From: Amycolatopsis mongoliensis
Lineage (GTDB): Bacteria > Actinomycetota > Actinomycetes > Mycobacteriales > Pseudonocardiaceae
Assembly: GCF_030285665.1 (NCBI RefSeq)
Contig: NZ_CP127295.1
Location: forward strand, 4,836,001 to 4,900,000
Reading direction: 5' to 3'
DNA length: 64,000 bases
In this document: piece after piece, positions 1-64,000 of the stretch
How the letters are laid out: every line of letters starts with the position of its first letter
Position numbering within the stretch: position 1 is the stretch's first letter
Position numbers and translations under genes: made by a program
The notes under the pieces: model-generated
Seen by the model: only the letters and a program-made list of their open reading frames with translations
What the model was told of the DNA's origin: nothing
Database searches by the model: none

Positions 1-1
1 C

Positions 2-598
2 GAGATCTACCGGCACTCGTTCGCCACGATCCGCGAGGAGGCGGACCTGGCGATCCTGCCCGACGACGTGGCGGGCCTGGCGGTCCGGATGATCCACGCC
101 TGCGGCATGGTCGATCTGGTCGACGACCTGCGCTACACGCTCGACGTCGTCGAGTCCGGCCGCGCCGCGCTCGAAGCGGGTGCGCCGATCCTGTGCGACG
201 CGCAGATGATCGCCAGCGGCGTCACCCGGCGTCGCCTGCCCGCGGGCAACGAAGTCGTCTGCACGCTGCCGGACCCCCGTGTCCCGTCCCTCGCCGAGCG
301 GATGGGCACGACGCGCTCGGCGGCGGCCCTGGAACTGTGGCGCGACAAGCTGCCCGGCTCGGTGGTGGCGATCGGCAACGCGCCGACCGCGCTCTTCCGC
401 CTGCTGGAGATCCTCGACGAAGGCGTAGGCGCGCCCGCGGCGATCATCGGCGTGCCGGTCGGGTTCGTCGGCGCCGCGGAGTCCAAAGTGGAGCTTGCCA
501 AGCTGGCACCGGCGCCCTACCTGGTGGTGCACGGGCGCCGGGGCGGCAGCGCGATGGCCGTCGCCGCGATCAACGCCCTCGCGAGCGCCGAAGAATGA
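2..598 (+). CDS. cobH: precorrin-8X methylmutase, 5' end cut by window
   Basis: Moves the methyl group from C-11 to C-12 of precorrin-8X to give hydrogenobyrinate in the aerobic cobalamin pathway. The reading frame is open from base 2, so the gene starts left of the window; the first visible residues ([16 protein letters not shown]) match the conserved N-terminal region of CobH, including the His that acts as proton donor in this family. The rest ([38 protein letters not shown]) is typical of CobH/CbiC and the C-terminus is complete. A GTG at 68 is an internal valine, not the start. The stop overlaps the cobIJ start by 4 bases, so the two are translationally coupled. Confidence 0.95.
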
Positions 599-2085
599 CC
601 GGGACGCTCTACGGCGTCGGGCTCGGCCCCGGCGACCCGGAACTGATGACGGTCAAGGCGGCGCGGCTGATCTCCGAAGCTTCGGTGATCGCCTACCACT
701 GCGCGCGCCACGGGCGGAGCATCGCGCGGTCGGTCGCCGAGCCGTACCTGCGCGAGGGGCAGATCGAGGAGAAGCTCGTCTACCCGGTCACGACCGAGAC
801 GACCGACCACCCCGGCGGGTACGAGGGCGCGATCGCGGACTTCTACGAGCTGAGCGCGAAGCGGCTCGCCGAGCACCTCGACGCGGGACGTGACGTCGTC
901 CTGCTCTGCGAAGGCGACCCGTTCTTCTACGGCTCGTACATGTACATGCACGAACGGCTTTCCGGCCGGTTCCCGGCCGTGGTCGTGCCGGGGGTGACGT
1001 CGGTGAGCGCGGCGTCGTCGGTGCTCGGGCGGCCGCTGGTGCAGCGCGACGAGGTGCTGACCGTGCTGCCGGGCACCCTGCCGGCGCCGGAGCTGGCCCG
1101 GCGGCTCGCGGACACCGACGCGGCGGCGGTGCTGAAGCTGGGCCGCACGTTCGGCTCGGTGCGGGAGGCCTTCGAAGAGGCCGGGAAGCTGGACGACGCC
1201 GTCTACGTGGAGCGCGCGACCTGGGGGCAGCAGCGGATCGAGCCCCTCGCTTCGGTGGATCCTTCGACGGTGCCGTACTTTTCGCTCGCCTTGCTGCCTT
1301 CGCCGGCCTATGCGTCACGGGTTTCGCCCGCACCTGATCTCGTTCCGGCTGCCGGGGGAGCGGGCGAGGTGGTCGTGGTCGGGCTCGGCCCGGCGGGTCC
1401 GGAGTGGCTGACGCCGGAGGCCGCGGCGGAGCTTGCGGCCGCCGAGCACGTCGTCGGGTACGGGCCGTATGTCGCGCGCGTGCCGCAGAAGGCGGGGCAG
1501 CGGCGGCACGCGTCGGGCAACCGGGTCGAGGCGGAGCGGGCGGTCGAGGCGCTGACGCTGGCGGCTTCGGGGGCGCGGGTCGCGGTGGTGTCCTCGGGTG
1601 ACCCGGGGGTGTTCGCGATGGCGTCGGCAGTGCTGGAGCAGGTGTCCTCGGGGCACGGCGCGGGTGTCCGGGTGCGGATCGTCCCGGGCGTGACGGCGGC
1701 CCAGGCGGCGGCGTCGCGCGTCGGCGCCCCGCTCGGGCACGACTACTGCGTGCTGTCGTTGTCGGATCGGCTGAAGCCGTGGGAGATCATCGAGAAGCGT
1801 CTCGACGCGGCGGGCGCGGCGGATCTGGTGCTGGCGCTGTACAACCCGGCGTCCCGCTCCCGGACGACACAGCTGGCGGACGCTCGCTCGGTCCTGCTCC
1901 GCCATCGGGCCCCGGAGACGCCGGTCGTGGTGGCGCGGGACGTCGGCGGACCGGAGGAGGACATCCGGGTCACGACGCTGGGTGCGCTCGATCCGTCCAC
2001 TGTGGACATGCGCTGCCTGCTGATCATCGGCTCGTCGCGGACCCGGGTGGAGAACGGGGTGGTGTGGACTCCGCGCAGCTATTGA
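595..2085 (+). CDS. cobIJ: fused precorrin-2 C20-methyltransferase / precorrin-3B C17-methyltransferase
   Basis: Two SAM-dependent tetrapyrrole methylases in one 496-residue chain. The CobI half (about residues 1-240) begins [17 protein letters not shown], the glycine-rich SAM loop, and has [17 protein letters not shown] and [14 protein letters not shown] Pro/Ala linker around residues 245-255 leads to the CobJ half (about 257-496), which starts again with [16 protein letters not shown] and has [32 protein letters not shown] and LYNPASRSR. The fusion is common in actinobacteria, for example the mycobacterial CobI. I chose the ATG at 595, overlapping the cobH stop as ATGA, rather than the longer upstream frame, which would be out of register with the family. 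It overlaps the following GNAT gene by 22 bases. Confidence 0.96.
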
Positions 2086-2804
2086 CGTCCGATGTACGCC
2101 GGGCGGAGCGGGCGCTGCACCGCCGGACCTCGATGGCGTGCGAGGCGGCGTCGGCGGCCGGGGTGCCGGGCCGGTTCCGGGCGTGGGACGAGGACGGGTT
2201 GCTGGCGGTGCTGGCGACGGATCCCGCGCTCGGGTACCTGTCGACGGTGTCCGGGGTGACGCCGGAGACACTGCCCGCGGTGGCCGGCTTCGTGCACAAG
2301 CCCGGCTGGGACGGCGCCGAACCGACCGTGGTGGCGCCGGCCGGGCTGCCGGTGCCGGGACTGGTGCCGGCGGGCGAGCGCATCCTGGCCGTCCTGCGGC
2401 TGGAGCCCGCGCCGGCACCGGCGCCGGAGGCAGTCGACGAAGACACCTTCCTGCGAGTCCTGCTGGCGGGCTTCGAGGCGCACGGGACGGTCGCGGCGTT
2501 CATGGCCGCGGAACACCGGCACCCGCGCATGCGGCGGTTCCAGGTGCTGGACGGGCCGACGCCGATCGCCGCCGCGGGCATGACGCTCCACGACGACGTC
2601 GCGGTGCTGGGCGCGGCTTCGACCCTGCGCGAGCACCGGGGCCGGGGCGCGCAGCCGCAGTTGCTGCGCCGCCGCTTGGAAGTGGCCGCCGCGGAGGGCT
2701 GCACCCTGGCCGTGGCGACGGCCCGCCCGGGCTCGCCCAGCGCGGCCAACCTCGAGCGGGCCGGGTTCCACCTCCACCGCCGCACGGCGTGGCGGAAACC
2801 CTGA
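2064..2804 (+). CDS. GNAT-family N-acetyltransferase
   Basis: A 246-residue protein whose C-terminal third is a GNAT fold: AAGMTLHDDVAVLGAASTL (beta strands) followed by the acetyl-CoA motif REHRGRGAQPQLLRRRL around residue 190 and AVATARPGSPSAANLERAGF, the usual end of the domain. The N-terminal 120 residues are family-specific and I do not recognise them. The substrate is unknown. The start chosen is GTG at 2064, inside the end of cobIJ; longer in-frame starts lie wholly within cobIJ. The overlap suggests co-transcription with cobH-cobIJ, but I know of no cobalamin step that needs such an enzyme. It converges on the arabinosyltransferase gene with 28 bases between. Confidence 0.8.
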   Translation: MDSAQLLTSDVRRAERALHRRTSMACEAASAAGVPGRFRAWDEDGLLAVLATDPALGYLSTVSGVTPETLPAVAGFVHKPGWDGAEPTVVAPAGLPVPGLVPAGERILAVLRLEPAPAPAPEAVDEDTFLRVLLAGFEAHGTVAAFMAAEHRHPRMRRFQVLDGPTPIAAAGMTLHDDVAVLGAASTLREHRGRGAQPQLLRRRLEVAAAEGCTLAVATARPGSPSAANLERAGFHLHRRTAWRKP

Positions 2805-2832
2805 CCCAGCAGGTCTCACGACGTCGGGCCGG

Positions 2833-5800
2833 TCAGCGGGTCGGGTCCTTGCCGTTCGGCTGGCTCGGGCCCGGGCCCGGGGACCACCACCCCGGCACGG
2901 TCTTCTCCCCGTGCACCACGGTCGGCGCGATGCCTTCGGTGAACGGCTCGATCTGCAGCAGCTGCCCCCACGACTGGCTCGGCTGCCCGATCAGGTAGCT
3001 CGGCACCTCGGGCTCCTCGGCCAGCTCCTCCAGCCACCCGATCGGCCCGCCGTTGGTCGAGGACGCCCACTCCGCCTCGTCCGCCAGGCCGCCCGCGGTG
3101 ATCCGGTACTCCGGGACCTGCGAGATCCCGTCGTGGGACGTCACCGGCTGGACGCACGGGTACACGAACGACGCCGGCCAGTCGACGTACACCGGCTTCG
3201 AGCCGATCTTGTCCGTCAGCGTCGTGAACGTCGGGACGCGTGGGGCCGACGCCGCGATCCAGCCGTCCTCGGTCAGGTCGTTGTCGACGATGTTGATGCG
3301 GACCGCGTTCGTCTCCGGGGGCAGGTCGCGCAGGTTGATGCGCGTGTCGTTCCAGCCGCCCGTGCCCGAGCCCGGCGGGAGCGCGAACTGGCTGCGCAGG
3401 ATCTTCACGCCGTCCGGGGTGTTGACGCCGTAGTCGAGGCTCACCGACGTCGGGCGGCGGGCCTCGCCGGCCGTCGCCACCACGATCTGGCCGTCCGCGG
3501 GCTTCTCCGTCAGCGCGTACCAGTCGCTGCGCAGGCGCCCCGCGCGCGTCTCCGGGTCGAGGTAGCTCGACCACATCGGCACGGTCTCCGGGGTGAACCC
3601 GTGCGGCGGCTCGGCCAGCGGGTCCTTGTCGTCGACCGCGCGGGTGTGGAAGCCGGTCTGGACGCGGCCGTTGTCCTGGTCGGGGTTGGGCAGCGGGGAG
3701 TTCGGCTCCTTGGGCTTCTCCGCGACCGTCCGCTGCTCGGTCTGCGGGTGCAGGATGCTCGTCGCCGCGTCCCGCTCCACCATGACGTGGTCGGAGAGGT
3801 TGCAGCTCTTGCCGAACAGGTGCCCGATGTTCGCCGCGCCGAGGCTGTAGCTGCCGGCCTGGTTGTGGATCGCCCACGCCATCGTGACGAACTCGCCGCC
3901 CGCCACCAGGCCGCACACCACCACCAGCGACAGCGACCCGAGCCGCAGCGCGCGCAGCCTGCCCTCCTGCGGCTGGGCCGGCAGCCCCGGCCGGTGCGCG
4001 CGGACGTTCTCGACGAACGCGTAGATCCCGGCGACGGCCGCGGCCACCAGCAGGATCGTGGACAGGCCGATGCCGCCGATCGACGGCGCCACGTTCGTCC
4101 ACTGGACACCGAGGCGCGAAACGAACCAGTACGTGTTGGGCCCGGTCGCGGCGAGTGCGGCGACCACCAGCAGCGCGGCCAGGAAGGCCGCGCGGTTGCG
4201 TTTGGACCGCAGCACCGTCGAGCTGGTCGCGAGCGCGGCCAGCGCCGCCATCGACGCGCCGACCGCGGCGAACGCGCCGAAGTGGTGCGTCCACTTCGTC
4301 GGCGTCAGGGCCAGCAGCAGGAAGAACAGCGCCGTCGTGCCGATCAGGCGGCGCGCGGGGCCGAGCGCCGCGCCGGGGATGCGGCCGCGGCGCAGCAGCA
4401 TCACCAGGCAGGTGGCGGTGCACAGCACGACCAGGAGCACCGGGAAGCGGCGTGGCGCCGAGCCGTCCGGCAGGTCGGCGAACAGCAGCTGGTAGCGGGC
4501 GAGCTCCTGGAACCACGACAGGTTCGGGCCCACCTGGGTCCGGATCCGGGTCGCCTCCTGGACGGTCGCGAACGTCTGGTCGGCGAACACCACGACCAGC
4601 ACCAGCAGCCCGGCCGCGGCGACCGGCGCGAGCACCGGCAGCCAGCCGTTCTCGTTCGCGCGCTGGCGGATCAGCTTGAACAGCGGGCGCGCGGCGACCA
4701 GGTACGGCGCCACCGCGATCAGCCCGGTCGGCGTCGCGGCCAGGGTGAACCCGGCCGCGGTCAGGCCGAGGCACAGCGGCAGCAGCCGCCGCGTCACCAG
4801 CGTGCGCTCCACCGCGCAGATCGCCAGCAGCGAGCCGAGCGCGGCGACCGGTTCCGGGCGGACGCCGTTGTTGTAGGGCATCCACCAGATCAGGAACACC
4901 GTCGCGGCGGCCCAGCTGGCCGGGCGGCTGGTGCGGATCTGGGTGCCGAGGCGCGGCATCACCTCGCGGCTGATCAGCAGCCAGCTGAGCACCCCGAGCA
5001 GGAACGACGGCAGCCGGATCCACGGCGGCACCACGCTGACGTGCGCCATCAGCTCGAAGACGTGGTAGAACCAGCCGAACGGCGCCTCGGCGACCCCGAA
5101 CCAGCGGTGGTAGTTCGTCAGGAACCCGGTCTGCTCGGTGACCCGGGCCATCGTCAGGATGTAACCGTCGTCCGAGGTCACCGGCCCGATGAAGACCCAC
5201 GCGCCGAGCGCGGCGATCACCGTGGCGTCCCGCAGCGTCAGCCGCCACCAGCCGACCGGCGCCCAGCGCGGCGCGCGTCTCGCGGCGCCGGAGTCGCGGC
5301 GCCAGACCGCGATCATGCAGCCGACCAGCGACAGCACGGCGAGCACGCCGACGCCGACCTTCAGCGCCGTCGGCGACGTCTGGTAGCGGGTGTCCGGCAC
5401 GACCGAGACGTGCAGGCCGGCGATCGGGTCCTTGCTCGAGTTGATCGAGGAGTAGATGCCGACCACGCGGGGCCGGACGTCGCCGTTCGCGTGGAACACC
5501 GGCGTCCCGGCCACGGCGAGGGTCATCTGCGTCGCGTCGACGTCCAGTTCGACGTCGCACTTCTCGGCGGGCAGCGGCTGCTGGGCGATCTGCTGGCCCT
5601 GGCTGGAGGCGAGCAGCACGCCGTTGTCGATGCGCAGCTGCAGGCCGACGCCGTTGCCGGCCTTCGGGTCGGTGCGGCCGTCCGGCACGGTGGCGAAGAG
5701 CAGGCCCGGGCCGCCGGTGCGGGCGTCGACCGAGCGGATGGCCGCGCACGGCAGCTCGGCGCGCAGGTCCTGGGCCCAGTACCCGGTCAAGGGCGCGTTG

Positions 5801-5925
5801 ACGGAGCGGGTGTCGCTGCCGGTCGGCCAGACGACCTCCGCCGTGTCCTGCACCACCGGCAGGAAGGGGAAAGCCAGCGCGCACAAGGCCGAGAGCAACC
5901 CCAGCGCTACGGCAATCAGACGCAT
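2833..5925 (-). CDS. Emb-family cell-wall arabinosyltransferase
   Basis: A 1030-residue polytopic membrane protein of GT-C family GT53 (EmbA/B/C), which transfers arabinofuranose from decaprenyl-phospho-arabinose to arabinogalactan or lipoarabinomannan. An N-terminal membrane segment (residues 1-24) is followed by an Emb-type periplasmic domain opening with WPTGSDTRSVNAPLTGYW. The GT-C catalytic loop TSDDGYILTMAR has its two Asp at 252-253, then APFGWFYH. Many hydrophobic segments follow to about residue 650, then a soluble C-terminal domain starting near GKSCNLSDHVMV. The protein is slightly shorter than mycobacterial Emb proteins (about 1090). I cannot assign it to A, B or C. It starts 18 bases after bluB on the same strand, so it looks like the last gene of a cobalamin operon. 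Confidence 0.92.
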   Translation of the reverse strand: MRLIAVALGLLSALCALAFPFLPVVQDTAEVVWPTGSDTRSVNAPLTGYWAQDLRAELPCAAIRSVDARTGGPGLLFATVPDGRTDPKAGNGVGLQLRIDNGVLLASSQGQQIAQQPLPAEKCDVELDVDATQMTLAVAGTPVFHANGDVRPRVVGIYSSINSSKDPIAGLHVSVVPDTRYQTSPTALKVGVGVLAVLSLVGCMIAVWRRDSGAARRAPRWAPVGWWRLTLRDATVIAALGAWVFIGPVTSDDGYILTMARVTEQTGFLTNYHRWFGVAEAPFGWFYHVFELMAHVSVVPPWIRLPSFLLGVLSWLLISREVMPRLGTQIRTSRPASWAAATVFLIWWMPYNNGVRPEPVAALGSLLAICAVERTLVTRRLLPLCLGLTAAGFTLAATPTGLIAVAPYLVAARPLFKLIRQRANENGWLPVLAPVAAAGLLVLVVVFADQTFATVQEATRIRTQVGPNLSWFQELARYQLLFADLPDGSAPRRFPVLLVVLCTATCLVMLLRRGRIPGAALGPARRLIGTTALFFLLLALTPTKWTHHFGAFAAVGASMAALAALATSSTVLRSKRNRAAFLAALLVVAALAATGPNTYWFVSRLGVQWTNVAPSIGGIGLSTILLVAAAVAGIYAFVENVRAHRPGLPAQPQEGRLRALRLGSLSLVVVCGLVAGGEFVTMAWAIHNQAGSYSLGAANIGHLFGKSCNLSDHVMVERDAATSILHPQTEQRTVAEKPKEPNSPLPNPDQDNGRVQTGFHTRAVDDKDPLAEPPHGFTPETVPMWSSYLDPETRAGRLRSDWYALTEKPADGQIVVATAGEARRPTSVSLDYGVNTPDGVKILRSQFALPPGSGTGGWNDTRINLRDLPPETNAVRINIVDNDLTEDGWIAASAPRVPTFTTLTDKIGSKPVYVDWPASFVYPCVQPVTSHDGISQVPEYRITAGGLADEAEWASSTNGGPIGWLEELAEEPEVPSYLIGQPSQSWGQLLQIEPFTEGIAPTVVHGEKTVPGWWSPGPGPSQPNGKDPTR

Positions 5926-5943
5926 CGGCGCAACGCTAACGGG

Positions 5944-6603
5944 TCAGACGTCGGCGGCTGACGCAACCCCCGGATCACGCGGCGTGAAGCGCCCGTGGTG
6001 GAGGGCGGCGGTCAGGGGGCGGCGGCGGCGCCAGCCGTGGCGCTCCAGGTCGGGCACCGTTTCGAGCTTGCTCACCGGCCCGACGCAGAGCCACGCGACC
6101 GGCCGGATGCCGGCCGGGATGCCGAGCAGCTCGCCGAGGAACGGCTCGCGGTAGAAGCTGACCCAGCCGACGCCGAGACCCTCGGCGGTCGCGGCGAGCC
6201 AGAGGTTCTGGATCGCGAGGCACACCGAATAGAGGCCGGCGTCGGCGATGGCGTGCCGGCCCAGGACGTCGGGCGCGCCGCGGGCCGGGTCGTAGGTGAC
6301 GACGATGCCGAGGCTCGCCTCGAGGATGCCCTCGATCTTGATGTTCGCGAAGGTGCTCGCCCGGTCTTCGGCGAGCTGGTCCGCGAACACCTCCCGCTCC
6401 TCGTGGACGTGCTTCGCGAACGTCTCGCGCGTCGCGTGGTCGTCGACCAGCACGAAGTCCCAGGGCTGGGTGAGCCCGACACTGGGGGCGGCGTGCGCGG
6501 CCTCGAGGATCCTCAGCAGCGTGGCTTCGGGGATCGGCTCGCCGGTGAACTCGCCGCGGACGTCCCGGCGTTTGCGCAGGACTTCGTAGAACTCTTCGCT
6601 CAT
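5944..6603 (-). CDS. bluB: 5,6-dimethylbenzimidazole synthase
   Basis: Flavin-destructase that converts reduced FMN and oxygen to dimethylbenzimidazole, the lower ligand of cobalamin. The 219-residue protein has the BluB pattern of the nitroreductase fold: RRDVRGEFTGEPIP near the N-terminus, AAHAAPSVGLTQPWDFVLV, and GLGVGWVSFYREPFLGELLGIP. The length is normal for BluB. The ATG at 6603 overlaps the cobK stop as ATGA, which settles the start against longer in-frame options. It supplies the base used by CobT encoded at 17400-18413, so the window carries a complete route to the lower loop. Confidence 0.95.
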   Translation of the reverse strand: MSEEFYEVLRKRRDVRGEFTGEPIPEATLLRILEAAHAAPSVGLTQPWDFVLVDDHATRETFAKHVHEEREVFADQLAEDRASTFANIKIEGILEASLGIVVTYDPARGAPDVLGRHAIADAGLYSVCLAIQNLWLAATAEGLGVGWVSFYREPFLGELLGIPAGIRPVAWLCVGPVSKLETVPDLERHGWRRRRPLTAALHHGRFTPRDPGVASAADV

Positions 6604-7319
6604 CGGTGCAGGACCCAATCGACGGCTTCGGTCACGGTCTCGGCGGTCTCCGTCCGCGGTCTCGGCGGCCGCCGGACCAGCAGGACGGGGAGGTTCAGCT
6701 CGCGCGCCGCGGTCAGCTTCGCGCTGGTCTGGGTGCCGCCGGAGTCCTTGGTGACCAGGACGTCGACCCGGGCGAGCAGCTCGCGCTCGGCGGCCACCTC
6801 GTACGGCCCGCGGGCCAGGATCAGCTCGTGGTGGCGGGGCAGCGGCGGCCCGGGCGGGTCGACGCAGCGGATCAGGAACCACAGGTCGTCGAGGTGCGCG
6901 AAGGCGGGCAGGCCCTGGCGGCCGCTGGTGAGGAAGACGCGCGTGCCCAGCCCGGGCAGCTTCCGGGCGGCGTCGGCGAGGTCGTCGGCCCAGTGCCAGA
7001 CGTCCCGCGGTCCCGGTTGCCAGCCCGGCCGGGCGAGCCGGAGGAGGGGCACTTCGGTCAGCTCGGCCGCTTTCGCCGCGTTCGTGCCGATGCGTTCGGC
7101 GAAGGGGTGCGTCGCGTCCACGACGGCCTTCACGTCGTTCTCGCGCAGCCAGGCCGCGAGACCTTCCGGGCCGCCGAAGCCGCCCACGCGCACCTCGCCG
7201 GCCGGAAGCCGTGGGCGCGCGACGCGTCCTGCCAGCGAAGACACCACACGGACTTCGCGCGCCACCAGGTCTTCGGCGAGCTTCCGCGCTTCGCCGGTCC
7301 CGCCGAGGATGAGGATCAC
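6600..7319 (-). CDS. cobK: precorrin-6A reductase
   Basis: NADPH-dependent reduction of the C18-C19 bond of precorrin-6A. The 239-residue protein begins VILILGGTGEARKLAEDL, the dinucleotide-binding start of CobK/CbiJ, and has DATHPFAERIGTNAA and LTSGRQGLPAFA, all hallmarks of the family. The C-terminal VTKDSGGTQTSAKL is also diagnostic. The start is GTG at 7319, which overlaps the stop of the upstream oxidoreductase by 4 bases; the 3' end overlaps the bluB start by 4 bases. It is the third of four genes joined by such overlaps. Confidence 0.95.
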   Translation of the reverse strand: MILILGGTGEARKLAEDLVAREVRVVSSLAGRVARPRLPAGEVRVGGFGGPEGLAAWLRENDVKAVVDATHPFAERIGTNAAKAAELTEVPLLRLARPGWQPGPRDVWHWADDLADAARKLPGLGTRVFLTSGRQGLPAFAHLDDLWFLIRCVDPPGPPLPRHHELILARGPYEVAAERELLARVDVLVTKDSGGTQTSAKLTAARELNLPVLLVRRPPRPRTETAETVTEAVDWVLHR

Positions 7320-8347
7320 GAAGGACGTCCGTAGCCGACGGCTTCGCGCCACCGGTCGAGAGTGCGCAGGTTGGCCAGCGTCTCGGCCCAGGTCAGCTCG
7401 GGTGCCTGCCGGTCGCCGACGTGCGTGGCGACGTGGTCCGCTTCGCGCGCGAAGACGCCCTGGGTCGCTTCGACCTCGATGACCTCGGGCTCGCCGTCGG
7501 CCGGCGTCAGGATGATCCGGGAGACCCCGGGCTTGCGCAGGGGGTGGATCCACGCCGGTTGCGGCACGGACAGCTGCCCGCGCGTGCCGAACACGCGGAT
7601 GCCGTCCTCGCGGGTCAGCCGGATGCCGCAGGAGATCGTCGCGAGGATGTCGCCGGGCAGGCGCAGCAGGCCGGTGGCGTACTCGTCGACGCCGTCCGCG
7701 CTCAGGTGGGCCATCCCGCTGACCTCGGTCGGCTCGACGACGTCCTGTCCGGTCGCGGCCTGGGCGACCAGCCGGGCCAGCGACGTGCAGTAGCAGCCGA
7801 CGTCGAGGATCCCGCCGCCGCCGAGCGCCGGGTCGCTCAGGCGGGCGGTCTCCTCCGGGTTGCTGTCGAAGGAGAACGTCGTGTCGACCGCGCGGACTTC
7901 GCCGATGGCGCCGCTCGCGATCAGCTCGACGAGCCGCCGCGTCTGCGGGTGCAGGCGGTACATGAACGCCTCCATGAGGAAAACGTCGTTCTCGCGCGCG
8001 GCGGCGATGACCTCTTCGGCGTCGGCGGCCGTGATCGTCAGGGGCTTCTCGCACAGCACGTGCTTGCCCGCTTCGGCCGCGGCGATGGCCCATTCCTTGT
8101 GCAGCGCGTGCGGCGTCGAGACGTACACGGCGTCGACGTCCGGGTCGGCGAGGAGGTCTTCGTAGCTGCCGTAGGCCTTGGGGATCTCGAAGCGGGTGGC
8201 GAATTCGCCGGCGCGGTCGGCGTTCCGCGCCGCGACGGCGGTGAGGGTGCCGTGCTTGCTTTCGTCGACGCCCGCGGCGAAGTGGGCGGCGATGGTCCCG
8301 GCGGCCAGCAGGCCCCAACGCAAATCGGCACTGCGCAGTTCCGTCAC
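7316..8347 (-). CDS. Gfo/Idh/MocA-family oxidoreductase
   Basis: A 343-residue NAD(P)-dependent oxidoreductase. A Rossmann fold starts at LRWGLLAAGTIAAHFA (residues 9-24), the catalytic EKP triplet is at 100-102 in HVLCEKPLT, and the C-terminal alpha/beta domain includes GGGGILDVGCYCTSLARL, the usual signature of this superfamily. The substrate cannot be read from the sequence; relatives act on sugars, dihydrodiols or cyclitols. It is joined to cobM upstream and cobK downstream by 4-base GTGA overlaps, so it must be translated with them, although no standard cobalamin step uses such an enzyme. The GTG at 8347 is chosen because it overlaps the cobM stop. Confidence 0.9.
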   Translation of the reverse strand: MTELRSADLRWGLLAAGTIAAHFAAGVDESKHGTLTAVAARNADRAGEFATRFEIPKAYGSYEDLLADPDVDAVYVSTPHALHKEWAIAAAEAGKHVLCEKPLTITAADAEEVIAAARENDVFLMEAFMYRLHPQTRRLVELIASGAIGEVRAVDTTFSFDSNPEETARLSDPALGGGGILDVGCYCTSLARLVAQAATGQDVVEPTEVSGMAHLSADGVDEYATGLLRLPGDILATISCGIRLTREDGIRVFGTRGQLSVPQPAWIHPLRKPGVSRIILTPADGEPEVIEVEATQGVFAREADHVATHVGDRQAPELTWAETLANLRTLDRWREAVGYGRPS

Positions 8348-9105
8348 AACGACTCCGGTTGGTTCGCCCGGTCGCGGGCACTGGAATAGAGGAAGCTGTC
8401 CGGGAAGCCCGCGGCGGCGAGCACCCGGCCGACGAAGATGGTGGCAGCCCGCGTCATCCCCGCTTCGCGGACGAGCTCCGGCAGCTCCCCGAGCACGCCC
8501 CGCACGATGGTTTCGCCGGGCTGGGTCGCGAGCGCGACGACGGCGACCGGGCAGTCGGCGCCGTAGTGCGGGGTGAGTTCCCCGGTCACGCGCTCGACGT
8601 GGTTGATGGCGAGGTGCAGCGCGAGCGTCGCCCGCGTGGCGGCGAAAGCGGCGAGGGTTTCGGTGGGAGGCATCTTGGTGGACCGGGCCTGGACACGGGT
8701 GATCACCAGGCTCTGGCCGACTTCGGGAACGGTGAGTTCGCGTTTCAGCGCGGCGGCCGAAGCGGCGAAGGCGGGCACGCCGGGTACGACGTCGTAGGGG
8801 ACGTTCTTCGCGTCGAGCCGCCGCACCTGCTCGGCGACGGCGCTGTAGAGCGAAGGATCGCCGGAGCAGAGCCGGACGACTTCGTGCCCGTTCTCGTGCG
8901 CTTCGACGAGCTTTCCGACGATTTCTTCGAGGCTCAGGTTCGCGGTGTCGACCAGCTCGGCGCCCGGCGGGCAGTGGGCGAGCAGGTCGGGCGGGGTCAT
9001 GCTGCCGGGGTAGAGGCAGACGCCGCAGCGGGCGAGCAGGTCCCGGCCGCGGACGGTGATGAGGTCCGCGGCCCCGGGTCCCGCGCCGACGAAGTGCACG
9101 GTCAC
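8344..9105 (-). CDS. cobM: precorrin-4 C11-methyltransferase
   Basis: SAM-dependent methylation of precorrin-4 at C-11 to give precorrin-5. The 253-residue protein opens VTVHFVGAGPGAADLITVRG, the CobM/CbiF SAM loop, and contains CLYPGSMTPPDLL, RLCSGDPSLYSAVAEQ and VVPGVPAFAASAAALKRELTVPE, which separate CobM from the other methylases here. Start is GTG at 9105. It heads a block of four genes with 4-base overlaps (cobM, oxidoreductase, cobK, bluB). A 100-base gap with a strong hairpin separates it from cobL upstream. Confidence 0.96.
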   Translation of the reverse strand: MTVHFVGAGPGAADLITVRGRDLLARCGVCLYPGSMTPPDLLAHCPPGAELVDTANLSLEEIVGKLVEAHENGHEVVRLCSGDPSLYSAVAEQVRRLDAKNVPYDVVPGVPAFAASAAALKRELTVPEVGQSLVITRVQARSTKMPPTETLAAFAATRATLALHLAINHVERVTGELTPHYGADCPVAVVALATQPGETIVRGVLGELPELVREAGMTRAATIFVGRVLAAAGFPDSFLYSSARDRANQPESL

Positions 9106-9149
9106 CGGCCCTCACCGCCGAACACGGTCGAGCGGTCTGCCGCGGCTGG

Positions 9150-9193
9150 TCGTGAGTGAGAAACAGGGTTAGAACACTGTTTCTCACTCACGA
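9150..9193. repeat. 44-bp hairpin element, copy A
   Basis: An inverted repeat with 21-nt arms and a 2-nt loop (AG) between cobL and cobM. The arms read TCGTGAGTG, then the variable 8-mer AGAAACAG, then GGTT; the only mispair is G9167 with A9176. The same layout recurs at 40020-40063 and 47689-47732. It may act as a transcription terminator or attenuator after cobL, but no T-run follows. The preceding bases GCGGCTGG are shared with the copy at 47689. Confidence 0.85.
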
Positions 9194-9205
9194 GCCCTCC
9201 GGCGG

Positions 9206-10357
9206 TCACCGGCTGCTCCACTGCGTCACCGTCCGGGCGGGGGTCCACCCGGTGTACCCCCCGAGCGGCGCGGCGCGCTCGACCGCGATCCGCAGCAGCT
9301 CACCACCCCGCTCGGCGTACACGTCACCGAGGATCTGCTCGGCCTCCAGCGTCACCCCGTGCGCCACCAGCCGCGCGCCGGTGGCCAGGCACGTGTCCAG
9401 CAGGCCGGGCGCGGTCAGGCCGCCGCCGATGAAGATCGCGTCCGGTGCCGGGAGCGCGCTCAGCGACTCCGGGGCCGGGCCGGTCACCACCTGCAGCTCC
9501 GGTACCCCCAGGTCGAGGGCGTTCCGGCCGATCCGCTCGGCGCGTTCCGGGTCCTGCTCGATCGCGATGGCGCGGTTCAGCTCGTGCAGCCGCGACCACT
9601 CGATGCCGACGCTGCCCGCCCCCGCGCCGACGTCCCACAGCAGCTCACCGGGGCTCGGCGCGAGCCGCGCCAGTGCCGAGACGCGCAGGTCGCGCTTGGT
9701 CAGCTGGCCGTCGTGGGAGTACACGTCGTCCGGGATCCCGATCAGCGGCAGCGCCGGCCCCTCGCAGGTCAGCGCGAACACCGTCAGCGGGCCGGGGTCG
9801 CCGTCCCAGCCGTCGGAGATGCGCTCGTCCGGCCCGCCGAGGTTCTCCAGCGCGAACAGCTCGCTCTCGCCGTACCCGCGCACGGTCAGCAGGGAACGCA
9901 GGCCCGCCGCGTCGGCACCCAGGACGAGCACCCGCCGCCCCGGCGCCAGCACCCGGGCGACGCGGGCCGGCGACCGGCCGACGAGGGTCACCACCTCGGT
10001 CTCCTCGGCGGACCAGCCCAGCCGGGCCCGGGCCAGCGTCACCGACGAGACCGCGGGCAGCGCCTCGACCTCGTACCCGTGGGCCACCAGGGTGGTGCCG
10101 ACCCCCGACAGGAACGGATCGCCGCTGGCCAGGACGCAGATGCGCTGCCCTTCGTGCTCGGCGATGAGAGCGTCGAGCCCCGGCAGCAACGGCGACGGCC
10201 ACGGCTCGCACGGGACGTCCGGAGGCAGGTACGCCAGCTGCCGCGGTGCACCCAGCACCACGTCGGCGCCGAGCACCAGAGCCTGGGCCTGCTCGGAGAG
10301 TCCCGGCCATCCGTCGGCTCCGATCCCGACCACGGTCAACCGTGATTTTTCGCGCAC
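9206..10357 (-). CDS. cobL: precorrin-6Y C5,15-methyltransferase (decarboxylating)
   Basis: Bifunctional enzyme that methylates C-5 and C-15 and decarboxylates the C-12 acetate side chain of precorrin-6B. The 383 residues comprise an N-terminal CbiE-type methylase (LTVVGIGADGWPGL, VLASGDPFLSGVGTTL; about 1-205) and a C-terminal CbiT-type methyltransferase (LLWDVGAGAGSVGIEWSR, about 225-383). Start is GTG at 10357. It is divergent from the chelatase gene, with 68 bases between the two that must hold both promoters. The hairpin at 9150-9193 lies 13 bases beyond its stop. Confidence 0.95.
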   Translation of the reverse strand: MREKSRLTVVGIGADGWPGLSEQAQALVLGADVVLGAPRQLAYLPPDVPCEPWPSPLLPGLDALIAEHEGQRICVLASGDPFLSGVGTTLVAHGYEVEALPAVSSVTLARARLGWSAEETEVVTLVGRSPARVARVLAPGRRVLVLGADAAGLRSLLTVRGYGESELFALENLGGPDERISDGWDGDPGPLTVFALTCEGPALPLIGIPDDVYSHDGQLTKRDLRVSALARLAPSPGELLWDVGAGAGSVGIEWSRLHELNRAIAIEQDPERAERIGRNALDLGVPELQVVTGPAPESLSALPAPDAIFIGGGLTAPGLLDTCLATGARLVAHGVTLEAEQILGDVYAERGGELLRIAVERAAPLGGYTGWTPARTVTQWSSR

Positions 10358-10425
10358 GATTTCCCACCCTAAGCGAGCCGGGCCCTGTGCGATGATCGGC
10401 CGGTCGCCGACCTGGAGGAGTGCTG

Positions 10426-12378
10426 TTGAAGCCGTACCCGTTCACCGCCGTCGTCGGGCTGCCGGACCTGCGCCTGGCGCTGGTCCTCTCCTCGATCTCC
10501 CCCGCGGTCGGCGGGGTGCTGGTGCGCGGCGAGAAGGGTACGGCGAAGTCGACCATGGTGCGCGCGCTCGCGGGCCTGCTGCCGGGCGTCGACGTGGTGG
10601 GCGGCTGCCGGTTCTCCTGCGATCCCGCGGCTCCCGACCCGGTCTGCCCCGACGGCCCGCACCCCCCGGACGCGCGCGCTCACCGGCGCCCGGCGAAGCT
10701 CGTCGAGCTGCCGGTCGGCGCGGCCGAGGACCGCGTCGTCGGCTCGCTGAACCTGGAACGCGCGCTGGGCGAAGGCGTCACGGACTACCAGCCGGGCCTG
10801 CTGGCCGCCGCGCACCGCGGGCTGCTCTACGTCGACGAGGTCAACCTGCTCCACGACCACCTCGTCGACACCCTGCTCGACGCCGCCGCGATGGGCCGCG
10901 CGACCGTGGAGCGCGAGGGCGTCTCGGTGTCGCACGCGGCCCGGTTCGTGCTGATCGGCACCATGAACCCGGAGGAAGGCGAGCTGCGGCCGCAGCTGCT
11001 CGACCGGTTCGGCCTGACCGTCGAAGTCGCTTCCAGCCGCGACCCGGAGCAGCGCGTCGAGGTCGTCCGGCGCCGCCTCGCCTACGAGGCGGACCCGGAC
11101 GGCTTCGCGGCGGAGTACGCGGCCGAGGATGCGCAGCTCGCCGCGGACATCGAAGCGGCGCAACGGCTGCTGCCCGCCGTCAAGCTGCCCGACGACGCGC
11201 TGCGCCGGATCGCCGAAGTCTGCGCGTCCTTCGAGGTCGACGGCATGCGCGCGGACATCGTCACCGCGCGGACCGCGGTCGCGCACGCGGCCTGGGCCGG
11301 CCGCGACGAGGTGACCACCGACGACGTCCGCGTCGCCGCGCGGCTCGCGCTGCCGCACCGGCGCCGCCGGAACCCGTTCGACGCCCCCGGCATCTCGGAA
11401 GAGCAGCTGGAGCAGGCCCTTCAGGACGCCCAGCCCCCGGAGCCGGGCCCCGAAGACGACGGTCCCGGCTCGGGTTCGACGCCCGGGGAAGCGCCGCAGG
11501 AAGTCCCGCAGGGGGACGCGCCGCAGGGTCAGCCGCAGCAGCGGAACGGCGGGCAGCAGAAGACCGTCGGCGCCGGCGAGACGTTCAAGGCCCGCGTGTT
11601 CCGCGTCCAGGGCACGGGCGAAGGCGAGCGGGGACGCCGGTCGCGCGCGATCACCGACAGCGGCCGCACCATCGGCGTCCAGCCCCCGAGCGTCCGGGAC
11701 GGGCGGCCGCACCTGGTCGCCACCGTGAAAGCCGCCGCGCCGCACCAGAAGGCCCGCGGCCGCGACGGCGCCGGCCTGAAGCTGCGCCGCCAGGATCTCC
11801 GCTTCGCGCTGCGCGAAGGCCGTGAAGGCAACCTCGTGCTCTTCTGCGTCGACGCGTCCGGCTCGATGGGCGCGAAGGCGCGGATGCGCGAGGTCAAGTC
11901 CGCAGTGCTGTCGCTGCTGCTCGACGCCTACCAGCGCCGCGACAAGGTCGGGCTCGTCACGTTCCGCGGCACCGCCGCCGAGCTCGCGCTGCCGCCGACG
12001 ATCAGCGTCGACGCAGCCGCGTCCCGCCTCGAAGGCCTGCCGACCGGCGGCCGGACACCCCTCGCGGAAGGCCTCCTGGAGGCCGCGCGCGTGCTGCGCG
12101 TCGAGGAGATCCGCGACCCGCGGCGCCGTCCGCTGCTGGTCGTCGTCACCGACGGCCGCGCCACCAGCGGCCCCGACGCCGTCGCGCGCGCCCAGGCCGC
12201 GGCCGGGCTCCTGGGCGGGGTGACCTCCGTCGTCATGGACTGCGAGAGCGGCAGGATGCGCCTCGGCCTGGCCGCCGATCTCGCCACCCACCTGGGTGCC
12301 GAGCACGTGCCGCTGGCCGAGGTCGCCGCCGGATCCCTCGCCGACGCCGTCCGCTCGCGCACCGGAAGGGCCGCCTGA
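10426..12378 (+). CDS. fused ChlI-ChlD type metal chelatase ATPase subunit (cobalt insertion)
   Basis: A 650-residue fusion of an AAA+ ATPase (ChlI/BchI, about residues 1-330) and a von Willebrand A domain (ChlD, about 440-650). Walker A is GEKGTAKST at residues 35-43 and Walker B is LLYVDEVNLL; RPQLLDRFGLTVEV is the arginine-finger region. A Pro/Gln/Gly-rich acidic linker (about 330-390) leads to the VWA domain with MIDAS motif DASGSMG. In actinobacteria this protein is thought to power the CobN cobaltochelatase; no cobN is in the window. A GGAGGA at 10414-10419 lies 6 bases before TTG 10426, while the GTG at 10420 abuts it, so TTG is the likelier start. Confidence 0.92.
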   Translation: MKPYPFTAVVGLPDLRLALVLSSISPAVGGVLVRGEKGTAKSTMVRALAGLLPGVDVVGGCRFSCDPAAPDPVCPDGPHPPDARAHRRPAKLVELPVGAAEDRVVGSLNLERALGEGVTDYQPGLLAAAHRGLLYVDEVNLLHDHLVDTLLDAAAMGRATVEREGVSVSHAARFVLIGTMNPEEGELRPQLLDRFGLTVEVASSRDPEQRVEVVRRRLAYEADPDGFAAEYAAEDAQLAADIEAAQRLLPAVKLPDDALRRIAEVCASFEVDGMRADIVTARTAVAHAAWAGRDEVTTDDVRVAARLALPHRRRRNPFDAPGISEEQLEQALQDAQPPEPGPEDDGPGSGSTPGEAPQEVPQGDAPQGQPQQRNGGQQKTVGAGETFKARVFRVQGTGEGERGRRSRAITDSGRTIGVQPPSVRDGRPHLVATVKAAAPHQKARGRDGAGLKLRRQDLRFALREGREGNLVLFCVDASGSMGAKARMREVKSAVLSLLLDAYQRRDKVGLVTFRGTAAELALPPTISVDAAASRLEGLPTGGRTPLAEGLLEAARVLRVEEIRDPRRRPLLVVVTDGRATSGPDAVARAQAAAGLLGGVTSVVMDCESGRMRLGLAADLATHLGAEHVPLAEVAAGSLADAVRSRTGRAA

Positions 12379-12992
12379 TGCCGCAGGGGAAACCGGAAGC
12401 CGTCCCGGCCGACGGGCTGACCACGCGCCAGCGCCGCAACCGGCCGCTGCTCGCCGTGCACACCGGCGAGATGAAGGGCAAGTCGACCGCCGCGTTCGGG
12501 ATGGCGCTGCGCGCCTGGAACCAGGGCTGGTCGATCGGCGTGTTCCAGTTCGTCAAGTCGGCGAAGTGGCGCGTCGGCGAGGAAGCCGCGTTCCGCGCGC
12601 TGGGCAAGCTGCACGACGACACCGGTCAGGGCGGGCCGGTCGAGTGGCACAAGATGGGCGAGGGCTGGAGCTGGGCGCGCAAGTCCGGCACCGAGGAGGA
12701 CCACGCCGCGAACGCCCGTGAAGGCTGGGCGGAGATCAAGCGCCGGCTCGCCGCCGGGACGCACGACTTCTACGTCCTCGACGAGTTCTCCTACCTGCTC
12801 AAGTGGGGCTGGCTCGAGGTCGGCGACGTCGTGTCCACTTTGGTCTCGCGCCCGGGGCACCAGCACGTCGTCATCACCGGCCGGTACGCGCCGCCGGAGC
12901 TGGTCGAGGCCGCCGACCTGGTCGCCGAAATGACCAAGGTCAAGCACCCGATGGACGCCGGCCAGAAGGGCCAGCGGGGGATCGAGTGGTAG
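12378..12992 (+). CDS. cobO: cob(I)yrinic acid a,c-diamide adenosyltransferase
   Basis: Transfers the adenosyl group of ATP to cob(I)alamin precursors. The 204-residue protein is of the CobO/BtuR/CobA type: phosphate loop HTGEMKGKSTAAFGMALRA, then VFQFVKSAKWRVGEE, and HDFYVLDEFSYLLKWGWL, the family's conserved central motif. The C-terminus HVVITGRYAPPELVEAADLV is also conserved. The ATG shares its A with the TGA stop of the chelatase gene, and the 3' end overlaps cobB, so chelatase, cobO, cobB and cobC form one coupled operon. Confidence 0.96.
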   Translation: MPQGKPEAVPADGLTTRQRRNRPLLAVHTGEMKGKSTAAFGMALRAWNQGWSIGVFQFVKSAKWRVGEEAAFRALGKLHDDTGQGGPVEWHKMGEGWSWARKSGTEEDHAANAREGWAEIKRRLAAGTHDFYVLDEFSYLLKWGWLEVGDVVSTLVSRPGHQHVVITGRYAPPELVEAADLVAEMTKVKHPMDAGQKGQRGIEW

Positions 12993-14317
12993 CGCGCGTG
13001 GTCGTCGCCGCCCCCGGCTCCGGGCACGGCAAGACCACGATCGCCGCCGGGCTGATGGCGGCGCTGCGCGAGGCCGGGCACCGCGTGTCCGGGCACAAGG
13101 TCGGGCCCGACTTCATCGACCCGAGCTACCACGCGCTGGCGACCGGACGCCCCGCGCGCAACCTGGACCCGTTCCTGCAGGGCGAAGAGCGGCTGATCCC
13201 CTTGCTGCGCCACGGTTCCGCCGGGGCGGACATCGCCGTCATCGAGGGCGTGATGGGCCTGTTCGACGGCGCGCTCGGCACCGAGGGCTATGCCTCGACC
13301 GCGCACGTCGCCCGGCTCCTGGACGCGCCGGTGGTGCTGGTGGTGGACGCGTCGGCGGCGTCGCGCAGTGTCGCGGCGACCGTGCTCGGGTTCGCTTCCT
13401 ACGACACGCGGGTGCGGCTGGCCGGGGTCATCCTCAACAAGCTGGGCTCGCAGCGGCACCTCGACGAGATCGCGGCCGCGCTGGAGGCCACCGGCGTCCC
13501 GCTGCTGGGGGCGTTGTACCGCAACGAAGAGATCCACGCGCCGAGCCGGCACCTCGGTCTGGTGCCCGCGGCGGAACGGTCCGCGGAAGCCGAGCGCGTG
13601 CTGCCCTCGCTGGCCGCGTGGGTGCGGGACGGCGTCGACCTCGAGGCGATCGTCCGGATCGCTTCGGCGGCGTCTTCGCTTTCCGCGCCACCGTGGGAAC
13701 CGTCCGGTGTGGACGGTCCACGCGTGACGGTCGCGGCCGCCGGAGGTCCCGCGTTCACCTTCCGCTACACCGAGAACATCGAGCTGCTGGCCGCCTGCGG
13801 GGTCGACGTGGTCGACATCGACCCCCTGCGGGACAAGGCCCTGCCGGACGGGTGCGCCGGCCTTTACTTCGGCGGCGGCTTCCCGGAGGTGCACGCGGCG
13901 GAGCTGTCGGCCAACACCGCGTTGCGTCTCGAAGTCGCTTCGGCGATCGAACGCGGGATGCCGGTGAGCGCGGAATGCGCGGGCCTGCTGTACCTGTGCC
14001 AGTCGCTGGACGGCGTGCCGATGGTCGGCGCGGTGCCCGCGGACGCGAAGATGACCGCCCGCGGCAAGCTCGGCTACCGGCGCGCGGTCGCCGTCGAGGA
14101 CAACGTCCTGGCGACGGCGGGGCAGCGCGTCACCGGGCACGAGTTCCACCGCACCGAGGTCACGCCGTCGCACGGCGTGACGGCGGCGTGGGGCTGGGAC
14201 CGGCAGCTGGACGGCTTCGCGTCGCCGACGCTGCACGCGTCCTACCTGCACGTCCACTGGGCCGGGTATCCCGAGCTGGCCCAGCGGTTCGCGGCGCGGG
14301 TCCGGGCCCGTGCCTGA
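12986..14317 (+). CDS. cobB: cobyrinic/hydrogenobyrinic acid a,c-diamide synthase
   Basis: ATP- and glutamine-dependent amidation of the a and c side chains. The 443 residues contain an N-terminal dethiobiotin-synthetase-like ATPase (VVAAPGSGHGKTTIAAGL; KVGPDFIDPSYH, IEGVMGLFDG) and a C-terminal class I glutaminase with nucleophile Cys331 in SAECAGLLYL and a C-terminal catalytic His in LHASYLHVHWAG. The start is GTG at 12986, five bases after GGGGG at 12976-12980; GTG 12998 is a possible alternative. It overlaps cobO by 7 bases and cobC by 8. Confidence 0.95.
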   Translation: MVARVVVAAPGSGHGKTTIAAGLMAALREAGHRVSGHKVGPDFIDPSYHALATGRPARNLDPFLQGEERLIPLLRHGSAGADIAVIEGVMGLFDGALGTEGYASTAHVARLLDAPVVLVVDASAASRSVAATVLGFASYDTRVRLAGVILNKLGSQRHLDEIAAALEATGVPLLGALYRNEEIHAPSRHLGLVPAAERSAEAERVLPSLAAWVRDGVDLEAIVRIASAASSLSAPPWEPSGVDGPRVTVAAAGGPAFTFRYTENIELLAACGVDVVDIDPLRDKALPDGCAGLYFGGGFPEVHAAELSANTALRLEVASAIERGMPVSAECAGLLYLCQSLDGVPMVGAVPADAKMTARGKLGYRRAVAVEDNVLATAGQRVTGHEFHRTEVTPSHGVTAAWGWDRQLDGFASPTLHASYLHVHWAGYPELAQRFAARVRARA

Positions 14318-15326
14318 CTACGACCTGCACCACCACGGCGACCGCGAGGTCGGGCCGGGGCTGGTCGACCTCGCCGTGAACGTCCGGCTGCCGCGGCCGC
14401 CCGCGTGGCTGCGGCAGGTGCTGGCGTCCGCGCTGGACTCCCTGGCCGCCTATCCGTCCACTGTGGACGCCGAATGTGCGGTGGCCGCGCGCCACGGCCG
14501 TCCCCCGTCGGAAGTCCTGGTCACCGCGGGTGCGGCGGAGGCGTTCACGCTGCTGGCCTCGGCTCTCCGGCCGCGGCACGCGGTGGTCGTGCACCCGCAG
14601 TTCACCGAGCCGGAGGCGGCCCTGCGGGCGGCGGGACACGCCGTCACGCGCGTGCTCCTGTCCGAAGCGGACGGTTTCGTGCTGGACCCGTCGCTGGTCC
14701 CGCTCGACGCCGACCTGGTGTTCGTGGGCAACCCGACGAACCCGACGTCGGTGCTGCACCCGGCGGCTTCGCTGCTTTCCCTGGCGCGCCCCGGGCGGTT
14801 GCTCGTGGTCGACGAGGCGTTCCTGGACGCGGTCCCGGGCGAAGGGGAAAGCCTGGCTGCCGGTGCCCCCGGCGTCGTCGTGCTCCGCAGCCTGACGAAG
14901 ACGTGGGGCCTGGCCGGGCTGCGGGCGGGGTACGTGCTCGCTCCGGCGGACGTCGTCGAGCGGCTGCGGGCGGTGCAGGTGCCGTGGTCGGTGTCCACGC
15001 TGGCCGGGGTGGCGACGGTGGCGTGCTGCCGTCCGTCCGCTTTGGAAGAGGCGGAAAAGCTGGCGATCGCGGCGGAGTCGGATCGCGAGTACCTGGTGTC
15101 CGGCCTGGCCGAGGTGGGCGTCCCGGTGCTGGGTGACCCGCGCGGCCCGTTCGTGCTGGTGCGGGTTCCGGACGGCGCTTCGGTGCGCGCGCGGCTGCGC
15201 GAAGCGGGTTTCGCGGTGCGCCGCGGCGACACGTTCCCGGGACTCGGCCCGGACCACCTGCGCCTGGCGGTCCGCGACCGCGCGACGACCGACGCGTTCC
15301 TGGCCGCGCTGCGCGAAGTTTCGTAA
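14310..15326 (+). CDS. cobC: CobC-type PLP-dependent aminotransferase/decarboxylase
   Basis: A 338-residue fold-type I PLP protein of the CobC/CobD (threonine-phosphate decarboxylase) group, which in cobalamin synthesis provides the aminopropanol side chain. Visible are DYDLHHHGDREVG at the N-terminus, FVGNPTNPTSVLHP, the Asp of LLVVDEAFLDAVPGE, and the PLP lysine K197 in RSLTKTWGLAGLRAGY. Whether it decarboxylates threonine phosphate or acts as an aminotransferase cannot be decided from sequence. GTG at 14310 overlaps cobB by 8 bases. It is the last gene of the chelatase-cobO-cobB-cobC operon. Confidence 0.88.
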   Translation: MPDYDLHHHGDREVGPGLVDLAVNVRLPRPPAWLRQVLASALDSLAAYPSTVDAECAVAARHGRPPSEVLVTAGAAEAFTLLASALRPRHAVVVHPQFTEPEAALRAAGHAVTRVLLSEADGFVLDPSLVPLDADLVFVGNPTNPTSVLHPAASLLSLARPGRLLVVDEAFLDAVPGEGESLAAGAPGVVVLRSLTKTWGLAGLRAGYVLAPADVVERLRAVQVPWSVSTLAGVATVACCRPSALEEAEKLAIAAESDREYLVSGLAEVGVPVLGDPRGPFVLVRVPDGASVRARLREAGFAVRRGDTFPGLGPDHLRLAVRDRATTDAFLAALREVS

Positions 15327-15410
15327 ACACCGACAGGGGGCTGTCGCCGGCACCGCCGAGAGTGGGTGTCGCCGCCGGGAACCGCCCGGCGTGGCAGCGA
15401 AAGGACCGAC

Positions 15411-15776
15411 ATGCCCCGATTCAACGACGTCGCCTGGTTCGAGATCGGTGCCGCCGACCCGGCGGCCGCCGAACGGTTCTACGGCGACGTCTTCGGCTGG
15501 ACCGTCGCGCAGGACGAGTCGGCCAGCACCGACGCGGCCTACCGGGTCATCGAGACCGGCGGTTCGCGCGGCGGGCTCTTTTCGACCAAGGGCGAAATGC
15601 CCGACTACGCGGTGTTCACCGTGCTCGTCGAGGACGTCGAAGCCGCGTGCCGCCGGGTCGAGGAGGCCGGCGGGAAGGTGCAGCGCCCACCGGCCGTCAA
15701 CCCGGTCGGCGTGACGTTCGCGCACGTGCTGGACCCGGCGGGCAACCACTTCTCGGTGTTCACTCCGCCAAAGTGA
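15411..15776 (+). CDS. VOC-family (glyoxalase-like) protein
   Basis: A 121-residue single-domain VOC protein: MPRFNDVAWFEIGAADPAAA and ERFYGDVFGWTV at the start, FTVLVEDVEAACRRVEEAGG in the middle and THE C-terminal GVTFAHVLDPAGNHFSVF, as in many actinobacterial glyoxalase/bleomycin-resistance proteins. The substrate is not predictable. The ATG at 15411 follows AAAGGA (15400-15405) by 5 bases, so the longer GTG start upstream is rejected. Its 3' end overlaps the convergent WYL regulator by 17 bases. VOC and WYL/YafY genes often sit together, so the two may be functionally linked. Confidence 0.88.
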   Translation: MPRFNDVAWFEIGAADPAAAERFYGDVFGWTVAQDESASTDAAYRVIETGGSRGGLFSTKGEMPDYAVFTVLVEDVEAACRRVEEAGGKVQRPPAVNPVGVTFAHVLDPAGNHFSVFTPPK

Positions 15777-16461
15777 GCTGTTCGACGACGCCGTACGGGA
15801 TGTCGAGGTCCTCGCGCCGCAGCGGGCGGGGCGGGGGCACCTCGGCGGTGACCGAGACCGAGGTGATCCGGTCGATGCGGAAGGCCCGGATCCCTTCGCG
15901 CAGCCGGCACCAGGCCACCAGGTACCAGTGGTCCGGCTTGCCGACGTAGCCCAGCGGCTCGATCTCCCGCCGTGTCTCGGCGCCTTGGCGGTCGCCGTAG
16001 CCGATGCGCAGGACGCGGCGGGCGCCGAGCGCATCGGCGAGCACGCGGGGGATCGGGGGCAGGTCGCCCGCGTCGTCGAGGAAGTGGACGCGGGTGGCCA
16101 GGTCTTCGGCCGCGGCGGCGTCTTCCTGCTGCATCGCGGCGACGAGCTTGCGCAGCGCCGAGCCCGCTTCGGCGCGGAACGGCGTGCCCGCGAGCCGTTT
16201 GAGCGCCAGGGCCATCGCGACGGCCTCGCCCGGCGTCAGGTTCACCGGCGGCAGGGTGCGCGCCTTGTCGAGGCAGTACCCGCCGGTGCGGCCGGGCTCG
16301 GCGTAGATCGGGGTGCCCGACTGCTGCAGCGCGCTGATGTCCCGCTCGACGGTGCGGGTGCTGACTTCGAACCGGTTCGCGAGCCAGCGCGCGCTGCGGG
16401 GCCGCGGCGCGACGGCTCGGAGTTCTTCGACGAGGGCGTAGAGACGGTCGGTCCGGTTCAC
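15760..16461 (-). CDS. HTH-WYL (YafY-type) transcriptional regulator
   Basis: A 233-residue regulator with an N-terminal winged helix (NRTDRLYALVEELRAV through RWLANRFEVSTRTVERDISALQ, residues 1-45), a central linker with GYCLDKARTLPPVNLTPGEA, and a C-terminal WYL domain whose core is HWYLVAWCRLREGIRAFRIDRI. WYL domains bind nucleotides or nucleic acid in characterised relatives; the ligand here is unknown. Start is GTG at 16461. It is convergent with and overlaps the VOC gene. The 31 bases to cobS leave little room for a shared element. Confidence 0.92.
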   Translation of the reverse strand: MNRTDRLYALVEELRAVAPRPRSARWLANRFEVSTRTVERDISALQQSGTPIYAEPGRTGGYCLDKARTLPPVNLTPGEAVAMALALKRLAGTPFRAEAGSALRKLVAAMQQEDAAAAEDLATRVHFLDDAGDLPPIPRVLADALGARRVLRIGYGDRQGAETRREIEPLGYVGKPDHWYLVAWCRLREGIRAFRIDRITSVSVTAEVPPPRPLRREDLDIPYGVVEQLTLAE

Positions 16462-16492
16462 GTCGTCGACCCTAGGCGTGGGGTACGACGTT

Positions 16493-17239
16493 TTACGCGA
16501 GGGTGAGCAGGGCGGCGGCGACGGCGACCTCGACCCCGGCGCCGAGGACGTCGCCGGTGACGCCGCCGAGGCGCTTGGTGGACCTGGCCAGGAGAGCCGC
16601 GGCCACGACGTAGGCGATCGCCACGGCGAGCGGGCCCCGCCACCAGGGCAGCCCGGGGATCAGCGTGGCGAGTCCGGCGGCGGCGACGGCGATCGCGGCG
16701 GCGGCGGTTCTCGGGACCGAGCCGGCCACGGTGGCGCCGAGTCCCTCGGGCCGCGCGGACGGCACCCCGCGCGCGCAGGACATCGAGAGCGTGCAGCGTC
16801 CGACGAGCACGCTCGCGACGACCGCGGCGACCGGGTGCGCGGCTTGGGCGAGCGCGCCGACCTGGACGAGCAGGACGAAGACGAGGGTGGCGACCCCGGT
16901 GGGCCCGGAGTCCCCGCGGCGCATGACGTCGAGGGCTTTGGCGCGGTCGTAGGAGGCACCGAGGCCGTCGGCGGTGTCGGCGAGCCCGTCGAGGTGCAGG
17001 CCCCGGCTCCCGAGGGCGACGGCCCCGAGCGCAAGGGCGGCGATGGCGATCTTCGGGAGGTCGAGCGCATCCCCGGCGGCGACGACGAGCCCGGCCGCCG
17101 CGGCGAGCGGGAGGGCGGCGAGGGGAGCGAGCACCATGGCGCCCCCGGCGACCCGGCGGTCGATGACACGGGGCGCCGGGACGGGAACGGTGGTGAGGGT
17201 CCCGACGGCCATCCGCACGGAATCGGCCCAGCGGCTCAC
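16493..17239 (-). CDS. cobS: adenosylcobinamide-GDP ribazoletransferase
   Basis: Membrane enzyme that joins adenosylcobinamide-GDP with alpha-ribazole, the last step of coenzyme B12 synthesis (CobS in E. coli naming, CobV in P. denitrificans). The 248-residue protein has the family signature LGSRGLHLDGLADTADGLGASYDR and MRRGDSGPTGVATLV, with hydrophobic segments on either side. Start is GTG at 17239 (VSRWADSVRMAVGTLTTVPVP); a longer frame runs into the 30-bp repeats and is rejected because those residues are repeat-encoded. It is followed at 17261-17380 by the repeats that separate it from cobT. Confidence 0.95.
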   Translation of the reverse strand: MSRWADSVRMAVGTLTTVPVPAPRVIDRRVAGGAMVLAPLAALPLAAAAGLVVAAGDALDLPKIAIAALALGAVALGSRGLHLDGLADTADGLGASYDRAKALDVMRRGDSGPTGVATLVFVLLVQVGALAQAAHPVAAVVASVLVGRCTLSMSCARGVPSARPEGLGATVAGSVPRTAAAAIAVAAAGLATLIPGLPWWRGPLAVAIAYVVAAALLARSTKRLGGVTGDVLGAGVEVAVAAALLTLA

Positions 17240-17260
17240 GAGCGCCCCAAGGCGGCCTTC

Positions 17261-17380
17261 GGTGCGTGGGGCGCACCGAAGGCCACATTGGGTGCGTGGG
17301 ACGCACCGAACGCCACATTGGGTGCGTGGGACGCACCGAACGCCACATTGGGTGCGTCCCACGCACCCAACGCCACATTG
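17261..17380. repeat. four tandem 30-bp repeats between cobT and cobS
   Basis: Four end-to-end units at 17261-17290, 17291-17320, 17321-17350 and 17351-17380. Units 2 and 3 are identical; unit 1 differs at two bases; unit 4 has the loop GGG changed to CCC plus one further change. Each unit contains the small hairpin GGTGCGT-GGG-ACGCACC, or a variant of it, followed by CGAACGCCACATTG or a close variant. The period of 30 is a multiple of 3, so all frames stay open and give artefactual repeats such as GAWDAPNATL. There are no spacers, so this is not a CRISPR array. Confidence 0.93.
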
Positions 17381-17399
17381 GGGCGCTCGGGACCTCCGC

Positions 17400-18413
17400 T
17401 CACGCGAGGTCCGCCAGCAGACCCATGTCCGCGATGATCGCCCGCGCCGCCCGGAGCGTCGGGACCGCCTGGACCGCCCCGCTCCCTTCGCCGAGCCGCA
17501 ACCCGAAGTCCAAGATCGGCTCCAACCCCAGTGCCTTCAACGCGAACGCCTGCGACGGCTCCGTCGAGCGGTGCCCGGCCAGCCACCACCGCTCCGCCCC
17601 CGGCGCGATGTCGCGCGCGACCAGGGCCGCCGCCCCCGAGAACACCCCGTCCAGCAGCACCGGGATCCTCAGCAACGCCGCCTCGACCAGGAACCCCGCC
17701 GTCGCCGCCACACACGCGCTGCCCAGCGCCGTCAAGCGCGAGAACGGGTCCTCCACCCGGCCCGAAGCCCGCGCCAGAGCCGCCGCGACCGCCGCCGTCT
17801 TGCGCTCCAGTCCGGCTGGGTCGACACCCGTGCCCGTGCCGACCACCTCGGCGGCCGGCAGGCCCAGCGAGGCCGCCACCAGCGCCGCGCACATCGCCGT
17901 GTTGCCGATCCCCATGTCGCCCGGGATCAGCACGTCGGCGTCGCCTTCCTCGCGGGCGATCGCGCGGCCCGCTTCGAACGCCGCCTGTGCCTCGCCCGGC
18001 TCCAAAGCGTCCTCGACGTCGATCGAGCCCGACCCGCGGCGGATCTTGTGCGCCGTGACCGACGCCGGCAGGTCCGCGCCGTCCCAGTCGACGCCCAGGT
18101 CGGCCACCCGGACCTTCGCGCCGACCTGCGCCGCCAGGACGTTCACGCCGCTCTTGCCGGCCAGGAACACCCGCACCATCGCCGCGGTCACCTCGCGCGG
18201 GTACGCCGAAAGCGCCGACACGCCGTGGTCGCCCGCGAAGACGACCACCCGGACGTCGTCCAGCGGGCGGGGCGGCACGCTGCCGTGCGCCGCCGCCAGC
18301 CAGGCGGCGATCTCCTCCAGCCTGCCGAGCGCGCCGAGCGGCTTGACCAGGCCGTCGAGCCGCTCGAGCGCTGCGGCGCGGGCGGCGGGGTCGGGCACGG
18401 GTACGTCGAACAC
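17400..18413 (-). CDS. cobT: nicotinate-nucleotide--dimethylbenzimidazole phosphoribosyltransferase
   Basis: Makes alpha-ribazole phosphate from nicotinate mononucleotide and dimethylbenzimidazole. The 337 residues contain KPLGALGRLEEIAAWLA, VVVFAGDHGVSALSAYP, LIPGDMGIGNTAMCAAL and LDGVFSGAAALVA, and the C-terminal LDFGLRLGEGSGAV with the catalytic Glu of this family. Start is GTG at 18413 behind a GGAGG five bases upstream; the longer open frame runs into cobU and is rejected. It lies 13 bases after the cobU stop. BluB (5944-6603) supplies its base. Confidence 0.96.
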   Translation of the reverse strand: MFDVPVPDPAARAAALERLDGLVKPLGALGRLEEIAAWLAAAHGSVPPRPLDDVRVVVFAGDHGVSALSAYPREVTAAMVRVFLAGKSGVNVLAAQVGAKVRVADLGVDWDGADLPASVTAHKIRRGSGSIDVEDALEPGEAQAAFEAGRAIAREEGDADVLIPGDMGIGNTAMCAALVAASLGLPAAEVVGTGTGVDPAGLERKTAAVAAALARASGRVEDPFSRLTALGSACVAATAGFLVEAALLRIPVLLDGVFSGAAALVARDIAPGAERWWLAGHRSTEPSQAFALKALGLEPILDFGLRLGEGSGAVQAVPTLRAARAIIADMGLLADLA

Positions 18414-18426
18414 GGGCGCCTCCTGG

Positions 18427-19068
18427 TTACAGGTCGAGCGCCCGGCCCGCGACGACCAGCACGACCCGGTCGGCGTCGGCGGACACCCGGTTGTTGAGTG
18501 CGCCCAGCACATCACGGAACAGCCGTCCGGACGACGTTGCGGGCACCACACCGCTGCCGACCTCGTTGCTGACCGCGACCACCGGCACGCGCGCCGCGGC
18601 CCACGCGGCCAGGAAGTCCTCGAGCCGGTCGTCCAGCCGGTGTTCCCAGCCCGGCTTCTGCCGCCACGCGCCGACGTCGTCCAGCACGCGGGACAGCCAG
18701 GTGCCGAGGCAGTCGATCAGCAGCGGCTCGGTCGCCTTGCGGAGGGTGCCGGCCAGGTCCGTGGTCTCGACGGTCTTCCAGTGCGACGGCCGCCGCGCCT
18801 GGTGCGCGGCCACCCGCGCGGCCCATTCGGGGTCGTCGTCACCCGCGGGAAGGCCGGGCGCGACGTAGACGAGGTGCGGGTGGCGGGCGACGAGCCGCTC
18901 GGCGTGCCGCGACTTCCCCGAGCGGACGCCACCGAGGACCAGCACCTTGCTTTCGTCGCGGCCGTACCGGCGGAGCGCTTTCGCAAGGTTCTCGAGGTAC
19001 CCGGCGAGCCGGGTGGTCAGCCCCGCCGACGTGTTCTTTCCCGCGGAGGCGGCGTTGGGCACAGTCAT
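18427..19068 (-). CDS. cobU: adenosylcobinamide kinase / adenosylcobinamide-phosphate guanylyltransferase
   Basis: Phosphorylates adenosylcobinamide and adds GMP to it. The 213-residue protein has the P-loop VLVLGGVRSGKSRHAERL near residue 43, HWKTVETTDLAGTL, LLIDCLGTWLSRVL and VVAVSNEVGSGVVP, all diagnostic. It has an N-terminal extension of about 40 residues before the P-loop. Start is uncertain: ATG 19068 (preferred), ATG 19077 or GTG 19104. The gene faces cobD, whose start is at 19105, so very little promoter space remains. Confidence 0.93.
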   Translation of the reverse strand: MTVPNAASAGKNTSAGLTTRLAGYLENLAKALRRYGRDESKVLVLGGVRSGKSRHAERLVARHPHLVYVAPGLPAGDDDPEWAARVAAHQARRPSHWKTVETTDLAGTLRKATEPLLIDCLGTWLSRVLDDVGAWRQKPGWEHRLDDRLEDFLAAWAAARVPVVAVSNEVGSGVVPATSSGRLFRDVLGALNNRVSADADRVVLVVAGRALDL

Positions 19069-19104
19069 ACCCGGCATTGTGGTGCACGCGCTACCGTGCG
19101 CCAC
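19069..19104. promoter_or_regulatory. very short divergent cobU/cobD promoter region
   Basis: Only 36 bases separate the preferred cobU start from cobD. On the plus strand TACCGT (19092-19097) ends 7 bases before the cobD GTG; on the minus strand CACAAT (19079-19074) ends 7 bases before the cobU ATG at 19068. That distance fits -10 boxes of leaderless transcripts, which are common in actinobacteria. No convincing -35 or Shine-Dalgarno is seen for either gene. This is inference from spacing. Confidence 0.4.
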
Positions 19105-20037
19105 GTGCCACTCCGTCTAGGGACAACCGCTGCCGGACTCGTTACCGGATATGCCGCCGACACCCTGTTCGGTGACCCTCGACGGGGGCACCCGGTCGCG
19201 ATCTTCGGTTCGGCGGCCGCGCGTCTCGAACGCGTCCTGTGGGCGGACTCGAAGCCGCGCGGAGCCGCCTTCGCGGGGTTGTGCACCTTCAGTGCTGTCG
19301 GTCTCGGCGTCGCGCTTCAGACGGCGACGCGGCGACGCCCCTTCGCACGCTTCTCCCTCACGGCCGTGTGTACGTGGGTAGTGCTCGGCGGACGCGGCCT
19401 CGCCGCCGAAGGAGCCGAAATGGCCCGCCTGCTCGAAGCGGGCGAAGTGCCTTCGGCGCGTCAGCGGCTCTCGCACCTCTGCGCGCGCGACGCGACGACG
19501 CTCGACTCCGCCGAACTGACCCGCGCGGCGACCGAGTCGATCGCCGAGAACACCTCGGACGCCGTGGTCGCGCCGTTGTTCTGGGGTGCGGTCGCCGGGA
19601 TGCCCGGCTTGCTCGGCTACCGCGCGTTCAACACGCTCGACGCGATGGTCGGGTACCGGTCGCCGAGGTACCGGAACTTCGGCTGGGCCGCGGCGCGCGC
19701 CGACGACGTGGCCAATCTTGTGCCGTCGAGGATCGGAGCAGTGCTCACGGCGATGTGCGCGCCCCTGGCGCGAGGCCGCGCGCGAAGCGCGTGGCGGGTC
19801 TGGCGCCGCGACGGCGGGCAGCACCCGAGCCCGAACGCGGGGCAGGTCGAGGCGGCGTTCGCGGGGGCACTGGACATCCGGCTCGGCGGGACGAACAGCT
19901 ACGGCGGGGAAGTGGAGAGCCGCGCCCGGCTCGGGGAGGGGCGCGATCCGGAGCCGGTCGACCTGCGGCGGGCGGTGCGGTTGTCCCGCCTGGTCGGGCT
20001 GGCCGCGGTGGTGGCCGCGACGGCGGCGGCCCGATGA
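19105..20037 (+). CDS. cobD: adenosylcobinamide-phosphate synthase (CbiB type)
   Basis: Membrane protein that attaches aminopropanol (phosphate) to cobyric acid. The 310-residue protein starts VPLRLGTTAAGLVTGYAADTLFGDPRRGHPVAIFG, the typical first membrane region and GDP-HPV motif of CobD/CbiB; SIAENTSDAVVAPLFWGAVAG and YRAFNTLDAMVGYRSPRYRNFGW are the conserved central motifs. NAGQVEAAFAGALDIRLGG is near the C-terminus. GTG at 19105 is chosen because the homology begins there. The 3' end overlaps cobQ as ATGA. In this naming CobD is the amide-forming CbiB homologue, not the Salmonella decarboxylase. Confidence 0.94.
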   Translation: MPLRLGTTAAGLVTGYAADTLFGDPRRGHPVAIFGSAAARLERVLWADSKPRGAAFAGLCTFSAVGLGVALQTATRRRPFARFSLTAVCTWVVLGGRGLAAEGAEMARLLEAGEVPSARQRLSHLCARDATTLDSAELTRAATESIAENTSDAVVAPLFWGAVAGMPGLLGYRAFNTLDAMVGYRSPRYRNFGWAAARADDVANLVPSRIGAVLTAMCAPLARGRARSAWRVWRRDGGQHPSPNAGQVEAAFAGALDIRLGGTNSYGGEVESRARLGEGRDPEPVDLRRAVRLSRLVGLAAVVAATAAAR

Positions 20038-21515
20038 GCGGCCTCCTCGTCGCCGGGACGACGTCCGACGCCGGCAAGAGCCTCGTCACCGCCGGGATCT
20101 GCCGGTGGCTCGCCCGCCGGGGCGTCCGCGTCGCGCCGTTCAAGGCGCAGAACATGTCCAACAACTCGATGGTCTGCGCCGACGGCGCCGAGATCGGACG
20201 CGCCCAGTGGCTGCAGGCGCGGGCGGCCCGGGTCGAGCCCGAGGCCGCCATGAACCCCGTCCTGCTCAAGCCGGGCAGCGACCGGCGCAGCCACGTCGTC
20301 GCGCTCGGGAAGCCCTTCGGCACCCTCGAAGCCGGGGAGTACGCCACCGGCCGCGCCGGGCTCGCCGAGATCGCCTTCCACGCCTTTCAGGACCTCGGCG
20401 AACGCTACGACGTCGTCGTCTGCGAAGGCGCCGGCAGTCCCGCCGAGATCAACCTGCGCGGCGGCGACTACGTCAACATGGGCCTCGCACGGCGGTTCGG
20501 GCTGCCCGTGCTCGTCGTCGGCGACATCGACCGCGGTGGCGTCCTGGCCGCCATGTTCGGCACCCTCGCGCTGCTCTCGGCCGAGGACCAGGCGCTCGTC
20601 GCGGGCTGGGTCGTCAACAAGTTCCGCGGCGACGTCGGCCTGCTGCGGCCCGGCCTCGACAGCCTCGAGACGGTGACCGGCCGGCCGGTGCTGGGCGTGC
20701 TCCCGTGGCTCGACCGCGTCTGGATCGACTCCGAGGACGCCCTCGCCGCCGCGGGCTGGCGCCGCGAGGCCCACGGCCGGGGGCTGCGGGTGGCCGTCGT
20801 GCGCTTCCCGCGCGCGTCCAACGCCACCGACGTCGACGCGCTCGCCGCCGAACCCGGCGTCACGGTGACGCTCACGGCCGACCCCGACACCGTCGCGGCG
20901 GCGGACGTCGTGGTGCTGCCCGGGTCGCGCGCCACCGTGGACGACCTGGCCTGGCTGCGCGACCGCGGCCTCGACACGGCGCTGGCCGCCCGCGCCGCGG
21001 CGGGCCGGCCGGTGCTCGGCATCTGCGGCGGCTACCAGATGCTCGCCGAGTCCATCGTGGACGACGTGGAGTCCGGTGCGGGCGAGGCGCCGGGCCTCGG
21101 CCTGCTGCCCGCGCGGGTCACGTTCGCCGAAGAGAAGGTGCTCGCCCGCCCGTCGGGGACCTGGCGGGGCAACCCCGTCGGCGCGTACGAGATCCACCAC
21201 GGCTCGGTCACCGTGCCGTCGGCATCGGAGTCCTTTTTGGACGGAGTACGCCAGGGCGCGGTCTGGGGCACGATGTGGCACGGCGCCTTCGAGAACGACG
21301 CCTTCCGCCGCGCGTGGCTCACGGAGGCAGCAGCCCAGGCCGGGGTCGGGTGGACCCCGGCGGCGGGCGCGCCCGGCTTCGCCGACCTGCGCGAGGAGAT
21401 GCTGGAAAAGCTGGCCGACGCGATCGACGAGCACTTGGACACGGCGGCCCTGCGCACGCTGCTGGACCTGGGGGCGCCGAAGGACCTCCCGTTCGTCCCG
21501 CCCGGCGCGCCCTGA
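20034..21515 (+). CDS. cobQ: cobyric acid synthase
   Basis: Glutamine-dependent amidation of the b, d, e and g side chains of adenosylcobyrinic a,c-diamide. The 493 residues show an N-terminal ATPase (VAGTTSDAGKSLVTAGICRWLARRG is split across it; PFKAQNMSNNSMVCADG, MNPVLLKPGSD, GAGSPAEINLRGGDYVNMG) and a C-terminal glutaminase with nucleophile Cys331 in VLGICGGYQML. Length and motifs are normal. The ATG overlaps the cobD stop by 4 bases. It is the last plus-strand cobalamin gene here and converges on the DUF4190 protein gene with 3 bases between. Confidence 0.96.
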   Translation: MSGLLVAGTTSDAGKSLVTAGICRWLARRGVRVAPFKAQNMSNNSMVCADGAEIGRAQWLQARAARVEPEAAMNPVLLKPGSDRRSHVVALGKPFGTLEAGEYATGRAGLAEIAFHAFQDLGERYDVVVCEGAGSPAEINLRGGDYVNMGLARRFGLPVLVVGDIDRGGVLAAMFGTLALLSAEDQALVAGWVVNKFRGDVGLLRPGLDSLETVTGRPVLGVLPWLDRVWIDSEDALAAAGWRREAHGRGLRVAVVRFPRASNATDVDALAAEPGVTVTLTADPDTVAAADVVVLPGSRATVDDLAWLRDRGLDTALAARAAAGRPVLGICGGYQMLAESIVDDVESGAGEAPGLGLLPARVTFAEEKVLARPSGTWRGNPVGAYEIHHGSVTVPSASESFLDGVRQGAVWGTMWHGAFENDAFRRAWLTEAAAQAGVGWTPAAGAPGFADLREEMLEKLADAIDEHLDTAALRTLLDLGAPKDLPFVPPGAP

Positions 21516-21518
21516 CGC

Positions 21519-22154
21519 TCAGGGCCGGACGAACGCGGTGAGCTGCCCGCTCACCTGCCGGAAGGTGCAGGTCGCCTCGCGGACACCGTCGGCCCAGGAA
21601 TCCTCGGTCGGCAGGTGCGCCATGAACTTCAGGCTGGGCGGCGGGGTTCCTTCGGTGAAGTACGCCACCGCCGCGGCTTCGCACGCGAGCAGGGCCGGAT
21701 CGCGCAGCGCCGCGACACCCGGGTAGGTCTCGTAGCCGCTGCTCACGTCGACCCGCTTGACGACCTGCTCGTCGTGCGGCTGGTCGCAGGACACCCGGGT
21801 GACGTACTCGCCGTCGGCGCCCGAGTTCAGGCAGTCGCCGGCCGCCATGGTGTGGATGTAGTCCGGACCGGACGCCGCGTGCGTGAGGAGCTTCGGCACC
21901 ACGGTCGTGAGCCCGACGCCCAGCCAGACCACGCTGAGCACCAGCCCGGCGATCGCGAGCCCGCGTCCGCTCTCCTTGCTCCGGCTGATCCGGACCAGCG
22001 CGAGGATGCCGAACAGCGCGCTCAACGGGACCAGGCCGGGCAGGCCGCACAGCAGTGACGCGATCGCGAACCCGTCGGTCCCGGGGGACTCGACGGGCCC
22101 GCGGACCGTCGTCTGGCTGTGGCTGGACAGCGTCGAGCGCGTTTCGTCGAACAA
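21519..22154 (-). CDS. DUF4190 and septum-formation-domain membrane protein
   Basis: A 211-residue protein with a short cytoplasmic N-terminus, two membrane helices (about residues 28-50 and 62-88; DGFAIASLLCGLPGLVPLS and GRGLAIAGLVLSVVWLGVG) typical of DUF4190, and an outside domain with MAAGDCLNSGADGEYVTRVSC and DQPHDEQVVKRVDV, as in the actinobacterial septum-formation family. Function unknown. The TTG at 22154 lies just after GGAGGGGG; the alternative GTG at 22223 overlaps the cbtA stop as GTGA and would add 23 residues. I prefer TTG because a strong hairpin lies between. Confidence 0.8.
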   Translation of the reverse strand: MFDETRSTLSSHSQTTVRGPVESPGTDGFAIASLLCGLPGLVPLSALFGILALVRISRSKESGRGLAIAGLVLSVVWLGVGLTTVVPKLLTHAASGPDYIHTMAAGDCLNSGADGEYVTRVSCDQPHDEQVVKRVDVSSGYETYPGVAALRDPALLACEAAAVAYFTEGTPPPSLKFMAHLPTEDSWADGVREATCTFRQVSGQLTAFVRP

Positions 22155-22160
22155 AGGTCC

Positions 22161-22200
22161 CCCTCCGGATTCCCCCGACCCGGCGGGGGAATCCTCAGGG
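22161..22200. terminator. hairpin between cbtA and the DUF4190 gene
   Basis: A 10-bp stem GGATTCCCCC/GGGGGAATCC (22167-22176 and 22185-22194) with an 8-nt loop, extended by CCCT/AGGG across a 2x2 internal loop. No T-run follows. It lies 20 bases past the cbtA stop and could terminate the riboswitch-controlled transcript. Its minus-strand 3' arm contains the GGAGGGGG proposed as ribosome binding site of the next gene, so it could also limit translation of that gene. Confidence 0.6.
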
Positions 22201-22219
22201 ACCGGCGCCGGTCCCAAGA

Positions 22220-22981
22220 TCACGATCCGGCGGCGACCGCGGCCTTCTTGGCCAGCGACTTCTCCGCGAGGGCACCGAACGCCAGGCCCAGCGCCAGCCA
22301 CAGCGTCACCTGGGTGCCGATCGAGGCGGTGCGGAAGCTCCACAGCGTCGAGGCCGGGAACTCCGCGGGAACCTCGTCGACCACCGGCATCAGCCAGGCC
22401 ACCACGCCGATCACGACGAGGTAGCCCGCCGCGGCCAGGAGGAAGCCGTTCCCCGCGCCGAAGCGGTCCGCGAGCTTGCGGCCGGACACCGTCGCCAGGA
22501 TGCCCACCAGCAGGGACACCGCGACGAACCCGAAGTACAGCTCGGTGCGCGAGCCGATCGTGCCCGGCTGGCCCACGGCCGGCGGGTTGGCCGGGTACTT
22601 CAGGAAGGGGACGAGGAACACCACGGCGAACGCGCCGCCGGTGAGCAGCAGCGCCGTCACCCGGGGGCGGAGATTGCCGAGGCGGCCCTGGGCGAACGCG
22701 AAGGCGAGCGAGAGCAGGCCGCCGAGCGCGACGCCGTAGACCACGACGCCGGTGAGCAGCCCGACGGTGCTCTGGATGTCCCGCGGGACGAGCTCCTCTT
22801 CGGGTTGCTCGGCCGGCGCGGGGGTGGCGCCCGGGTCGTGGGAATGGGCGTGGCCGCCGGACTCTTCGAGCCCGATGGCGGTGTTCACCGACGGCTCGCC
22901 GAAGGCGTAGGCGAACCCGAACGCGAGCACGCCGGCGATCAGGCCCGCGAGCATGCCGCGGACCAGCAGGGTCTTCATCAT
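22220..22981 (-). CDS. cbtA: CbtA-type predicted cobalt transporter subunit
   Basis: A 253-residue membrane protein of the CbtA family, the predicted permease of a two-gene cobalt importer. Hydrophobic segments: LLVRGMLAGLIAGVLAFGFA at the start, TGVVVYGVALGGLLSLAFAF, ALLLTGGAFAVVFLVPFLKY, LYFGFVAVSLLVGILATV, FLLAAAGYLVVIGVVAWLMP and TLWLALGLAFGALAEKSL. The loop after the first helix carries the His-rich SGGHAHSHDPG, a likely metal-binding stretch. It lies 18 bases after cbtB and both should be under the cobalamin riboswitch at 23236-23345. Transport by this family is a prediction from context, not biochemistry that I can see. Confidence 0.9.
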   Translation of the reverse strand: MMKTLLVRGMLAGLIAGVLAFGFAYAFGEPSVNTAIGLEESGGHAHSHDPGATPAPAEQPEEELVPRDIQSTVGLLTGVVVYGVALGGLLSLAFAFAQGRLGNLRPRVTALLLTGGAFAVVFLVPFLKYPANPPAVGQPGTIGSRTELYFGFVAVSLLVGILATVSGRKLADRFGAGNGFLLAAAGYLVVIGVVAWLMPVVDEVPAEFPASTLWSFRTASIGTQVTLWLALGLAFGALAEKSLAKKAAVAAGS

Positions 22982-22999
22982 GGGAGGTCGTGCCGCCGC

Positions 23000-23209
23000 T
23001 CAGTGGCAGGGGAAGGCCAGCAGGTGCCGGCCGTCGTGCACGAACTCGTGGACGTACATGTTCGCGAACACCGCGGTCGCGCCCTGTTCGGCGCTCACGA
23101 AGTACAGCGCGATCAGGGCGAGGAGCACCACGAACACCGCCCACGGCACGATCTCACGGATCGGGATGCGGATCGGGAGCGGAACGGCGGGAGCTGCCGT
23201 GTGGGACAT
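23000..23209 (-). CDS. cbtB: CbtB-type predicted cobalt transporter subunit
   Basis: A 69-residue protein with one membrane helix (IVPWAVFVVLLALIALYFV) and a C-terminal His-rich tail, VHEFVHDGRHLLAFPCH, which is the mark of CbtB and probably binds the metal. Start is ATG 23209, eight bases after a GGAGG; upstream in-frame codons fall inside the riboswitch region and are rejected. It is the first gene after the riboswitch, so cobalamin should shut off its expression together with cbtA. Confidence 0.92.
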   Translation of the reverse strand: MSHTAAPAVPLPIRIPIREIVPWAVFVVLLALIALYFVSAEQGATAVFANMYVHEFVHDGRHLLAFPCH

Positions 23210-23235
23210 GTGCGTGGCCTCCTCGGGCTTTCGCG

Positions 23236-23345
23236 GCCTCATCGGGGTCGGTCACGACGGTCCGGGTCTGGCTTCCCCCGGGGTGGGGGTCACAGTGGCG
23301 CGACCGCGCGGACTTGCACCGCGTTCCGGAATCCGTCGTCTGGCC
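23236..23345 (-). ncRNA. cobalamin riboswitch
   Basis: Read on the minus strand, this leader has the conserved cobalamin aptamer core in order: GAACGCGGTGCAAGTCCG (around 23326-23309), CGCCACTGTGA (23300-23290) and the B12 box GAAGCCAGACCCGGACCG (23275-23258). The order, spacing and strand fit the class, and it lies directly before cbtB with the GGAGG about 15 bases beyond its end. Binding of adenosylcobalamin would be expected to hide that site or end transcription. The exact P1 boundaries are approximate. Confidence 0.93.
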
Positions 23346-23395
23346 GGTTGAGCGTAGGTCCGCCGTTTGGGCTGCGTCAATGTGACAATGCCGCG

Positions 23396-24301
23396 GTGAC
23401 TCGAATGGTGGCGGCCCTCGATGTGGGCGGGACGACGATCAAGGCGGCACTGCTGGACGAGCAGCTCCAGCCCCGGGCGACGCTGCGCGCGGAGACGGCG
23501 CGCAGCGCGGACGGCACGGCGCTGGCCGCCCAGGTCGCGGACATCGTGGCCGCGCTGGCGGAGCAGGCCGGCACCGGCATGCCGGCGGCGGTCGGCGTGG
23601 TCGTGCCCGGCATCGTCGACGAAGAGACCCGCGTCTGCCACTTCTCGGCCAACCTCGACTGGCGCGAGGTCCACTTCGGCGAGCTGCTGGAGGGGCGGCT
23701 CGGGCTGCCGGTGGCGTTCGGGCACGACGTCACCGCGGGCGGCATCGCCGAGTTCCGCGTGGGCGCGGGGCAGGGCGCGACGAACGCGGCGTTCATCCCG
23801 GTCGGCACCGGGATCGCGGCCGCGCTCCTGCTCGACGGCCGGATCCACCGCGCGCACGGGCAGGCGGGCGAGGTCGGGCACATCGACGTCGGCCACTCGG
23901 GCAAGTGCGGCTGCGGCGCGATCGGGTGCCTGGAGGCGATCTCCTCGGCGGCGGCGATCGCCCGCCGCTACACGGAACGCACGGGCCGCGCGGCCGACGG
24001 CGCCCGCGAAGTGGTCGAGCTGGCCCGGCACGGTGACGAGGTGGCGGTGGCGGTGGTGCAGGACGCGCTCGATGGTCTGGGCCACGGGATCCGGACGTTG
24101 CTGACGCTGCTGGGGCCGGAGGTGATCGTCCTCGGGGGCGGCCTGTTCACCGCGGCGGACTACGTGCTGGAGCCGGTCCGGGAGTGGCTGGCCGCGCATC
24201 TGACGTTCCAGCGGATGCCGGAGCTGCGGATCGCGAAGCTGGGCGACGAAGCCGGGCGGCTGGGGGCGGGGTTGCTGGCGTTGGACTTGCTGGAAGCCTG
24301 A
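23396..24301 (+). CDS. ROK-family sugar kinase
   Basis: A 301-residue ROK kinase, most like glucokinases or N-acylhexosamine kinases. The phosphate-1 motif is ALDVGGTTIKAALLD at the N-terminus; VPVGTGIAAALLLDGRIHRA and the Zn motif GKCGCGAIGCLEAISS (pattern CxCGxxGCxE) are intact; VIVLGGGLFTAADYVLEP is the adenosine region. The sugar cannot be fixed. Start GTG 23396 or ATG 23405; neither has a clear Shine-Dalgarno. It is divergent from the riboswitch and convergent with a DeoR regulator, so a sugar-related local module is possible but not shown. Confidence 0.93.
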   Translation: MTRMVAALDVGGTTIKAALLDEQLQPRATLRAETARSADGTALAAQVADIVAALAEQAGTGMPAAVGVVVPGIVDEETRVCHFSANLDWREVHFGELLEGRLGLPVAFGHDVTAGGIAEFRVGAGQGATNAAFIPVGTGIAAALLLDGRIHRAHGQAGEVGHIDVGHSGKCGCGAIGCLEAISSAAAIARRYTERTGRAADGAREVVELARHGDEVAVAVVQDALDGLGHGIRTLLTLLGPEVIVLGGGLFTAADYVLEPVREWLAAHLTFQRMPELRIAKLGDEAGRLGAGLLALDLLEA

Positions 24302-24313
24302 CCCACCCCAAGT

Positions 24314-24364
24314 CCGTGAATGGCTCATCGAGGGACTTCAAGTCCCTCGATGAGCCATTCACGG
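24314..24364. terminator. 25-bp perfect hairpin between convergent genes
   Basis: Arms 24314-24338 and 24340-24364 are perfect reverse complements around a single C; a real hairpin would open several bases at the tip. It lies 12 bases after the ROK stop and 3 bases after the stop of the DeoR gene on the other strand, so it can serve as a terminator for both. It has no T-run. It shares the TGAATG/CATTCA core with the hairpins at 58116-58171. Confidence 0.85.
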
Positions 24365-24367
24365 CTT

Positions 24368-25153
24368 TCAGGCCAGGAGGACCTCGACCCCCGCCGCCTC
24401 GAACGCCGCGACCTGGGCCGGGTCGGCGCCCGAGTCCGTGATCAGCTGGTCGACCGCCGCCGTGTCGCAGATGCGTGCGAAGGCGTGGCCGCCCAGCTTG
24501 CCGCTGTCCGCGATCACCGTCACCTGACGCGCCCGCGATGCCAGCAGGCGGTTGATGCTCGCTTCCCCTTCGTGGTGGGCGAACGCTCCGCGCTCCGCGT
24601 CGAACGCGTCGACGCCCAGGAACACCAGGTCGAGGGTGATCTGGTCGAGGAACAGGCTGGCGAGCGGCCCGGTCAGCTCGAACGAGTGCTGCCGGGCCAC
24701 GCCGCCCGTCACCACGATCTTGATGTTCGGGCGGACGGCCAGCTCGTGGGCGATGTTGAGCGCGTTCGTCACCACCGTCAGCGCCGGTGAGCCGTCGCGC
24801 TCCGCCAGTTCCGGCCGCAGCACCAGCGCGCGGGCGACCTCGGTGCTCGTCGTGCCGCCGTTGAGCCCGATCACCATGCCGCGTTCGACCAGCCGCGCGG
24901 CGGCCGCGCTGATGCGCTGTTTCTCCGGCGCATTGCGCGCGGCCTTGTGCCGCAACGGCAGGTCGTACGCCACGTTGCTCGCCACCGCGCCGCCCCGGGT
25001 GCGGGTCAGCAGCCGGCGTCCGGCCAGGTGGTCCAGGTCGCGCCGGATCGTGGCGGGGGACACGTCGAGCTCCTCCGCGGAGGCCTCGACGTCGATCTTT
25101 TCCCGCTGCCCCACCATGTCCAGCAGTGCGCTGAGCCGTTCGTGCCGGTCCAA
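24368..25153 (-). CDS. DeoR/GlpR-family transcriptional regulator
   Basis: A 261-residue sugar-phosphate-responsive regulator. The N-terminal winged helix is ERLSALLDMVGQREKIDVEASAEELDVSPATIRRDLDHL with the wing GRRLLTRTRGGAV; the DeoR sensor domain follows, with MVIGLNGGTTSTEVARAL, VVTNALNIAHELA, VVTGGVARQHSFELTGP and VIADSGKLG. The effector is unknown. TTG at 25153 sits 5 bases after GGAGG, giving a normal family length; a longer TTG start at 25186 has no such site and is rejected. The gene is convergent with the ROK kinase. Confidence 0.93.
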   Translation of the reverse strand: MDRHERLSALLDMVGQREKIDVEASAEELDVSPATIRRDLDHLAGRRLLTRTRGGAVASNVAYDLPLRHKAARNAPEKQRISAAAARLVERGMVIGLNGGTTSTEVARALVLRPELAERDGSPALTVVTNALNIAHELAVRPNIKIVVTGGVARQHSFELTGPLASLFLDQITLDLVFLGVDAFDAERGAFAHHEGEASINRLLASRARQVTVIADSGKLGGHAFARICDTAAVDQLITDSGADPAQVAAFEAAGVEVLLA

Positions 25154-25192
25154 ACCAGCCTCCTTCGCCGCCTTCCCCGACGACAAAGGTAG

Positions 25193-26590
25193 TCAGAGGG
25201 CGCGCAGGAAAGCCAGCGACGGCATGAAGAAGTACTCACCGCCCCGCACCGTCACCGATTGCGGCACCGGGTCGGCCGTGCGCTGCACCGATCCGCCCCA
25301 TTCGACGGTGTAGTCCGACGTCCCCCGCTCGCCCTGCCCGATCACCGGGTCGAGCCCCGGCGTGACGCCGTCGACGATCGGGAAGCCCGGGTTGTCCGCC
25401 CAGAGTGCCTGCGTGAACTCGAACTGGTTGCCCAGCACCGAGTTGAACGCCATGAACAGCAGCCCGACCCCGCCGCTCGGCCGCGCCGCGGGTGGCACGT
25501 CGGCGTTCGGGTCGTCCGGCCGTTCGCCGTAGGTGACACCCCGGCGCGCCATCAGGTGCAGGCGCTCGCCGGACGGTTCCTCGGCGCCGCCGGACCCCCG
25601 CGGGTTCGTCTTGCGGATGTGCGCCTGGAACGGGCACTTCAGCGCCGCGCGGTCGCTGTCGTAGGTGAAGTTGTTCGACACCGGGCTTTCCGCGCCGTCT
25701 TCGCGCTGGGTGGTCAGCGGTGTGCCGTCCTCGAACCGGCCGATGAGCATCGCGCCCGCGCGCTCGCGGTCGTCGCCGGTCAGGCCGAGCGTGTCGGCCA
25801 GGTCCGCCTCGGCCTGCTTGAACCGCCGCACGTTCTGGTCGAGCTTGCGGAAGACGAAGTAGCTGCCGAAGTGCACGCCCGGATCGGGTGCCGCGGTGTC
25901 CGGCACCAGCACCTGGGACAGCGGCGCCGCCGGGTTCCACACGTTGATGCCGTCGGTGTTGTTCTTCTCCGCGTCGACGTCCTCGGTGAGGAACAGCGGC
26001 TGGCTCCGGCCGTCGACGTACCCGAAGTGTTCGATGCCCTCGCCGCGCGCGTTGGCGCGGCCGAGGCCGGTCTCCTCCACCAGCACGGCGACGGAGTCCG
26101 GCAGCAGGCCGAGGATTTCGTTGCGCCGGGCGGTCATCGCCTTGTCCGTGGCATCGCCGACGAGCACGACGGCGTGGATTTCCCCGTGGTAGCCCGGATC
26201 GAACGTCGAGCGCGGCGGGTCGTTCAGCTTCCGCCGCGTCTCCGGTGCCGCCATCCCGCGCAGGAATGCCTGGTCCTGCGGGAAGTTTTCGACGCCGAGG
26301 GCGCGGTAGCCGGCCGCGGTGAGTCCGACACCGACGTACGGCGTGCCCGCGGCGCCACCGCTCTTGAACGCGCCGACCTCCTCGAGGTGGGCCTTGGCTG
26401 ACTTCATCTTCCCGGTGACCGAGACCAGGAACGCCCGCGCCTCCGCCGCGTCGCCGAAAGCGAGCAGCAGCGCGGAAAGGTGGTCGCGGACGTGGGCCTT
26501 GAGGATGTTCGGCTGCAGTTCGCCGAGCATCACTTCGGCGTCTCCGGTCGCCGTGGTCCAGGACAGCGTGGTGGACAGGTCGACACTCAT
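25193..26590 (-). CDS. DyP-type heme peroxidase
   Basis: A 465-residue dye-decolourising peroxidase. The family motif GxxDG is GYVDGRSQP, and the proximal heme ligand is predicted to be His324 in FQAHIRKTNPR, where the Arg is also conserved. ELQPNILKAHVRDHLSALLL near the N-terminus and FMAFNSVLGNQFEFTQALWADN near the C-terminus fit the longer class of DyP enzymes. No signal peptide, so cytoplasmic or exported by another route. The physiological substrate is unknown. ATG at 26590 follows a GGGAGGGGAG stretch. It lies 39 bases upstream of the DeoR gene on the same strand and could share its transcript. Confidence 0.92.
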   Translation of the reverse strand: MSVDLSTTLSWTTATGDAEVMLGELQPNILKAHVRDHLSALLLAFGDAAEARAFLVSVTGKMKSAKAHLEEVGAFKSGGAAGTPYVGVGLTAAGYRALGVENFPQDQAFLRGMAAPETRRKLNDPPRSTFDPGYHGEIHAVVLVGDATDKAMTARRNEILGLLPDSVAVLVEETGLGRANARGEGIEHFGYVDGRSQPLFLTEDVDAEKNNTDGINVWNPAAPLSQVLVPDTAAPDPGVHFGSYFVFRKLDQNVRRFKQAEADLADTLGLTGDDRERAGAMLIGRFEDGTPLTTQREDGAESPVSNNFTYDSDRAALKCPFQAHIRKTNPRGSGGAEEPSGERLHLMARRGVTYGERPDDPNADVPPAARPSGGVGLLFMAFNSVLGNQFEFTQALWADNPGFPIVDGVTPGLDPVIGQGERGTSDYTVEWGGSVQRTADPVPQSVTVRGGEYFFMPSLAFLRAL

Positions 26591-26905
26591 TTCGGGCTCC
26601 CCTCCCGTGCGGATATCGCAGGCGCACGACCGGCCCGAGCTCCCCCTGCCGGCCGTGCCCCTGGAACCAGGTTGCCGACGGGGCGCTGCCGCGTGCCACC
26701 GAAACCTGGGCATTCACACGAAAGATTAAGTTGAGCGCCGAACCGTCCGCGGCGGCGGGTCCCCTGGCCGGCCGGCCGGTGGCGAATCACCTTTCGCCGT
26801 GCTTCCGTGAATTCGGTTACCGGTCATTTCCACGTCAGTTCACCGGGAACGGTAGCGGAATTCCCGCCGCTGCCGACTTTCGCCCCGAGAAGGCGGGAGA
26901 CGGAG
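26591..26905. other. gene-free divergent intergenic region
   Basis: 315 bases between the DyP peroxidase and the lipoprotein genes, which are divergent. The stretch around 26700-26740 is less GC-rich than its surroundings. I see no convincing promoter boxes, inverted repeat or small gene. It must hold promoters for both sides. Confidence 0.5.
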
Positions 26906-27787
26906 ATGAACCAGGGAACACCGCGGCTGGCCGTACTGGCCACCGCCGTTGTCATCGGTGCGGCCGGGCTCGCGGGCTGTGCCACCGGTCCGGTGGACCG
27001 GCGGGCGCTGTGCACCGGGTTCGACAAGCTGGGAAGCGAGTTGATGTCGGCGAACGGCCTTTTCGACAACGCCGTCTTCGCCAGTGCCGGGGATCTGGCC
27101 GACCTGGCCGACCGGTACCAGGGCGGCGGGTTGAGCGCCGACGCCACCGCGCTGGAACGGATCTCCGACGCCGACGCGACGAACGGCTTCGAGCTGGAGC
27201 GCGCCACGTCCGGGACCGCGAAGGTCTGCGGGCACCCGCTGGGCCTGGGGACGACGAGCTACGCGGAAACCGGCAGCGGGAGCACGCAGGCGAACGGCGG
27301 CTACGGGAGTTACGGCGGGTATGGCTACTCGCCGCCCACGGAGTCCGTGACGTCGACGGCGCCCGAGCCGCCCACGTCGTCTTCGCCGACGACCCCGGCC
27401 GGTGACGAGGTGTCCGCGCGGGCCACCCTCCAGCAGCAGGTGGACACCGACCGGACCCAGGTGGAAACCCTGGCGGACAAGTGGGTTCCGCAGCTGTCGT
27501 CGAAGAACCACGGCCTCGTGGCGCACGGGACGACCTACGACTACCGCGCGATCTGGGCCGACTTCACCGCGACCCGGCAGGCGTACCCGTCGGCACTGCT
27601 GCTCTGGTCCGGCGACTACACGAGCTACACCAAGGGCGACTTCTGGGTCACGGTGGCGAACCAGTCGTTCCCGACCGGCGCGGCCGCGAACGCCTGGTGC
27701 GTGGCCGAGCACCTCGACGCCGACCACTGCTTCGCCAAGCTCGTTTCGCACACCCACGGACCCCGGGGCAGCACCCTGCCCCGGTGA
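26906..27787 (+). CDS. secreted lipoprotein of unknown function
   Basis: A 293-residue lipoprotein: signal peptide with lipobox GLAGC and modified Cys25, then a mostly helical region to about residue 125, a Gly/Tyr stretch (GGYGSYGGYGYSPP), a Ser/Thr/Pro linker to about 170, and a C-terminal domain of about 120 residues with LQQQVDTDRTQVETLADKWV, YRAIWADFTATRQAYP and LLLWSGDYTSYTKGDFWVTV. The last part resembles domains of unknown function in actinobacterial exported proteins with a likely protein-interaction role. ATG 26906 follows GGAGACGGAG. The next gene is 22 bases on and is probably co-transcribed. Confidence 0.85.
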   Translation: MNQGTPRLAVLATAVVIGAAGLAGCATGPVDRRALCTGFDKLGSELMSANGLFDNAVFASAGDLADLADRYQGGGLSADATALERISDADATNGFELERATSGTAKVCGHPLGLGTTSYAETGSGSTQANGGYGSYGGYGYSPPTESVTSTAPEPPTSSSPTTPAGDEVSARATLQQQVDTDRTQVETLADKWVPQLSSKNHGLVAHGTTYDYRAIWADFTATRQAYPSALLLWSGDYTSYTKGDFWVTVANQSFPTGAAANAWCVAEHLDADHCFAKLVSHTHGPRGSTLPR

Positions 27788-27809
27788 ACCACCCGAGAAA
27801 GGAACTGTC

Positions 27810-28109
27810 GTGAACTGGAGTGCTTACGAAGTCTTCAGCCTGCTCAGCGGTGTCGTCATGATCGGGGTCGCCTGCGCCCCCAAGGTCAAGGCCTCCGAAC
27901 GGTTCTGGGCCCTCGTCAGCGGGGCTTTCTTGATCGGCTACGCGATCTACGTCGCCAACCAGACGAGCGGGACCTTCTCCTTCCCCTGGATCATCTTCGT
28001 GATCCCCTTCGCCGCCGCGGGCTACCTCGTGGTGCAGGCCCTCTCGAGAAGCCGGGAGACCGGGAACCCGCAGAACGACGACCGGCAGAACGAAGACCGG
28101 ACCCGGTGA
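27810..28109 (+). CDS. small membrane protein of unknown function
   Basis: A 99-residue protein with three likely membrane segments (VFSLLSGVVMIGVACAP, FWALVSGAFLIGYAIYVA, FPWIIFVIPFAAAGYLVVQAL) and a polar C-terminus rich in Asn, Asp and Arg. No family is recognised. GTG at 27810 follows AAAGGA by seven bases, which gives a better fit than the longer open frame. It is 22 bases after the lipoprotein gene, suggesting the two act together at the cell envelope; its stop is 9 bases before the convergent TetR stop. Confidence 0.78.
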   Translation: MNWSAYEVFSLLSGVVMIGVACAPKVKASERFWALVSGAFLIGYAIYVANQTSGTFSFPWIIFVIPFAAAGYLVVQALSRSRETGNPQNDDRQNEDRTR

Positions 28110-28118
28110 CGCGGTTCC

Positions 28119-28691
28119 TCAGCCGAGCTCGGCCGTCGCCTCGACGAGTTCCGACAACGCTTCCCGGGCCACTTCGCCGAAGCTCCGCTCGTTCGACGGC
28201 TCCACCCACCGCGCGAACCCCGTCGTGAACGCCAGGCCGCCGATCTCGGCGGCCAGGCTCGCCGCCGGGTCCGGGATTCCGCGTTCGCGCAACGCCTCGG
28301 CCATCGTGGCCGTGAGCTTCGCGTGCTTGAGCAGCGACCGCTCCCGCAGGTCGCTGTGGTCCGCGACCACCTGCCGGATCGTCCGGGCCTGCTCGCGGCG
28401 TTCCGGGCCGAAGGCCGCTTCGGTGGCCGTGAGCGCTGCCGCGACCGCGTCGATCGGCGTCGCCTCGGCGGGGGCGGCCGCGATCCCCTCGGCGAACATA
28501 CGGCTCAGGATTTCCTGGCCGGCGAAGAGCACTTCGCGCTTGTCGGCGAAGTGCCGGAAGAACGTCCGCTTCGTCAGCCCGGCCCGCTCGGTGATCTCCG
28601 CGACCGTGACGGCGTCGTACCCCCGCTCGGCGAACGACTCCACCGCGGCGCGCAGCAGCCGCTCGCGTGCGTTCGGTTCCCAGCGGCTCAT
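28119..28691 (-). CDS. TetR-family regulator
   Basis: A 190-residue TetR repressor with N-terminal HTH ERLLRAAVESFAERGYDAVTVAEITERAGLTKRTFFRHFADK (residues 10-51) and a helical ligand domain. The gene is divergent from the NAD-dependent reductase gene at 28773, with two near-identical 19-bp palindromes between them (28707-28725, 28740-28758). The first of these is 16 bases before its own start, so it probably represses itself and the reductase gene. The ligand is unknown. Confidence 0.93.
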   Translation of the reverse strand: MSRWEPNARERLLRAAVESFAERGYDAVTVAEITERAGLTKRTFFRHFADKREVLFAGQEILSRMFAEGIAAAPAEATPIDAVAAALTATEAAFGPERREQARTIRQVVADHSDLRERSLLKHAKLTATMAEALRERGIPDPAASLAAEIGGLAFTTGFARWVEPSNERSFGEVAREALSELVEATAELG

Positions 28692-28706
28692 GGTCCCAGC
28701 TTAAGC

Positions 28707-28758
28707 GATGACACCCGGTGTCGTCACACGTGCTACGGTGATGTCACCAGGTGTCATC
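28707..28758. promoter_or_regulatory. two TetR-type operators with an embedded -10 box
   Basis: Operator 1 (28707-28725) is GATGACACC-C-GGTGTCGTC and operator 2 (28740-28758) is GATGTCACC-A-GGTGTCATC; each has 8 of 9 paired bases and both fit the consensus GATGACACC-N-GGTGTCATC. Centres are 33 bp apart, about three helical turns. TACGGT (28734-28739) between them can be the -10 box of the reductase gene, so repressor bound at both would block RNA polymerase. Assignment to the adjacent TetR protein is by position. Confidence 0.75.
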
Positions 28759-28772
28759 ACAGGGAGGTTCTC

Positions 28773-29645
28773 ATGCGTGTCTTCGTCACCGGCGCGAACG
28801 GCTGGATCGGCTCGGCCCTCGTGCCCGAGCTGCTCGGCGCCGGCCACCAGGTCGTCGGCCTCGCCCGGTCGGACGCCTCCGCGGCGGCCGTCGAAAAAAT
28901 GGGCGCCGAGGTGCTCCGCGGCGACCTGGACGACCTCGAAACGCTCGAAGCGGGCGCCCGGGCCGCCGACGGCGTCGTCCACCTCGCCTTCGGGCACGAC
29001 TTCGACCGGATGGACGCCGCGATCCGGACCGACGCGGCCGCCGTCGGCGCCATGACGGCCGTGCTCGAGGGCAAGGCGTTCATCGCCGCTTCGGGGACGC
29101 CGTTCGTGGCCGGGCGGCCGGCGACCGAGCAGGACGAAGCCGTCTTCGGGGGTCCGGTGGCCGGCCGGGCCGACATCGCCCGCGCCGTCCTGGCGACAGC
29201 GCAACGCGGCGTCCGCGCGTCCCTCGTGCGGCTGCCGCGCTCGGTGCACGGGGAAGGGGACGCCCACGGCCTCATCACGCGGCTCATCGACGCGGGACGG
29301 CAGAGGGGCATCGCGGCCTACGTCGGTGACGGGACGGCGCGCTGGCCGGCGGTGCACGTCCTCGACGCGGCGCACCTGTTCCGCCTGGCGCTGGAACAGG
29401 CTCCCGCGGGCTCGGTGCTGCACGCGGTCGGCGACGAGGGCGTGGCCATCCGGGACGTCGCGGAGGTGGCCGGCCGCCGGCTCGGGCTCCCGGTCACGTC
29501 CGTGGCGGCCGACGAGCTCGGCTTCCTCGGCGCGCTCCTGGCGATCGACCAGCCGGCGTCCGCGGACCGGACCCGAGAGCTGTTCGGCTGGCAGCCGGCG
29601 CACCCGGGACTGCTGGACGACCTCGAAAAGGGTTACTACGGCTGA
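28773..29645 (+). CDS. NAD-dependent epimerase/dehydratase-type SDR protein
   Basis: A 290-residue extended or atypical SDR. The dinucleotide loop is MRVFVTGANGWIGSALVPELL (split at Leu), followed by GDLDDLETLEAGARAADGVVHLAFGH. The usual YxxxK is not clear, as in atypical SDRs of the NAD-dependent epimerase group; VGDGTARWPAVHVLDAAHLFRLALE is the substrate-domain signature. Substrate unknown. ATG 28773 follows GGGAGG. The gene is divergent from the TetR gene and downstream of two operators, so it is likely induced by the TetR ligand. Confidence 0.9.
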   Translation: MRVFVTGANGWIGSALVPELLGAGHQVVGLARSDASAAAVEKMGAEVLRGDLDDLETLEAGARAADGVVHLAFGHDFDRMDAAIRTDAAAVGAMTAVLEGKAFIAASGTPFVAGRPATEQDEAVFGGPVAGRADIARAVLATAQRGVRASLVRLPRSVHGEGDAHGLITRLIDAGRQRGIAAYVGDGTARWPAVHVLDAAHLFRLALEQAPAGSVLHAVGDEGVAIRDVAEVAGRRLGLPVTSVAADELGFLGALLAIDQPASADRTRELFGWQPAHPGLLDDLEKGYYG

Positions 29646-29701
29646 AAGTGGGACAGCGCCGACGGGGGTGGCGACAGTGACACCCCCGCCGGCGCCGGGT
29701 T

Positions 29702-31153
29702 CTACGCGATCGGCCGGTCCGTCGGCGCGATCGGGGCGGGCAGGACGTCCCGCCCGGTCAGGTAGGCGTCCACGCCGGCCGCGGCACTGCGGCCCTCCGC
29801 GATCGCCCACACGATCAGGGACTGGCCGCGGCCCATGTCGCCGGCCACGAACACGTTGTCCAGGCTGGTCTTGAACGCCTGGTCGCGGGCGACGTTGCCG
29901 CGCGGGTCCAGCTCGACGCCGAGGTCCTCGATCAGGCCCTTCTTCTGCGGCCCGAGGAAGCCCATCGCCAGCAGGACGAGCTGCGCGGGCAGCTCGCGCT
30001 CGCTGCCCTCCACCGGGACGAACTTGCCGCTCTCGTTGCGCACCTCGACCAGCTTCAACGCCCGGACCCGGCCGTCGGCGTCACCCAGGAACTCCTGCGT
30101 GTTCACCGCGTACAGCCGCTCGCCGCCCTCTTCGTGCGCCGAGGAGACCCGGTAGATCATCGGGTAGGTCGGCCACGGGTGGGCGTCCGAGCGCGCCTCC
30201 GGCGGCTTCGGCATGATCTCCAGCTGCGTCACCGACTTCGCGCCCTGGCGGTGCGAGGTCCCGACGCAGTCCGCGCCCGTGTCGCCGCCGCCGATGACGA
30301 CGACGTCCAGGCCGGAAGCGTCGAACGGCGACTTCTCCAGCTCGCCCGAAGCGACGCGGTTGGCCGGCGGCAGGAACTCCATCGCCTGGTGGATGCCGTC
30401 CAGCTCGCGGCCCGGGATCGGCAGGTCGCGCCAGTCGGTCGCGCCGCCCGCCAGCACGACGGCGTCGTACGACGAAGTCAGCTCCTCGGCGGTGATGTCG
30501 GCGCCGACGTTCACCGAGGTGCGGAACTCCGTGCCCTCGGCCTCCATCTGCGCCAGGCGCCGGTCGAGCCGGTGCTTCTCCATCTTGAACTCGGGGATGC
30601 CGTAGCGCAGCAGCCCGCCGATCTTGTCGGCCCGCTCGAGGACCACGACGCTGTGGCCCGCGCGCGTGAGCTGCTGCGCCGCGGCGAGTCCCGAGGGGCC
30701 GGACCCGACGACCGCGACCTTCTTGCCGGTCTTCGTGACCGGCGGCAGCGGCGTCACCCAACCCTCTTCGAAGGCGCGGTCGACGATGGAGATCTCGACG
30801 CGCTTGATCGTCACCGGGTCGTCGTTGATCCCCAGCACGCACGCGGTTTCGCAGGGTGCCGGGCACAGGGTGCCGGTGAACTCCGGGAAGTTGTTGGTCG
30901 CGTGGAGCCGTTCGATGGCCTGCTGCCAGTCGTCCCGCCACACCAGGGTGTTCCACTCCGGGATGAGGTTCCCGAGCGGGCAGCCCTGGTGGCAGAACGG
31001 GATGCCGCAGTCCATGCAGCGGCCGGCCTGCTTCTCCAGCTTCGTCGTGGCGAAGTCTTCGTAGACCTCTCGCCAGTCCATCAGCCGCAGGTCGACCGGA
31101 CGGCGCTTCGGCTCTTCGCGGGTGGTGGTCAGAAAGCCCTTGGGGTCAGCCAT
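29702..31153 (-). CDS. gltD: glutamate synthase small subunit
   Basis: NADPH-oxidising beta subunit of glutamate synthase. The 483 residues have N-terminal Fe-S cysteines in RCMDCGIPFCHQGCPLGN and CPAPCETACVLG, the FAD loop KVAVVGSGPSGLAAAQQL, the NADPH loop VVVIGGGDTGADCVG and a C-terminal FAD motif NVFVAGDMGRGQSLIVWAI. Length is normal. ATG 31153 was chosen because the family begins MADPKGFLTTTREEPKRRPV. It follows gltB by 65 bases on the same strand and will be co-transcribed. Confidence 0.97.
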   Translation of the reverse strand: MADPKGFLTTTREEPKRRPVDLRLMDWREVYEDFATTKLEKQAGRCMDCGIPFCHQGCPLGNLIPEWNTLVWRDDWQQAIERLHATNNFPEFTGTLCPAPCETACVLGINDDPVTIKRVEISIVDRAFEEGWVTPLPPVTKTGKKVAVVGSGPSGLAAAQQLTRAGHSVVVLERADKIGGLLRYGIPEFKMEKHRLDRRLAQMEAEGTEFRTSVNVGADITAEELTSSYDAVVLAGGATDWRDLPIPGRELDGIHQAMEFLPPANRVASGELEKSPFDASGLDVVVIGGGDTGADCVGTSHRQGAKSVTQLEIMPKPPEARSDAHPWPTYPMIYRVSSAHEEGGERLYAVNTQEFLGDADGRVRALKLVEVRNESGKFVPVEGSERELPAQLVLLAMGFLGPQKKGLIEDLGVELDPRGNVARDQAFKTSLDNVFVAGDMGRGQSLIVWAIAEGRSAAAGVDAYLTGRDVLPAPIAPTDRPIA

Positions 31154-31218
31154 GTGCGGCCTCCGTTTCTTGCGGGACACCCGCACCCGGTCGGCACTCA
31201 TGACTGGCTGCGCGATTA

Positions 31219-35790
<4,572 letters not shown>

Positions 35791-36337
35791 GGCTGGCCGC
35801 CTCCCAAGGCGTTGGCGCGACCGGTACTCACTCCATCGTGTGGTTCGAGCTGAACCGGTTAACGAAGTGGTCCGGTACCGCGATGGTCAGTCGAGAACAG
35901 TTGCTGTTGTCGGCGTTGTCGGTGTCGCAGAGCAAGATGCCGCGAAGCGTCGGCCGAGCGGCGATGCTCGGAAACCGGACGCGGGTCATCTGGGAGGCCG
36001 CACAACGCTGGGCAGCCGAACATGTCGGTCCTGCGCACGCGCACAGACGGACCACTGTGGTGGGGGTCAGTCGGAGCGCGCGGTGTTACTCCCGGGTTCG
36101 CCGGGTCTTATGACGATAGTGTGAATTCGCTGTTATCGACATACGTCGTTGTCCCCGGGTGGGAAATGCCACGCATACGTTGACGGCCCCCAGGGTAGTC
36201 CCATATGCCGGGCTGGACCTCCCGAAGAGCGGTCTATGGTCGCTCTGACCAGCGGAAATGTCCGTCCGAAGTGGCCTGGGGCACGTGTGGCGACGCCGCT
36301 TCGGGGTGGGAAGCTGAGTGCATGGCGGACTCGTCCG
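35791..36337. other. gene-free region upstream of gltB
   Basis: 547 bases between divergent gltB and the IMPACT gene. Composition is less GC-rich than the genes around it. Short open frames exist on both strands (for example 35838-36113) but contain rare codons such as TTA, show no family resemblance and lack ribosome binding sites, so I do not call them. The region should contain the gltB promoter; I could not identify its boxes with confidence. Confidence 0.6.
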
Positions 36338-36967
36338 ATGACTGATCGTTATCTCTCCGTGGCTCGTCCGGGGGTCCACGAGATCGAGATCAAGCGCTCC
36401 CGGTTCCTCTGCGCCCTGGCTCCGGTGACCTCGGAGGAGGCCGCGCGCGAGTTCATCGCGGCTCGCCGGCGCGCCGATCCGGGGGCGCGGCACCACTGTC
36501 ACGCGTTCGTCCTGGGTCCCGACGGGCGGACCCAGCGGTCCAGTGACGACGGTGAGCCGGCCGGTACCGCGGGTACCCCGATGCTGGAGGTGCTCCGCCG
36601 TCGCGAGCTGACCGACACGGTCGCGGTGGTGACGCGGTACTTCGGGGGAGTGCTGCTCGGGGCGGGCGGGCTGATCCGCGCGTACGGTCAGTCCGTTTCG
36701 GACGCGCTGGAAGTGGTTGGTGTACTAGAACACCGGCGTCTCAGGCTCGTCGAGGTGGCGGTGAGTTACGACCGCGCGGGCCGGCTGGAGAACGACCTGC
36801 GCGCGTCGCGGTACCTGCTGCACGCGACCCGCTTCGACGAGTCGGCCCGCTTCGAGATCGGCTTGGCTCCGGACGAGGCCCCGGTGTTCGAGAGCTGGCT
36901 CGCGGACCTGACGAACGGCGAAGCGACGACGACGGAACTCGGCGAGACCTGGGTGCAGGTCCCGTGA
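36338..36967 (+). CDS. IMPACT/YigZ-family protein
   Basis: A 209-residue protein of the YigZ/IMPACT family. The N-terminal domain has EIEIKRSRFLCALAPV, HHCHAFVLGPDGRTQRSSDDGEPAGTAGTPML and VVTRYFGGVLLGAGGLIRAYGQSV, the strongest family marks; a ferredoxin-like C-terminal domain follows. Eukaryotic IMPACT acts in translation control; bacterial members have no settled role. ATG 36338 is chosen because family homology starts there. Its stop codon lies within the first of the 21-bp repeats at 36964. Confidence 0.92.
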   Translation: MTDRYLSVARPGVHEIEIKRSRFLCALAPVTSEEAAREFIAARRRADPGARHHCHAFVLGPDGRTQRSSDDGEPAGTAGTPMLEVLRRRELTDTVAVVTRYFGGVLLGAGGLIRAYGQSVSDALEVVGVLEHRRLRLVEVAVSYDRAGRLENDLRASRYLLHATRFDESARFEIGLAPDEAPVFESWLADLTNGEATTTELGETWVQVP

Positions 36968-37027
36968 TCGAACCCGGAACCCGCGTGATCGAACCCGGAA
37001 CTCGCGAGTTCCGGCTCTGATCACGCG
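36964..37027. repeat. two 21-bp direct repeats and a nested hairpin
   Basis: Units 36964-36984 and 36985-37005 are GTGATCGAACCCGGAACCCG-C and its copy with one change. The second unit runs into a hairpin: outer arms CGCGTGATC (36982-36990) and GATCACGCG (37019-37027), inner perfect 16-bp palindrome GGAACTCGCGAGTTCC (36997-37012). The TGA of the IMPACT gene is inside unit 1. Likely a terminator built from a repeat. Confidence 0.8.
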
Positions 37028-37208
37028 GGTTCGGGGTTCCGTCCCGCGCGACGGTGAACCAGCGGTGCCGAGTGGTCCGGTCCGGATTCGCTTGGCGCGC
37101 AACGAACTTTCGGTGCTACCGCGATCGGGTCGACTCGTGGCACCATGTCGTGCCACCGAGTTCCGGTACCACTTCGATCGCCACGACGTCGTCGACGCGG
37201 CTCGCGCT

Positions 37209-37252
37209 GACAACGTTGTCACCTTCTGCTTTGCTTGCCCGACAACGTTGTC
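37209..37252. promoter_or_regulatory. two LacI-type operators before the GH92 gene
   Basis: The perfect palindrome GACAACGTTGTC occurs at 37209-37220 and 37241-37252, centres 32 bp apart, and the first copy extends to TGACAACGTTGTCA. An even-length palindrome with central CG is typical of LacI-family operators before glycoside hydrolase genes. The matching repressor is not in this window. The second copy ends 38 bases before the GH92 start. Confidence 0.75.
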
Positions 37253-37290
37253 GCCCGGCGGAAAGCGTGCGACAGGGAGAGGAACGGTTC

Positions 37291-40011
37291 ATGTCCAGAC
37301 CACTGCCGAGGTTCGCCGGACGGCTGCGCACGGCGGCGCTCGCCGCCCTCCTCCTGGGGGCCGGGCTCGCGGCACTGCCCGCGTCGCCGGCAAGCGCGGC
37401 CTCACCAGCCCTCACGCAGTACGTGAATCCCTTCATCGGCACGGACAACAGCAACTCCCCGAACCCCGTGCCCGGCGGCGCCGGCGGCAGCACGTACCCG
37501 GGCGCGGTCGTGCCCTTCGGGATGACGCAGTTCAGCCCGGACACCCCGACCGGGTCGCCGTCCGGCTACCGCTACAGCGACACCAGCATCGAGGAGTTCA
37601 GCCTCACCCACTTCAACGGCGCCGGCTGCCCCAACAACGAGGACCTCGGCCTGCTGCCGATCACCGGCGCGATCGGCACCTCGCCCGGCACCGGCTGGAC
37701 CGGCTACGCCGGCCGCTACACGAAAGCGAACGAGTCGGCCGCGCCCGGCTACTACAAGAACAAGCTCGACAACTACAACACGACCGTCGAGCTGTCCGCG
37801 ACCCAGCGGTCCGGCTTCATGAAGCTGACCTACCCGAACACCACGAGCGCGCGGCTGCTGGTCAACACCGGCCGCAGCGCGACCGGCAACCGCAACGGAA
37901 GCATCAGCATCAGTGGCAGCCAGCTCACCGGCTCGGTGACCGGTGGCGGCTTCTGCGGGTCGTCGAAGACCTACCAGATCTTCTACGTCGTCCAGTTCGA
38001 CCGCGCGCCCAGCGGCTTCGGCACCTGGCTCGGCGGCACGGTGACCGCCGGGTCCGCGAGCACCAGCGGCACGAACTCCGGCGGCTACGTCACCTTCGAC
38101 ACCTCTGCCAACACCACCGTGCAGGCGAAGGTCGGCATCTCCTTCGTCAGCCTGGCCAACGCACAGGCGAACCTCGCCGCCGAGAACCCCGGCTTCGACT
38201 TCGCCGGGATCCGCGCCGCCGCCGACACGAGCTGGAACACGATCCTCAACCGCGTCCAGGTGACCGGGGGCGCGGCCGCGGACCTGCAGAAGTTCTACAC
38301 GGCGCTCTACCACGTGTTCCAGAACCCGAACGTCGCCAGCGACACGAACGGCCAGTACCGCGGGTTCGACCAGGCGATCCACACCGCGTCGCACACCGTG
38401 TACCAGAACTACTCCGGCTGGGACATCTACCGGTCGTGGGCCGCGCTGATCGGGCTGGTCGCGCCCACCGAAGCGAGCGACATCGCGAAGTCGATGGTGC
38501 TGGACGGCCAGCAGGGCGGGTTGCTGCCCAAGTGGTCGCACAACAACAACGAGCACTTCGTGATGACCGGTGACCCCGGGCCGATCGTCGTCGGCAGCAT
38601 GTACGCCTTCGGGGTCCGCGGATTCGACACGGCGGCCGCGCTGACCCTGATGGACAAGAGCTCCAACGGCGGCACCACGCAGGGGCAGGCGATCCGCGGC
38701 CGCCAGTCCGGGTACGTCAGCCGGCACTACGTCACCGAGGACCCGTCGGACTCGCTCGAGTACTCGGCATCGGACTTCGCGGTGGCGCAGTTCGCGAAGG
38801 CCGTCGGCGACACGACGAAGTACACCACCTACATGCAGCGCGCCCAGTGGTGGCAGAACGTCTTCGGCACCGACTCCGGCTACATCCAGCCGCGGGGCAG
38901 CACCGGCACGTGGGCCTGGCCGGTCGTGCCGTCGAGCAACAGCGGCTACACCGAGGGCAACCCGTCGCAGTACACGTGGATGGTGCCCTACAACTACCAG
39001 GGCGTGATCAACCTGATGGGCGGGGCGACGACCGCCGTCCAGCGGTTGGACCACCACTTCACCCAGCTCAACGGCGGCCTCACCCAGCCGTACTTCTACA
39101 TCGGCAACGAGCCCGAGCACGGCGTGCCGTGGGCGTACAACTACGCCGCCCACCCGCAGGGCACCAGCTCGGCGGTGCGGCGCGTGATGAACGAGTCGTT
39201 CACCACCGGCGCGGGCGGCCTGCCCGGCAACGACGACCTCGGCGCGACGTCGGCGTGGTACGTCTTCGCCGCGCTGGGGATGTACCCGGCGACCCCGGGC
39301 GCAGACGTGCTGGCCCTGCACGGCCCGCTGTTCCCCTCGGTCTCGATCGTCCGCCCGAGCGGCACGATCCAGATCACCGGAAGCGGTGCTGGCCAAGGCG
39401 CGCAGTACGTGCAGGGCCTGAGCGTCAACGGCGTTTCGACGACCAAGTCGTGGATCCGCTACGGCGACATCGCGGGCGCGTCGACGCTGAACTACACGAT
39501 GGGCTCGTCGGCGAGCGCGTGGGGCACGACCGCGGCGGACGTCCCGCCGTCCTACAACGACGGGTTCACCCCGCCGCCCGCCGCGCCGGAGCTCGGCCCG
39601 AACCTGGCGCAGGGCAAGGCGGCCACTGGCTCGGCGGCGTGCAACTCGGCCGAGGGCGCGGCCAACGCGGTCGACGGCAGCCTGGCGAACAACAGCAAGT
39701 TCTGCAGCACCGCCGCCACGAAGTTCCTCCAGGTGGACCTCGGGTCGGTGCAGAACGTGTCGTCGTTCGTCGTCAAGCACGCCGGCCTCGGCGGTGAGAC
39801 CACGGCCTGGAACACCGGCGCCTTCACGATCCAGACGTCGACCGACGGCTCGACCTGGACGACGGTCGCCTCGGTGTCCGGTTCGCGGGCCAGCCGCACG
39901 TACCACCCGATCACGACCCGGTCGGCCCGGTACGTGAAGCTGAACCTCACCACCCCGGCCAACGACGGCAACGGCGCGGCCCGGATCTACGAGTTCGAGG
40001 TCTACCACTGA
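37291..40011 (+). CDS. secreted GH92 alpha-mannosidase with C-terminal F5/8C (CBM32-like) domain
   Basis: A 906-residue exported enzyme that should release mannose from alpha-linked mannosides or glycans. A signal peptide ends near ASPASAA (about residue 36). The GH92 domain (about 40-750) opens with YVNPFIGTDN and PGAVVPFGMTQFSPDTP; by family comparison Glu555 in YTEGNPSQYTW is the proton donor and Asp648/649 in GNDDLGATSAWYVF are at the base/metal site. From about residue 765 a discoidin-like carbohydrate-binding domain begins with NLAQGKAATGSAACNS and ends IYEFEVYH. ATG 37291 follows GGGAGAGGAA. Two LacI-type operators precede it. Confidence 0.95.
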   Translation: MSRPLPRFAGRLRTAALAALLLGAGLAALPASPASAASPALTQYVNPFIGTDNSNSPNPVPGGAGGSTYPGAVVPFGMTQFSPDTPTGSPSGYRYSDTSIEEFSLTHFNGAGCPNNEDLGLLPITGAIGTSPGTGWTGYAGRYTKANESAAPGYYKNKLDNYNTTVELSATQRSGFMKLTYPNTTSARLLVNTGRSATGNRNGSISISGSQLTGSVTGGGFCGSSKTYQIFYVVQFDRAPSGFGTWLGGTVTAGSASTSGTNSGGYVTFDTSANTTVQAKVGISFVSLANAQANLAAENPGFDFAGIRAAADTSWNTILNRVQVTGGAAADLQKFYTALYHVFQNPNVASDTNGQYRGFDQAIHTASHTVYQNYSGWDIYRSWAALIGLVAPTEASDIAKSMVLDGQQGGLLPKWSHNNNEHFVMTGDPGPIVVGSMYAFGVRGFDTAAALTLMDKSSNGGTTQGQAIRGRQSGYVSRHYVTEDPSDSLEYSASDFAVAQFAKAVGDTTKYTTYMQRAQWWQNVFGTDSGYIQPRGSTGTWAWPVVPSSNSGYTEGNPSQYTWMVPYNYQGVINLMGGATTAVQRLDHHFTQLNGGLTQPYFYIGNEPEHGVPWAYNYAAHPQGTSSAVRRVMNESFTTGAGGLPGNDDLGATSAWYVFAALGMYPATPGADVLALHGPLFPSVSIVRPSGTIQITGSGAGQGAQYVQGLSVNGVSTTKSWIRYGDIAGASTLNYTMGSSASAWGTTAADVPPSYNDGFTPPPAAPELGPNLAQGKAATGSAACNSAEGAANAVDGSLANNSKFCSTAATKFLQVDLGSVQNVSSFVVKHAGLGGETTAWNTGAFTIQTSTDGSTWTTVASVSGSRASRTYHPITTRSARYVKLNLTTPANDGNGAARIYEFEVYH

Positions 40012-40019
40012 CCCACCGG

Positions 40020-40063
40020 TCGTGAGTGGTTAGGGCGGTTAGAACCGCCCTAACCACTCACGA
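40020..40063. repeat. 44-bp hairpin element, copy B
   Basis: Arms of 21 nt around the 2-nt loop AG: TCGTGAGTG, variable 8-mer GTTAGGGC, GGTT, then the exact complement; flanking CCGG/CCGG extends pairing to 40016-40067. It lies 8 bases after the GH92 stop, and on the minus strand its TCG-TGA supplies the last Ser codon and stop of the GNAT gene. It can act as a terminator for both convergent genes. Confidence 0.92.
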
Positions 40064-40630
40064 CCGGGCTGCGGCAGACCACTCGTCGCGGGTGATCGCG
40101 TACTCGACTTCGCCGTGTTCGCTGCCCGGCGCCCGCTCGTGCTCCGGGAACTCCTCGAAGTACGTGCGGACGAACGTCATCCCCAGTTTCTCCATCACGC
40201 GGCGCGAGCGTTCGTTCACCGTCATCGTGAACGCCGTGACGCGGCGGACCCCCAGCTCCGTGAAGCCCTTGGCGAGCAGCGCCGCCGAGCCTTCGGTTCC
40301 GTAGCCCTTGCCCCAGGCCCGCTGGTGCAGCCGGTACCCCAGCTCCGGCTCGTCCGGCGGGTCCTGCGGGCGCGGGCGGAAATGGAACCACCCCAGGAAA
40401 TCACCGGTGCTCTTCTCGATCGCCGCCCAGAACCCGTAACCGGGGAAACGCTCGTAGTAACCGAGGAACGCGGGAAGATCCAGCGTGACGATCTCGGTGC
40501 GGTCGGCCGGCTGTCCCCCATTGAGGTACTTCATCACGGCCGGGTCGTCGTAGAGCTCGAAGAGCAAGTCGGCGTCGTTCTCGGTGAACCGGCGGAAGAT
40601 CAGCCGCTCGGTTTCGAGGAATACGTGCAT
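40058..40630 (-). CDS. RimJ/RimL-type GNAT acetyltransferase
   Basis: A 190-residue GNAT protein of the RimJ/RimL group, which acetylates protein N-termini or small amines. It begins MHVFLETERLIFRRFTENDADLLFELYDDPAVMKYL, typical of the group, and has ELGYRLHQRAWGKGYGTEGSAALL with the acetyl-CoA loop WGKGYGTE, then FTMTVNERSRRVMEKLGM. The substrate is unknown. ATG 40630. The C-terminus ends Arg-Ser-stop encoded by CGG TCG TGA, the last six bases of which belong to hairpin element B. Confidence 0.93.
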   Translation of the reverse strand: MHVFLETERLIFRRFTENDADLLFELYDDPAVMKYLNGGQPADRTEIVTLDLPAFLGYYERFPGYGFWAAIEKSTGDFLGWFHFRPRPQDPPDEPELGYRLHQRAWGKGYGTEGSAALLAKGFTELGVRRVTAFTMTVNERSRRVMEKLGMTFVRTYFEEFPEHERAPGSEHGEVEYAITRDEWSAAARS

Positions 40631-40670
40631 CGGGTGATGCTGTCAGTGACCCCAGTGCGTGGCAATGCAA

Positions 40671-40928
40671 TTACGCGGCGACGGCGAAGGCCTCGCCCAG
40701 CGCCAGCGAGCCGGCCCCGGTCAGCACGGCGGGCACGCGCTCGCCGCACTTGCCGGGACGGGCGGGTGCGATCAGGCCGAGCCGCGCGAGCCGGTGCACG
40801 GTGGACTGGTCGCAGCAGCTCAGGCCGTCGATGAACAGGTCGGGCTCGCAGCTGCAGCTGATCTCGGCGTGGCCCCCGGCCACGGCTCTCAACGTGGCCC
40901 GCTCACGGTGGTTCAGTTCCGTTGTCAT
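40671..40928 (-). CDS. small Cys-rich winged-helix-like protein, unknown function
   Basis: An 85-residue protein with five cysteines: C25 and C27 in ISCSCEPD, C38 and C39 in LSCCDQST, and C61 in GKCGER. The segment CDQSTVHRLARLGLIAPARPGKCGERVPAVLTGAGSLAL reads like a recognition helix followed by a wing, so a metal-binding or redox-responsive DNA-binding role is possible; this is inference. ATG 40928 has a good GGAGG seven bases upstream, which supports a real gene. It stands alone on the minus strand between the GNAT and Lrp genes. Confidence 0.72.
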   Translation of the reverse strand: MTTELNHRERATLRAVAGGHAEISCSCEPDLFIDGLSCCDQSTVHRLARLGLIAPARPGKCGERVPAVLTGAGSLALGEAFAVAA

Positions 40929-41053
40929 GGCGGTGCCTCCTTCCCGTCAGGGACTCATTAGACCGCCCACCACCGACATTTTCCGCCTTTGAGGGTGCGA
41001 ACCCGGGTATTTCAAGGGGAACACTTAGGGGTGGCGTGTCGCACTCACCAGGG

Positions 41054-41518
41054 TTACCCCGGCGGAAGTGGTCCAAGCGTCGTCTTGCGCAGGTGACGGA
41101 AAACGATCGACGTCCGGAATCCGACGATCTCCCGGCGCAGGGCCAGCCGGTCGGCCAGGAACGCGTGCAGCGCGTCGATGTCGGGCGTCGTCACTTCGAT
41201 CAGGAAATCGTCACTGCCCGCGGTCACGTACACCGAAAGCACCTCCGGCAGTTCCGAGATCGACCGCTGGAACTCGTCGATGACCGCCCGGCTCAGCGGC
41301 CGCACCTGCGCCGCGACGAGCGCCCGGACGCCGCGGTTGAGGCTCGCCAGGTCGATGTCGGCGTGGTAGCCGCGGATGACGCCCCGCTCGCGCAGCAGCC
41401 GGATGCGTTCGAGGCACGTCGAGGGCGCGATGCCGACCTTCCGGGCGATCTCCCGGTTGGTCTGCCGGGCGTCCTCCTGCAGGTGCCGCACGATCGCCGA
41501 ATCAAGTTCGTCCAGCAC
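41054..41518 (-). CDS. Lrp/AsnC-family regulator
   Basis: A 154-residue Lrp-type regulator. N-terminal HTH: LDELDSAIVRHLQEDARQTNREIARKVGIAPSTCLERIRLLRERGVIRGYHADID; C-terminal RAM ligand domain with VLSVYVTAGSDDFLIEVTTPD, where Gly-Ser-Asp-Asp is the effector-binding loop. Start GTG 41518. It is divergent from the amino-acid dehydrogenase gene with 77 bases between, containing a palindrome, and is adjacent to a branched-chain amino-acid transporter, so it most likely senses leucine, valine or a related amino acid. Confidence 0.94.
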   Translation of the reverse strand: MLDELDSAIVRHLQEDARQTNREIARKVGIAPSTCLERIRLLRERGVIRGYHADIDLASLNRGVRALVAAQVRPLSRAVIDEFQRSISELPEVLSVYVTAGSDDFLIEVTTPDIDALHAFLADRLALRREIVGFRTSIVFRHLRKTTLGPLPPG

Positions 41519-41536
41519 GGGAGCCTCCGGGGTCGT

Positions 41537-41553
41537 GCCGAATTTCGTTCGGC
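41537..41553. promoter_or_regulatory. candidate Lrp-type operator
   Basis: GCCGAA-TTTCG-TTCGGC is a perfect 6-bp inverted repeat with an AT-rich 5-bp centre, lying 18 bases before the Lrp start in the Lrp/dehydrogenase intergenic region. A second, imperfect inverted repeat built on two GTCGAC blocks follows at about 41560-41575. Both fit cooperative binding of an Lrp octamer, but this rests on position. Confidence 0.5.
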
Positions 41554-41595
41554 GACATGTCGACAGTGTCGACGTTCACCCTAACTTCAGTCGGT

Positions 41596-42630
41596 ATGAC
41601 CGCACATGAACAGCTCGTCGCCCGGCGTGGCCGTCGATCCGGCGTCACCACGATGGTCGCGATCCATTCGACCGCCCTCGGCCCGGCCGTCGGCGGCTGT
41701 CGCCTGAAGCCCTACGCCGACCTCACCCGGGCCGTCGACGACGTCCTGCGCCTGTCGGCCGCGATGACGGCGAAGTGCGCCGTCGCGGGGCTCGCGTTCG
41801 GCGGCGGCAAGAGCGTCATCGCGCTGGAGCCCGGCCGCGTCCTCTCGCCGGAGGAGCGCCGGGACGTCCTGCTCGACCACGCCGACCTGGTCGCCGAGTT
41901 CGGTGGCACCTACCTGGCCGGCCCGGACGTGGGCACCGGCCCGGCCGACATGCTGGTGCTGCGCGAGGTCTCGGCGTTCGCGTTCTGCACGCCCGAGTCC
42001 GCGGGCGGCACCGGCTCCTCCAGCGGCCCGACCGCCGTCGGTGTGCTGGCCGCCCTGCGAGCCGCGCTCGGCTCGCCGGACATGACCGGCCGCCGGGTGG
42101 TGATCAGCGGCTACGGCTCGGTCGGCGCACACCTCGCGGCGAGCCTGCACGCGAGCGGTGCCGACGTCGTCGTCTCCGACATCGACCCGGCGAAGCGCGC
42201 CGACGCCGAGAGCGGCGGGTTGACCTGGGTCGAGCCCGAGAAAGCGCTCACCCTGACCGCCGATGTGGTGATCCCGGCGGCGATCGGCGGGGTGCTGAGC
42301 CCCGAGACGGTGGCCCGGCTCGACACGCCGCTCGTCGTCGGCCCGGCCAACAACCAGCTCACCGACGACGCCGTCGCCGACGACCTCGCCGCCCGCGGTG
42401 TCCTGTGGGTCCCGGACTACGTGGCGAGCGCGGGCGGGATCCTCTACACGCTCTCGCGCGAAGCGGAGGGCCTGGACCACGACGCCGCGCTCGCCCGGGT
42501 CGAGACGATCGAACGGACCGTCGAGGACCTCCTGAAGGCCGCGCAGGCCAACGCGACCACCCCGCTGCACGAGGCGGCCGCGCTGGCCGGGCGACGGCTC
42601 ACTTCTGGTGCGGCGCCACGTACTCCTTAG
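41596..42630 (+). CDS. Leu/Phe/Val-type amino-acid dehydrogenase
   Basis: A 344-residue NAD-dependent oxidative deaminase of the leucine/valine/phenylalanine dehydrogenase group. The catalytic part has STALGPAVGGCRLKPY, K60 in AMTAKCAVAGLAFGGGKSVI (Lys72 in the GGGK) and YLAGPDVGTGPADM; the NAD domain has VVISGYGSVGAHLAASL and NNQLTDDAVADDLAARGVLWVPDYV. Valine dehydrogenase of streptomycetes is a good analogue; the exact amino acid is not fixed. ATG 41596. It overlaps the convergent livK-like gene by 32 bases and is divergent from the Lrp gene. Confidence 0.92.
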   Translation: MTAHEQLVARRGRRSGVTTMVAIHSTALGPAVGGCRLKPYADLTRAVDDVLRLSAAMTAKCAVAGLAFGGGKSVIALEPGRVLSPEERRDVLLDHADLVAEFGGTYLAGPDVGTGPADMLVLREVSAFAFCTPESAGGTGSSSGPTAVGVLAALRAALGSPDMTGRRVVISGYGSVGAHLAASLHASGADVVVSDIDPAKRADAESGGLTWVEPEKALTLTADVVIPAAIGGVLSPETVARLDTPLVVGPANNQLTDDAVADDLAARGVLWVPDYVASAGGILYTLSREAEGLDHDAALARVETIERTVEDLLKAAQANATTPLHEAAALAGRRLTSGAAPRTP

Positions 42631-43849
42631 CCTCGGGCGCTTCGAACAGCGGCTTGACGTACCGGACGCCGCCCTCGGCGGTGGCGTCCGGGGTCGCCGC
42701 GTACACCTGGCGCGTCGCCGGCGTCCCCGGCTTGGAGAAGTCGAGCGCCGCGACCAGGTTGTCGGTGTTCGCCGACGTCGTCTGCTTGAGCGCCGCGGCG
42801 ATGCCGTCGCGGGTCAGGTCCTTGTTGTCGCAGGCCTTCTTCAGCACCGCGCCCCACACCTCGCCGACGGCGTAACCGTAGGGAACACCACCGTTCGGCG
42901 TCTCCTTGTACGCCGCCTTGTACTTCGCCGCGACGTCCTTGGCCTTCGGCAGGTCGGCCGAGAACGGCACGCTGCTGGCGACGATCGTGAGCTTGTCGAG
43001 CGCCCCGGCGGCCGGGCTCTTGAGCAGCGCCGGGTCGAACGTCGGGTTGTTGCCCAGCACCGGCACGTTCAGCCCGAGCGCCTTGTTCGCAGCGACGGCG
43101 GACCCGGTCTGCGCGGGCGTGGTGGTCAGCGCGATCAGCTTCACCCCGGCGCCCTTGAGGCCGGTGACGACGTTGGTGAGGTCGCTGTCGGTCGAGGTGA
43201 TCTTCACCTCCTTGACCGTCAGGTTGTGCTTCTTCGCGTAGAACTGCGAACCGCGCAGGCCGTTCTTGCCGTACTCGCCGTCGATGTAGACGTGCGCGAT
43301 CGTGTCGCCGTCCTTGAGCTGCCCCTGCTCCTGCAGGTACGCCAGGCCGTCGATCATCTCCACGTCGTAGGTGGTGCCGACGATCATCACGTACGGGTTG
43401 TCGAGCAGCTCCGACGACCACGACGCGGGCGCGGCGACGGCCTTGTCGGTCGCCAGGTTCTGCTTCAGCGCGGCGACGACGGGCGAGCCGAGCAGCTGCA
43501 CGAACCCGAGCACCTTCGGCTCGATCTGCGGGTACAGCGTCTTCGCCGTGTCGGCCTTGTAGCCGTGGTCGACCTCTTCGAGCTTCACCTGCCGTCCGCA
43601 GACGCCGCCGGCGGCGTTGAAGTCCTTGGCCCACAGCTCGTTGCCCTGCGTGACGCCGAGGCCGAGGTTCTTGAAGACGCCGGACTTGTCGGTCATCACG
43701 CCGAGCGTCACCTCGGTGGCGGTCACCCCCTTGCCGGTCTTGACGCCCGAGCTGTCCGAGCCCGACGAGCCCGAGTCGCCCGCTTTCGTGCTGCAGCCGG
43801 CGAGGGTCAGGACGACCGCCAGCGTCACCGCCAGGTGTGTGCGTTTCAT
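42599..43849 (-). CDS. livK: branched-chain amino-acid ABC transporter, substrate-binding lipoprotein
   Basis: A 416-residue lipoprotein: signal sequence with lipobox LTLAGC (Cys19), a Ser/Gly linker, then a type I periplasmic binding fold (VTLGVMTDKSGVFKNLG, NAAGGVCGRQVKL, VLGFVQLLGSPVVAAL, NNPTFDPALL). ATG 43849 follows GGAGGAACC. It is the last gene of the liv operon and overlaps livM by 4 bases (ATGA). The ligand is probably a branched-chain amino acid or related compound. Confidence 0.93.
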   Translation of the reverse strand: MKRTHLAVTLAVVLTLAGCSTKAGDSGSSGSDSSGVKTGKGVTATEVTLGVMTDKSGVFKNLGLGVTQGNELWAKDFNAAGGVCGRQVKLEEVDHGYKADTAKTLYPQIEPKVLGFVQLLGSPVVAALKQNLATDKAVAAPASWSSELLDNPYVMIVGTTYDVEMIDGLAYLQEQGQLKDGDTIAHVYIDGEYGKNGLRGSQFYAKKHNLTVKEVKITSTDSDLTNVVTGLKGAGVKLIALTTTPAQTGSAVAANKALGLNVPVLGNNPTFDPALLKSPAAGALDKLTIVASSVPFSADLPKAKDVAAKYKAAYKETPNGGVPYGYAVGEVWGAVLKKACDNKDLTRDGIAAALKQTTSANTDNLVAALDFSKPGTPATRQVYAATPDATAEGGVRYVKPLFEAPEAKEYVAPHQK

Positions 43850-45021
43850 GGTTCCTCCGCGGGTTGACCGGGTTGACGGCGAAGACGTTTCTGCGTGATC
43901 CGGCGGCCGATCGCGGCGAGGCCGCCCGGCTCGAACAGCACGACGAGGATGATCGCGGCGCCGTAGACGAACGAGCTGACCAGGATCGGGGTCAGCGCGC
44001 CGTCGCCGGTGCCGGAGAACCAGCCGAGGTCGGCGGAGTACAGGGCGAGGACCTGCGGCAGGCCGTTGACGATCAGCGCGCCGACCAGCGCGCCGGGGAC
44101 CGAGCCGAGCCCGCCGATGATGACCATCGCGAGGTAGGCGATGGACACGTTGATGCCGTAGGTGCCGAACTCGCTCTCGTCCGGCTTGAGGATGTCGAAC
44201 CACAGCACGGTCATCGCGCCGGCGAGGCCGCCGTAGGCCGACGATACGGCGAACGCGCCCGCCTTGGCGCGCAGCACGCTGACCCCCATCACCGCGGCCG
44301 CGGCCTCGTTGTCGCGCACCGCGCGCCACGACCGGCCGACCCGGCCGCGGACGGCGCCGCGCGCGATCACGAACGCCAGCACGGTGAGCAGCAGGAACAG
44401 GTACCACGTGCGCTCGGCCTGCTGGATCGGCACGCCGAGCAGCGTGATCTGCGGGCCGTCGTTGGTGAAGGGGAAGCCGAACAGCGAGAACGGCGCGGGG
44501 GCGCGCCCGGTCGACGTCCCGCCGGTGAGCTCCTCGGCCGACTGCCCGAAGTAGAGGCCGAGGAACACCAGCGCCAGCGAGGCGACGCCGAGGTAGATCC
44601 CGCGCAGCCGCCCGGCCACCGGTGCGAAGGCCAGGCCCAGCAGTGCCGAGACGACCACCGCGCCGAGCAGCGACAGGCCGGGGTCCAGGCCGAAGCCGAC
44701 GACGCGGTCGTCGCCGGTGGGCCCGGAGAGCACGGTGTAGGCCGTGCCGCCGGCGAGCAGGAAGAACGCGTGCGCCAGCGAAAGCTGCCCGGCCTGCCCG
44801 ACCACAAGCGTCAGCCCGATCGCGCCGACCCCGCCGATCATCATGTACTGCCCGGCCTTGAGCCAGGCCGCGTCGAGGTAGAGCGGCAGGGCGAGCAGGA
44901 CGACCAGCAGCACGAGCCACGCGGCCCCGCGCACCAGCTTCGCCAGGTCGCGGTGCGGCTTGACCGGCGGCTCGCCGGCCGCGGGCGGGCTGTCCACTTC
45001 GGACACGGCGCTTTCAGACAC
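43846..45021 (-). CDS. livM: branched-chain amino-acid ABC transporter, LivM permease
   Basis: A 391-residue permease with about ten hydrophobic segments after a polar N-terminus. GLTLVVGQAGQLSLAHAFFLLAGG is the LivM signature, and GRSWRAVRDNEAAAAVMGVSVLRAKAGAFAVSS is the cytoplasmic coupling loop that contacts the ATPases (EAA-like). GGLGSVPGALVGALIVNGLP is conserved too. Start GTG 45021, overlapping the livH stop by 8 bases. It pairs with LivH at 45014-45892. Confidence 0.94.
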   Translation of the reverse strand: MSESAVSEVDSPPAAGEPPVKPHRDLAKLVRGAAWLVLLVVLLALPLYLDAAWLKAGQYMMIGGVGAIGLTLVVGQAGQLSLAHAFFLLAGGTAYTVLSGPTGDDRVVGFGLDPGLSLLGAVVVSALLGLAFAPVAGRLRGIYLGVASLALVFLGLYFGQSAEELTGGTSTGRAPAPFSLFGFPFTNDGPQITLLGVPIQQAERTWYLFLLLTVLAFVIARGAVRGRVGRSWRAVRDNEAAAAVMGVSVLRAKAGAFAVSSAYGGLAGAMTVLWFDILKPDESEFGTYGINVSIAYLAMVIIGGLGSVPGALVGALIVNGLPQVLALYSADLGWFSGTGDGALTPILVSSFVYGAAIILVVLFEPGGLAAIGRRITQKRLRRQPGQPAEEP

Positions 45022-45892
45022 GGGTTCGCTCCCTCGTGCCGAACAGCCCCGAGGGCCGCACCACCAGGACCACCAGCATCACGAGGAACACCGCGCTCTT
45101 CGAGAAGTCGAACGAGACGTACTGCGCGGACAGCGCTTCCACGAGCCCGACGACGAGGCCGCCGACCACCGCGCCCGCCGTCGAGTCGAGGCCGCCGAGG
45201 ATCGCCGCGGGAAAGGCCGCCAGCGCGATCGAGTGCGTCCCGCGCGAAAGCCCGGCGCCGGAGAAGTCCTGCGTCGCGATGAACAGCACGGCCACCCCGG
45301 CCAGCAGGCCGGCGACCAGCCAGGCCGTCGCGGTGACGCGGGAGCTGCGGATGCCCATCAGCGCGGCGGCTTCGCGGTTCTCCGCCTGCGCCCGCATCGC
45401 CACGCCCCAGTTCGAGTACTTGAAAGCCAGCCAGAACGCCGTGATGAGCACCGCGGCCACGCCGAGGGCGACCAGGTGCGTGCGGAACAGCGTGATCCCG
45501 CCGAGCTGGAACGGCTTCGCGTCCCAGGCGCCGCCGAGGAAGGGGAGCGTGACCCCGAGGCGGCGCACGATCTCCTCGGTGACGATCACGTCGACGCCGA
45601 TGGTGAGCAGGGCCAGGCTGTTCGCGTCGGCGTGCCGGGAGCGGGACAGCAGCAGCCGTTCCACGACCAGGCCGAGCAGCCCCGCCGAAACGATGCCGGC
45701 CAGGGACGCGCCCACCCAGCCCAGCGCGTCCCGTGTCACCACGACGAGGTAGCCGCCGAAGAGCACGAGCGAGCCGTGCGCGAAGTTGACCACTTCGGTG
45801 GCCTTGAAGATGATCACGAACCCCAGCGCCAGCAGCGCGAACACCGCGCCCTTGCCGAGCCCGTTCACCGTGAGCTGCAGGAATGTGTTCAC
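45014..45892 (-). CDS. livH: branched-chain amino-acid ABC transporter, LivH permease
   Basis: A 292-residue permease. It starts VNTFLQLTVNGLGKGAVFALLALGFVIIFKATEVVNFAHG, the LivH hallmark, and has the coupling loop WGVAMRAQAENREAAALMGIRSSRVTATAWLVAG and AFPAAILGGLDSTAGAVVGGLVVGL. GTG 45892 overlaps the livG stop as GTGA, which fixes the start. It forms the membrane channel with LivM. Confidence 0.95.
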   Translation of the reverse strand: MNTFLQLTVNGLGKGAVFALLALGFVIIFKATEVVNFAHGSLVLFGGYLVVVTRDALGWVGASLAGIVSAGLLGLVVERLLLSRSRHADANSLALLTIGVDVIVTEEIVRRLGVTLPFLGGAWDAKPFQLGGITLFRTHLVALGVAAVLITAFWLAFKYSNWGVAMRAQAENREAAALMGIRSSRVTATAWLVAGLLAGVAVLFIATQDFSGAGLSRGTHSIALAAFPAAILGGLDSTAGAVVGGLVVGLVEALSAQYVSFDFSKSAVFLVMLVVLVVRPSGLFGTRERTRV

Positions 45893-46721
45893 GCCGCCTC
45901 CGTGCCCAGGTAAGCCTTGATGACGTCCGGGTCGGCCTGGACCTGCGCCGGGGTGCCGTCGGCGATGCGGCGGCCGAAGTCGAGCACCGTGACCCGGTCG
46001 GCGATGCCCATCACCAGGCCCATGTCGTGCTCGACGAGCAGGATCGAGATGCCCAGCTCGGCGCGGATCCCGCTGATCGTGCCGGCCAGCTCCGCGGTCT
46101 CCGCCGCGTTCATCCCGGCGGCGGGTTCGTCGAGCAGGAGCAGCACCGGCTCGACGGCGAGCGCCCGGGCGAGGTCGACGCGCTTGACGACGCCGTAGGG
46201 CAGTGCGCCGACCGGAGCGTCGACGACCGCGTCGAGGCCGAGGAACGCGCAGATCTCGCGGGCGCGTTCGGCGTGCCGGCGTTCGGCGCGGACCGTCCAC
46301 GGCAGCCGGAGCCCGGCAGCGAGGAACCCGCCGCGGGTCAGCGCGTGGCGTCCGAGCATGACGTTGTCGAGCACGGTGGAGCCGGCCGACAGCGCGGCGT
46401 TCTGGAAGGACCGCCCGACGCCGAGCCCGGCGAGCTTGTGCGGGGCGAGCCCGGTGAGGTCGGTTTCGCCGAGCCGCACGCGGCCGGCGTTGGCCCGGTA
46501 GAGGCCGCTGATCACGTTGAAGCAGCTGGACTTCCCGGCGCCGTTCGGCCCGATCAGCGCGTGCAGCGAGCCGGGGGCGACGGTGAACGAGACGTCGTCG
46601 AGCGCGCGGATCCCGCCGAACCGCAGGGAAACGCCTTCGACGCACAGCTTTTCGGGGGTCCGGGTGGCGAAGCCCCCGGCCCGAGGCGAAGCCTCGGCCG
46701 GCACCGGCAGCTCCGGCGGCG

Positions 46722-46725
<4 letters not shown>
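45889..46725 (-). CDS. livG: branched-chain amino-acid ABC transporter, LivG ATPase
   Basis: A 278-residue ABC ATPase of the LivG type. Walker A ALIGPNGAGKSSCFNVISG, Q-loop GVGRSFQNAAL, signature in YGVVKRVDLARAL (a divergent signature, as is usual in LivG), Walker B VLLLLDEPAAGMN and H-loop ILLVEHDMGLVM. The Pro/Glu-rich first 25 residues come before the ATPase fold. ATG 46725 is chosen over GTG 46734 because it overlaps the livF stop as ATGA. Confidence 0.95.
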
Positions 46726-47531
<806 letters not shown>

Positions 47532-47568
47532 GGACTCACTCCAGGGCGCAAGAGGCCTCCTCCACTCG

Positions 47569-47584
47569 TGTGACGTGAGTCACC
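47569..47584. promoter_or_regulatory. CRP/GlxR-like site upstream of the liv operon
   Basis: TGTGACGTGAGTCACC matches the actinobacterial CRP/GlxR pattern TGTGA-N6-TCACA at 9 of 10 fixed positions and has the preferred T in the third spacer position. It lies 38 bases upstream of livF. A cAMP-responsive regulator is not in the window, so function is inferred from the match. Confidence 0.5.
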
Positions 47585-47688
47585 GTCGGTGGCGGTCATC
47601 CTGCGATCAGGCGCGGCTCTCGGACACCCCCACTTGGAGACCCCGCGGGACACGAAACGGACACGGCGAAGCTCCCTACCGCGGCTGG

Positions 47689-47732
47689 TCGTGAGTGTTT
47701 AGGAGGGTTCTAACCCTCCTAAACACTCACGA
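47689..47732. repeat. 44-bp hairpin element, copy C
   Basis: Arms of 21 nt around the 2-nt loop CT: TCGTGAGTG, variable 8-mer TTTAGGAG, GGTT, then exact complement; GG/CC outside extends it to 47687-47734. On the minus strand its TCG-TGA gives the last Ser codon and stop of the PHP gene, so it is at the 3' end of that gene and before the liv promoter. It shares the 5' flank CCGCGGCTGG with copy A. Confidence 0.92.
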
Positions 47733-48533
47733 CCGGTGGGAGCGGAGGGCGGCGAGGACCTCGGGGGAAGTCGTGTGCTCGCCGAGGCGGACCGGCTTGC
47801 GGTCGCCGTGGAAGTCGCTCGAGCCCGTGGTGAGCAGGCCCAGGTCCGTGGCCACTTCGCGCAGGCGCGTGCGGACCTCCGGTGGCTGCTCCGGGTGGTC
47901 GGCCTCGACACCCGCGAGGCCGGCGGAAGCGAGACCGGCCAGCTGAGTGTCGGAGACCGACGCGCGCCGCTTCACCGACCGCGGATGAGCCAGCACCGCG
48001 ACACCCCCGGCCGCGCGGACCAGCGCGATCGCGTCCACTGTGGACAGCACGTGCTTGGGGACGTCGGCGCGACCGCCGTCGGCGATCCAGTCGGACGTGA
48101 AGGCGTCGGTGATGCCCACGGCGGCCAGCGCCGCGGCGATGTGCGGCCGCCCGAGCGGCGCCCCCGCGGCGATCTCCCGCACCTGCGAGAGCGTGATCGG
48201 CGCGCCCAGCTCGCGGCAGCGCTCGACCATCCGCACGGCGCGGCGGGCCCGGTCGGTGCGGATCAGCTCCAGCTCGGCGGCCAGCGACGCGTGCCCGGGA
48301 TCGACGAACAGGCCGAGCAGGTGCACCTCCGCGTCGTCGAGGCGGCACGAGATCTCGACGCCGGCGACGAGTTCGATGTCCGAGGCGGCGGAAGCGGCGG
48401 CCAGGCCCGCGAAGGTGTCGTGGTCGGTCAGCGCGAGCACCGTCAGCCCGGCCTCGGCGGCCAGCCGCGGAAGCGCGGCGGGCGGCGTCGTCCCGTCTGA
48501 GGCCGTGCTGTGCGCGTGCAGGTCGATCGTCAC
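47727..48533 (-). CDS. PHP-domain phosphoesterase
   Basis: A 268-residue PHP protein, probably a metal-dependent phosphoesterase of the YciV/RNase AM or 3',5'-nucleoside bisphosphate phosphatase type. Metal ligands are visible in IDLHAHSTASDGT (His6, His8), LALTDHDT, AGVEISCR, HLLGLFVD, LAHPRSV and the C-terminal SSDFHGDRKPV. The fold is complete. GTG 48533. It ends in CGG TCG TGA, with the stop inside hairpin element C. It sits 13 bases after the response regulator gene and may be co-transcribed. Confidence 0.92.
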   Translation of the reverse strand: MTIDLHAHSTASDGTTPPAALPRLAAEAGLTVLALTDHDTFAGLAAASAASDIELVAGVEISCRLDDAEVHLLGLFVDPGHASLAAELELIRTDRARRAVRMVERCRELGAPITLSQVREIAAGAPLGRPHIAAALAAVGITDAFTSDWIADGGRADVPKHVLSTVDAIALVRAAGGVAVLAHPRSVKRRASVSDTQLAGLASAGLAGVEADHPEQPPEVRTRLREVATDLGLLTTGSSDFHGDRKPVRLGEHTTSPEVLAALRSHRS

Positions 48534-48546
48534 CCGGGGGAGGATC

Positions 48547-49170
48547 TCACAGCAGCCCGGCCTCGCTGGCCTTGCCGATCGCCTCGACGCGGTTGCGCGC
48601 CCCCAGCTTGTGCAGCGCCGACTGCAGGTACGTCTTCACCGTGTTGCGCGCGAGCCCCGTCGACTCCGCGATCTCCGGGTTGGTCTGCCCCTGCGCGGCC
48701 AGCCGCAGCACCTCGTACTCCCGCCGCGTCAGGCCGCTGCGGGCCAGCGCGTCCGACCGCTGCCCGGCGTCGGGCAGGATCCGCGGGTCGACGACGCGCT
48801 CGCCGCGCAGCACCCGCCGCAGCTCGGTCACCAGCTGCGCCCCGGCGGCGTCCTTGAGCAGGCAGCCGTGCGCCCCCGACTCCAGCGCGGCCAGCACGCC
48901 CTGGTGGTCGCCGTGCGCGGTGAACACCACGATCTTCCCGTCCGGGTGGACCCGGCGCAGCTCGGTGACGACCTCCGGCGCGAGCATGTCCGGCAGGCGC
49001 AGGTCGAGCAGGATCAGGTCCGGGGCCAGCGCCGCCACCCGCTCGATCGCCAGCCGCCCGGACTCCGCGGACCCGATGACGCTCAGGCACGGGTCCGAGC
49101 GCAGCAGCAGGGTCACGCCGTCGCGGACCACCGGGTGGTCGTCGACGACGAACACCGTCGCGGGAGTCAT
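48547..49170 (-). CDS. NarL/LuxR-type response regulator
   Basis: A 207-residue response regulator: receiver domain with acidic pocket VVDDHP and phospho-acceptor Asp56 in LILLDLRLPD, Lys in CLLKDAAG, and a C-terminal LuxR-type HTH LTRREYEVLRLAAQGQTNPEIAESTGLARNTVKTYLQSALHKL. ATG 49170 overlaps the kinase stop as ATGA. The kinase is encoded directly upstream, so the pair is a two-component system. Target genes are not evident. Confidence 0.96.
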   Translation of the reverse strand: MTPATVFVVDDHPVVRDGVTLLLRSDPCLSVIGSAESGRLAIERVAALAPDLILLDLRLPDMLAPEVVTELRRVHPDGKIVVFTAHGDHQGVLAALESGAHGCLLKDAAGAQLVTELRRVLRGERVVDPRILPDAGQRSDALARSGLTRREYEVLRLAAQGQTNPEIAESTGLARNTVKTYLQSALHKLGARNRVEAIGKASEAGLL

Positions 49171-50306
49171 GGCCGCACCAGCGGCACCCAGGCGCGCAGG
49201 GTGCAGCCGTCGTCCTCGTCGCGGACCAGGCTGACCCGGCCGCCGAGCCGCGCGGCGCGCCCGGACAGCGTGCGCAGGCCCATGCCCGTGCCGGGGGCGG
49301 CCTCCGCTCCGGTGCCGTCGTCCGCGACGACCACCTGGACCCCGTCCTCGCTGGGCAGCAGGCTGACGATCACCGAGGACGCCCGGGCGTGCTTCTCGAC
49401 GTTGAGCAGCCCCTCGCGGACCGCGGCCACCAGCAACGCGGTCCGTTCGGCGTCCAGCGGCGGCACCGCCGCGAGCTGCACGAACCGGGCCGGGACGCCG
49501 CAGCGCGCCTGGAACGAGCGGCAGTGCTCGGCCAGCTCGACCGGCAGCGCCCGCTCCGGGCTGGACTCCGACAGCGCCAGCAGCGACTCCCGCAAGGCAC
49601 CGGCCGCCGCCGAGACGTCCCCCTCCAGCCGCCGCAGCCGCGCCTCCAGGCCGGGGTGCTCACGGACGTCCTCGTGCAGGTCGCGCACCTGGACGCCGAT
49701 GGAGAACAACAGGGCGCCGACCGAGTCGTGCAGGGCGCTCTGCATCCGCAGGCGTTCACCGGCCACCGCGGCCGTCCGGTCGGTCTCGGCGACCTTCGCC
49801 AGCTGCAGCGCCGTCCCGGCCTGGCAGGCGACCTCTTCCATCCGCCGGACGGCGTCGTCGCCGAAGTCGGCGGGCTCGCGCATGGCCGCGTAGGCGATGG
49901 CGACGGTCTCGCCGCGCGCGACGATCGGGACGGCCAGCATCGCGGCCAGGCCCTCCCCGCGCACCTGGGCGTCGAACTGGTGGGTGATCGTGGGCGAGCT
50001 GACGTAGTCGGTGACCCGCACCGGACGGCCCAGGGCCAGCACCCGCCCGCCGATGCCCTGGCCGACGGGCACTTCGAGGTCCTGCAGCGAGTCCGTCCGG
50101 GTGCCGGACATCCAGCGGATCACGGCGAGCCCGGGCTGGTCGAGCTCCGCGACGAACCCGGCCTTCGCGCCGATCGTCTCCCGGACCAGGCGCGCGGTCC
50201 CGTGCAGCGCGGCGACGCGATCGAGCGTGCCGAGCAGCTTTTCGCGCTCGTGCAGCAGCTCGCCCAGCACCGCGCTGTACTCGGCGACGTGCTCCTTTGC
50301 CGTCAC
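49167..50306 (-). CDS. GAF-domain NarX/DesK-type sensor histidine kinase
   Basis: A 379-residue soluble kinase with no membrane segment. Coiled start (residues 1-35), GAF domain (about 38-172: AGFVAELDQPGLAVIRWMSG, VPVGQGIGGRVLALGRPVRV, VPIVARGETVAIAY), dimerisation/phospho-acceptor helix with His193 in LRMQSALHDSVGALLFSIG, and HATPase with REGLLNVEKHARAS (N box), VVVADDGTG and GTGMGLRTL. A cytoplasmic ligand or redox signal is likely for the GAF domain. GTG 50306. It is divergent from the FAD/Fe-S oxidoreductase gene with 84 bases between. Confidence 0.93.
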   Translation of the reverse strand: MTAKEHVAEYSAVLGELLHEREKLLGTLDRVAALHGTARLVRETIGAKAGFVAELDQPGLAVIRWMSGTRTDSLQDLEVPVGQGIGGRVLALGRPVRVTDYVSSPTITHQFDAQVRGEGLAAMLAVPIVARGETVAIAYAAMREPADFGDDAVRRMEEVACQAGTALQLAKVAETDRTAAVAGERLRMQSALHDSVGALLFSIGVQVRDLHEDVREHPGLEARLRRLEGDVSAAAGALRESLLALSESSPERALPVELAEHCRSFQARCGVPARFVQLAAVPPLDAERTALLVAAVREGLLNVEKHARASSVIVSLLPSEDGVQVVVADDGTGAEAAPGTGMGLRTLSGRAARLGGRVSLVRDEDDGCTLRAWVPLVRP

Positions 50307-50390
50307 GCGCCCACGATGGCACACGGACTGTGGTTTCGGACATACCCGGCTGGAGAGGTACGGACGCCGTCCGTCGACTTGAATGGGGGC

Positions 50391-53126
50391 GTGGAGATCC
50401 TCACCGACGCCGCCACGCTCGCGCTGTACACGACCGACGCGTCCAACTACCGCCACGTGCCGCGAGGCGTGGTGCTGCCGGAGACCGTCGACGACGTCAT
50501 CGCCGCGGTGGCCGAGGCCCGCGCCCGCGACCTGCCGGTGATCGCCCGCGGCGGTGGCACGAGCGTCGCCGGGAACGCGTGCGGGCCGGGCCTGGTGATC
50601 GACACCTCGCGCCACGTCGGCGGGGTGCTCTCGCTGGATCCGGGCACCCGGCTCGCGCGGGTGCTGCCCGGGACGGTGCTCGACGACCTGCAGGCGGCCG
50701 CCGCGCCGCACGGGCTGCGGTTCGGCCCGGACCCGTCGACGCACAGCCGCTGCACGCTCGGCGGGATGATCGGCAACAACGCGTGCGGCTCGCACTCGGT
50801 GGCGTGGGGGCGCACGGTCGACGTCGTCCGCTCGCTCGACGTCCTGCTCTACGACGGCACGCGGCTGCGGGTCGGGCGCGACGAGCCGACGGAAGGCCGG
50901 ATCTTCGACGAGCTGCGCGCGCTGGTGCGCGACAACCTGGCGTTGCTGCGCAAAGAACTTTCGACGTGGCCGCGGCGCGTCTCCGGCTACGGGCTCGAAC
51001 ACCTGTTGCCGGAGAACGGGTTCGACGTCGCGAAGGCGCTCGTCGGCTCGGAGGGCACCTGCGTCACGATCCTCGAAGCGACGGTCGAGCTGGCCGAGCT
51101 GCCGGCTCGTCGCGTGCTGGCGGTGCTGGGCTTCCCGTCCGACATCGCCGCGGCCGACGCCGTGCCGTCGATCCTGCCGTGGTCGCCGCTCACCGTCGAG
51201 GGCGTCGACGCCGAACTCGTCGCGATGCTGCCCGGCCGCGCGGGCGACCTGCCGCCGGGCGGGGCCTGGCTGTTCGTCGAGCTGGCCGGCGACGACCCGG
51301 CCGAGCGGGCCCGCGCGCTGGCGGCGTCGCTGGAGCTCACCGGGTTCGCGATCGTGGACGACCCGGCCGCGCAACGCGGGCTGTGGCGCATCCGCGAGGA
51401 GGGCGCGGGGCTCGCGACCCGGCTCGCGGACGGGTCGGAAGCCTGGCCGGGCTGGGAGGACGCGGCCGTCCCGCCCGAGCGGCTCGGCGCGTACCTGCGC
51501 GAGTTCAAGGAGCTGATGCGGGCGCACGGCCGGCGCAGCGTGGTCTACGGCCACTACGGCGAAGGCTGCCTCCACCTGCGGCTGGACTTCGACCTGCTGT
51601 CCGCTTCCGGCGTGGCGGACTTCCGGCGGTTCCTGGAGGAGGCCGCGGACCTCGTCGCGGCGCACGGCGGTTCGCTGTCCGGCGAACACGGTGACGGCCA
51701 GGCGCGGTCCGAGCTGCTGTCCCGGATGTACAGCCCGGAGATGATGGACCTCTTCCGGCGGTTCAAGGCGATCTTCGACCCGGCGGGGCGGATGAACCCC
51801 GGCATCCTGGTGGCGCCGCGGGCCGTCGACGCCGACTTGCGCGTACGGGCCACTTCGCCCTCGTTCGAGGACAGTGTCTTCCTCGGGTACCCGGAAGACC
51901 GCGGGAGTTTCGGGCAGGCGATGCGGCGCTGCGTCGGCGTGGGGAAGTGCCGCAACACCGGTGGCGGCGGCGTGATGTGCCCGAGCTACCGCGCCACCCG
52001 CGAGGAGCAGCACTCGACGCGCGGGCGGGCGCACCTGCTCGCCGAGATGATCAACGGCGAAGTGATCACGGACGGCTGGCGCTCTGCCGAAGTCCACGAC
52101 GCCTTGGATCTGTGCTTGTCCTGCAAGGGATGCCTGTCCGACTGCCCGGTGGACGTCGACATGGCGACGTACAAGGCGGAGTTCCTGCACCAGCACTACC
52201 GGCGGCGGCTGCGCCCGGCGTCGCACTACTCGATGGGCTGGCTGCCGCTGTGGCTGCGGGTCAGCGCCCGCGCGCCTCGGCTCGCCAACGCCGTGGGGCG
52301 TTCTCGGTTGGCGGGCCTGGTGAAACGGCTGGGCGGGATCGCGCCGGAACGCTCGCTGCCTTCGTTCGCGCCTTCGCCGTTCACGTCTTCACGGGCGGAT
52401 CTGCGGCGCCGGGCTTCGGGGGAGCGTCGCGTCGTCCTGTGGCCGGACTCGTTCAACAACTACCTGACGCCCTCGGTGCTCGACGCGGCCCACGAAGTCC
52501 TGACCGCGGCGGGCTACGACGTCGTGCTGCCGGACCGCGGAGTCTGTTGTGGACTGACATGGGTGTCGACGGGCCAGCTCGGCGTCGCGCGCCGCGTCCT
52601 GAACCGGACTTTGAACGTGCTCGCGCCCTATCTCGAAGAGGGCTACGAGGTGGCCGGGCTGGAACCGAGCTGCACGGCCCTGTTCCGCGGCGACCTGCCC
52701 GCGCTGCTGCCGGGCGACGAGCGTGCGGCGTTGCTGGCGTCCCGGACGTTCACGTTCGCGGAACTGCTGGAGCGAGCCCCGATCCCGTTCGCGGCCCTGG
52801 ACGTCGACGCGATCACGCAGGTGCACTGCCACCAGCACGCGGTCCTCGGCTTCGGCGCGGACGAGTCGGCGCTCGCCGCGGCCGGGGTGCGCAACACGAC
52901 GCTGGATTCGGGGTGCTGCGGCCTGGCGGGCAACTTCGGCTTCGAGCGCGGCCACTACGAGGTGTCGAAGGCGGTCGCGGAGGACCGGATGCTCCCGGCG
53001 ATCCGCGCGACGCCGGACGACACGGTGGTGGTGTCGGACGGTTTCAGCTGCCGGACGCAGATCGCCCAGGAGTCCGGCCGGACACCGGTGCACCTGGCGG
53101 AGCTACTCCGGTGCGCCTTGCCCTGA
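50391..53126 (+). CDS. FAD-linked oxidase / Fe-S / CCG-domain fusion oxidoreductase
   Basis: A 911-residue fusion related to D-lactate/glycolate dehydrogenases. Residues 1-210: FAD-binding PCMH domain (VIARGGGTSVAGNACGPGLV, HSRCTLGGMIGNNACGSHSV). About 210-485: FAD-oxidase C-terminal domain (VYGHYGEGCLHLRLDFDL, GSLSGEHGDGQARSEL, FDPAGRMNPG). About 510-600: two Fe-S motifs (CVGVGKCRNT...CPSY, CLSCKGCLSDCPVDVDM). About 685-911: two CCG domains (GVCCGLTW, SGCCGLAGNFG). It should oxidise a 2-hydroxy acid and pass electrons to quinone. GTG 50391 after GGGGG. It overlaps the convergent APH gene by 24 bases. Confidence 0.93.
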   Translation: MEILTDAATLALYTTDASNYRHVPRGVVLPETVDDVIAAVAEARARDLPVIARGGGTSVAGNACGPGLVIDTSRHVGGVLSLDPGTRLARVLPGTVLDDLQAAAAPHGLRFGPDPSTHSRCTLGGMIGNNACGSHSVAWGRTVDVVRSLDVLLYDGTRLRVGRDEPTEGRIFDELRALVRDNLALLRKELSTWPRRVSGYGLEHLLPENGFDVAKALVGSEGTCVTILEATVELAELPARRVLAVLGFPSDIAAADAVPSILPWSPLTVEGVDAELVAMLPGRAGDLPPGGAWLFVELAGDDPAERARALAASLELTGFAIVDDPAAQRGLWRIREEGAGLATRLADGSEAWPGWEDAAVPPERLGAYLREFKELMRAHGRRSVVYGHYGEGCLHLRLDFDLLSASGVADFRRFLEEAADLVAAHGGSLSGEHGDGQARSELLSRMYSPEMMDLFRRFKAIFDPAGRMNPGILVAPRAVDADLRVRATSPSFEDSVFLGYPEDRGSFGQAMRRCVGVGKCRNTGGGGVMCPSYRATREEQHSTRGRAHLLAEMINGEVITDGWRSAEVHDALDLCLSCKGCLSDCPVDVDMATYKAEFLHQHYRRRLRPASHYSMGWLPLWLRVSARAPRLANAVGRSRLAGLVKRLGGIAPERSLPSFAPSPFTSSRADLRRRASGERRVVLWPDSFNNYLTPSVLDAAHEVLTAAGYDVVLPDRGVCCGLTWVSTGQLGVARRVLNRTLNVLAPYLEEGYEVAGLEPSCTALFRGDLPALLPGDERAALLASRTFTFAELLERAPIPFAALDVDAITQVHCHQHAVLGFGADESALAAAGVRNTTLDSGCCGLAGNFGFERGHYEVSKAVAEDRMLPAIRATPDDTVVVSDGFSCRTQIAQESGRTPVHLAELLRCALP

Positions 53127-54008
53127 GCCCCACCAGGCCGTCGCCAGGGCGTCCAGGGTGGGCTCGGGAGGCGCCGGCATGACGTCGAAGTACCAGGTGA
53201 AGTCGCTGTAGACGTGCAGCAGCGCGTACGCGAGGCAACGGCGGGGGTCGATCGGCTGGCCGTAACCGTCGAGAAGCCGGCGCAGCAGGCCGCCGTCGCC
53301 GCTCGAGACGAACAACCCCGCCGCCACGAAGTCGTACTCAGCCGCGCCGCGCATCGCCGGCTCGAAGTCGAACACCCCGGTGACGCGGCCGTCCGGGCCG
53401 ACCATGACGTGGTCGCGCATGAACTCCGTGTGCAGCGGCACGACCGGCGGTGCGTCCAGGCCGACCGTGTCGAGGAATGCGGGGATCTGCGCCACCCACG
53501 CTTCGGCCAGGCCGGTCCGCCGGTGGTGGTCGACGACCTTCGCCCGCTGACCCGCGACGAACTCCGTCCAGTCCTTCGGCGCCAGGACCTCGAGGCGGGC
53601 GTCGTCGACCGCGTGCAGCGTGGCCAGCAGCCCGCCCAGCCGGGGCATCAGCCGCTGCTTGTCCTCAGTGGACAGTGAAGGCCAGGCCTCCTCGAGCGTC
53701 CGCCCGGGCAGGCGCGTCATCAGGAGGTGACCCCAGCCGTCGCGCTCGCCGGACCGCACCGGTTCCGGCACCGGCAGAACTCCGTGCAGCACCTCGAGCA
53801 TCGTGCGCTCGGTGGTGAGCTCGTCGCGGTACACCGGCGGGTACAGCTTGAGCACCAGGTCGTCGCCGACGGCGTACACCGGCAGCGAACCCTCGGTGAA
53901 CGGGACGACGTCGTCGCGGCCCAGCAGCGTCGTCACCGCGGGCAGCAGGCTTTCACGGGTGAGCGCGCCGGCCTCGGCTTCGGTCGCCGCGGTCGGGAAG
54001 GTCGCCAT
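53103..54008 (-). CDS. aminoglycoside-phosphotransferase-fold protein with altered catalytic motif
   Basis: A 301-residue APH-fold protein. The nucleotide Lys is in DDLVLKLYPP, and the metal motif is GVFDFEPAMRGAAEYDF (usual DFE/DxD). The Brenner motif, normally HGDxxxxN, reads LHTEFMRDHVMV: the catalytic Asp is replaced by Glu and the metal-binding Asn by His. It may be a kinase with changed chemistry or a pseudo-kinase. Length is normal. ATG 54008. It overlaps the FAD/Fe-S gene by 24 bases on the other strand. No resistance role should be assumed. Confidence 0.85.
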   Translation of the reverse strand: MATFPTAATEAEAGALTRESLLPAVTTLLGRDDVVPFTEGSLPVYAVGDDLVLKLYPPVYRDELTTERTMLEVLHGVLPVPEPVRSGERDGWGHLLMTRLPGRTLEEAWPSLSTEDKQRLMPRLGGLLATLHAVDDARLEVLAPKDWTEFVAGQRAKVVDHHRRTGLAEAWVAQIPAFLDTVGLDAPPVVPLHTEFMRDHVMVGPDGRVTGVFDFEPAMRGAAEYDFVAAGLFVSSGDGGLLRRLLDGYGQPIDPRRCLAYALLHVYSDFTWYFDVMPAPPEPTLDALATAWWGSGQGAPE

Positions 54009-54038
54009 GGTCCCGACCGTAGGCCCGCTGTCGACCGG

Positions 54039-54608
54039 TTATTCGGTGCGCTCCAGCAGTGTCCGGACGGCGGTGATCACGAGCCGGCCGACGTGCTCGG
54101 GGTCGGCGCTCGCCAGGGGTTCCGTGCCGGTGATCTCGCGGACCAGGCCGATGCCCAGCAGCCAGGCCAGGGCGAGGTCGGCACGCAGCTCGGCGTCCGG
54201 CGCGTCGGTGAGCGTGGCGAGCGCCCGCGCGTACTCCTCGCCCACCTCACGCCGGATCGCGGCGGCCGCGCTGTCGCTGCCGGTCGAGCGCAGGTACGTC
54301 TCGAGCGCCGGGTTGCGCCGTCCCGAATCCGCGGGTTCGAGCATGCTCCGCAGCGAAGCGCCGAAGAGCCGTTCCGGGGTGGTGGCCGCCAGGTGCTCCC
54401 GCCCGCCGTGGGCCATCACCGCCTCGAAGAGCGCCTCCTTGCTGCCGAAGTAGCGGAAGAGCAGCGACTGGTTGACCCCGGCCAGCTTGGCGATGTCCCG
54501 CACGGTCGTCCGGTCGAAGCCGCGTTCGGCGAACAGCTTCGCGGCGGCGTCCAGCAACGCCCGCCGCGTCGCGGCCGCGTCCCGCCGCCGGCCGGCCTGT
54601 TCCGTCAT
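54039..54608 (-). CDS. TetR-family regulator, P450 locus
   Basis: A 189-residue TetR repressor: [48 protein letters not shown] (residues 13-58) and a helical ligand domain. ATG 54608. It lies 37 bases after the ferredoxin gene on the same strand and may be the last gene of padR-P450-ferredoxin-tetR. The 20-bp palindrome at 56649-56668 next to the promoter of the divergent P450 gene is the best candidate operator for it or for the PadR protein. Confidence 0.92.
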
Positions 54609-54645
54609 CCGAGCAGGCTAACCGGCAAACCGGACGCGAGCGCGC

Positions 54646-54843
54646 CTACGCGCCGGAAAGGCGGATCGCGGCGGCCGGGCAGGTCAGCTCCGCCTGCCGG
54701 ACCGCGTCCTCCTCGCCGTCCGCCGGCTCGTCGGCGAGCAGCACGACGGTGCCGGCGTCCTCGTCCTGGTCGAACGTCCCGGGCGCGAGCAGCACGCACT
54801 GTCCGGACGCGACACAGCTCCCGGTGTCCGCGGTGATCTTCAT
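54646..54843 (-). CDS. 3Fe-4S type ferredoxin
   Basis: A 65-residue ferredoxin with the actinobacterial P450-partner pattern: CVASGQC (C-x5-C) at residues 10-16, then TCPAAAI near the C-terminus with the third Cys. Only three ligands are visible, which implies a [3Fe-4S] cluster. It lies 10 bases after the P450 gene and should pass electrons from a ferredoxin reductase to that enzyme; no reductase is in the window. ATG 54843. Confidence 0.93.
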   Translation of the reverse strand: MKITADTGSCVASGQCVLLAPGTFDQDEDAGTVVLLADEPADGEEDAVRQAELTCPAAAIRLSGA

Positions 54844-54853
54844 CGGCTCCCCC

Positions 54854-56068
54854 TCACCACGTCACGGGGACGGCGTCGACCCCGCCGGCGACGCGGTTGA
54901 CGCGGACCGGGATCTCGTCGATCCCGGCCGCCAGCCGCAGGCCGGGGAACCGGCCGAACAGCTTGGGGAACACCGTCCGCAGCTCGGTGCGGGCGAGGTT
55001 GGCGCCGATGCAGACGTGCGCGCCGGTGCCGAAGGCGAGGTGGACGTTCGGCGTGCGGGCCGGGTCGAACTCGTCGGGGTCGGTGAACACCGTCGCGTCG
55101 CGGTTGGCCGCGTCGCTGGAGATCAGCACGGCGTCGCCGCGCATGATCCGCGTCCCGGCGACCTCGACGTCCTCGTGGGCGTAGCGCAGCAGGCCGGTGC
55201 CGCTGGTCGCCGTCAGCCGCAGGATCTCCTCGACCGTCCGGTTCACCTCGCCGTGGGGGTCGGCCGCGAAGCGGTCGCGGCGGGCGGTGTCGCTGAGCAG
55301 GAACAGCGTGCCCATCGCGATCCGGGTGGACGTCGTCTCGTGGCCGGCGAACAGCAGGCCGGCGCCCATCCGGGCGAGGTCGTCGTCGGTGAACGTGGGG
55401 TCGTCGGCCTGGACCGCGACCATGTCGGAGATGACGTCCGGCTGCGGATCCGCGCGTTTCTCGTCGGCCAGCTCCGTCATGTAGGCCTTGAACTCGGTCA
55501 TGGCCGCCTGCGCGTCCTCGCCGCCGTCCATCCTCGCGATCCGCTCGGACAGGCCGCGGAACTTCTCGCGGTCGGCGTAGGGCACGCCGAGCAGCTCGCA
55601 GATCACCAGCACCGGCAGGGGAAAGGCGAGGAAGTCGGTCAGGTCGACCGGCTCGCCCGGGTGGGCGTCGTGCGCGGCCTGCAGGTCGTCGAGGCAGCGG
55701 TCGGTCAGCTCGGCGATCCGGTCGCCGAGGGCCCGCATGCGCGGCGCGGAGAACGCGGGCGCGAGCATCCGGCGCATCCGCTTGTGTTCCTGCTCTTCGG
55801 TGTCGAAGTCGCCGCTCGGGCCGTCCTGCACGGCAGCGTGCGAGATGCGCGACGCCTGCTCCGGCGCCGGGTGCGAGCGGCCGAAGCGCTTGTCGCGGAA
55901 GATCTCCTTGGCCTCTTCGTACGACGTCACCAGCCACGCCGGGTCGCCGGCCGGGCTGAGCACCCGGCTGATCGGGGCCTGCCGGCGGAGTGCTTCGTAG
56001 TCGGGCGCGATCGCGAGCGCGTTCGCCCGGGCGAAGGGGAGGCGAGGCGTCTCTTCGGTGGTGGTCAT
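54854..56068 (-). CDS. cytochrome P450 (CYP105/107-like class I)
   Basis: A 404-residue soluble bacterial P450. The I-helix is [16 protein letters not shown], the K-helix ExxR is VEEILRL, and the heme-binding loop is [15 protein letters not shown] with Cys353. [20 protein letters not shown] at the start is common in antibiotic-pathway P450s. Substrate unknown. ATG 56068 follows GAGGAGAGACGT and overlaps the padR stop by 4 bases, so the two are coupled. Its ferredoxin is next in the operon. Confidence 0.94.
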
Positions 56069-56574
56069 ACGTCTCTCCTCAGTTCGGTTTCGAGGTCGGC
56101 GAGCCAGCGGAGTTCGGCGTCGAACTTCCCGAGCACGTGGTGCAGCGCCGCGCGGCTCCACGGGTCGGCCTGCCCGGCGGCGAGGCCGGTGACCCGCGCC
56201 TGCTCGGCGAGCAGCGCCCGTTTGCGGACGTCGAGCACGCGGGCGCGTTCGTCGTGGCCCAGCCGGCCGAAGTTCCCGACCCGCGCCAGGAACTCCGGTT
56301 CGTTGAGCGCCAGCTCGCCGGGGAAGTCCGCGAGCATGTCGTGCAGCAGTTCCCGCCCGACCTCGGTGATCGTGTAGACGTGCCGCGGCGGTTTGGCCTC
56401 CTGCTCCTCCGCGCTGCGGCTCACCGCGGCCGCGTCGACGAAGCGCCGCAGCGTCGGGTACAGCGAGTTGTTCGACAGGGTGTGGCCCGTCGACGCCTCC
56501 ACGGCCTTGCGCAGTTCGTAGCCGTGCATCGGCTCGCGGGCCAGCTTCGACAGCAAGAGGATCTCGATCCACAC
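56065..56574 (-). CDS. PadR-family regulator
   Basis: A 169-residue PadR regulator: N-terminal winged helix [44 protein letters not shown], wing [21 protein letters not shown], and a helical C-terminal dimerisation domain of about 80 residues. GTG 56574. It is the first gene of the minus-strand P450 unit, translationally coupled to the P450. An inverted repeat overlaps its start (56572-56595), suggesting self-control. PadR proteins often sense aromatic or drug-like molecules; the ligand here is unknown. Confidence 0.93.
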
Positions 56575-56595
56575 CTAGGTCACCGTAACCTAGTG
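56572..56595. promoter_or_regulatory. candidate PadR operator
   Basis: CACCTAGGT (56572-56580), 7 bases, then ACCTAGTG (56588-56595): an inverted repeat with one mismatch that covers the padR start codon and TACGGT (56587-56582 on the minus strand), a possible -10 box. Regulator binding would block padR-P450-ferredoxin transcription. Confidence 0.55.
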
Positions 56596-56620
56596 GTTCG
56601 TTACTGGGCAATGGCGGACC

Positions 56621-56668
56621 GTGACAGGTGGAGAGAAACTGTGTAGCTTTGTAAGCAGCTGCTTACAA
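56621..56668 (+). promoter_or_regulatory. promoter and 20-bp operator of the plus-strand P450 gene
   Basis: GTGACA (56621-56626), a 17-base spacer and TAGCTT (56644-56649) form a well-spaced promoter. The perfect palindrome TTGTAAGCAGCTGCTTACAA (56649-56668) starts at the last base of the -10 box and covers the expected transcription start. It has the form of a TetR-type operator. The P450 start is 21 bases further on. Confidence 0.75.
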
Positions 56669-56689
56669 CCGAGCACGGGGGTTTTCCGA

Positions 56690-57880
56690 ATGACCGTCAC
56701 CCACACCGAGCCGCTCTCGTACCCCTTCAACGAGGAGGCGGGGCTCGACCTCAACGAGGCCTACGCGGCGGCTCGCGAAGCCGAGGGCATGGTCCGGGTC
56801 AAGATGACGTACGGGGAGCCGGCGTGGCTGGCGACCCGCTACGCCGACGCCCGGCTGGTGCTCGGCGACCGCCGGTTCTCGCGGGCGATGGAGAAGGAGA
56901 AGGACGCGCCGCGCCGCTCGCCCGTCCAGCGCGAGGGCGGCATCCTGCAGATGGACCCGCCGGACCACACCCGGCTGCGGACACTGGTGGCGAAGGCGTT
57001 CACCATGCGGCGCGTCGAGCTGCTGCGCCCGCGTGTCGCTTCGCTCGCCGCCGGGCTGATCGCGGAGATGAAGGCGGCCGGCCCGCCCGCCGACCTCGTC
57101 GACCGCTACGCGCTGCCGATCCCGGTCGCGGTGATCTGCGAGCTGCTCGGCGTCCCGGTCGCCGACCGGCCGAAGTTCCGCGTCTGGAGCGACGCCGCGC
57201 TGTCCACCAGCGGCCTGACGCCCGAGGAGTTCGAGCGCAACCGCGAGGAGCTGCGCGACTACATGCGCGGGCTGATCGCGGAGCACCGGTCGCAGCCCCA
57301 GGACGACCTGATGACGGCGCTGATCGAGGCGCGCGACACCCGCGACCGGCTGACCGAGCTGGAGCTGGTCGACCTGTGTGTGGGCATCCTCGTCGCCGGG
57401 CACGAAACCACCGCGAGCCAGATCCCCAATTTCGTCTACGCGCTGCTCGACCAGCCCGGGCAGTGGGAGCGGCTGGTGGCCGACCCGGACCTGATCCCGG
57501 CCGCCGTCGAGGAGCTGCTGCGGTTCGTGCCGCTGGGCGCCGGGGCCGGCTTCGCGCGCTACGCCACCGAAGACGTCGAGGTCGGCGGGGTGCTCGTGCG
57601 GGCGGGGGAGCCGGTGCTGGTGGCGGTCGGCGCGGCCAACCGCGACCGGCTGCAGTTCGACGACGCCGACCAGCTGCGGTTCGACCGCGGCGACCAGCAC
57701 CACCTCGGCTTCGGCCACGGCGTCCACCACTGCCTGGGTGCGCCGCTGGCCCGGCTCGAGCTGCAGGAGGCGCTGCGCGCGTTGGTCACCGAGCTGCCGG
57801 GGCTGCACCTGGCCGGCGATATCGTGTGGAAGACGCAGATGCTCGTCCGCGGACCGCGGTCGATGCCGATCGGATGGTGA
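56690..57880 (+). CDS. cytochrome P450 (class I)
   Basis: A 396-residue soluble P450. I-helix ILVAGHETTASQIPNF, ExxR in VEELLRF, heme loop LGFGHGVHHCLGAPLARLEL with Cys348, and LQMDPPDHTRLRTLVAKAFTMRRVE, typical of CYP105-like enzymes. Substrate unknown. ATG 56690 matches the family start; a longer GTG-type frame would enter the operator. It is followed by its own ferredoxin and faces the padR-P450 unit, so two P450-ferredoxin pairs diverge from one regulated region. Confidence 0.94.
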   Translation: MTVTHTEPLSYPFNEEAGLDLNEAYAAAREAEGMVRVKMTYGEPAWLATRYADARLVLGDRRFSRAMEKEKDAPRRSPVQREGGILQMDPPDHTRLRTLVAKAFTMRRVELLRPRVASLAAGLIAEMKAAGPPADLVDRYALPIPVAVICELLGVPVADRPKFRVWSDAALSTSGLTPEEFERNREELRDYMRGLIAEHRSQPQDDLMTALIEARDTRDRLTELELVDLCVGILVAGHETTASQIPNFVYALLDQPGQWERLVADPDLIPAAVEELLRFVPLGAGAGFARYATEDVEVGGVLVRAGEPVLVAVGAANRDRLQFDDADQLRFDRGDQHHLGFGHGVHHCLGAPLARLELQEALRALVTELPGLHLAGDIVWKTQMLVRGPRSMPIGW

Positions 57881-57894
57881 CTCGGAAGGTGGCC

Positions 57895-58110
57895 ATGAGC
57901 TGGCACGTGGAAGTCGACGAACACACCTGCATCGGCTCGGGGATGTGCGCCGCGCTGATGCCCGAGGTGTTCGTCCTCGACGGTGCGGTCGCGCAGACGG
58001 TCGTCTCGGAGGTGGACGGGGACGAGACGGTGCTGGACGCGGCGGACTCGTGCCCGGCGATGGCGATCACGGTGACCGACGGCGCCCGCGAGATCGGCCC
58101 GCGCCCCTAG
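57895..58110 (+). CDS. 3Fe-4S type ferredoxin
   Basis: A 71-residue ferredoxin: CIGSGMC (C-x5-C) near residue 12, AALMPEVFVLD, and SCPAMAITV with the third Cys, as in ferredoxins that serve actinobacterial P450s. ATG 57895 has GGAAGG upstream; ATG 57874 overlaps the P450 stop and is less likely. It lies 14 bases after the P450 gene and should be its electron donor. Confidence 0.92.
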   Translation: MSWHVEVDEHTCIGSGMCAALMPEVFVLDGAVAQTVVSEVDGDETVLDAADSCPAMAITVTDGAREIGPRP

Positions 58111-58115
58111 CGTGG

Positions 58116-58171
58116 TCCGGCGACATGAATGACCCATTCATGTCGCCGGACGAGGTGAATGGGTCATTCAC
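58116..58171. terminator. two adjacent hairpins with exchangeable arms
   Basis: Hairpin 1: arms 58116-58131 and 58135-58150 (16 bp, loop ACC). Hairpin 2: GTGAATG (58155-58161), loop GGT, CATTCAC (58165-58171). The tip of hairpin 1, TGAATGACCCATTCA, is the reverse complement of TGAATGGGTCATTCA in hairpin 2, so the two can also pair with each other. They lie between the convergent ferredoxin and mtnA genes. Confidence 0.82.
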
Positions 58172-58222
58172 TGCAGTCGCGGCCGGGGCCTGCCCGGGCC
58201 GGGTTCCCCTCGCGCAGGTTCC

Positions 58223-59188
58223 CTAGGGCCGGAAGCGGCCGTGCTCGGTGACCACGGCCGTGACGAGCTCGTGGGGCGTCACGTCGAACGCGGGGTTGAA
58301 GACCTGCGCGTCCGCCGGGGTGATCGGCACCCCGGCGTATTCGGTGAGCTCGCGGGCGTCGCGCTCCTCGACGGCGATGCCCGCGCCGTCCGCGAGGGAC
58401 TTGTCCACAGTGGACGACGGTGCGACGACGACGAACGGAACGCCGTGGTGCTTCGCGGCGATCGCCAGGCCGTAGGTGCCGATCTTGTTGGCGACGTCGC
58501 CGTTCGCGGCGATCCGGTCGGCGCCGACGAGCACGCAGTCGACCAGGCCGCGCGCCATCGCGGCGGCGGCCGCCGAATCGGGCTGGACGCGGTAGGGGAC
58601 TTCCGCCTGCGCGAGCTCCCACGCCGTCAGCCGGGCGCCTTGGAGGAGCGGGCGCGTCTCGTCGACGAGGACTTCTTCGACGAGCCCGCGTTCGTGCAGG
58701 TGCCAGACGACGCCGAGGGCGCTGCCCCAGCCGACGGTCGCCAGGCGCCCGGCGTTGCAGTGGCTCAGCAGCCGCAGCGGCCGGCGCGGGCACTCGGCGA
58801 GCACGACCTCGGCTGCGTGCGCCGACGCGGCCTTGTTGAGCTCTTCGTCTTCGGTGAGGAGGGCCAGGGCTTCTTCGAGAACGGCTTGTCCGCCTTGGGG
58901 GAGTTTCTTCATCGCGCGCTCGACGCCCCAGGCGAGGTTCACGGCGGTGGGGCGCGCGGTGGCGATGAGTTCGGCGTCGGCCTCGACGTTGTCGCTGGTC
59001 CGGGCGGCGAGGGCGACCCCGAGCGCCCCGGCGGCCCCGAGCGCGGGAGCACCCCGGACGGCGAGCCGCTTGACGGCGTCGACGAGCTCGCCGACGGTCC
59101 GCAGGTGCAGCAGCCGGTACTCGGAGGGCAGCGCGGTCTGGTCGATGATGACGATGGCGTCGCCGGCCCAGTCGATGGTCCTGCGCAC
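58223..59188 (-). CDS. mtnA: S-methyl-5-thioribose-1-phosphate isomerase
   Basis: Aldose-ketose isomerase of the methionine salvage pathway. The 321-residue protein has the catalytic Cys144 in LSHCNAGRLATVGWGSALG and Asp224 in VLVGADRIAANGDVANKIGTYG, with VDETRPLLQGARLTAWEL between. It is slightly shorter than the 340-350 residues of most MtnA. Start GTG 59188 follows GGGAGGGCAC. No other methionine salvage gene is in the window. It is divergent from a RidA-family gene with 44 bases between. Confidence 0.92.
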   Translation of the reverse strand: MRRTIDWAGDAIVIIDQTALPSEYRLLHLRTVGELVDAVKRLAVRGAPALGAAGALGVALAARTSDNVEADAELIATARPTAVNLAWGVERAMKKLPQGGQAVLEEALALLTEDEELNKAASAHAAEVVLAECPRRPLRLLSHCNAGRLATVGWGSALGVVWHLHERGLVEEVLVDETRPLLQGARLTAWELAQAEVPYRVQPDSAAAAAMARGLVDCVLVGADRIAANGDVANKIGTYGLAIAAKHHGVPFVVVAPSSTVDKSLADGAGIAVEERDARELTEYAGVPITPADAQVFNPAFDVTPHELVTAVVTEHGRFRP

Positions 59189-59232
59189 GTGCCCTCCCGG
59201 GGTTTTTCGCTTGCGCGGCCGGTGATGATGCG

Positions 59233-59631
59233 GTGGTGACCATTGAACGGCAGAACCCGCCCGGGCTGCACACCACGCCGGGCTACCACCACGTGACCGT
59301 GGCCGTTTCCAGCCGGACGGTGTACCTGGCCGGCCAGTGTCCGCTGTCCGCCGACGGTTCGGTGGCCGACGGGCTGCTTCCCCAGATCGACCAGGTGGTG
59401 GCCAACACGGCCTTGGCGCTGGCCTCCGCGGGCGCATCCCCGGCGGACGTCGTCCGCACGGTGATCTACGTGGTGACGGACGAGCGCGAGACGTTGTCGG
59501 CGGCGTGGGACCGGCTGACGGGATCGGAGATCGGCGCGGCGTTCACCTCGGCGAGCACGCTGCTGGGGGTGGCGCAGCTCGGGTACCCGGGGCAGCTGGT
59601 GGAGCTGGACGTGACGGCGGCACTGGACTGA
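59233..59631 (+). CDS. RidA/YjgF-family protein
   Basis: A 132-residue RidA-fold protein. Family marks: GYHHVTVAVSSRTVYLAGQCPLSADGSV, QIDQVVANTALALASAGASPADVVRTVIYV and the C-terminal LLGVAQLGYPGQLVELDVTA. Canonical RidA deaminases have an Arg in a VEI/R-x-A motif near the end; here ASTLLGVAQLGYPG differs, so it may be a Rid subfamily with another role. Start GTG 59233 or 59236, with no clear Shine-Dalgarno. It is divergent from mtnA. Confidence 0.88.
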   Translation: MVTIERQNPPGLHTTPGYHHVTVAVSSRTVYLAGQCPLSADGSVADGLLPQIDQVVANTALALASAGASPADVVRTVIYVVTDERETLSAAWDRLTGSEIGAAFTSASTLLGVAQLGYPGQLVELDVTAALD

Positions 59632-59691
59632 CGGCGCTGGTGGAGGGGATGCGGCTCGCCGGTCTCGGCGAGCCGCACTCGTACCCGGCGC

Positions 59692-59785
59692 GACCCGCCC
59701 GCACCGCGGTCTCGCGAGCTGCTGCCCGGTTTCGCCGTGACCCGCCTGCACCGCAGTCTCGCAAGCCGCAGCCGGCCTCGCCGCA
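59692..59785. repeat. two imperfect 47-bp tandem repeats in a gene-free stretch
   Basis: 59692-59738 and 59739-59785 are imperfect copies of one 47-bp unit (both start GACCCGCC, then GCACCGC, then GTCTCGC). They lie in the 217 bases between the convergent RidA and PIG-L genes. The bases after them are C-rich (several CCCCGG runs). No gene is seen here. Confidence 0.65.
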
Positions 59786-59848
59786 ACCCGTCAGCCTCTC
59801 CCCGGCCCCCGGCCCCCGGCCCCCGGCAGCCCGCCCGCCCAACGCGCC

Positions 59849-60643
59849 CTACAGCCCGGTCAGCAGGTCGGTCTCCGTGATCCCCGGCCCCTGTCCGGCC
59901 CGGATGAACCACTCCGTCCCGAACGCGAAAGCGAACGCGTCGTCCGGCATGGCCAGCATGAACATGTCCTCGCTGATCTGGCTCGGGTGGGCCCGCATCG
60001 CCGCGCGTTTCACCCCCACGTACTTCGACACGTCGACCGCCGCGGTGATCTCGGCCTCCGGTTTGCCGAACTCGACGTCCTCCGGCGGGGTGGGCGCCGC
60101 CTCCGGGGGCATCAGGCCCTGCTCCACCGCCGATTCGAAGCCGCGCTGCATGAACTCGCGGTTGAACGTCGCCTGGAACACGCGTGCCGTCCCGGCCAGC
60201 TCGGCCGCCCGGACTCCGACGCGGTGCACCTGGATGTGGTCCGGGTGGCCGTAGTCGCCGTTGTCGTCGTAGACCGTCAGGACGTCCGCCGACTCCTCGC
60301 GCAGGATCGCCGCCAGCTGCTCGGCCGCCTTTCCGACGTCCGCCTGCCAGAAGCTCGCCGGGTCGTCGTTCGTCGATTCGCCCATCATCCCGGAGTCGCG
60401 GTAGCCGAGGAACTCGACGCGTTCGACTCCGAGGATCTCCGCGGCCGCGTGCGACTCCCGCACGCGCCGCTCCCACAGTTGTTCGCCCTCGGCGAGAAAG
60501 CCCTCGGGGACCTCGCCGACCTCGCCCCGGGTGGCGACGACGAGCACGACGCGGTGCCCCTCGGCGACGGCCTTGGCCATCACGCCGGCGGTGCGCAGGC
60601 ATTCGTCGTCCGGGTGGGCGTGGAAGGTGACCAGTGTTGCCAT
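59849..60643 (-). CDS. PIG-L family deacetylase (GlcNAc-inositol/mycothiol-type)
   Basis: A 264-residue zinc deacetylase of the LmbE/PIG-L family. The metal motif is TFHAHPDDECLRTAGVMAKA, with the third ligand His in DYGHPDHIQVHRVGVRAAE; EFLGYRDSGMMGE is also conserved. In actinobacteria the family includes MshB and the mycothiol conjugate amidase Mca; the sequence is nearest to these but shorter, so I leave the function open. ATG 60643 is 7 bases after TAGCGT on the minus strand, a possible leaderless -10 box. Confidence 0.9.
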   Translation of the reverse strand: MATLVTFHAHPDDECLRTAGVMAKAVAEGHRVVLVVATRGEVGEVPEGFLAEGEQLWERRVRESHAAAEILGVERVEFLGYRDSGMMGESTNDDPASFWQADVGKAAEQLAAILREESADVLTVYDDNGDYGHPDHIQVHRVGVRAAELAGTARVFQATFNREFMQRGFESAVEQGLMPPEAAPTPPEDVEFGKPEAEITAAVDVSKYVGVKRAAMRAHPSQISEDMFMLAMPDDAFAFAFGTEWFIRAGQGPGITETDLLTGL

Positions 60644-60718
60644 GCCCGCGACGCTACCGAACCCCACCGACAAAAACCGCCCGCCGGGGTGCGCTCGTGC
60701 CCACCAGGGTCCGCGGTC

Positions 60719-61201
60719 GTGGCCGACGACGAGAAAAGCACCCTGCTGACCTTCCTGCACGCCCAGCGCGAGAGCGTCCTGGCGATCCTCGGCGGACTCG
60801 GCGAGGAGGCCCTGACGACGCCGGTCCTGCCGTCCGGGTGGACCCCGCTCGGCATGGTCGAGCACCTCGGGTACGCCGAGCGGCACTGGTTCCAGGAGAT
60901 CGTCACCGGGACCGCGGACCCGGTCGCGTGGCCGGACGACCACCAGCCGCTGACCACGCCCCGGTCCCCGGACGTCGTCTTCGCGTTCTACCGCGAACAG
61001 TGCCGCCGGTCCGACGAGATCTTCGCCGCGACGCCGTTGTCCGCGGTGCCGAAGCTGCGCCACCCCTCGCCGCTCGCGGACGACATCGCCGACCTGCGCG
61101 GGGTGGTCCTGCACGTGATCGAGGAGACGGCCCGGCACGCCGGCCACCTGGACGTCGTCCGCGAGCTGATCGACGGCCGCACCGGGCTCGGGCCGCGCTA
61201 G
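60719..61201 (+). CDS. DinB/DUF664-family protein
   Basis: A 160-residue four-helix protein of the DinB/YfiT superfamily (DUF664 type). Start ADDEKSTLLTFLHAQRESVLAIL, SGWTPLGMVEHLGYAERHWFQEIV (the His of HLGYAE is a usual metal ligand) and HVIEETARHAGHLDVVRELIDG with two further His. Some members are mycothiol- or bacillithiol-dependent transferases. GTG 60719 is my choice; GTG 60689 is possible. Its TAG stop is inside the CTAG that also gives the stop of the convergent glycosylase gene. Confidence 0.88.
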   Translation: MADDEKSTLLTFLHAQRESVLAILGGLGEEALTTPVLPSGWTPLGMVEHLGYAERHWFQEIVTGTADPVAWPDDHQPLTTPRSPDVVFAFYREQCRRSDEIFAATPLSAVPKLRHPSPLADDIADLRGVVLHVIEETARHAGHLDVVRELIDGRTGLGPR

Positions 61202-61995
61202 GCCTGTTCCTTCGCGCACCACCAGGTCGACCGGCCGCCGACGGTGCCGTGCGCCATCTCGGCGCCGCAGCGCGGGCAGTGGTCGCCCGCGCGGCGGTGG
61301 CCGATGATCTCGCCCGTGTGCACGCCGCCGTGCCTGATCGCCGCGCGCAACGCCTTGCGGAGTGCCTGGTGGAGGTTCGCGAGGTCGTCGTCGCCGAGTT
61401 CGTTCACCGGGCGGGCCGGGCTCACCGCCGCCTGCCACAGGGTTTCGTCCGCCAGCAGGTTGCCGATCCCGGCCAGCACGGACTGGTCCAGCAGCCGCGC
61501 CTTCACCGGCGCCCGGCCGCGCCCGACGCGTTCGCGGAAGTCCCGGCGCGACACCTCGCCGGCGTCCGGGCCGAGCGCGTCGAGATCGGGGTCGAGCCGC
61601 ACCCGGCTGAGCCGGCGGGTGTCGAACAGCCGCAGCTGCTCGCCGTCGGCGAAGGTGAGCCCGAACCGGAACCACTCGGGTTTCTCGTCCCGGCCGCGAA
61701 AGCGCTTCGGCCCGGGCGGCCCGCTCCGGCCCGCGAACCGCAGCTGCCCGGCCATCCCGAGGTGCAGGCCGAGGTTCGGACCGGAGTGCCCGTCACGGTT
61801 TTCCGTTTCGCACCAGAGCGTCTTGCCCCGCCGGTGCGCTTCGGTGAGCCGCCCGCCGGTGAGCGCGGCGGCGAGGTCCCCGGGCGCGTGCGGCCGGCAG
61901 ACCCAGTCGTCGTGGTCGTCGACGTCGCGGATCTCGCGGCCGAGAGCGTCGGCGAGGACCTGGCGGGCGAGTTCCACTTCGGGCAGTTCCGGCAC
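61198..61995 (-). CDS. Fpg/Nei-family DNA glycosylase with incomplete zinc finger
   Basis: A 265-residue Fpg/Nei-type bifunctional glycosylase. After Met removal it starts PELPEVELARQVLADAL, giving the catalytic Pro and Glu. LGLHLGMAGQLRF, the DNA-binding helix-two-turn-helix LLDQSVLAGIGNLLADETLWQAAVSP and GGVHTGEIIG are present. The C-terminal zinc finger is CPRCG...WWCAKEQA: only three Cys, the last replaced by Glu. GTG 61995 is fixed by the PELPE start. Substrate (8-oxoG or oxidised pyrimidine) is not certain. Confidence 0.9.
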   Translation of the reverse strand: MPELPEVELARQVLADALGREIRDVDDHDDWVCRPHAPGDLAAALTGGRLTEAHRRGKTLWCETENRDGHSGPNLGLHLGMAGQLRFAGRSGPPGPKRFRGRDEKPEWFRFGLTFADGEQLRLFDTRRLSRVRLDPDLDALGPDAGEVSRRDFRERVGRGRAPVKARLLDQSVLAGIGNLLADETLWQAAVSPARPVNELGDDDLANLHQALRKALRAAIRHGGVHTGEIIGHRRAGDHCPRCGAEMAHGTVGGRSTWWCAKEQA

Positions 61996-62032
61996 GCCGA
62001 CCAGTCTGCCGACTCCGGCGCCCGGCCGCAGA

Positions 62033-63094
62033 TCACTCCGGCCGCATCCATTCGTAGAGCCGTTGCCCGGGATCGGTGAGGTCCGGCGGCGCCACCATCC
62101 GGTCGATGACGACCGCTCGTGCGACAAACCCGAAATGCAGGTTGGCACCGACCTTGCGGCGCAGGTACGCCTGGTTCGCCGGCCCGAGCACCGGATCGGT
62201 CAGGCACCGGGCGGCGGCGAGGGTGCCGCGGGCGTACATGCCCGCGCAAATCGTGATGGTGCGCAGCCGGTCGACCGGGTTGACACCGCGGAAGAACAAG
62301 ATCACGTCTTCGTGGAGGATGCGCGACCCGTATTCGTCGCCGAGCACGGGGCTGAACCGCTGCGTCCCTTCCCCGTCGACGACCTCCAGGCCGAGCCAAT
62401 CCGTTTCCGGGAGGCGCGGCGACATCTTCACGGGCAGGTGCAGGGTGGAGAACATGTCGCGGGTCAGCATGTTGAAATCCGACCCGCCGATCACCACCAG
62501 GTGACTGGAGTAGTCCGCGGGCTGCAGATCGCTCGTCGTCGCGAACTTCACGTCGTGGTCCGGATTCAGGGCACGGATGTGGCCGAACAGGTGGATCAGC
62601 GCGTCCGGATCGGCGTAGGTCAGCAAGTCGACGTAGTCGGGATCCCGCGGGTCGCTGGCCGTGAAATTGCTGCCCATCGATGCCGGGATCCGGCCGCAGG
62701 TGATCACCACCGGCTCACCCGGCGGGAACCGCCAGATGTCGGGGGGCTCCCCGTCCGCCGGATCGACGACGACGTCCGCGAGCTCGGCCGCCCGCCCGCC
62801 GACCACCCTTTCCCACGCGCTCGTCCACACCACCCGGTCCCCGTCGGGAACCCCGAACGCGGCCAGCAGGGCCAAGAGCAGGTCCCGGCGCGGCGGCCGC
62901 CGGCCGGCCAGGACGCCGGCCACCGTGGAGCGGGGCAAGGCGTGCCCGCGTTTCCCGCTGAGCCGCTCGATATCGCGCAGTGACGGATTCCCGGCGCGCA
63001 CCCGGCATTGCCGGAGCAATTCGGCCAGTTGGGTGATCGTCGTGACACTGGACGGGTCAAGATCACCGAATGGCCCGGGTCGGGGAAGAGGCAT
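62033..63094 (-). CDS. HTH protein with large C-terminal domain of unknown function
   Basis: A 353-residue protein. The N-terminal 85 residues form an actinobacterial HTH of the kind found in STAND and other signalling proteins: ITQLAELLRQCRVRAGNPSLRDIERLSGK, LPRSTVAGVLAGRRPPRRDLLLALLAAFGV, then VWTSAWERVVG. The C-terminal 240 residues have VVITCGRIP, SSHLVVIGGSDFNMLTRDMF, EDVILFFRGVNPVDRLRTITICAGMYARGTLAAARCLTD and end LYEWMRPE. GGSDFN and the ICAGMYARGT strand-loop suggest a nucleotide- or sugar-binding alpha/beta fold, but I know no characterised relative. ATG 63094 is the likeliest start. It is divergent from the cyclase-like gene. Confidence 0.78.
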   Translation of the reverse strand: MPLPRPGPFGDLDPSSVTTITQLAELLRQCRVRAGNPSLRDIERLSGKRGHALPRSTVAGVLAGRRPPRRDLLLALLAAFGVPDGDRVVWTSAWERVVGGRAAELADVVVDPADGEPPDIWRFPPGEPVVITCGRIPASMGSNFTASDPRDPDYVDLLTYADPDALIHLFGHIRALNPDHDVKFATTSDLQPADYSSHLVVIGGSDFNMLTRDMFSTLHLPVKMSPRLPETDWLGLEVVDGEGTQRFSPVLGDEYGSRILHEDVILFFRGVNPVDRLRTITICAGMYARGTLAAARCLTDPVLGPANQAYLRRKVGANLHFGFVARAVVIDRMVAPPDLTDPGQRLYEWMRPE

Positions 63095-63123
63095 CTCGAC
63101 ATCGTGTCCCACGTCGGCCGGTT

Positions 63124-63142
63124 TTGTCTCACATTGTCTCAC
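63124..63142. promoter_or_regulatory. two TTGTCTCAC direct repeats upstream of the HTH gene
   Basis: TTGTCTCAC occurs at 63124-63132 and 63134-63142, one helical turn apart, 30 to 48 bases before the HTH gene start in the 214-base divergent region. On the minus strand they read GTGAGACAA. A regulator site is possible; nothing in the sequence identifies the protein. Confidence 0.4.
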
Positions 63143-63308
63143 CCCACCGTGCCCGGGTGGCCTCTCGGAAACAAACGGAATCCGGGGACCTCGGCTTTCT
63201 CCGGTGTCCCGGAGCGAGTTCGTCTTCGTGTGTCCGCGGACGTGGTGCGGAAACTGCTCGCGACTGTTCAATCGTCCCAGGGACATCGGCTCTGCCGAGG
63301 GGATGGAC

Positions 63309-63941
63309 ATGCTTCACGAAGATCAGCTCGTCTACGGACTCGTCGTCGCGGTGGACGTCGAAGGATTCTCGAGAATGGGGATCCTCGACCAGGCCGCGGT
63401 CCTGCTCCGGCTGAAGGAGGTTCTCGAACGCGCTTCCGAACAGGCGGGGCTCGTCCGCGCCGCATGGCTCCGGCAACCTCGGGGGGACGGTGAGCTGGCG
63501 GTGCTGCCCGCCGATTCCGACGTTTCCCGCGTCGTCGCGGACTTCGTCCACGAGGTGGCTGAAGAACTCGGACAGGGCGGCGGTCCGCGGTTGCGGCTGC
63601 GGATTTCGATGCACCACGGAGCCCTGACCGCGGGGGTCTTCGGCCCCATCGGGGACACCCTCGTCGTCGCCTGCCGGTTGCTCGACGCGGAATCCGTGCG
63701 GGAAACACTGGCCCGGCACCCGGGCGAAAACGTCGTGGTGGTCGTCTCGCAGCGTTTGTACGAAGACGTCGTCGCCACGCGGTTTCGCGGTCTTCGGCCC
63801 GATCGGTTCCGGCCGGTGGCCGAACGAATCAAAGGCCGGATCTACCGCGGGTACGTCTGCGTGGGCAGCCCCAAGTCCGAGGCGCCGGACGAGGCCGTCC
63901 CGGTCGGCCACGGCACGCTCGTCGAACTCCCGAGAAGGTGA
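63309..63941 (+). CDS. stand-alone class III nucleotide-cyclase-like protein
   Basis: A 210-residue protein made of little more than a cyclase homology domain. The first metal Asp is Asp16 in VVAVDVEGFSRM and the second Asp60 in QPRGDGELAVLP; GPIGDTLVVACRLLDAE keeps Arg123, but the residue equal to the ribose-binding Asn is Val. VSQRLYEDVV and IKGRIYRGYVC complete the fold. Metal site intact, substrate site altered, so a cyclase of changed specificity or an inactive sensor is possible. GAGGGG (63297-63302) abuts ATG 63303 and is 6 bases from ATG 63309, which I prefer. Divergent from the HTH protein gene. Confidence 0.82.
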   Translation: MLHEDQLVYGLVVAVDVEGFSRMGILDQAAVLLRLKEVLERASEQAGLVRAAWLRQPRGDGELAVLPADSDVSRVVADFVHEVAEELGQGGGPRLRLRISMHHGALTAGVFGPIGDTLVVACRLLDAESVRETLARHPGENVVVVVSQRLYEDVVATRFRGLRPDRFRPVAERIKGRIYRGYVCVGSPKSEAPDEAVPVGHGTLVELPRR

Positions 63942-63953
63942 CGGGCGCCCCGG

Positions 63954-64000
63954 TCAGGGCCGCCGGTCGCGGCGGACCAGGGCGAGCGCCGGGACGATCA
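63954..64000 (-). CDS. possible C-terminus of a gene entering from the right
   Basis: On the minus strand an open frame runs from the window edge to a TGA at 63954-63956 and encodes IVPALALVRRDRRP-stop. The hydrophobic stretch followed by a basic tail looks like the C-terminus of a membrane protein. Too short to identify, and chance is possible. Confidence 0.35.
   Translation of the reverse strand, partial: IVPALALVRRDRRP

Follow-up and report, generated by a model that had tools for sequence, protein, structure and literature searches.

The window, a 64,000-nt stretch of Amycolatopsis mongoliensis DNA (NZ_CP127295.1, positions 4,836,001-4,900,000; GCF_030285665.1), contains three 44-bp hairpins, A, B, and C, to which, as to their flanks, no strand is assigned. 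Hairpin A (9150..9193, middle AGAAACAG) starts 12 nt past the stop codon of an upstream tetrapyrrole methylase gene (9206..10333, - strand), and its 21-nt arms are 95% complementary, with a single mispair adjoining the tip. Hairpin B (40020..40063, middle GTTAGGGC) is perfect and lies between convergent genes; a glycosyl hydrolase family 92 gene (37291..40011, + strand) stops 8 nt before it, the TGA stop of a GNAT acetyltransferase gene (40058..40630, - strand) is located within its end, and the pairing extends to 40016-40067 (25 nt, 100%). Hairpin C (47689..47732, middle TTTAGGAG) is also perfect, its pairing extends to 47687-47734 (23 nt, 100%), and its end (outer TCGTGA) includes the TGA stop of a PHP-domain gene (47727..48533, - strand). 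The outer flank of A (9134..9149, GGTCTGCCGCGGCTGG) is interpreted as an arm of a longer ancestral palindrome; the corresponding flanks are CCGGGCTGCGGCAGACC on one side of B (40064..40080) and CCCTACCGCGGCTGG at C (47674..47688), the latter a weaker match made by eye and outside the 17 motif ends counted below. The plan proposed for these elements in a sequence-only reading, with constant ends and tip around a variable, complementary 8-mer, was present at all three places with two amendments. The constant GGTT tip with its complement holds for B and C and not for A (GGTT/AACA, owing to the mispair), and the 8-mers, said to differ at most positions, do so for A-B (7 of 8) and A-C (5 of 8) and not for B-C (3 of 8). 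The RNA folding z-scores were -8.8 for A, -11.2 for B (both strands), and -12.5 for C. No Rfam family reached its gathering score within the window. A pattern search of the kind suggested by the same reading recovered 162 exact-end copies in the 10.8-Mb genome, not merely the three, and the reversed-pattern control gave 0; together with the folding z-scores, these counts confirm that the three hairpins are real and far beyond chance.

Composition of the hairpin family

The number of copies per genome across the genus ranged from 497 down to 0, with several genomes each holding more than 100 dispersed copies. The middles fall into a few classes, each common to many copies, and the same classes were found again in different species among the matches listed. 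Of 60 A. mongoliensis copies picked by their ends alone, 10 were pure GTTAGGGC, eight pure AGAAACAG, and two pure TTTAGGAG. Contrary to what had been supposed, the middles are therefore not private, and the argument built on their privacy against a copied repeat fails. The mispaired tip of A, GGTTAGAACA, was present in 6 of the 60 copies, which marks copying rather than recurrent mutation. When copies were located by interior alone in 864 kb of A. mongoliensis sequence, all 40 had exact ends, a figure that holds for the 40 stretches, which were chosen for containing exact-end copies. Beyond CGTGAGTG, T was invariant at 112 of 112 ends and was followed by G or C, no constant tetranucleotide was present outside the stem at these ends, and the outer-flank motif (at most two mismatches) adjoined 17 of them (864 kb). 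The ends recur in several other genera with a different interior and often a different tip among the matches listed; these searches demanded 8- or 9-bp ends and so show that copies exist, not the rate of end variation. Copies also occur in Rhodococcus rhodnii, a species of another family. A literature search by motif letters and related terms, in which subscription journals were poorly covered, showed no paper on this hairpin family among those listed.

Copies picked by ends only had mostly matching arms, identical in 49 of 60 A. mongoliensis cases and 18 of 32 cases from relatives. Mixed-arm copies made up 11 of 60 in A. mongoliensis and 18 of 62 in the relative G005. In the relative G021 the arms assort (3.04 versus 2.77 when re-dealt), the two arms of a copy being no more alike than in a random deal, so the middle is not under strict structural selection everywhere.

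Placement at gene ends

Genes were called with a simple codon-usage caller, and background gaps were drawn from the same stretches as the copies. Fifty-six copies could be placed: 50 were intergenic, three overlapped the 3' end of a gene, two lay in frame within a polyketide synthase (PKS) gene, and one was at a stretch edge. Convergent gaps held 28 of the 50 intergenic copies and divergent gaps two (convergent excess, Fisher p 8e-11), 19 of 20 codirectional copies were closer to the upstream stop, and the TGA inside CGTGA served as the stop at 22 gene ends. Tip orientation relative to the upstream gene showed no bias (34 AG, 34 CT, 1 CA, and 1 TG). A canonical U-tract terminator was rejected, since at least three T in the next 8 nt occurred at 8 of 70 gene ends, close to the background of ~10%; a consensus terminator scan of 39500-48500 reported neither B nor C. 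The stable stem just behind the stop codon without a U-tract is that of an I-shaped (U-less) terminator, and on the basis of sequence the hairpins would likely serve as 3'-end structures or terminators that work in both directions without a U-tract. Highly structured 3' ends lacking the U-tract, some of them bidirectional, are described for Streptomyces clavuligerus in PMC8269248. Our hairpins resemble these I-shaped terminators of GC-rich bacteria in having a stable GC-rich stem just past the stop; those terminators, however, are defined by structure only, whereas the present hairpins belong to a single sequence family that is spread over the genome, keeps its ends constant, and has become homogenized. 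The copies in the PKS gene tell against a strong autonomous terminator, unless translation suppresses the hairpin. Gene-end placement could partly reflect tolerance of insertion. The earlier suggestion of terminators under structural selection agrees with the gene-end placement and the mostly matching arms but not with the assorting arms of G021.

Probable exchange of interiors at orthologous sites

Copies at site B in the loci of relatives were identified by hairpin scan, and copies at multi-species sites by ends alone. At site A no hairpin was present in 29 of 29 relatives' loci; site B had an exact-end copy at the equivalent place in 12 of 29, none with the middle of B, and site C had a copy in 4 of 29 (two of the 29 being paralogous genes), all with other middles. 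The AGAAACAG class occupies site B in the non-sister species G245 and G291. At 15 sites compared in at least two species, the interior was exchanged on both arms between ends that remained constant, and often the flanks were retained as well. The arm distance of interiors was 0.356 to copies within the genome, 0.490 to the orthologous copy, and 0.501 for unrelated pairs, and the species signal was reached by 0 of 400 shuffles. No overall site memory of the interiors was detected for these 15 sites in at least two species. A similar mixed-arm copy is present at site s1 in four species, and the arms in G288 are identical to those of A. mongoliensis at s6 and s9, which amounts to some site memory. 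Among 84 orthologous pairs with an interior identity of at most 0.5, 48 had a 15-bp flank that was still at least 80% identical, compared to 89 of 2339 non-orthologous pairs; in the other 36 neither flank reached 80%, so the support for in-place exchange comes from the 48. The gene pieces adjoining the sites were 80-97.5% identical between species, and at several sites (s6 and s1) orthologous flanks reached to the very edge of the 44-bp core. Because the interiors are closer within a genome than at orthologous sites, as concerted evolution requires, we conclude that these 44-bp hairpins, although dispersed, undergo concerted evolution. The exchange is deduced by comparison between species, in which no donor-recipient event was seen. 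The analysis shows the copy number, the gene-end placement, sites common to species, wholesale interior differences at fixed sites, and homogenization within genomes.

The explanation that we favor, and consider rather probable, is that an ancient mobile palindrome was retained as gene-end hairpins and homogenized by ectopic exchange. The 44-bp palindromes probably descended from a mobile palindromic repeat of greater length (~76 bp), and copies would have been retained behind genes as 3'-end hairpins that work in both directions without a U-tract, acting as I-shaped terminators or as mRNA 3' shields. Interiors would be swapped ectopically between copies at separate chromosomal sites, their main common anchors being the tip and the 9 bp conserved at each end. 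Exchange of a single arm would yield mixed-arm copies, arm-to-arm templating (quasipalindrome correction) could bring back full pairing, and selection for an intact hairpin may purge copies that no longer fold.

Targeted re-insertion, in which an unknown transposase prefers to insert into copies already present or into hairpins at gene ends, with loss of the previous copy, and sites thus outlast their occupants, seems unlikely to us. It would account for the longer ancestral unit, for the copies in R. rhodnii, and for site s4, where the element is present or absent between A. mongoliensis and G245 as a unit of 66 bases. It also draws on G266, where the tip of the B hairpin contains an insertion sequence encoding a DDE transposase, which indicates that hairpin tips can be targets; this was the one case of arms 150-6000 bp apart in 416 loci (3.45 Mb, overlaps included), and no autonomous element with the ends of the family was found in these loci. 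However, flanks orthologous up to the core at s6 and s1 argue against replacement of a 66-76-bp unit there, no clear target-site duplication was evident at six aligned sites (s1, s3, s4, s11, s16, and s17), and no RAYT transposase was found in 36 genus genomes. It is similarly doubtful that a dedicated exchange system reads the 9-bp inverted termini TCGTGAGTG and trades the hairpin cassette between dispersed sites in place, in tracts of at most 44 bp, spreading one cassette type through the genome while the site and its flanks stay fixed.

We regard it as quite improbable that the pattern arose purely by structural RNA evolution, with every site acquiring compensatory substitutions on its own under selection for a stable terminator, and with species resemblance stemming from a shared mutational bias. 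The divergence of the adjoining gene pieces (80-97.5% identity) allows time for such change, and in eleven orthologous B copies 99.1% of cells pair and 7 of 21 pairs show double changes, although these copies came from a hairpin scan with exact ends, a selection that in part guarantees both the high pairing and the constant ends. Structure alone, however, would allow the ends to drift, whereas the 40 interior-found copies (in stretches chosen for exact-end copies) all have exact ends. Many copies per genome share one interior in classes that recur across species (among the matches listed), unpaired tip letters are copied as well, and copies at different sites of one species are more similar than copies at one site in different species (0 of 400 shuffles). 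Least probable of all is that the hairpins are bound by a sequence-specific protein which recognizes the constant ends, and perhaps a species-typical interior, with concerted change following change in the protein: the ends do occur in several other genera with differing interiors and often tips (in searches that required the ends), but copied mispairs and mixed arms are left unexplained, and many coordinated double mutations would be required per site.

Relation to known systems and significance

Ribosomal RNA operons and similar concertedly evolving genes are long, with ample homology; the present units, unlike rRNA operons, are 44 bp and share 9-bp ends and a short tip. The rRNA operons (PMC6002687) share with the hairpins a closer resemblance among the copies of one genome than between orthologues. 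The hairpins are like the stem-loop sequence families of bacterial genomes (PMC2267715) in being repeated and mostly intergenic with a common predicted hairpin, but exchange at orthologous sites is absent from the abstract-level description of those families. Template switching, as outlined in PMC8794818, likewise alters both arms in one event and keeps the pairing, but it acts within one hairpin region, whereas the present interiors match distant copies in the same genome. REP/REPIN elements are summarized as short repeated extragenic palindromes, hairpin-forming and in populations within a genome, that are moved by RAYT (Y1) transposases (PMC3116915, PMC8049555), and, in the account of PMC3733652, carry a GTAG or CGTC tag at one end; our hairpins share the former features but have no constant tetranucleotide beyond the stem. 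The family is a short, repeated, extragenic, high-copy palindrome of this kind (162 copies; 50 of 56 intergenic), and the suggestion of REP-like elements with swapped middles came close to the data, the middles being exchanged in place. Unlike REP/REPIN, no Y1 transposase accompanies them in the genus, and interiors are swapped at fixed orthologous sites. A RAYT (PF01797) search was negative in 36 of 36 genus genomes and positive in 3 of 24 other genomes and 5 of 14 controls, and RAYT-driven REPINs were rejected.

Discussions of concerted evolution mostly concern long repeats that offer ample homology. Here it occurs among 44-bp hairpins, which in several genomes occupy more than 100 dispersed sites, without the transposase known to move such palindromes. 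These hairpin families are ready terminator candidates for Amycolatopsis engineering. What is new is how the middles evolve, by in-step replacement within genomes at retained sites, and this hints at unexplained copying between very short pieces of DNA. If the exchange is direct, it would represent a short-tract recombination or template-jump process of which we know no example, and would provide a further source of the "compensatory" changes commonly taken as proof of RNA structure.

Copy number, plan, and distribution of the 44-bp hairpin family

Hairpins A (9150-9193), B (40020-40063), and C (47689-47732) were present exactly at the positions at which the sequence-only reading had placed them. 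A genome-wide pattern search, which that reading had proposed, extended the family beyond these three: CGTGAGTG-N10-40-CACTCACG matched 162 times across the A. mongoliensis genome (one contig of 10,811,244 bases, with the window at 4,836,001-4,900,000), and the reversed control pattern gave no matches there. The spacing between the 8-mers was 26 bases in nearly all of the matches listed, so the hairpin length is almost fixed. The genome was sampled as 40 stretches of 20 kb, picked for containing listed copies, which together with the window amounted to 864 kb and held 56 copies with exact ends. The base outside CGTGAGTG was T at 112/112 ends, and the constant end is therefore TCGTGAGTG. A match to GCCGCGGCAGACC (two mismatches at most) extends the flank at 17 of these 112 ends before the sequences diverge, with one copy having such a flank on both sides; from their sequence, these flanks are interpreted as what is left of a palindrome once ~76 bp long. 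When copies in the same 864 kb were located by interior alone (30 of the AGGGC type and 10 of the AAACAG type), both exact 9-bp ends were present in 40/40. Few variable 8-mers are used. For 60 copies from this genome the two arms of the stem were identical in 49 and mixed in 11, and the identical-arm middles were TTTAGGGC (16 copies), GTTAGGGC (10), AGAAACAG (8), TTCAGGGC (4), and seven rarer ones. The mispaired tip of hairpin A was seen again in 6 of the 60 copies, so this tip was copied.

The family pattern matched 34 of 36 genus genomes, A. mongoliensis included, at 0 to 497 copies per genome within the genus, and 0 of 24 genomes of other families in the same order. Among 200 genomes drawn from the bacterial family, matches were obtained in 26 of 46 genera, where counts of 1-2 equal the reversed-control level; 11 genera have a genome with at least 10 copies, leaving out g50 (its control matched 32 times). 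A strict-plan scan of named genomes gave at least 80 loci, which among the matches listed belong to Amycolatopsis, Kibdelosporangium, Prauserella, an Actinophytocola bin, and Rhodococcus rhodnii; in other genera, again among the matches listed, the ends are kept and the interior, often with the tip, is different. The middles in R. rhodnii include TTTTGGCC, GTTTGGCC, and TTTAGTCC (loci L296, L301, L309, L311, L328, and L354). The copies in R. rhodnii, which belongs to another bacterial family, suggest horizontal spread.

A second hairpin family of the same plan, with constant ends CCGTGAATG, a near-constant inner block AT(T/C)GAGGGAC, and variable middles GCAC, TCGC, and GCTC, each matched on the opposite arm, has seven copies in the 864 kb (window 24314-24364 and stretches L021, L026, L042, L047, L049, and L052). 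Further families, of the CCCAATGTGGCGTTCGGTGCG, GTGAATGACTCATTC, and CCGTGAAGGCCTCCTT types, lie at 17246-17370 and 58115-58170 of the window and in L018, L034, L036, L041, and L046; a CGTGA end is common to several of them.

Interiors at orthologous sites

About 60 kb of syntenic DNA was read in 18 relatives with median protein identities to A. mongoliensis of 89.4-94.5%. At the site of hairpin B, a copy with exact ends stood at the same place in 12 of 29 relatives' loci, and the A. mongoliensis middle was found in 0/12. Of the other relatives, G275 has an imperfect copy at this site, G258 a shorter one within that gap but next to the other gene, and G266 a hairpin whose two arms are separated by an insertion sequence (L171 17754-19226) that sits in the tip and encodes a DDE_5 transposase. 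For eleven site-B copies, 99.1% of the 231 cells were paired and 7 of the 21 pairs showed double changes; since this set has exact ends and came from a hairpin scan, its high pairing and invariant outer pairs follow in part from how it was selected. The B junction of G259 (L070) holds a palindrome made of the outer-flank motif, GAGTGGTCTGCCGCGG plus its complement, and that of G278 (L068) a hairpin that has CGTGAAGGGG ends around a similar interior, as though the families had exchanged ends. Site C has a copy in 4 of 29 loci (two of the 29 being paralogues), each with another middle. Site A has no copy in 29 relatives' loci, and part of its outer flank remains in the closest relative, G272. 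Tracing 17 further A. mongoliensis sites (s1-s17) into five relatives gave 69 site-by-genome reads, 32 of which contained an exact 44-bp copy located by its ends alone. G005 has one additional copy, with a shortened interior, at s14, and the remaining reads held no family copy in the 420 bp read and, in some, other hairpins. The arms of the 32 copies were identical in 18, had one difference in 11, and had two or three in 3; they equaled the A. mongoliensis arms in two copies, those of G288 at s6 and s9.

Identity of the 15-bp flanks was 0.61 and 0.56 (best flank, 0.72) for 146 orthologous pairs versus 0.36 (best flank, 0.44) for 2339 non-orthologous pairs, whereas interior identities were 0.51 and 0.53, respectively. 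Interior identity did not exceed 0.5 in 84 of the orthologous pairs; 48 of these had a flank of at least 80% identity and 36 did not. At s6, A. mongoliensis, G017, and G291 carry the interiors TTTAGGGC, GTAAGGAG, and CGTAACAG, and the left 15 bases are identical and the right nearly so. Re-insertion of a 66-76-bp unit would have altered flanks such as those of s6, but these stayed.

For the comparison of arm distances, 12 species supplied 74 copies at 23 sites, with uneven contributions (20 from A. mongoliensis, 7-11 from each of five relatives, and 1-2 from each of six others). The mean distance was 0.356 for pairs that shared the species but not the site (395 pairs), 0.490 for those that shared the site but not the species (149 pairs), and 0.501 for those that shared neither (2157 pairs). 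When species were shuffled within sites, the observed within-species value was reached in 0/400; when sites were shuffled within species, the same-site value was as observed or lower in 83/400, so no overall site memory was detected. There are exceptions, such as s1, where four species keep a similar mixed-arm copy. Each well-sampled genome has one prevailing interior of its own. That of G005, TTTAGTCG, is pure (identical on both arms) in 24 of 62 copies among the matches listed (171 in the genome), the largest class of G017, GTAAGGCG, is pure in 8 of 25 copies among those listed, and in G245 AGAAACAG is pure in 6/8 of the copies read at orthologous sites. The interior classes disagree with a 22-gene species tree: at site B, the non-sister species G245 and G291 both have AGAAACAG, and the sisters G003 and G005 have TGAAACAG and TTTAGTCG. 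We conclude that, at fixed sites, the interior differs between constant ends and does so in concert with the other copies of its genome.

Candidate routes of exchange

Ectopic exchange between copies probably produced these in-place differences. Mixed-arm copies, which number 23/27 in G021 and 18 of 62 among the matches listed in G005 in addition to the 11/60 of A. mongoliensis, suggest that exchange of a single arm is possible. The arm difference within a copy was about equal to that from random dealing in G021 (3.04 versus 2.77) and far less in G005 (0.56 versus 1.87, among the matches listed). Arm-to-arm templating, described for hairpins elsewhere (PMC8794818), could restore pairing. Distant jumps over the 9-bp ends may be driven by a dedicated enzyme, by template jumps when replication forks stall, or by conversion of the RecA type across 44 bp; RAYT, the known candidate for moving such palindromes, was absent from the genus genomes searched. 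REP-like repeats and U-less terminators are already known kinds of element. Among the titles and abstracts listed by literature searches that covered a minority of subscription papers, none described the concerted exchange, in place, of interiors between 44-bp hairpins at orthologous gene ends.

Placement at gene ends

Convergent gaps held 28 of the 56 copies, codirectional gaps 20, and divergent gaps 2, with five further copies overlapping a called gene and one at a stretch edge. On comparison to the 431 background gaps of at least 40 bp in the same stretches (including 78 convergent and 146 divergent), and with the five gene-overlapping copies and the one at the edge set aside, the hairpins were enriched in convergent gaps (Fisher p 8e-11) and depleted in divergent gaps (p 1e-7). 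Codirectional copies were closer to the upstream stop than to the downstream start in 19/20 cases, and the TGA within CGTGA serves as the stop at 22 gene ends. By coordinates, three of the overlapping copies extend over the 3' end of a gene, and the other two are inside a polyketide synthase gene, in frame. These two (L018 4284-4325 and 9789-9830) share one gene of >13.7 kb, and both are positioned outside its best-scoring domain stretches among the matches listed. Three or more T residues in the 8 nt after the stem were present at 8/70 gene ends, close to the ~10% background. The predicted RNA hairpins are very stable, with energies of -32.3 kcal/mol for A, -53.0 and -52.4 for the two strands of B, and -43.5 for C. 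The placement and predicted stability fit a U-less bidirectional gene-end hairpin, with a candidate role as a terminator.
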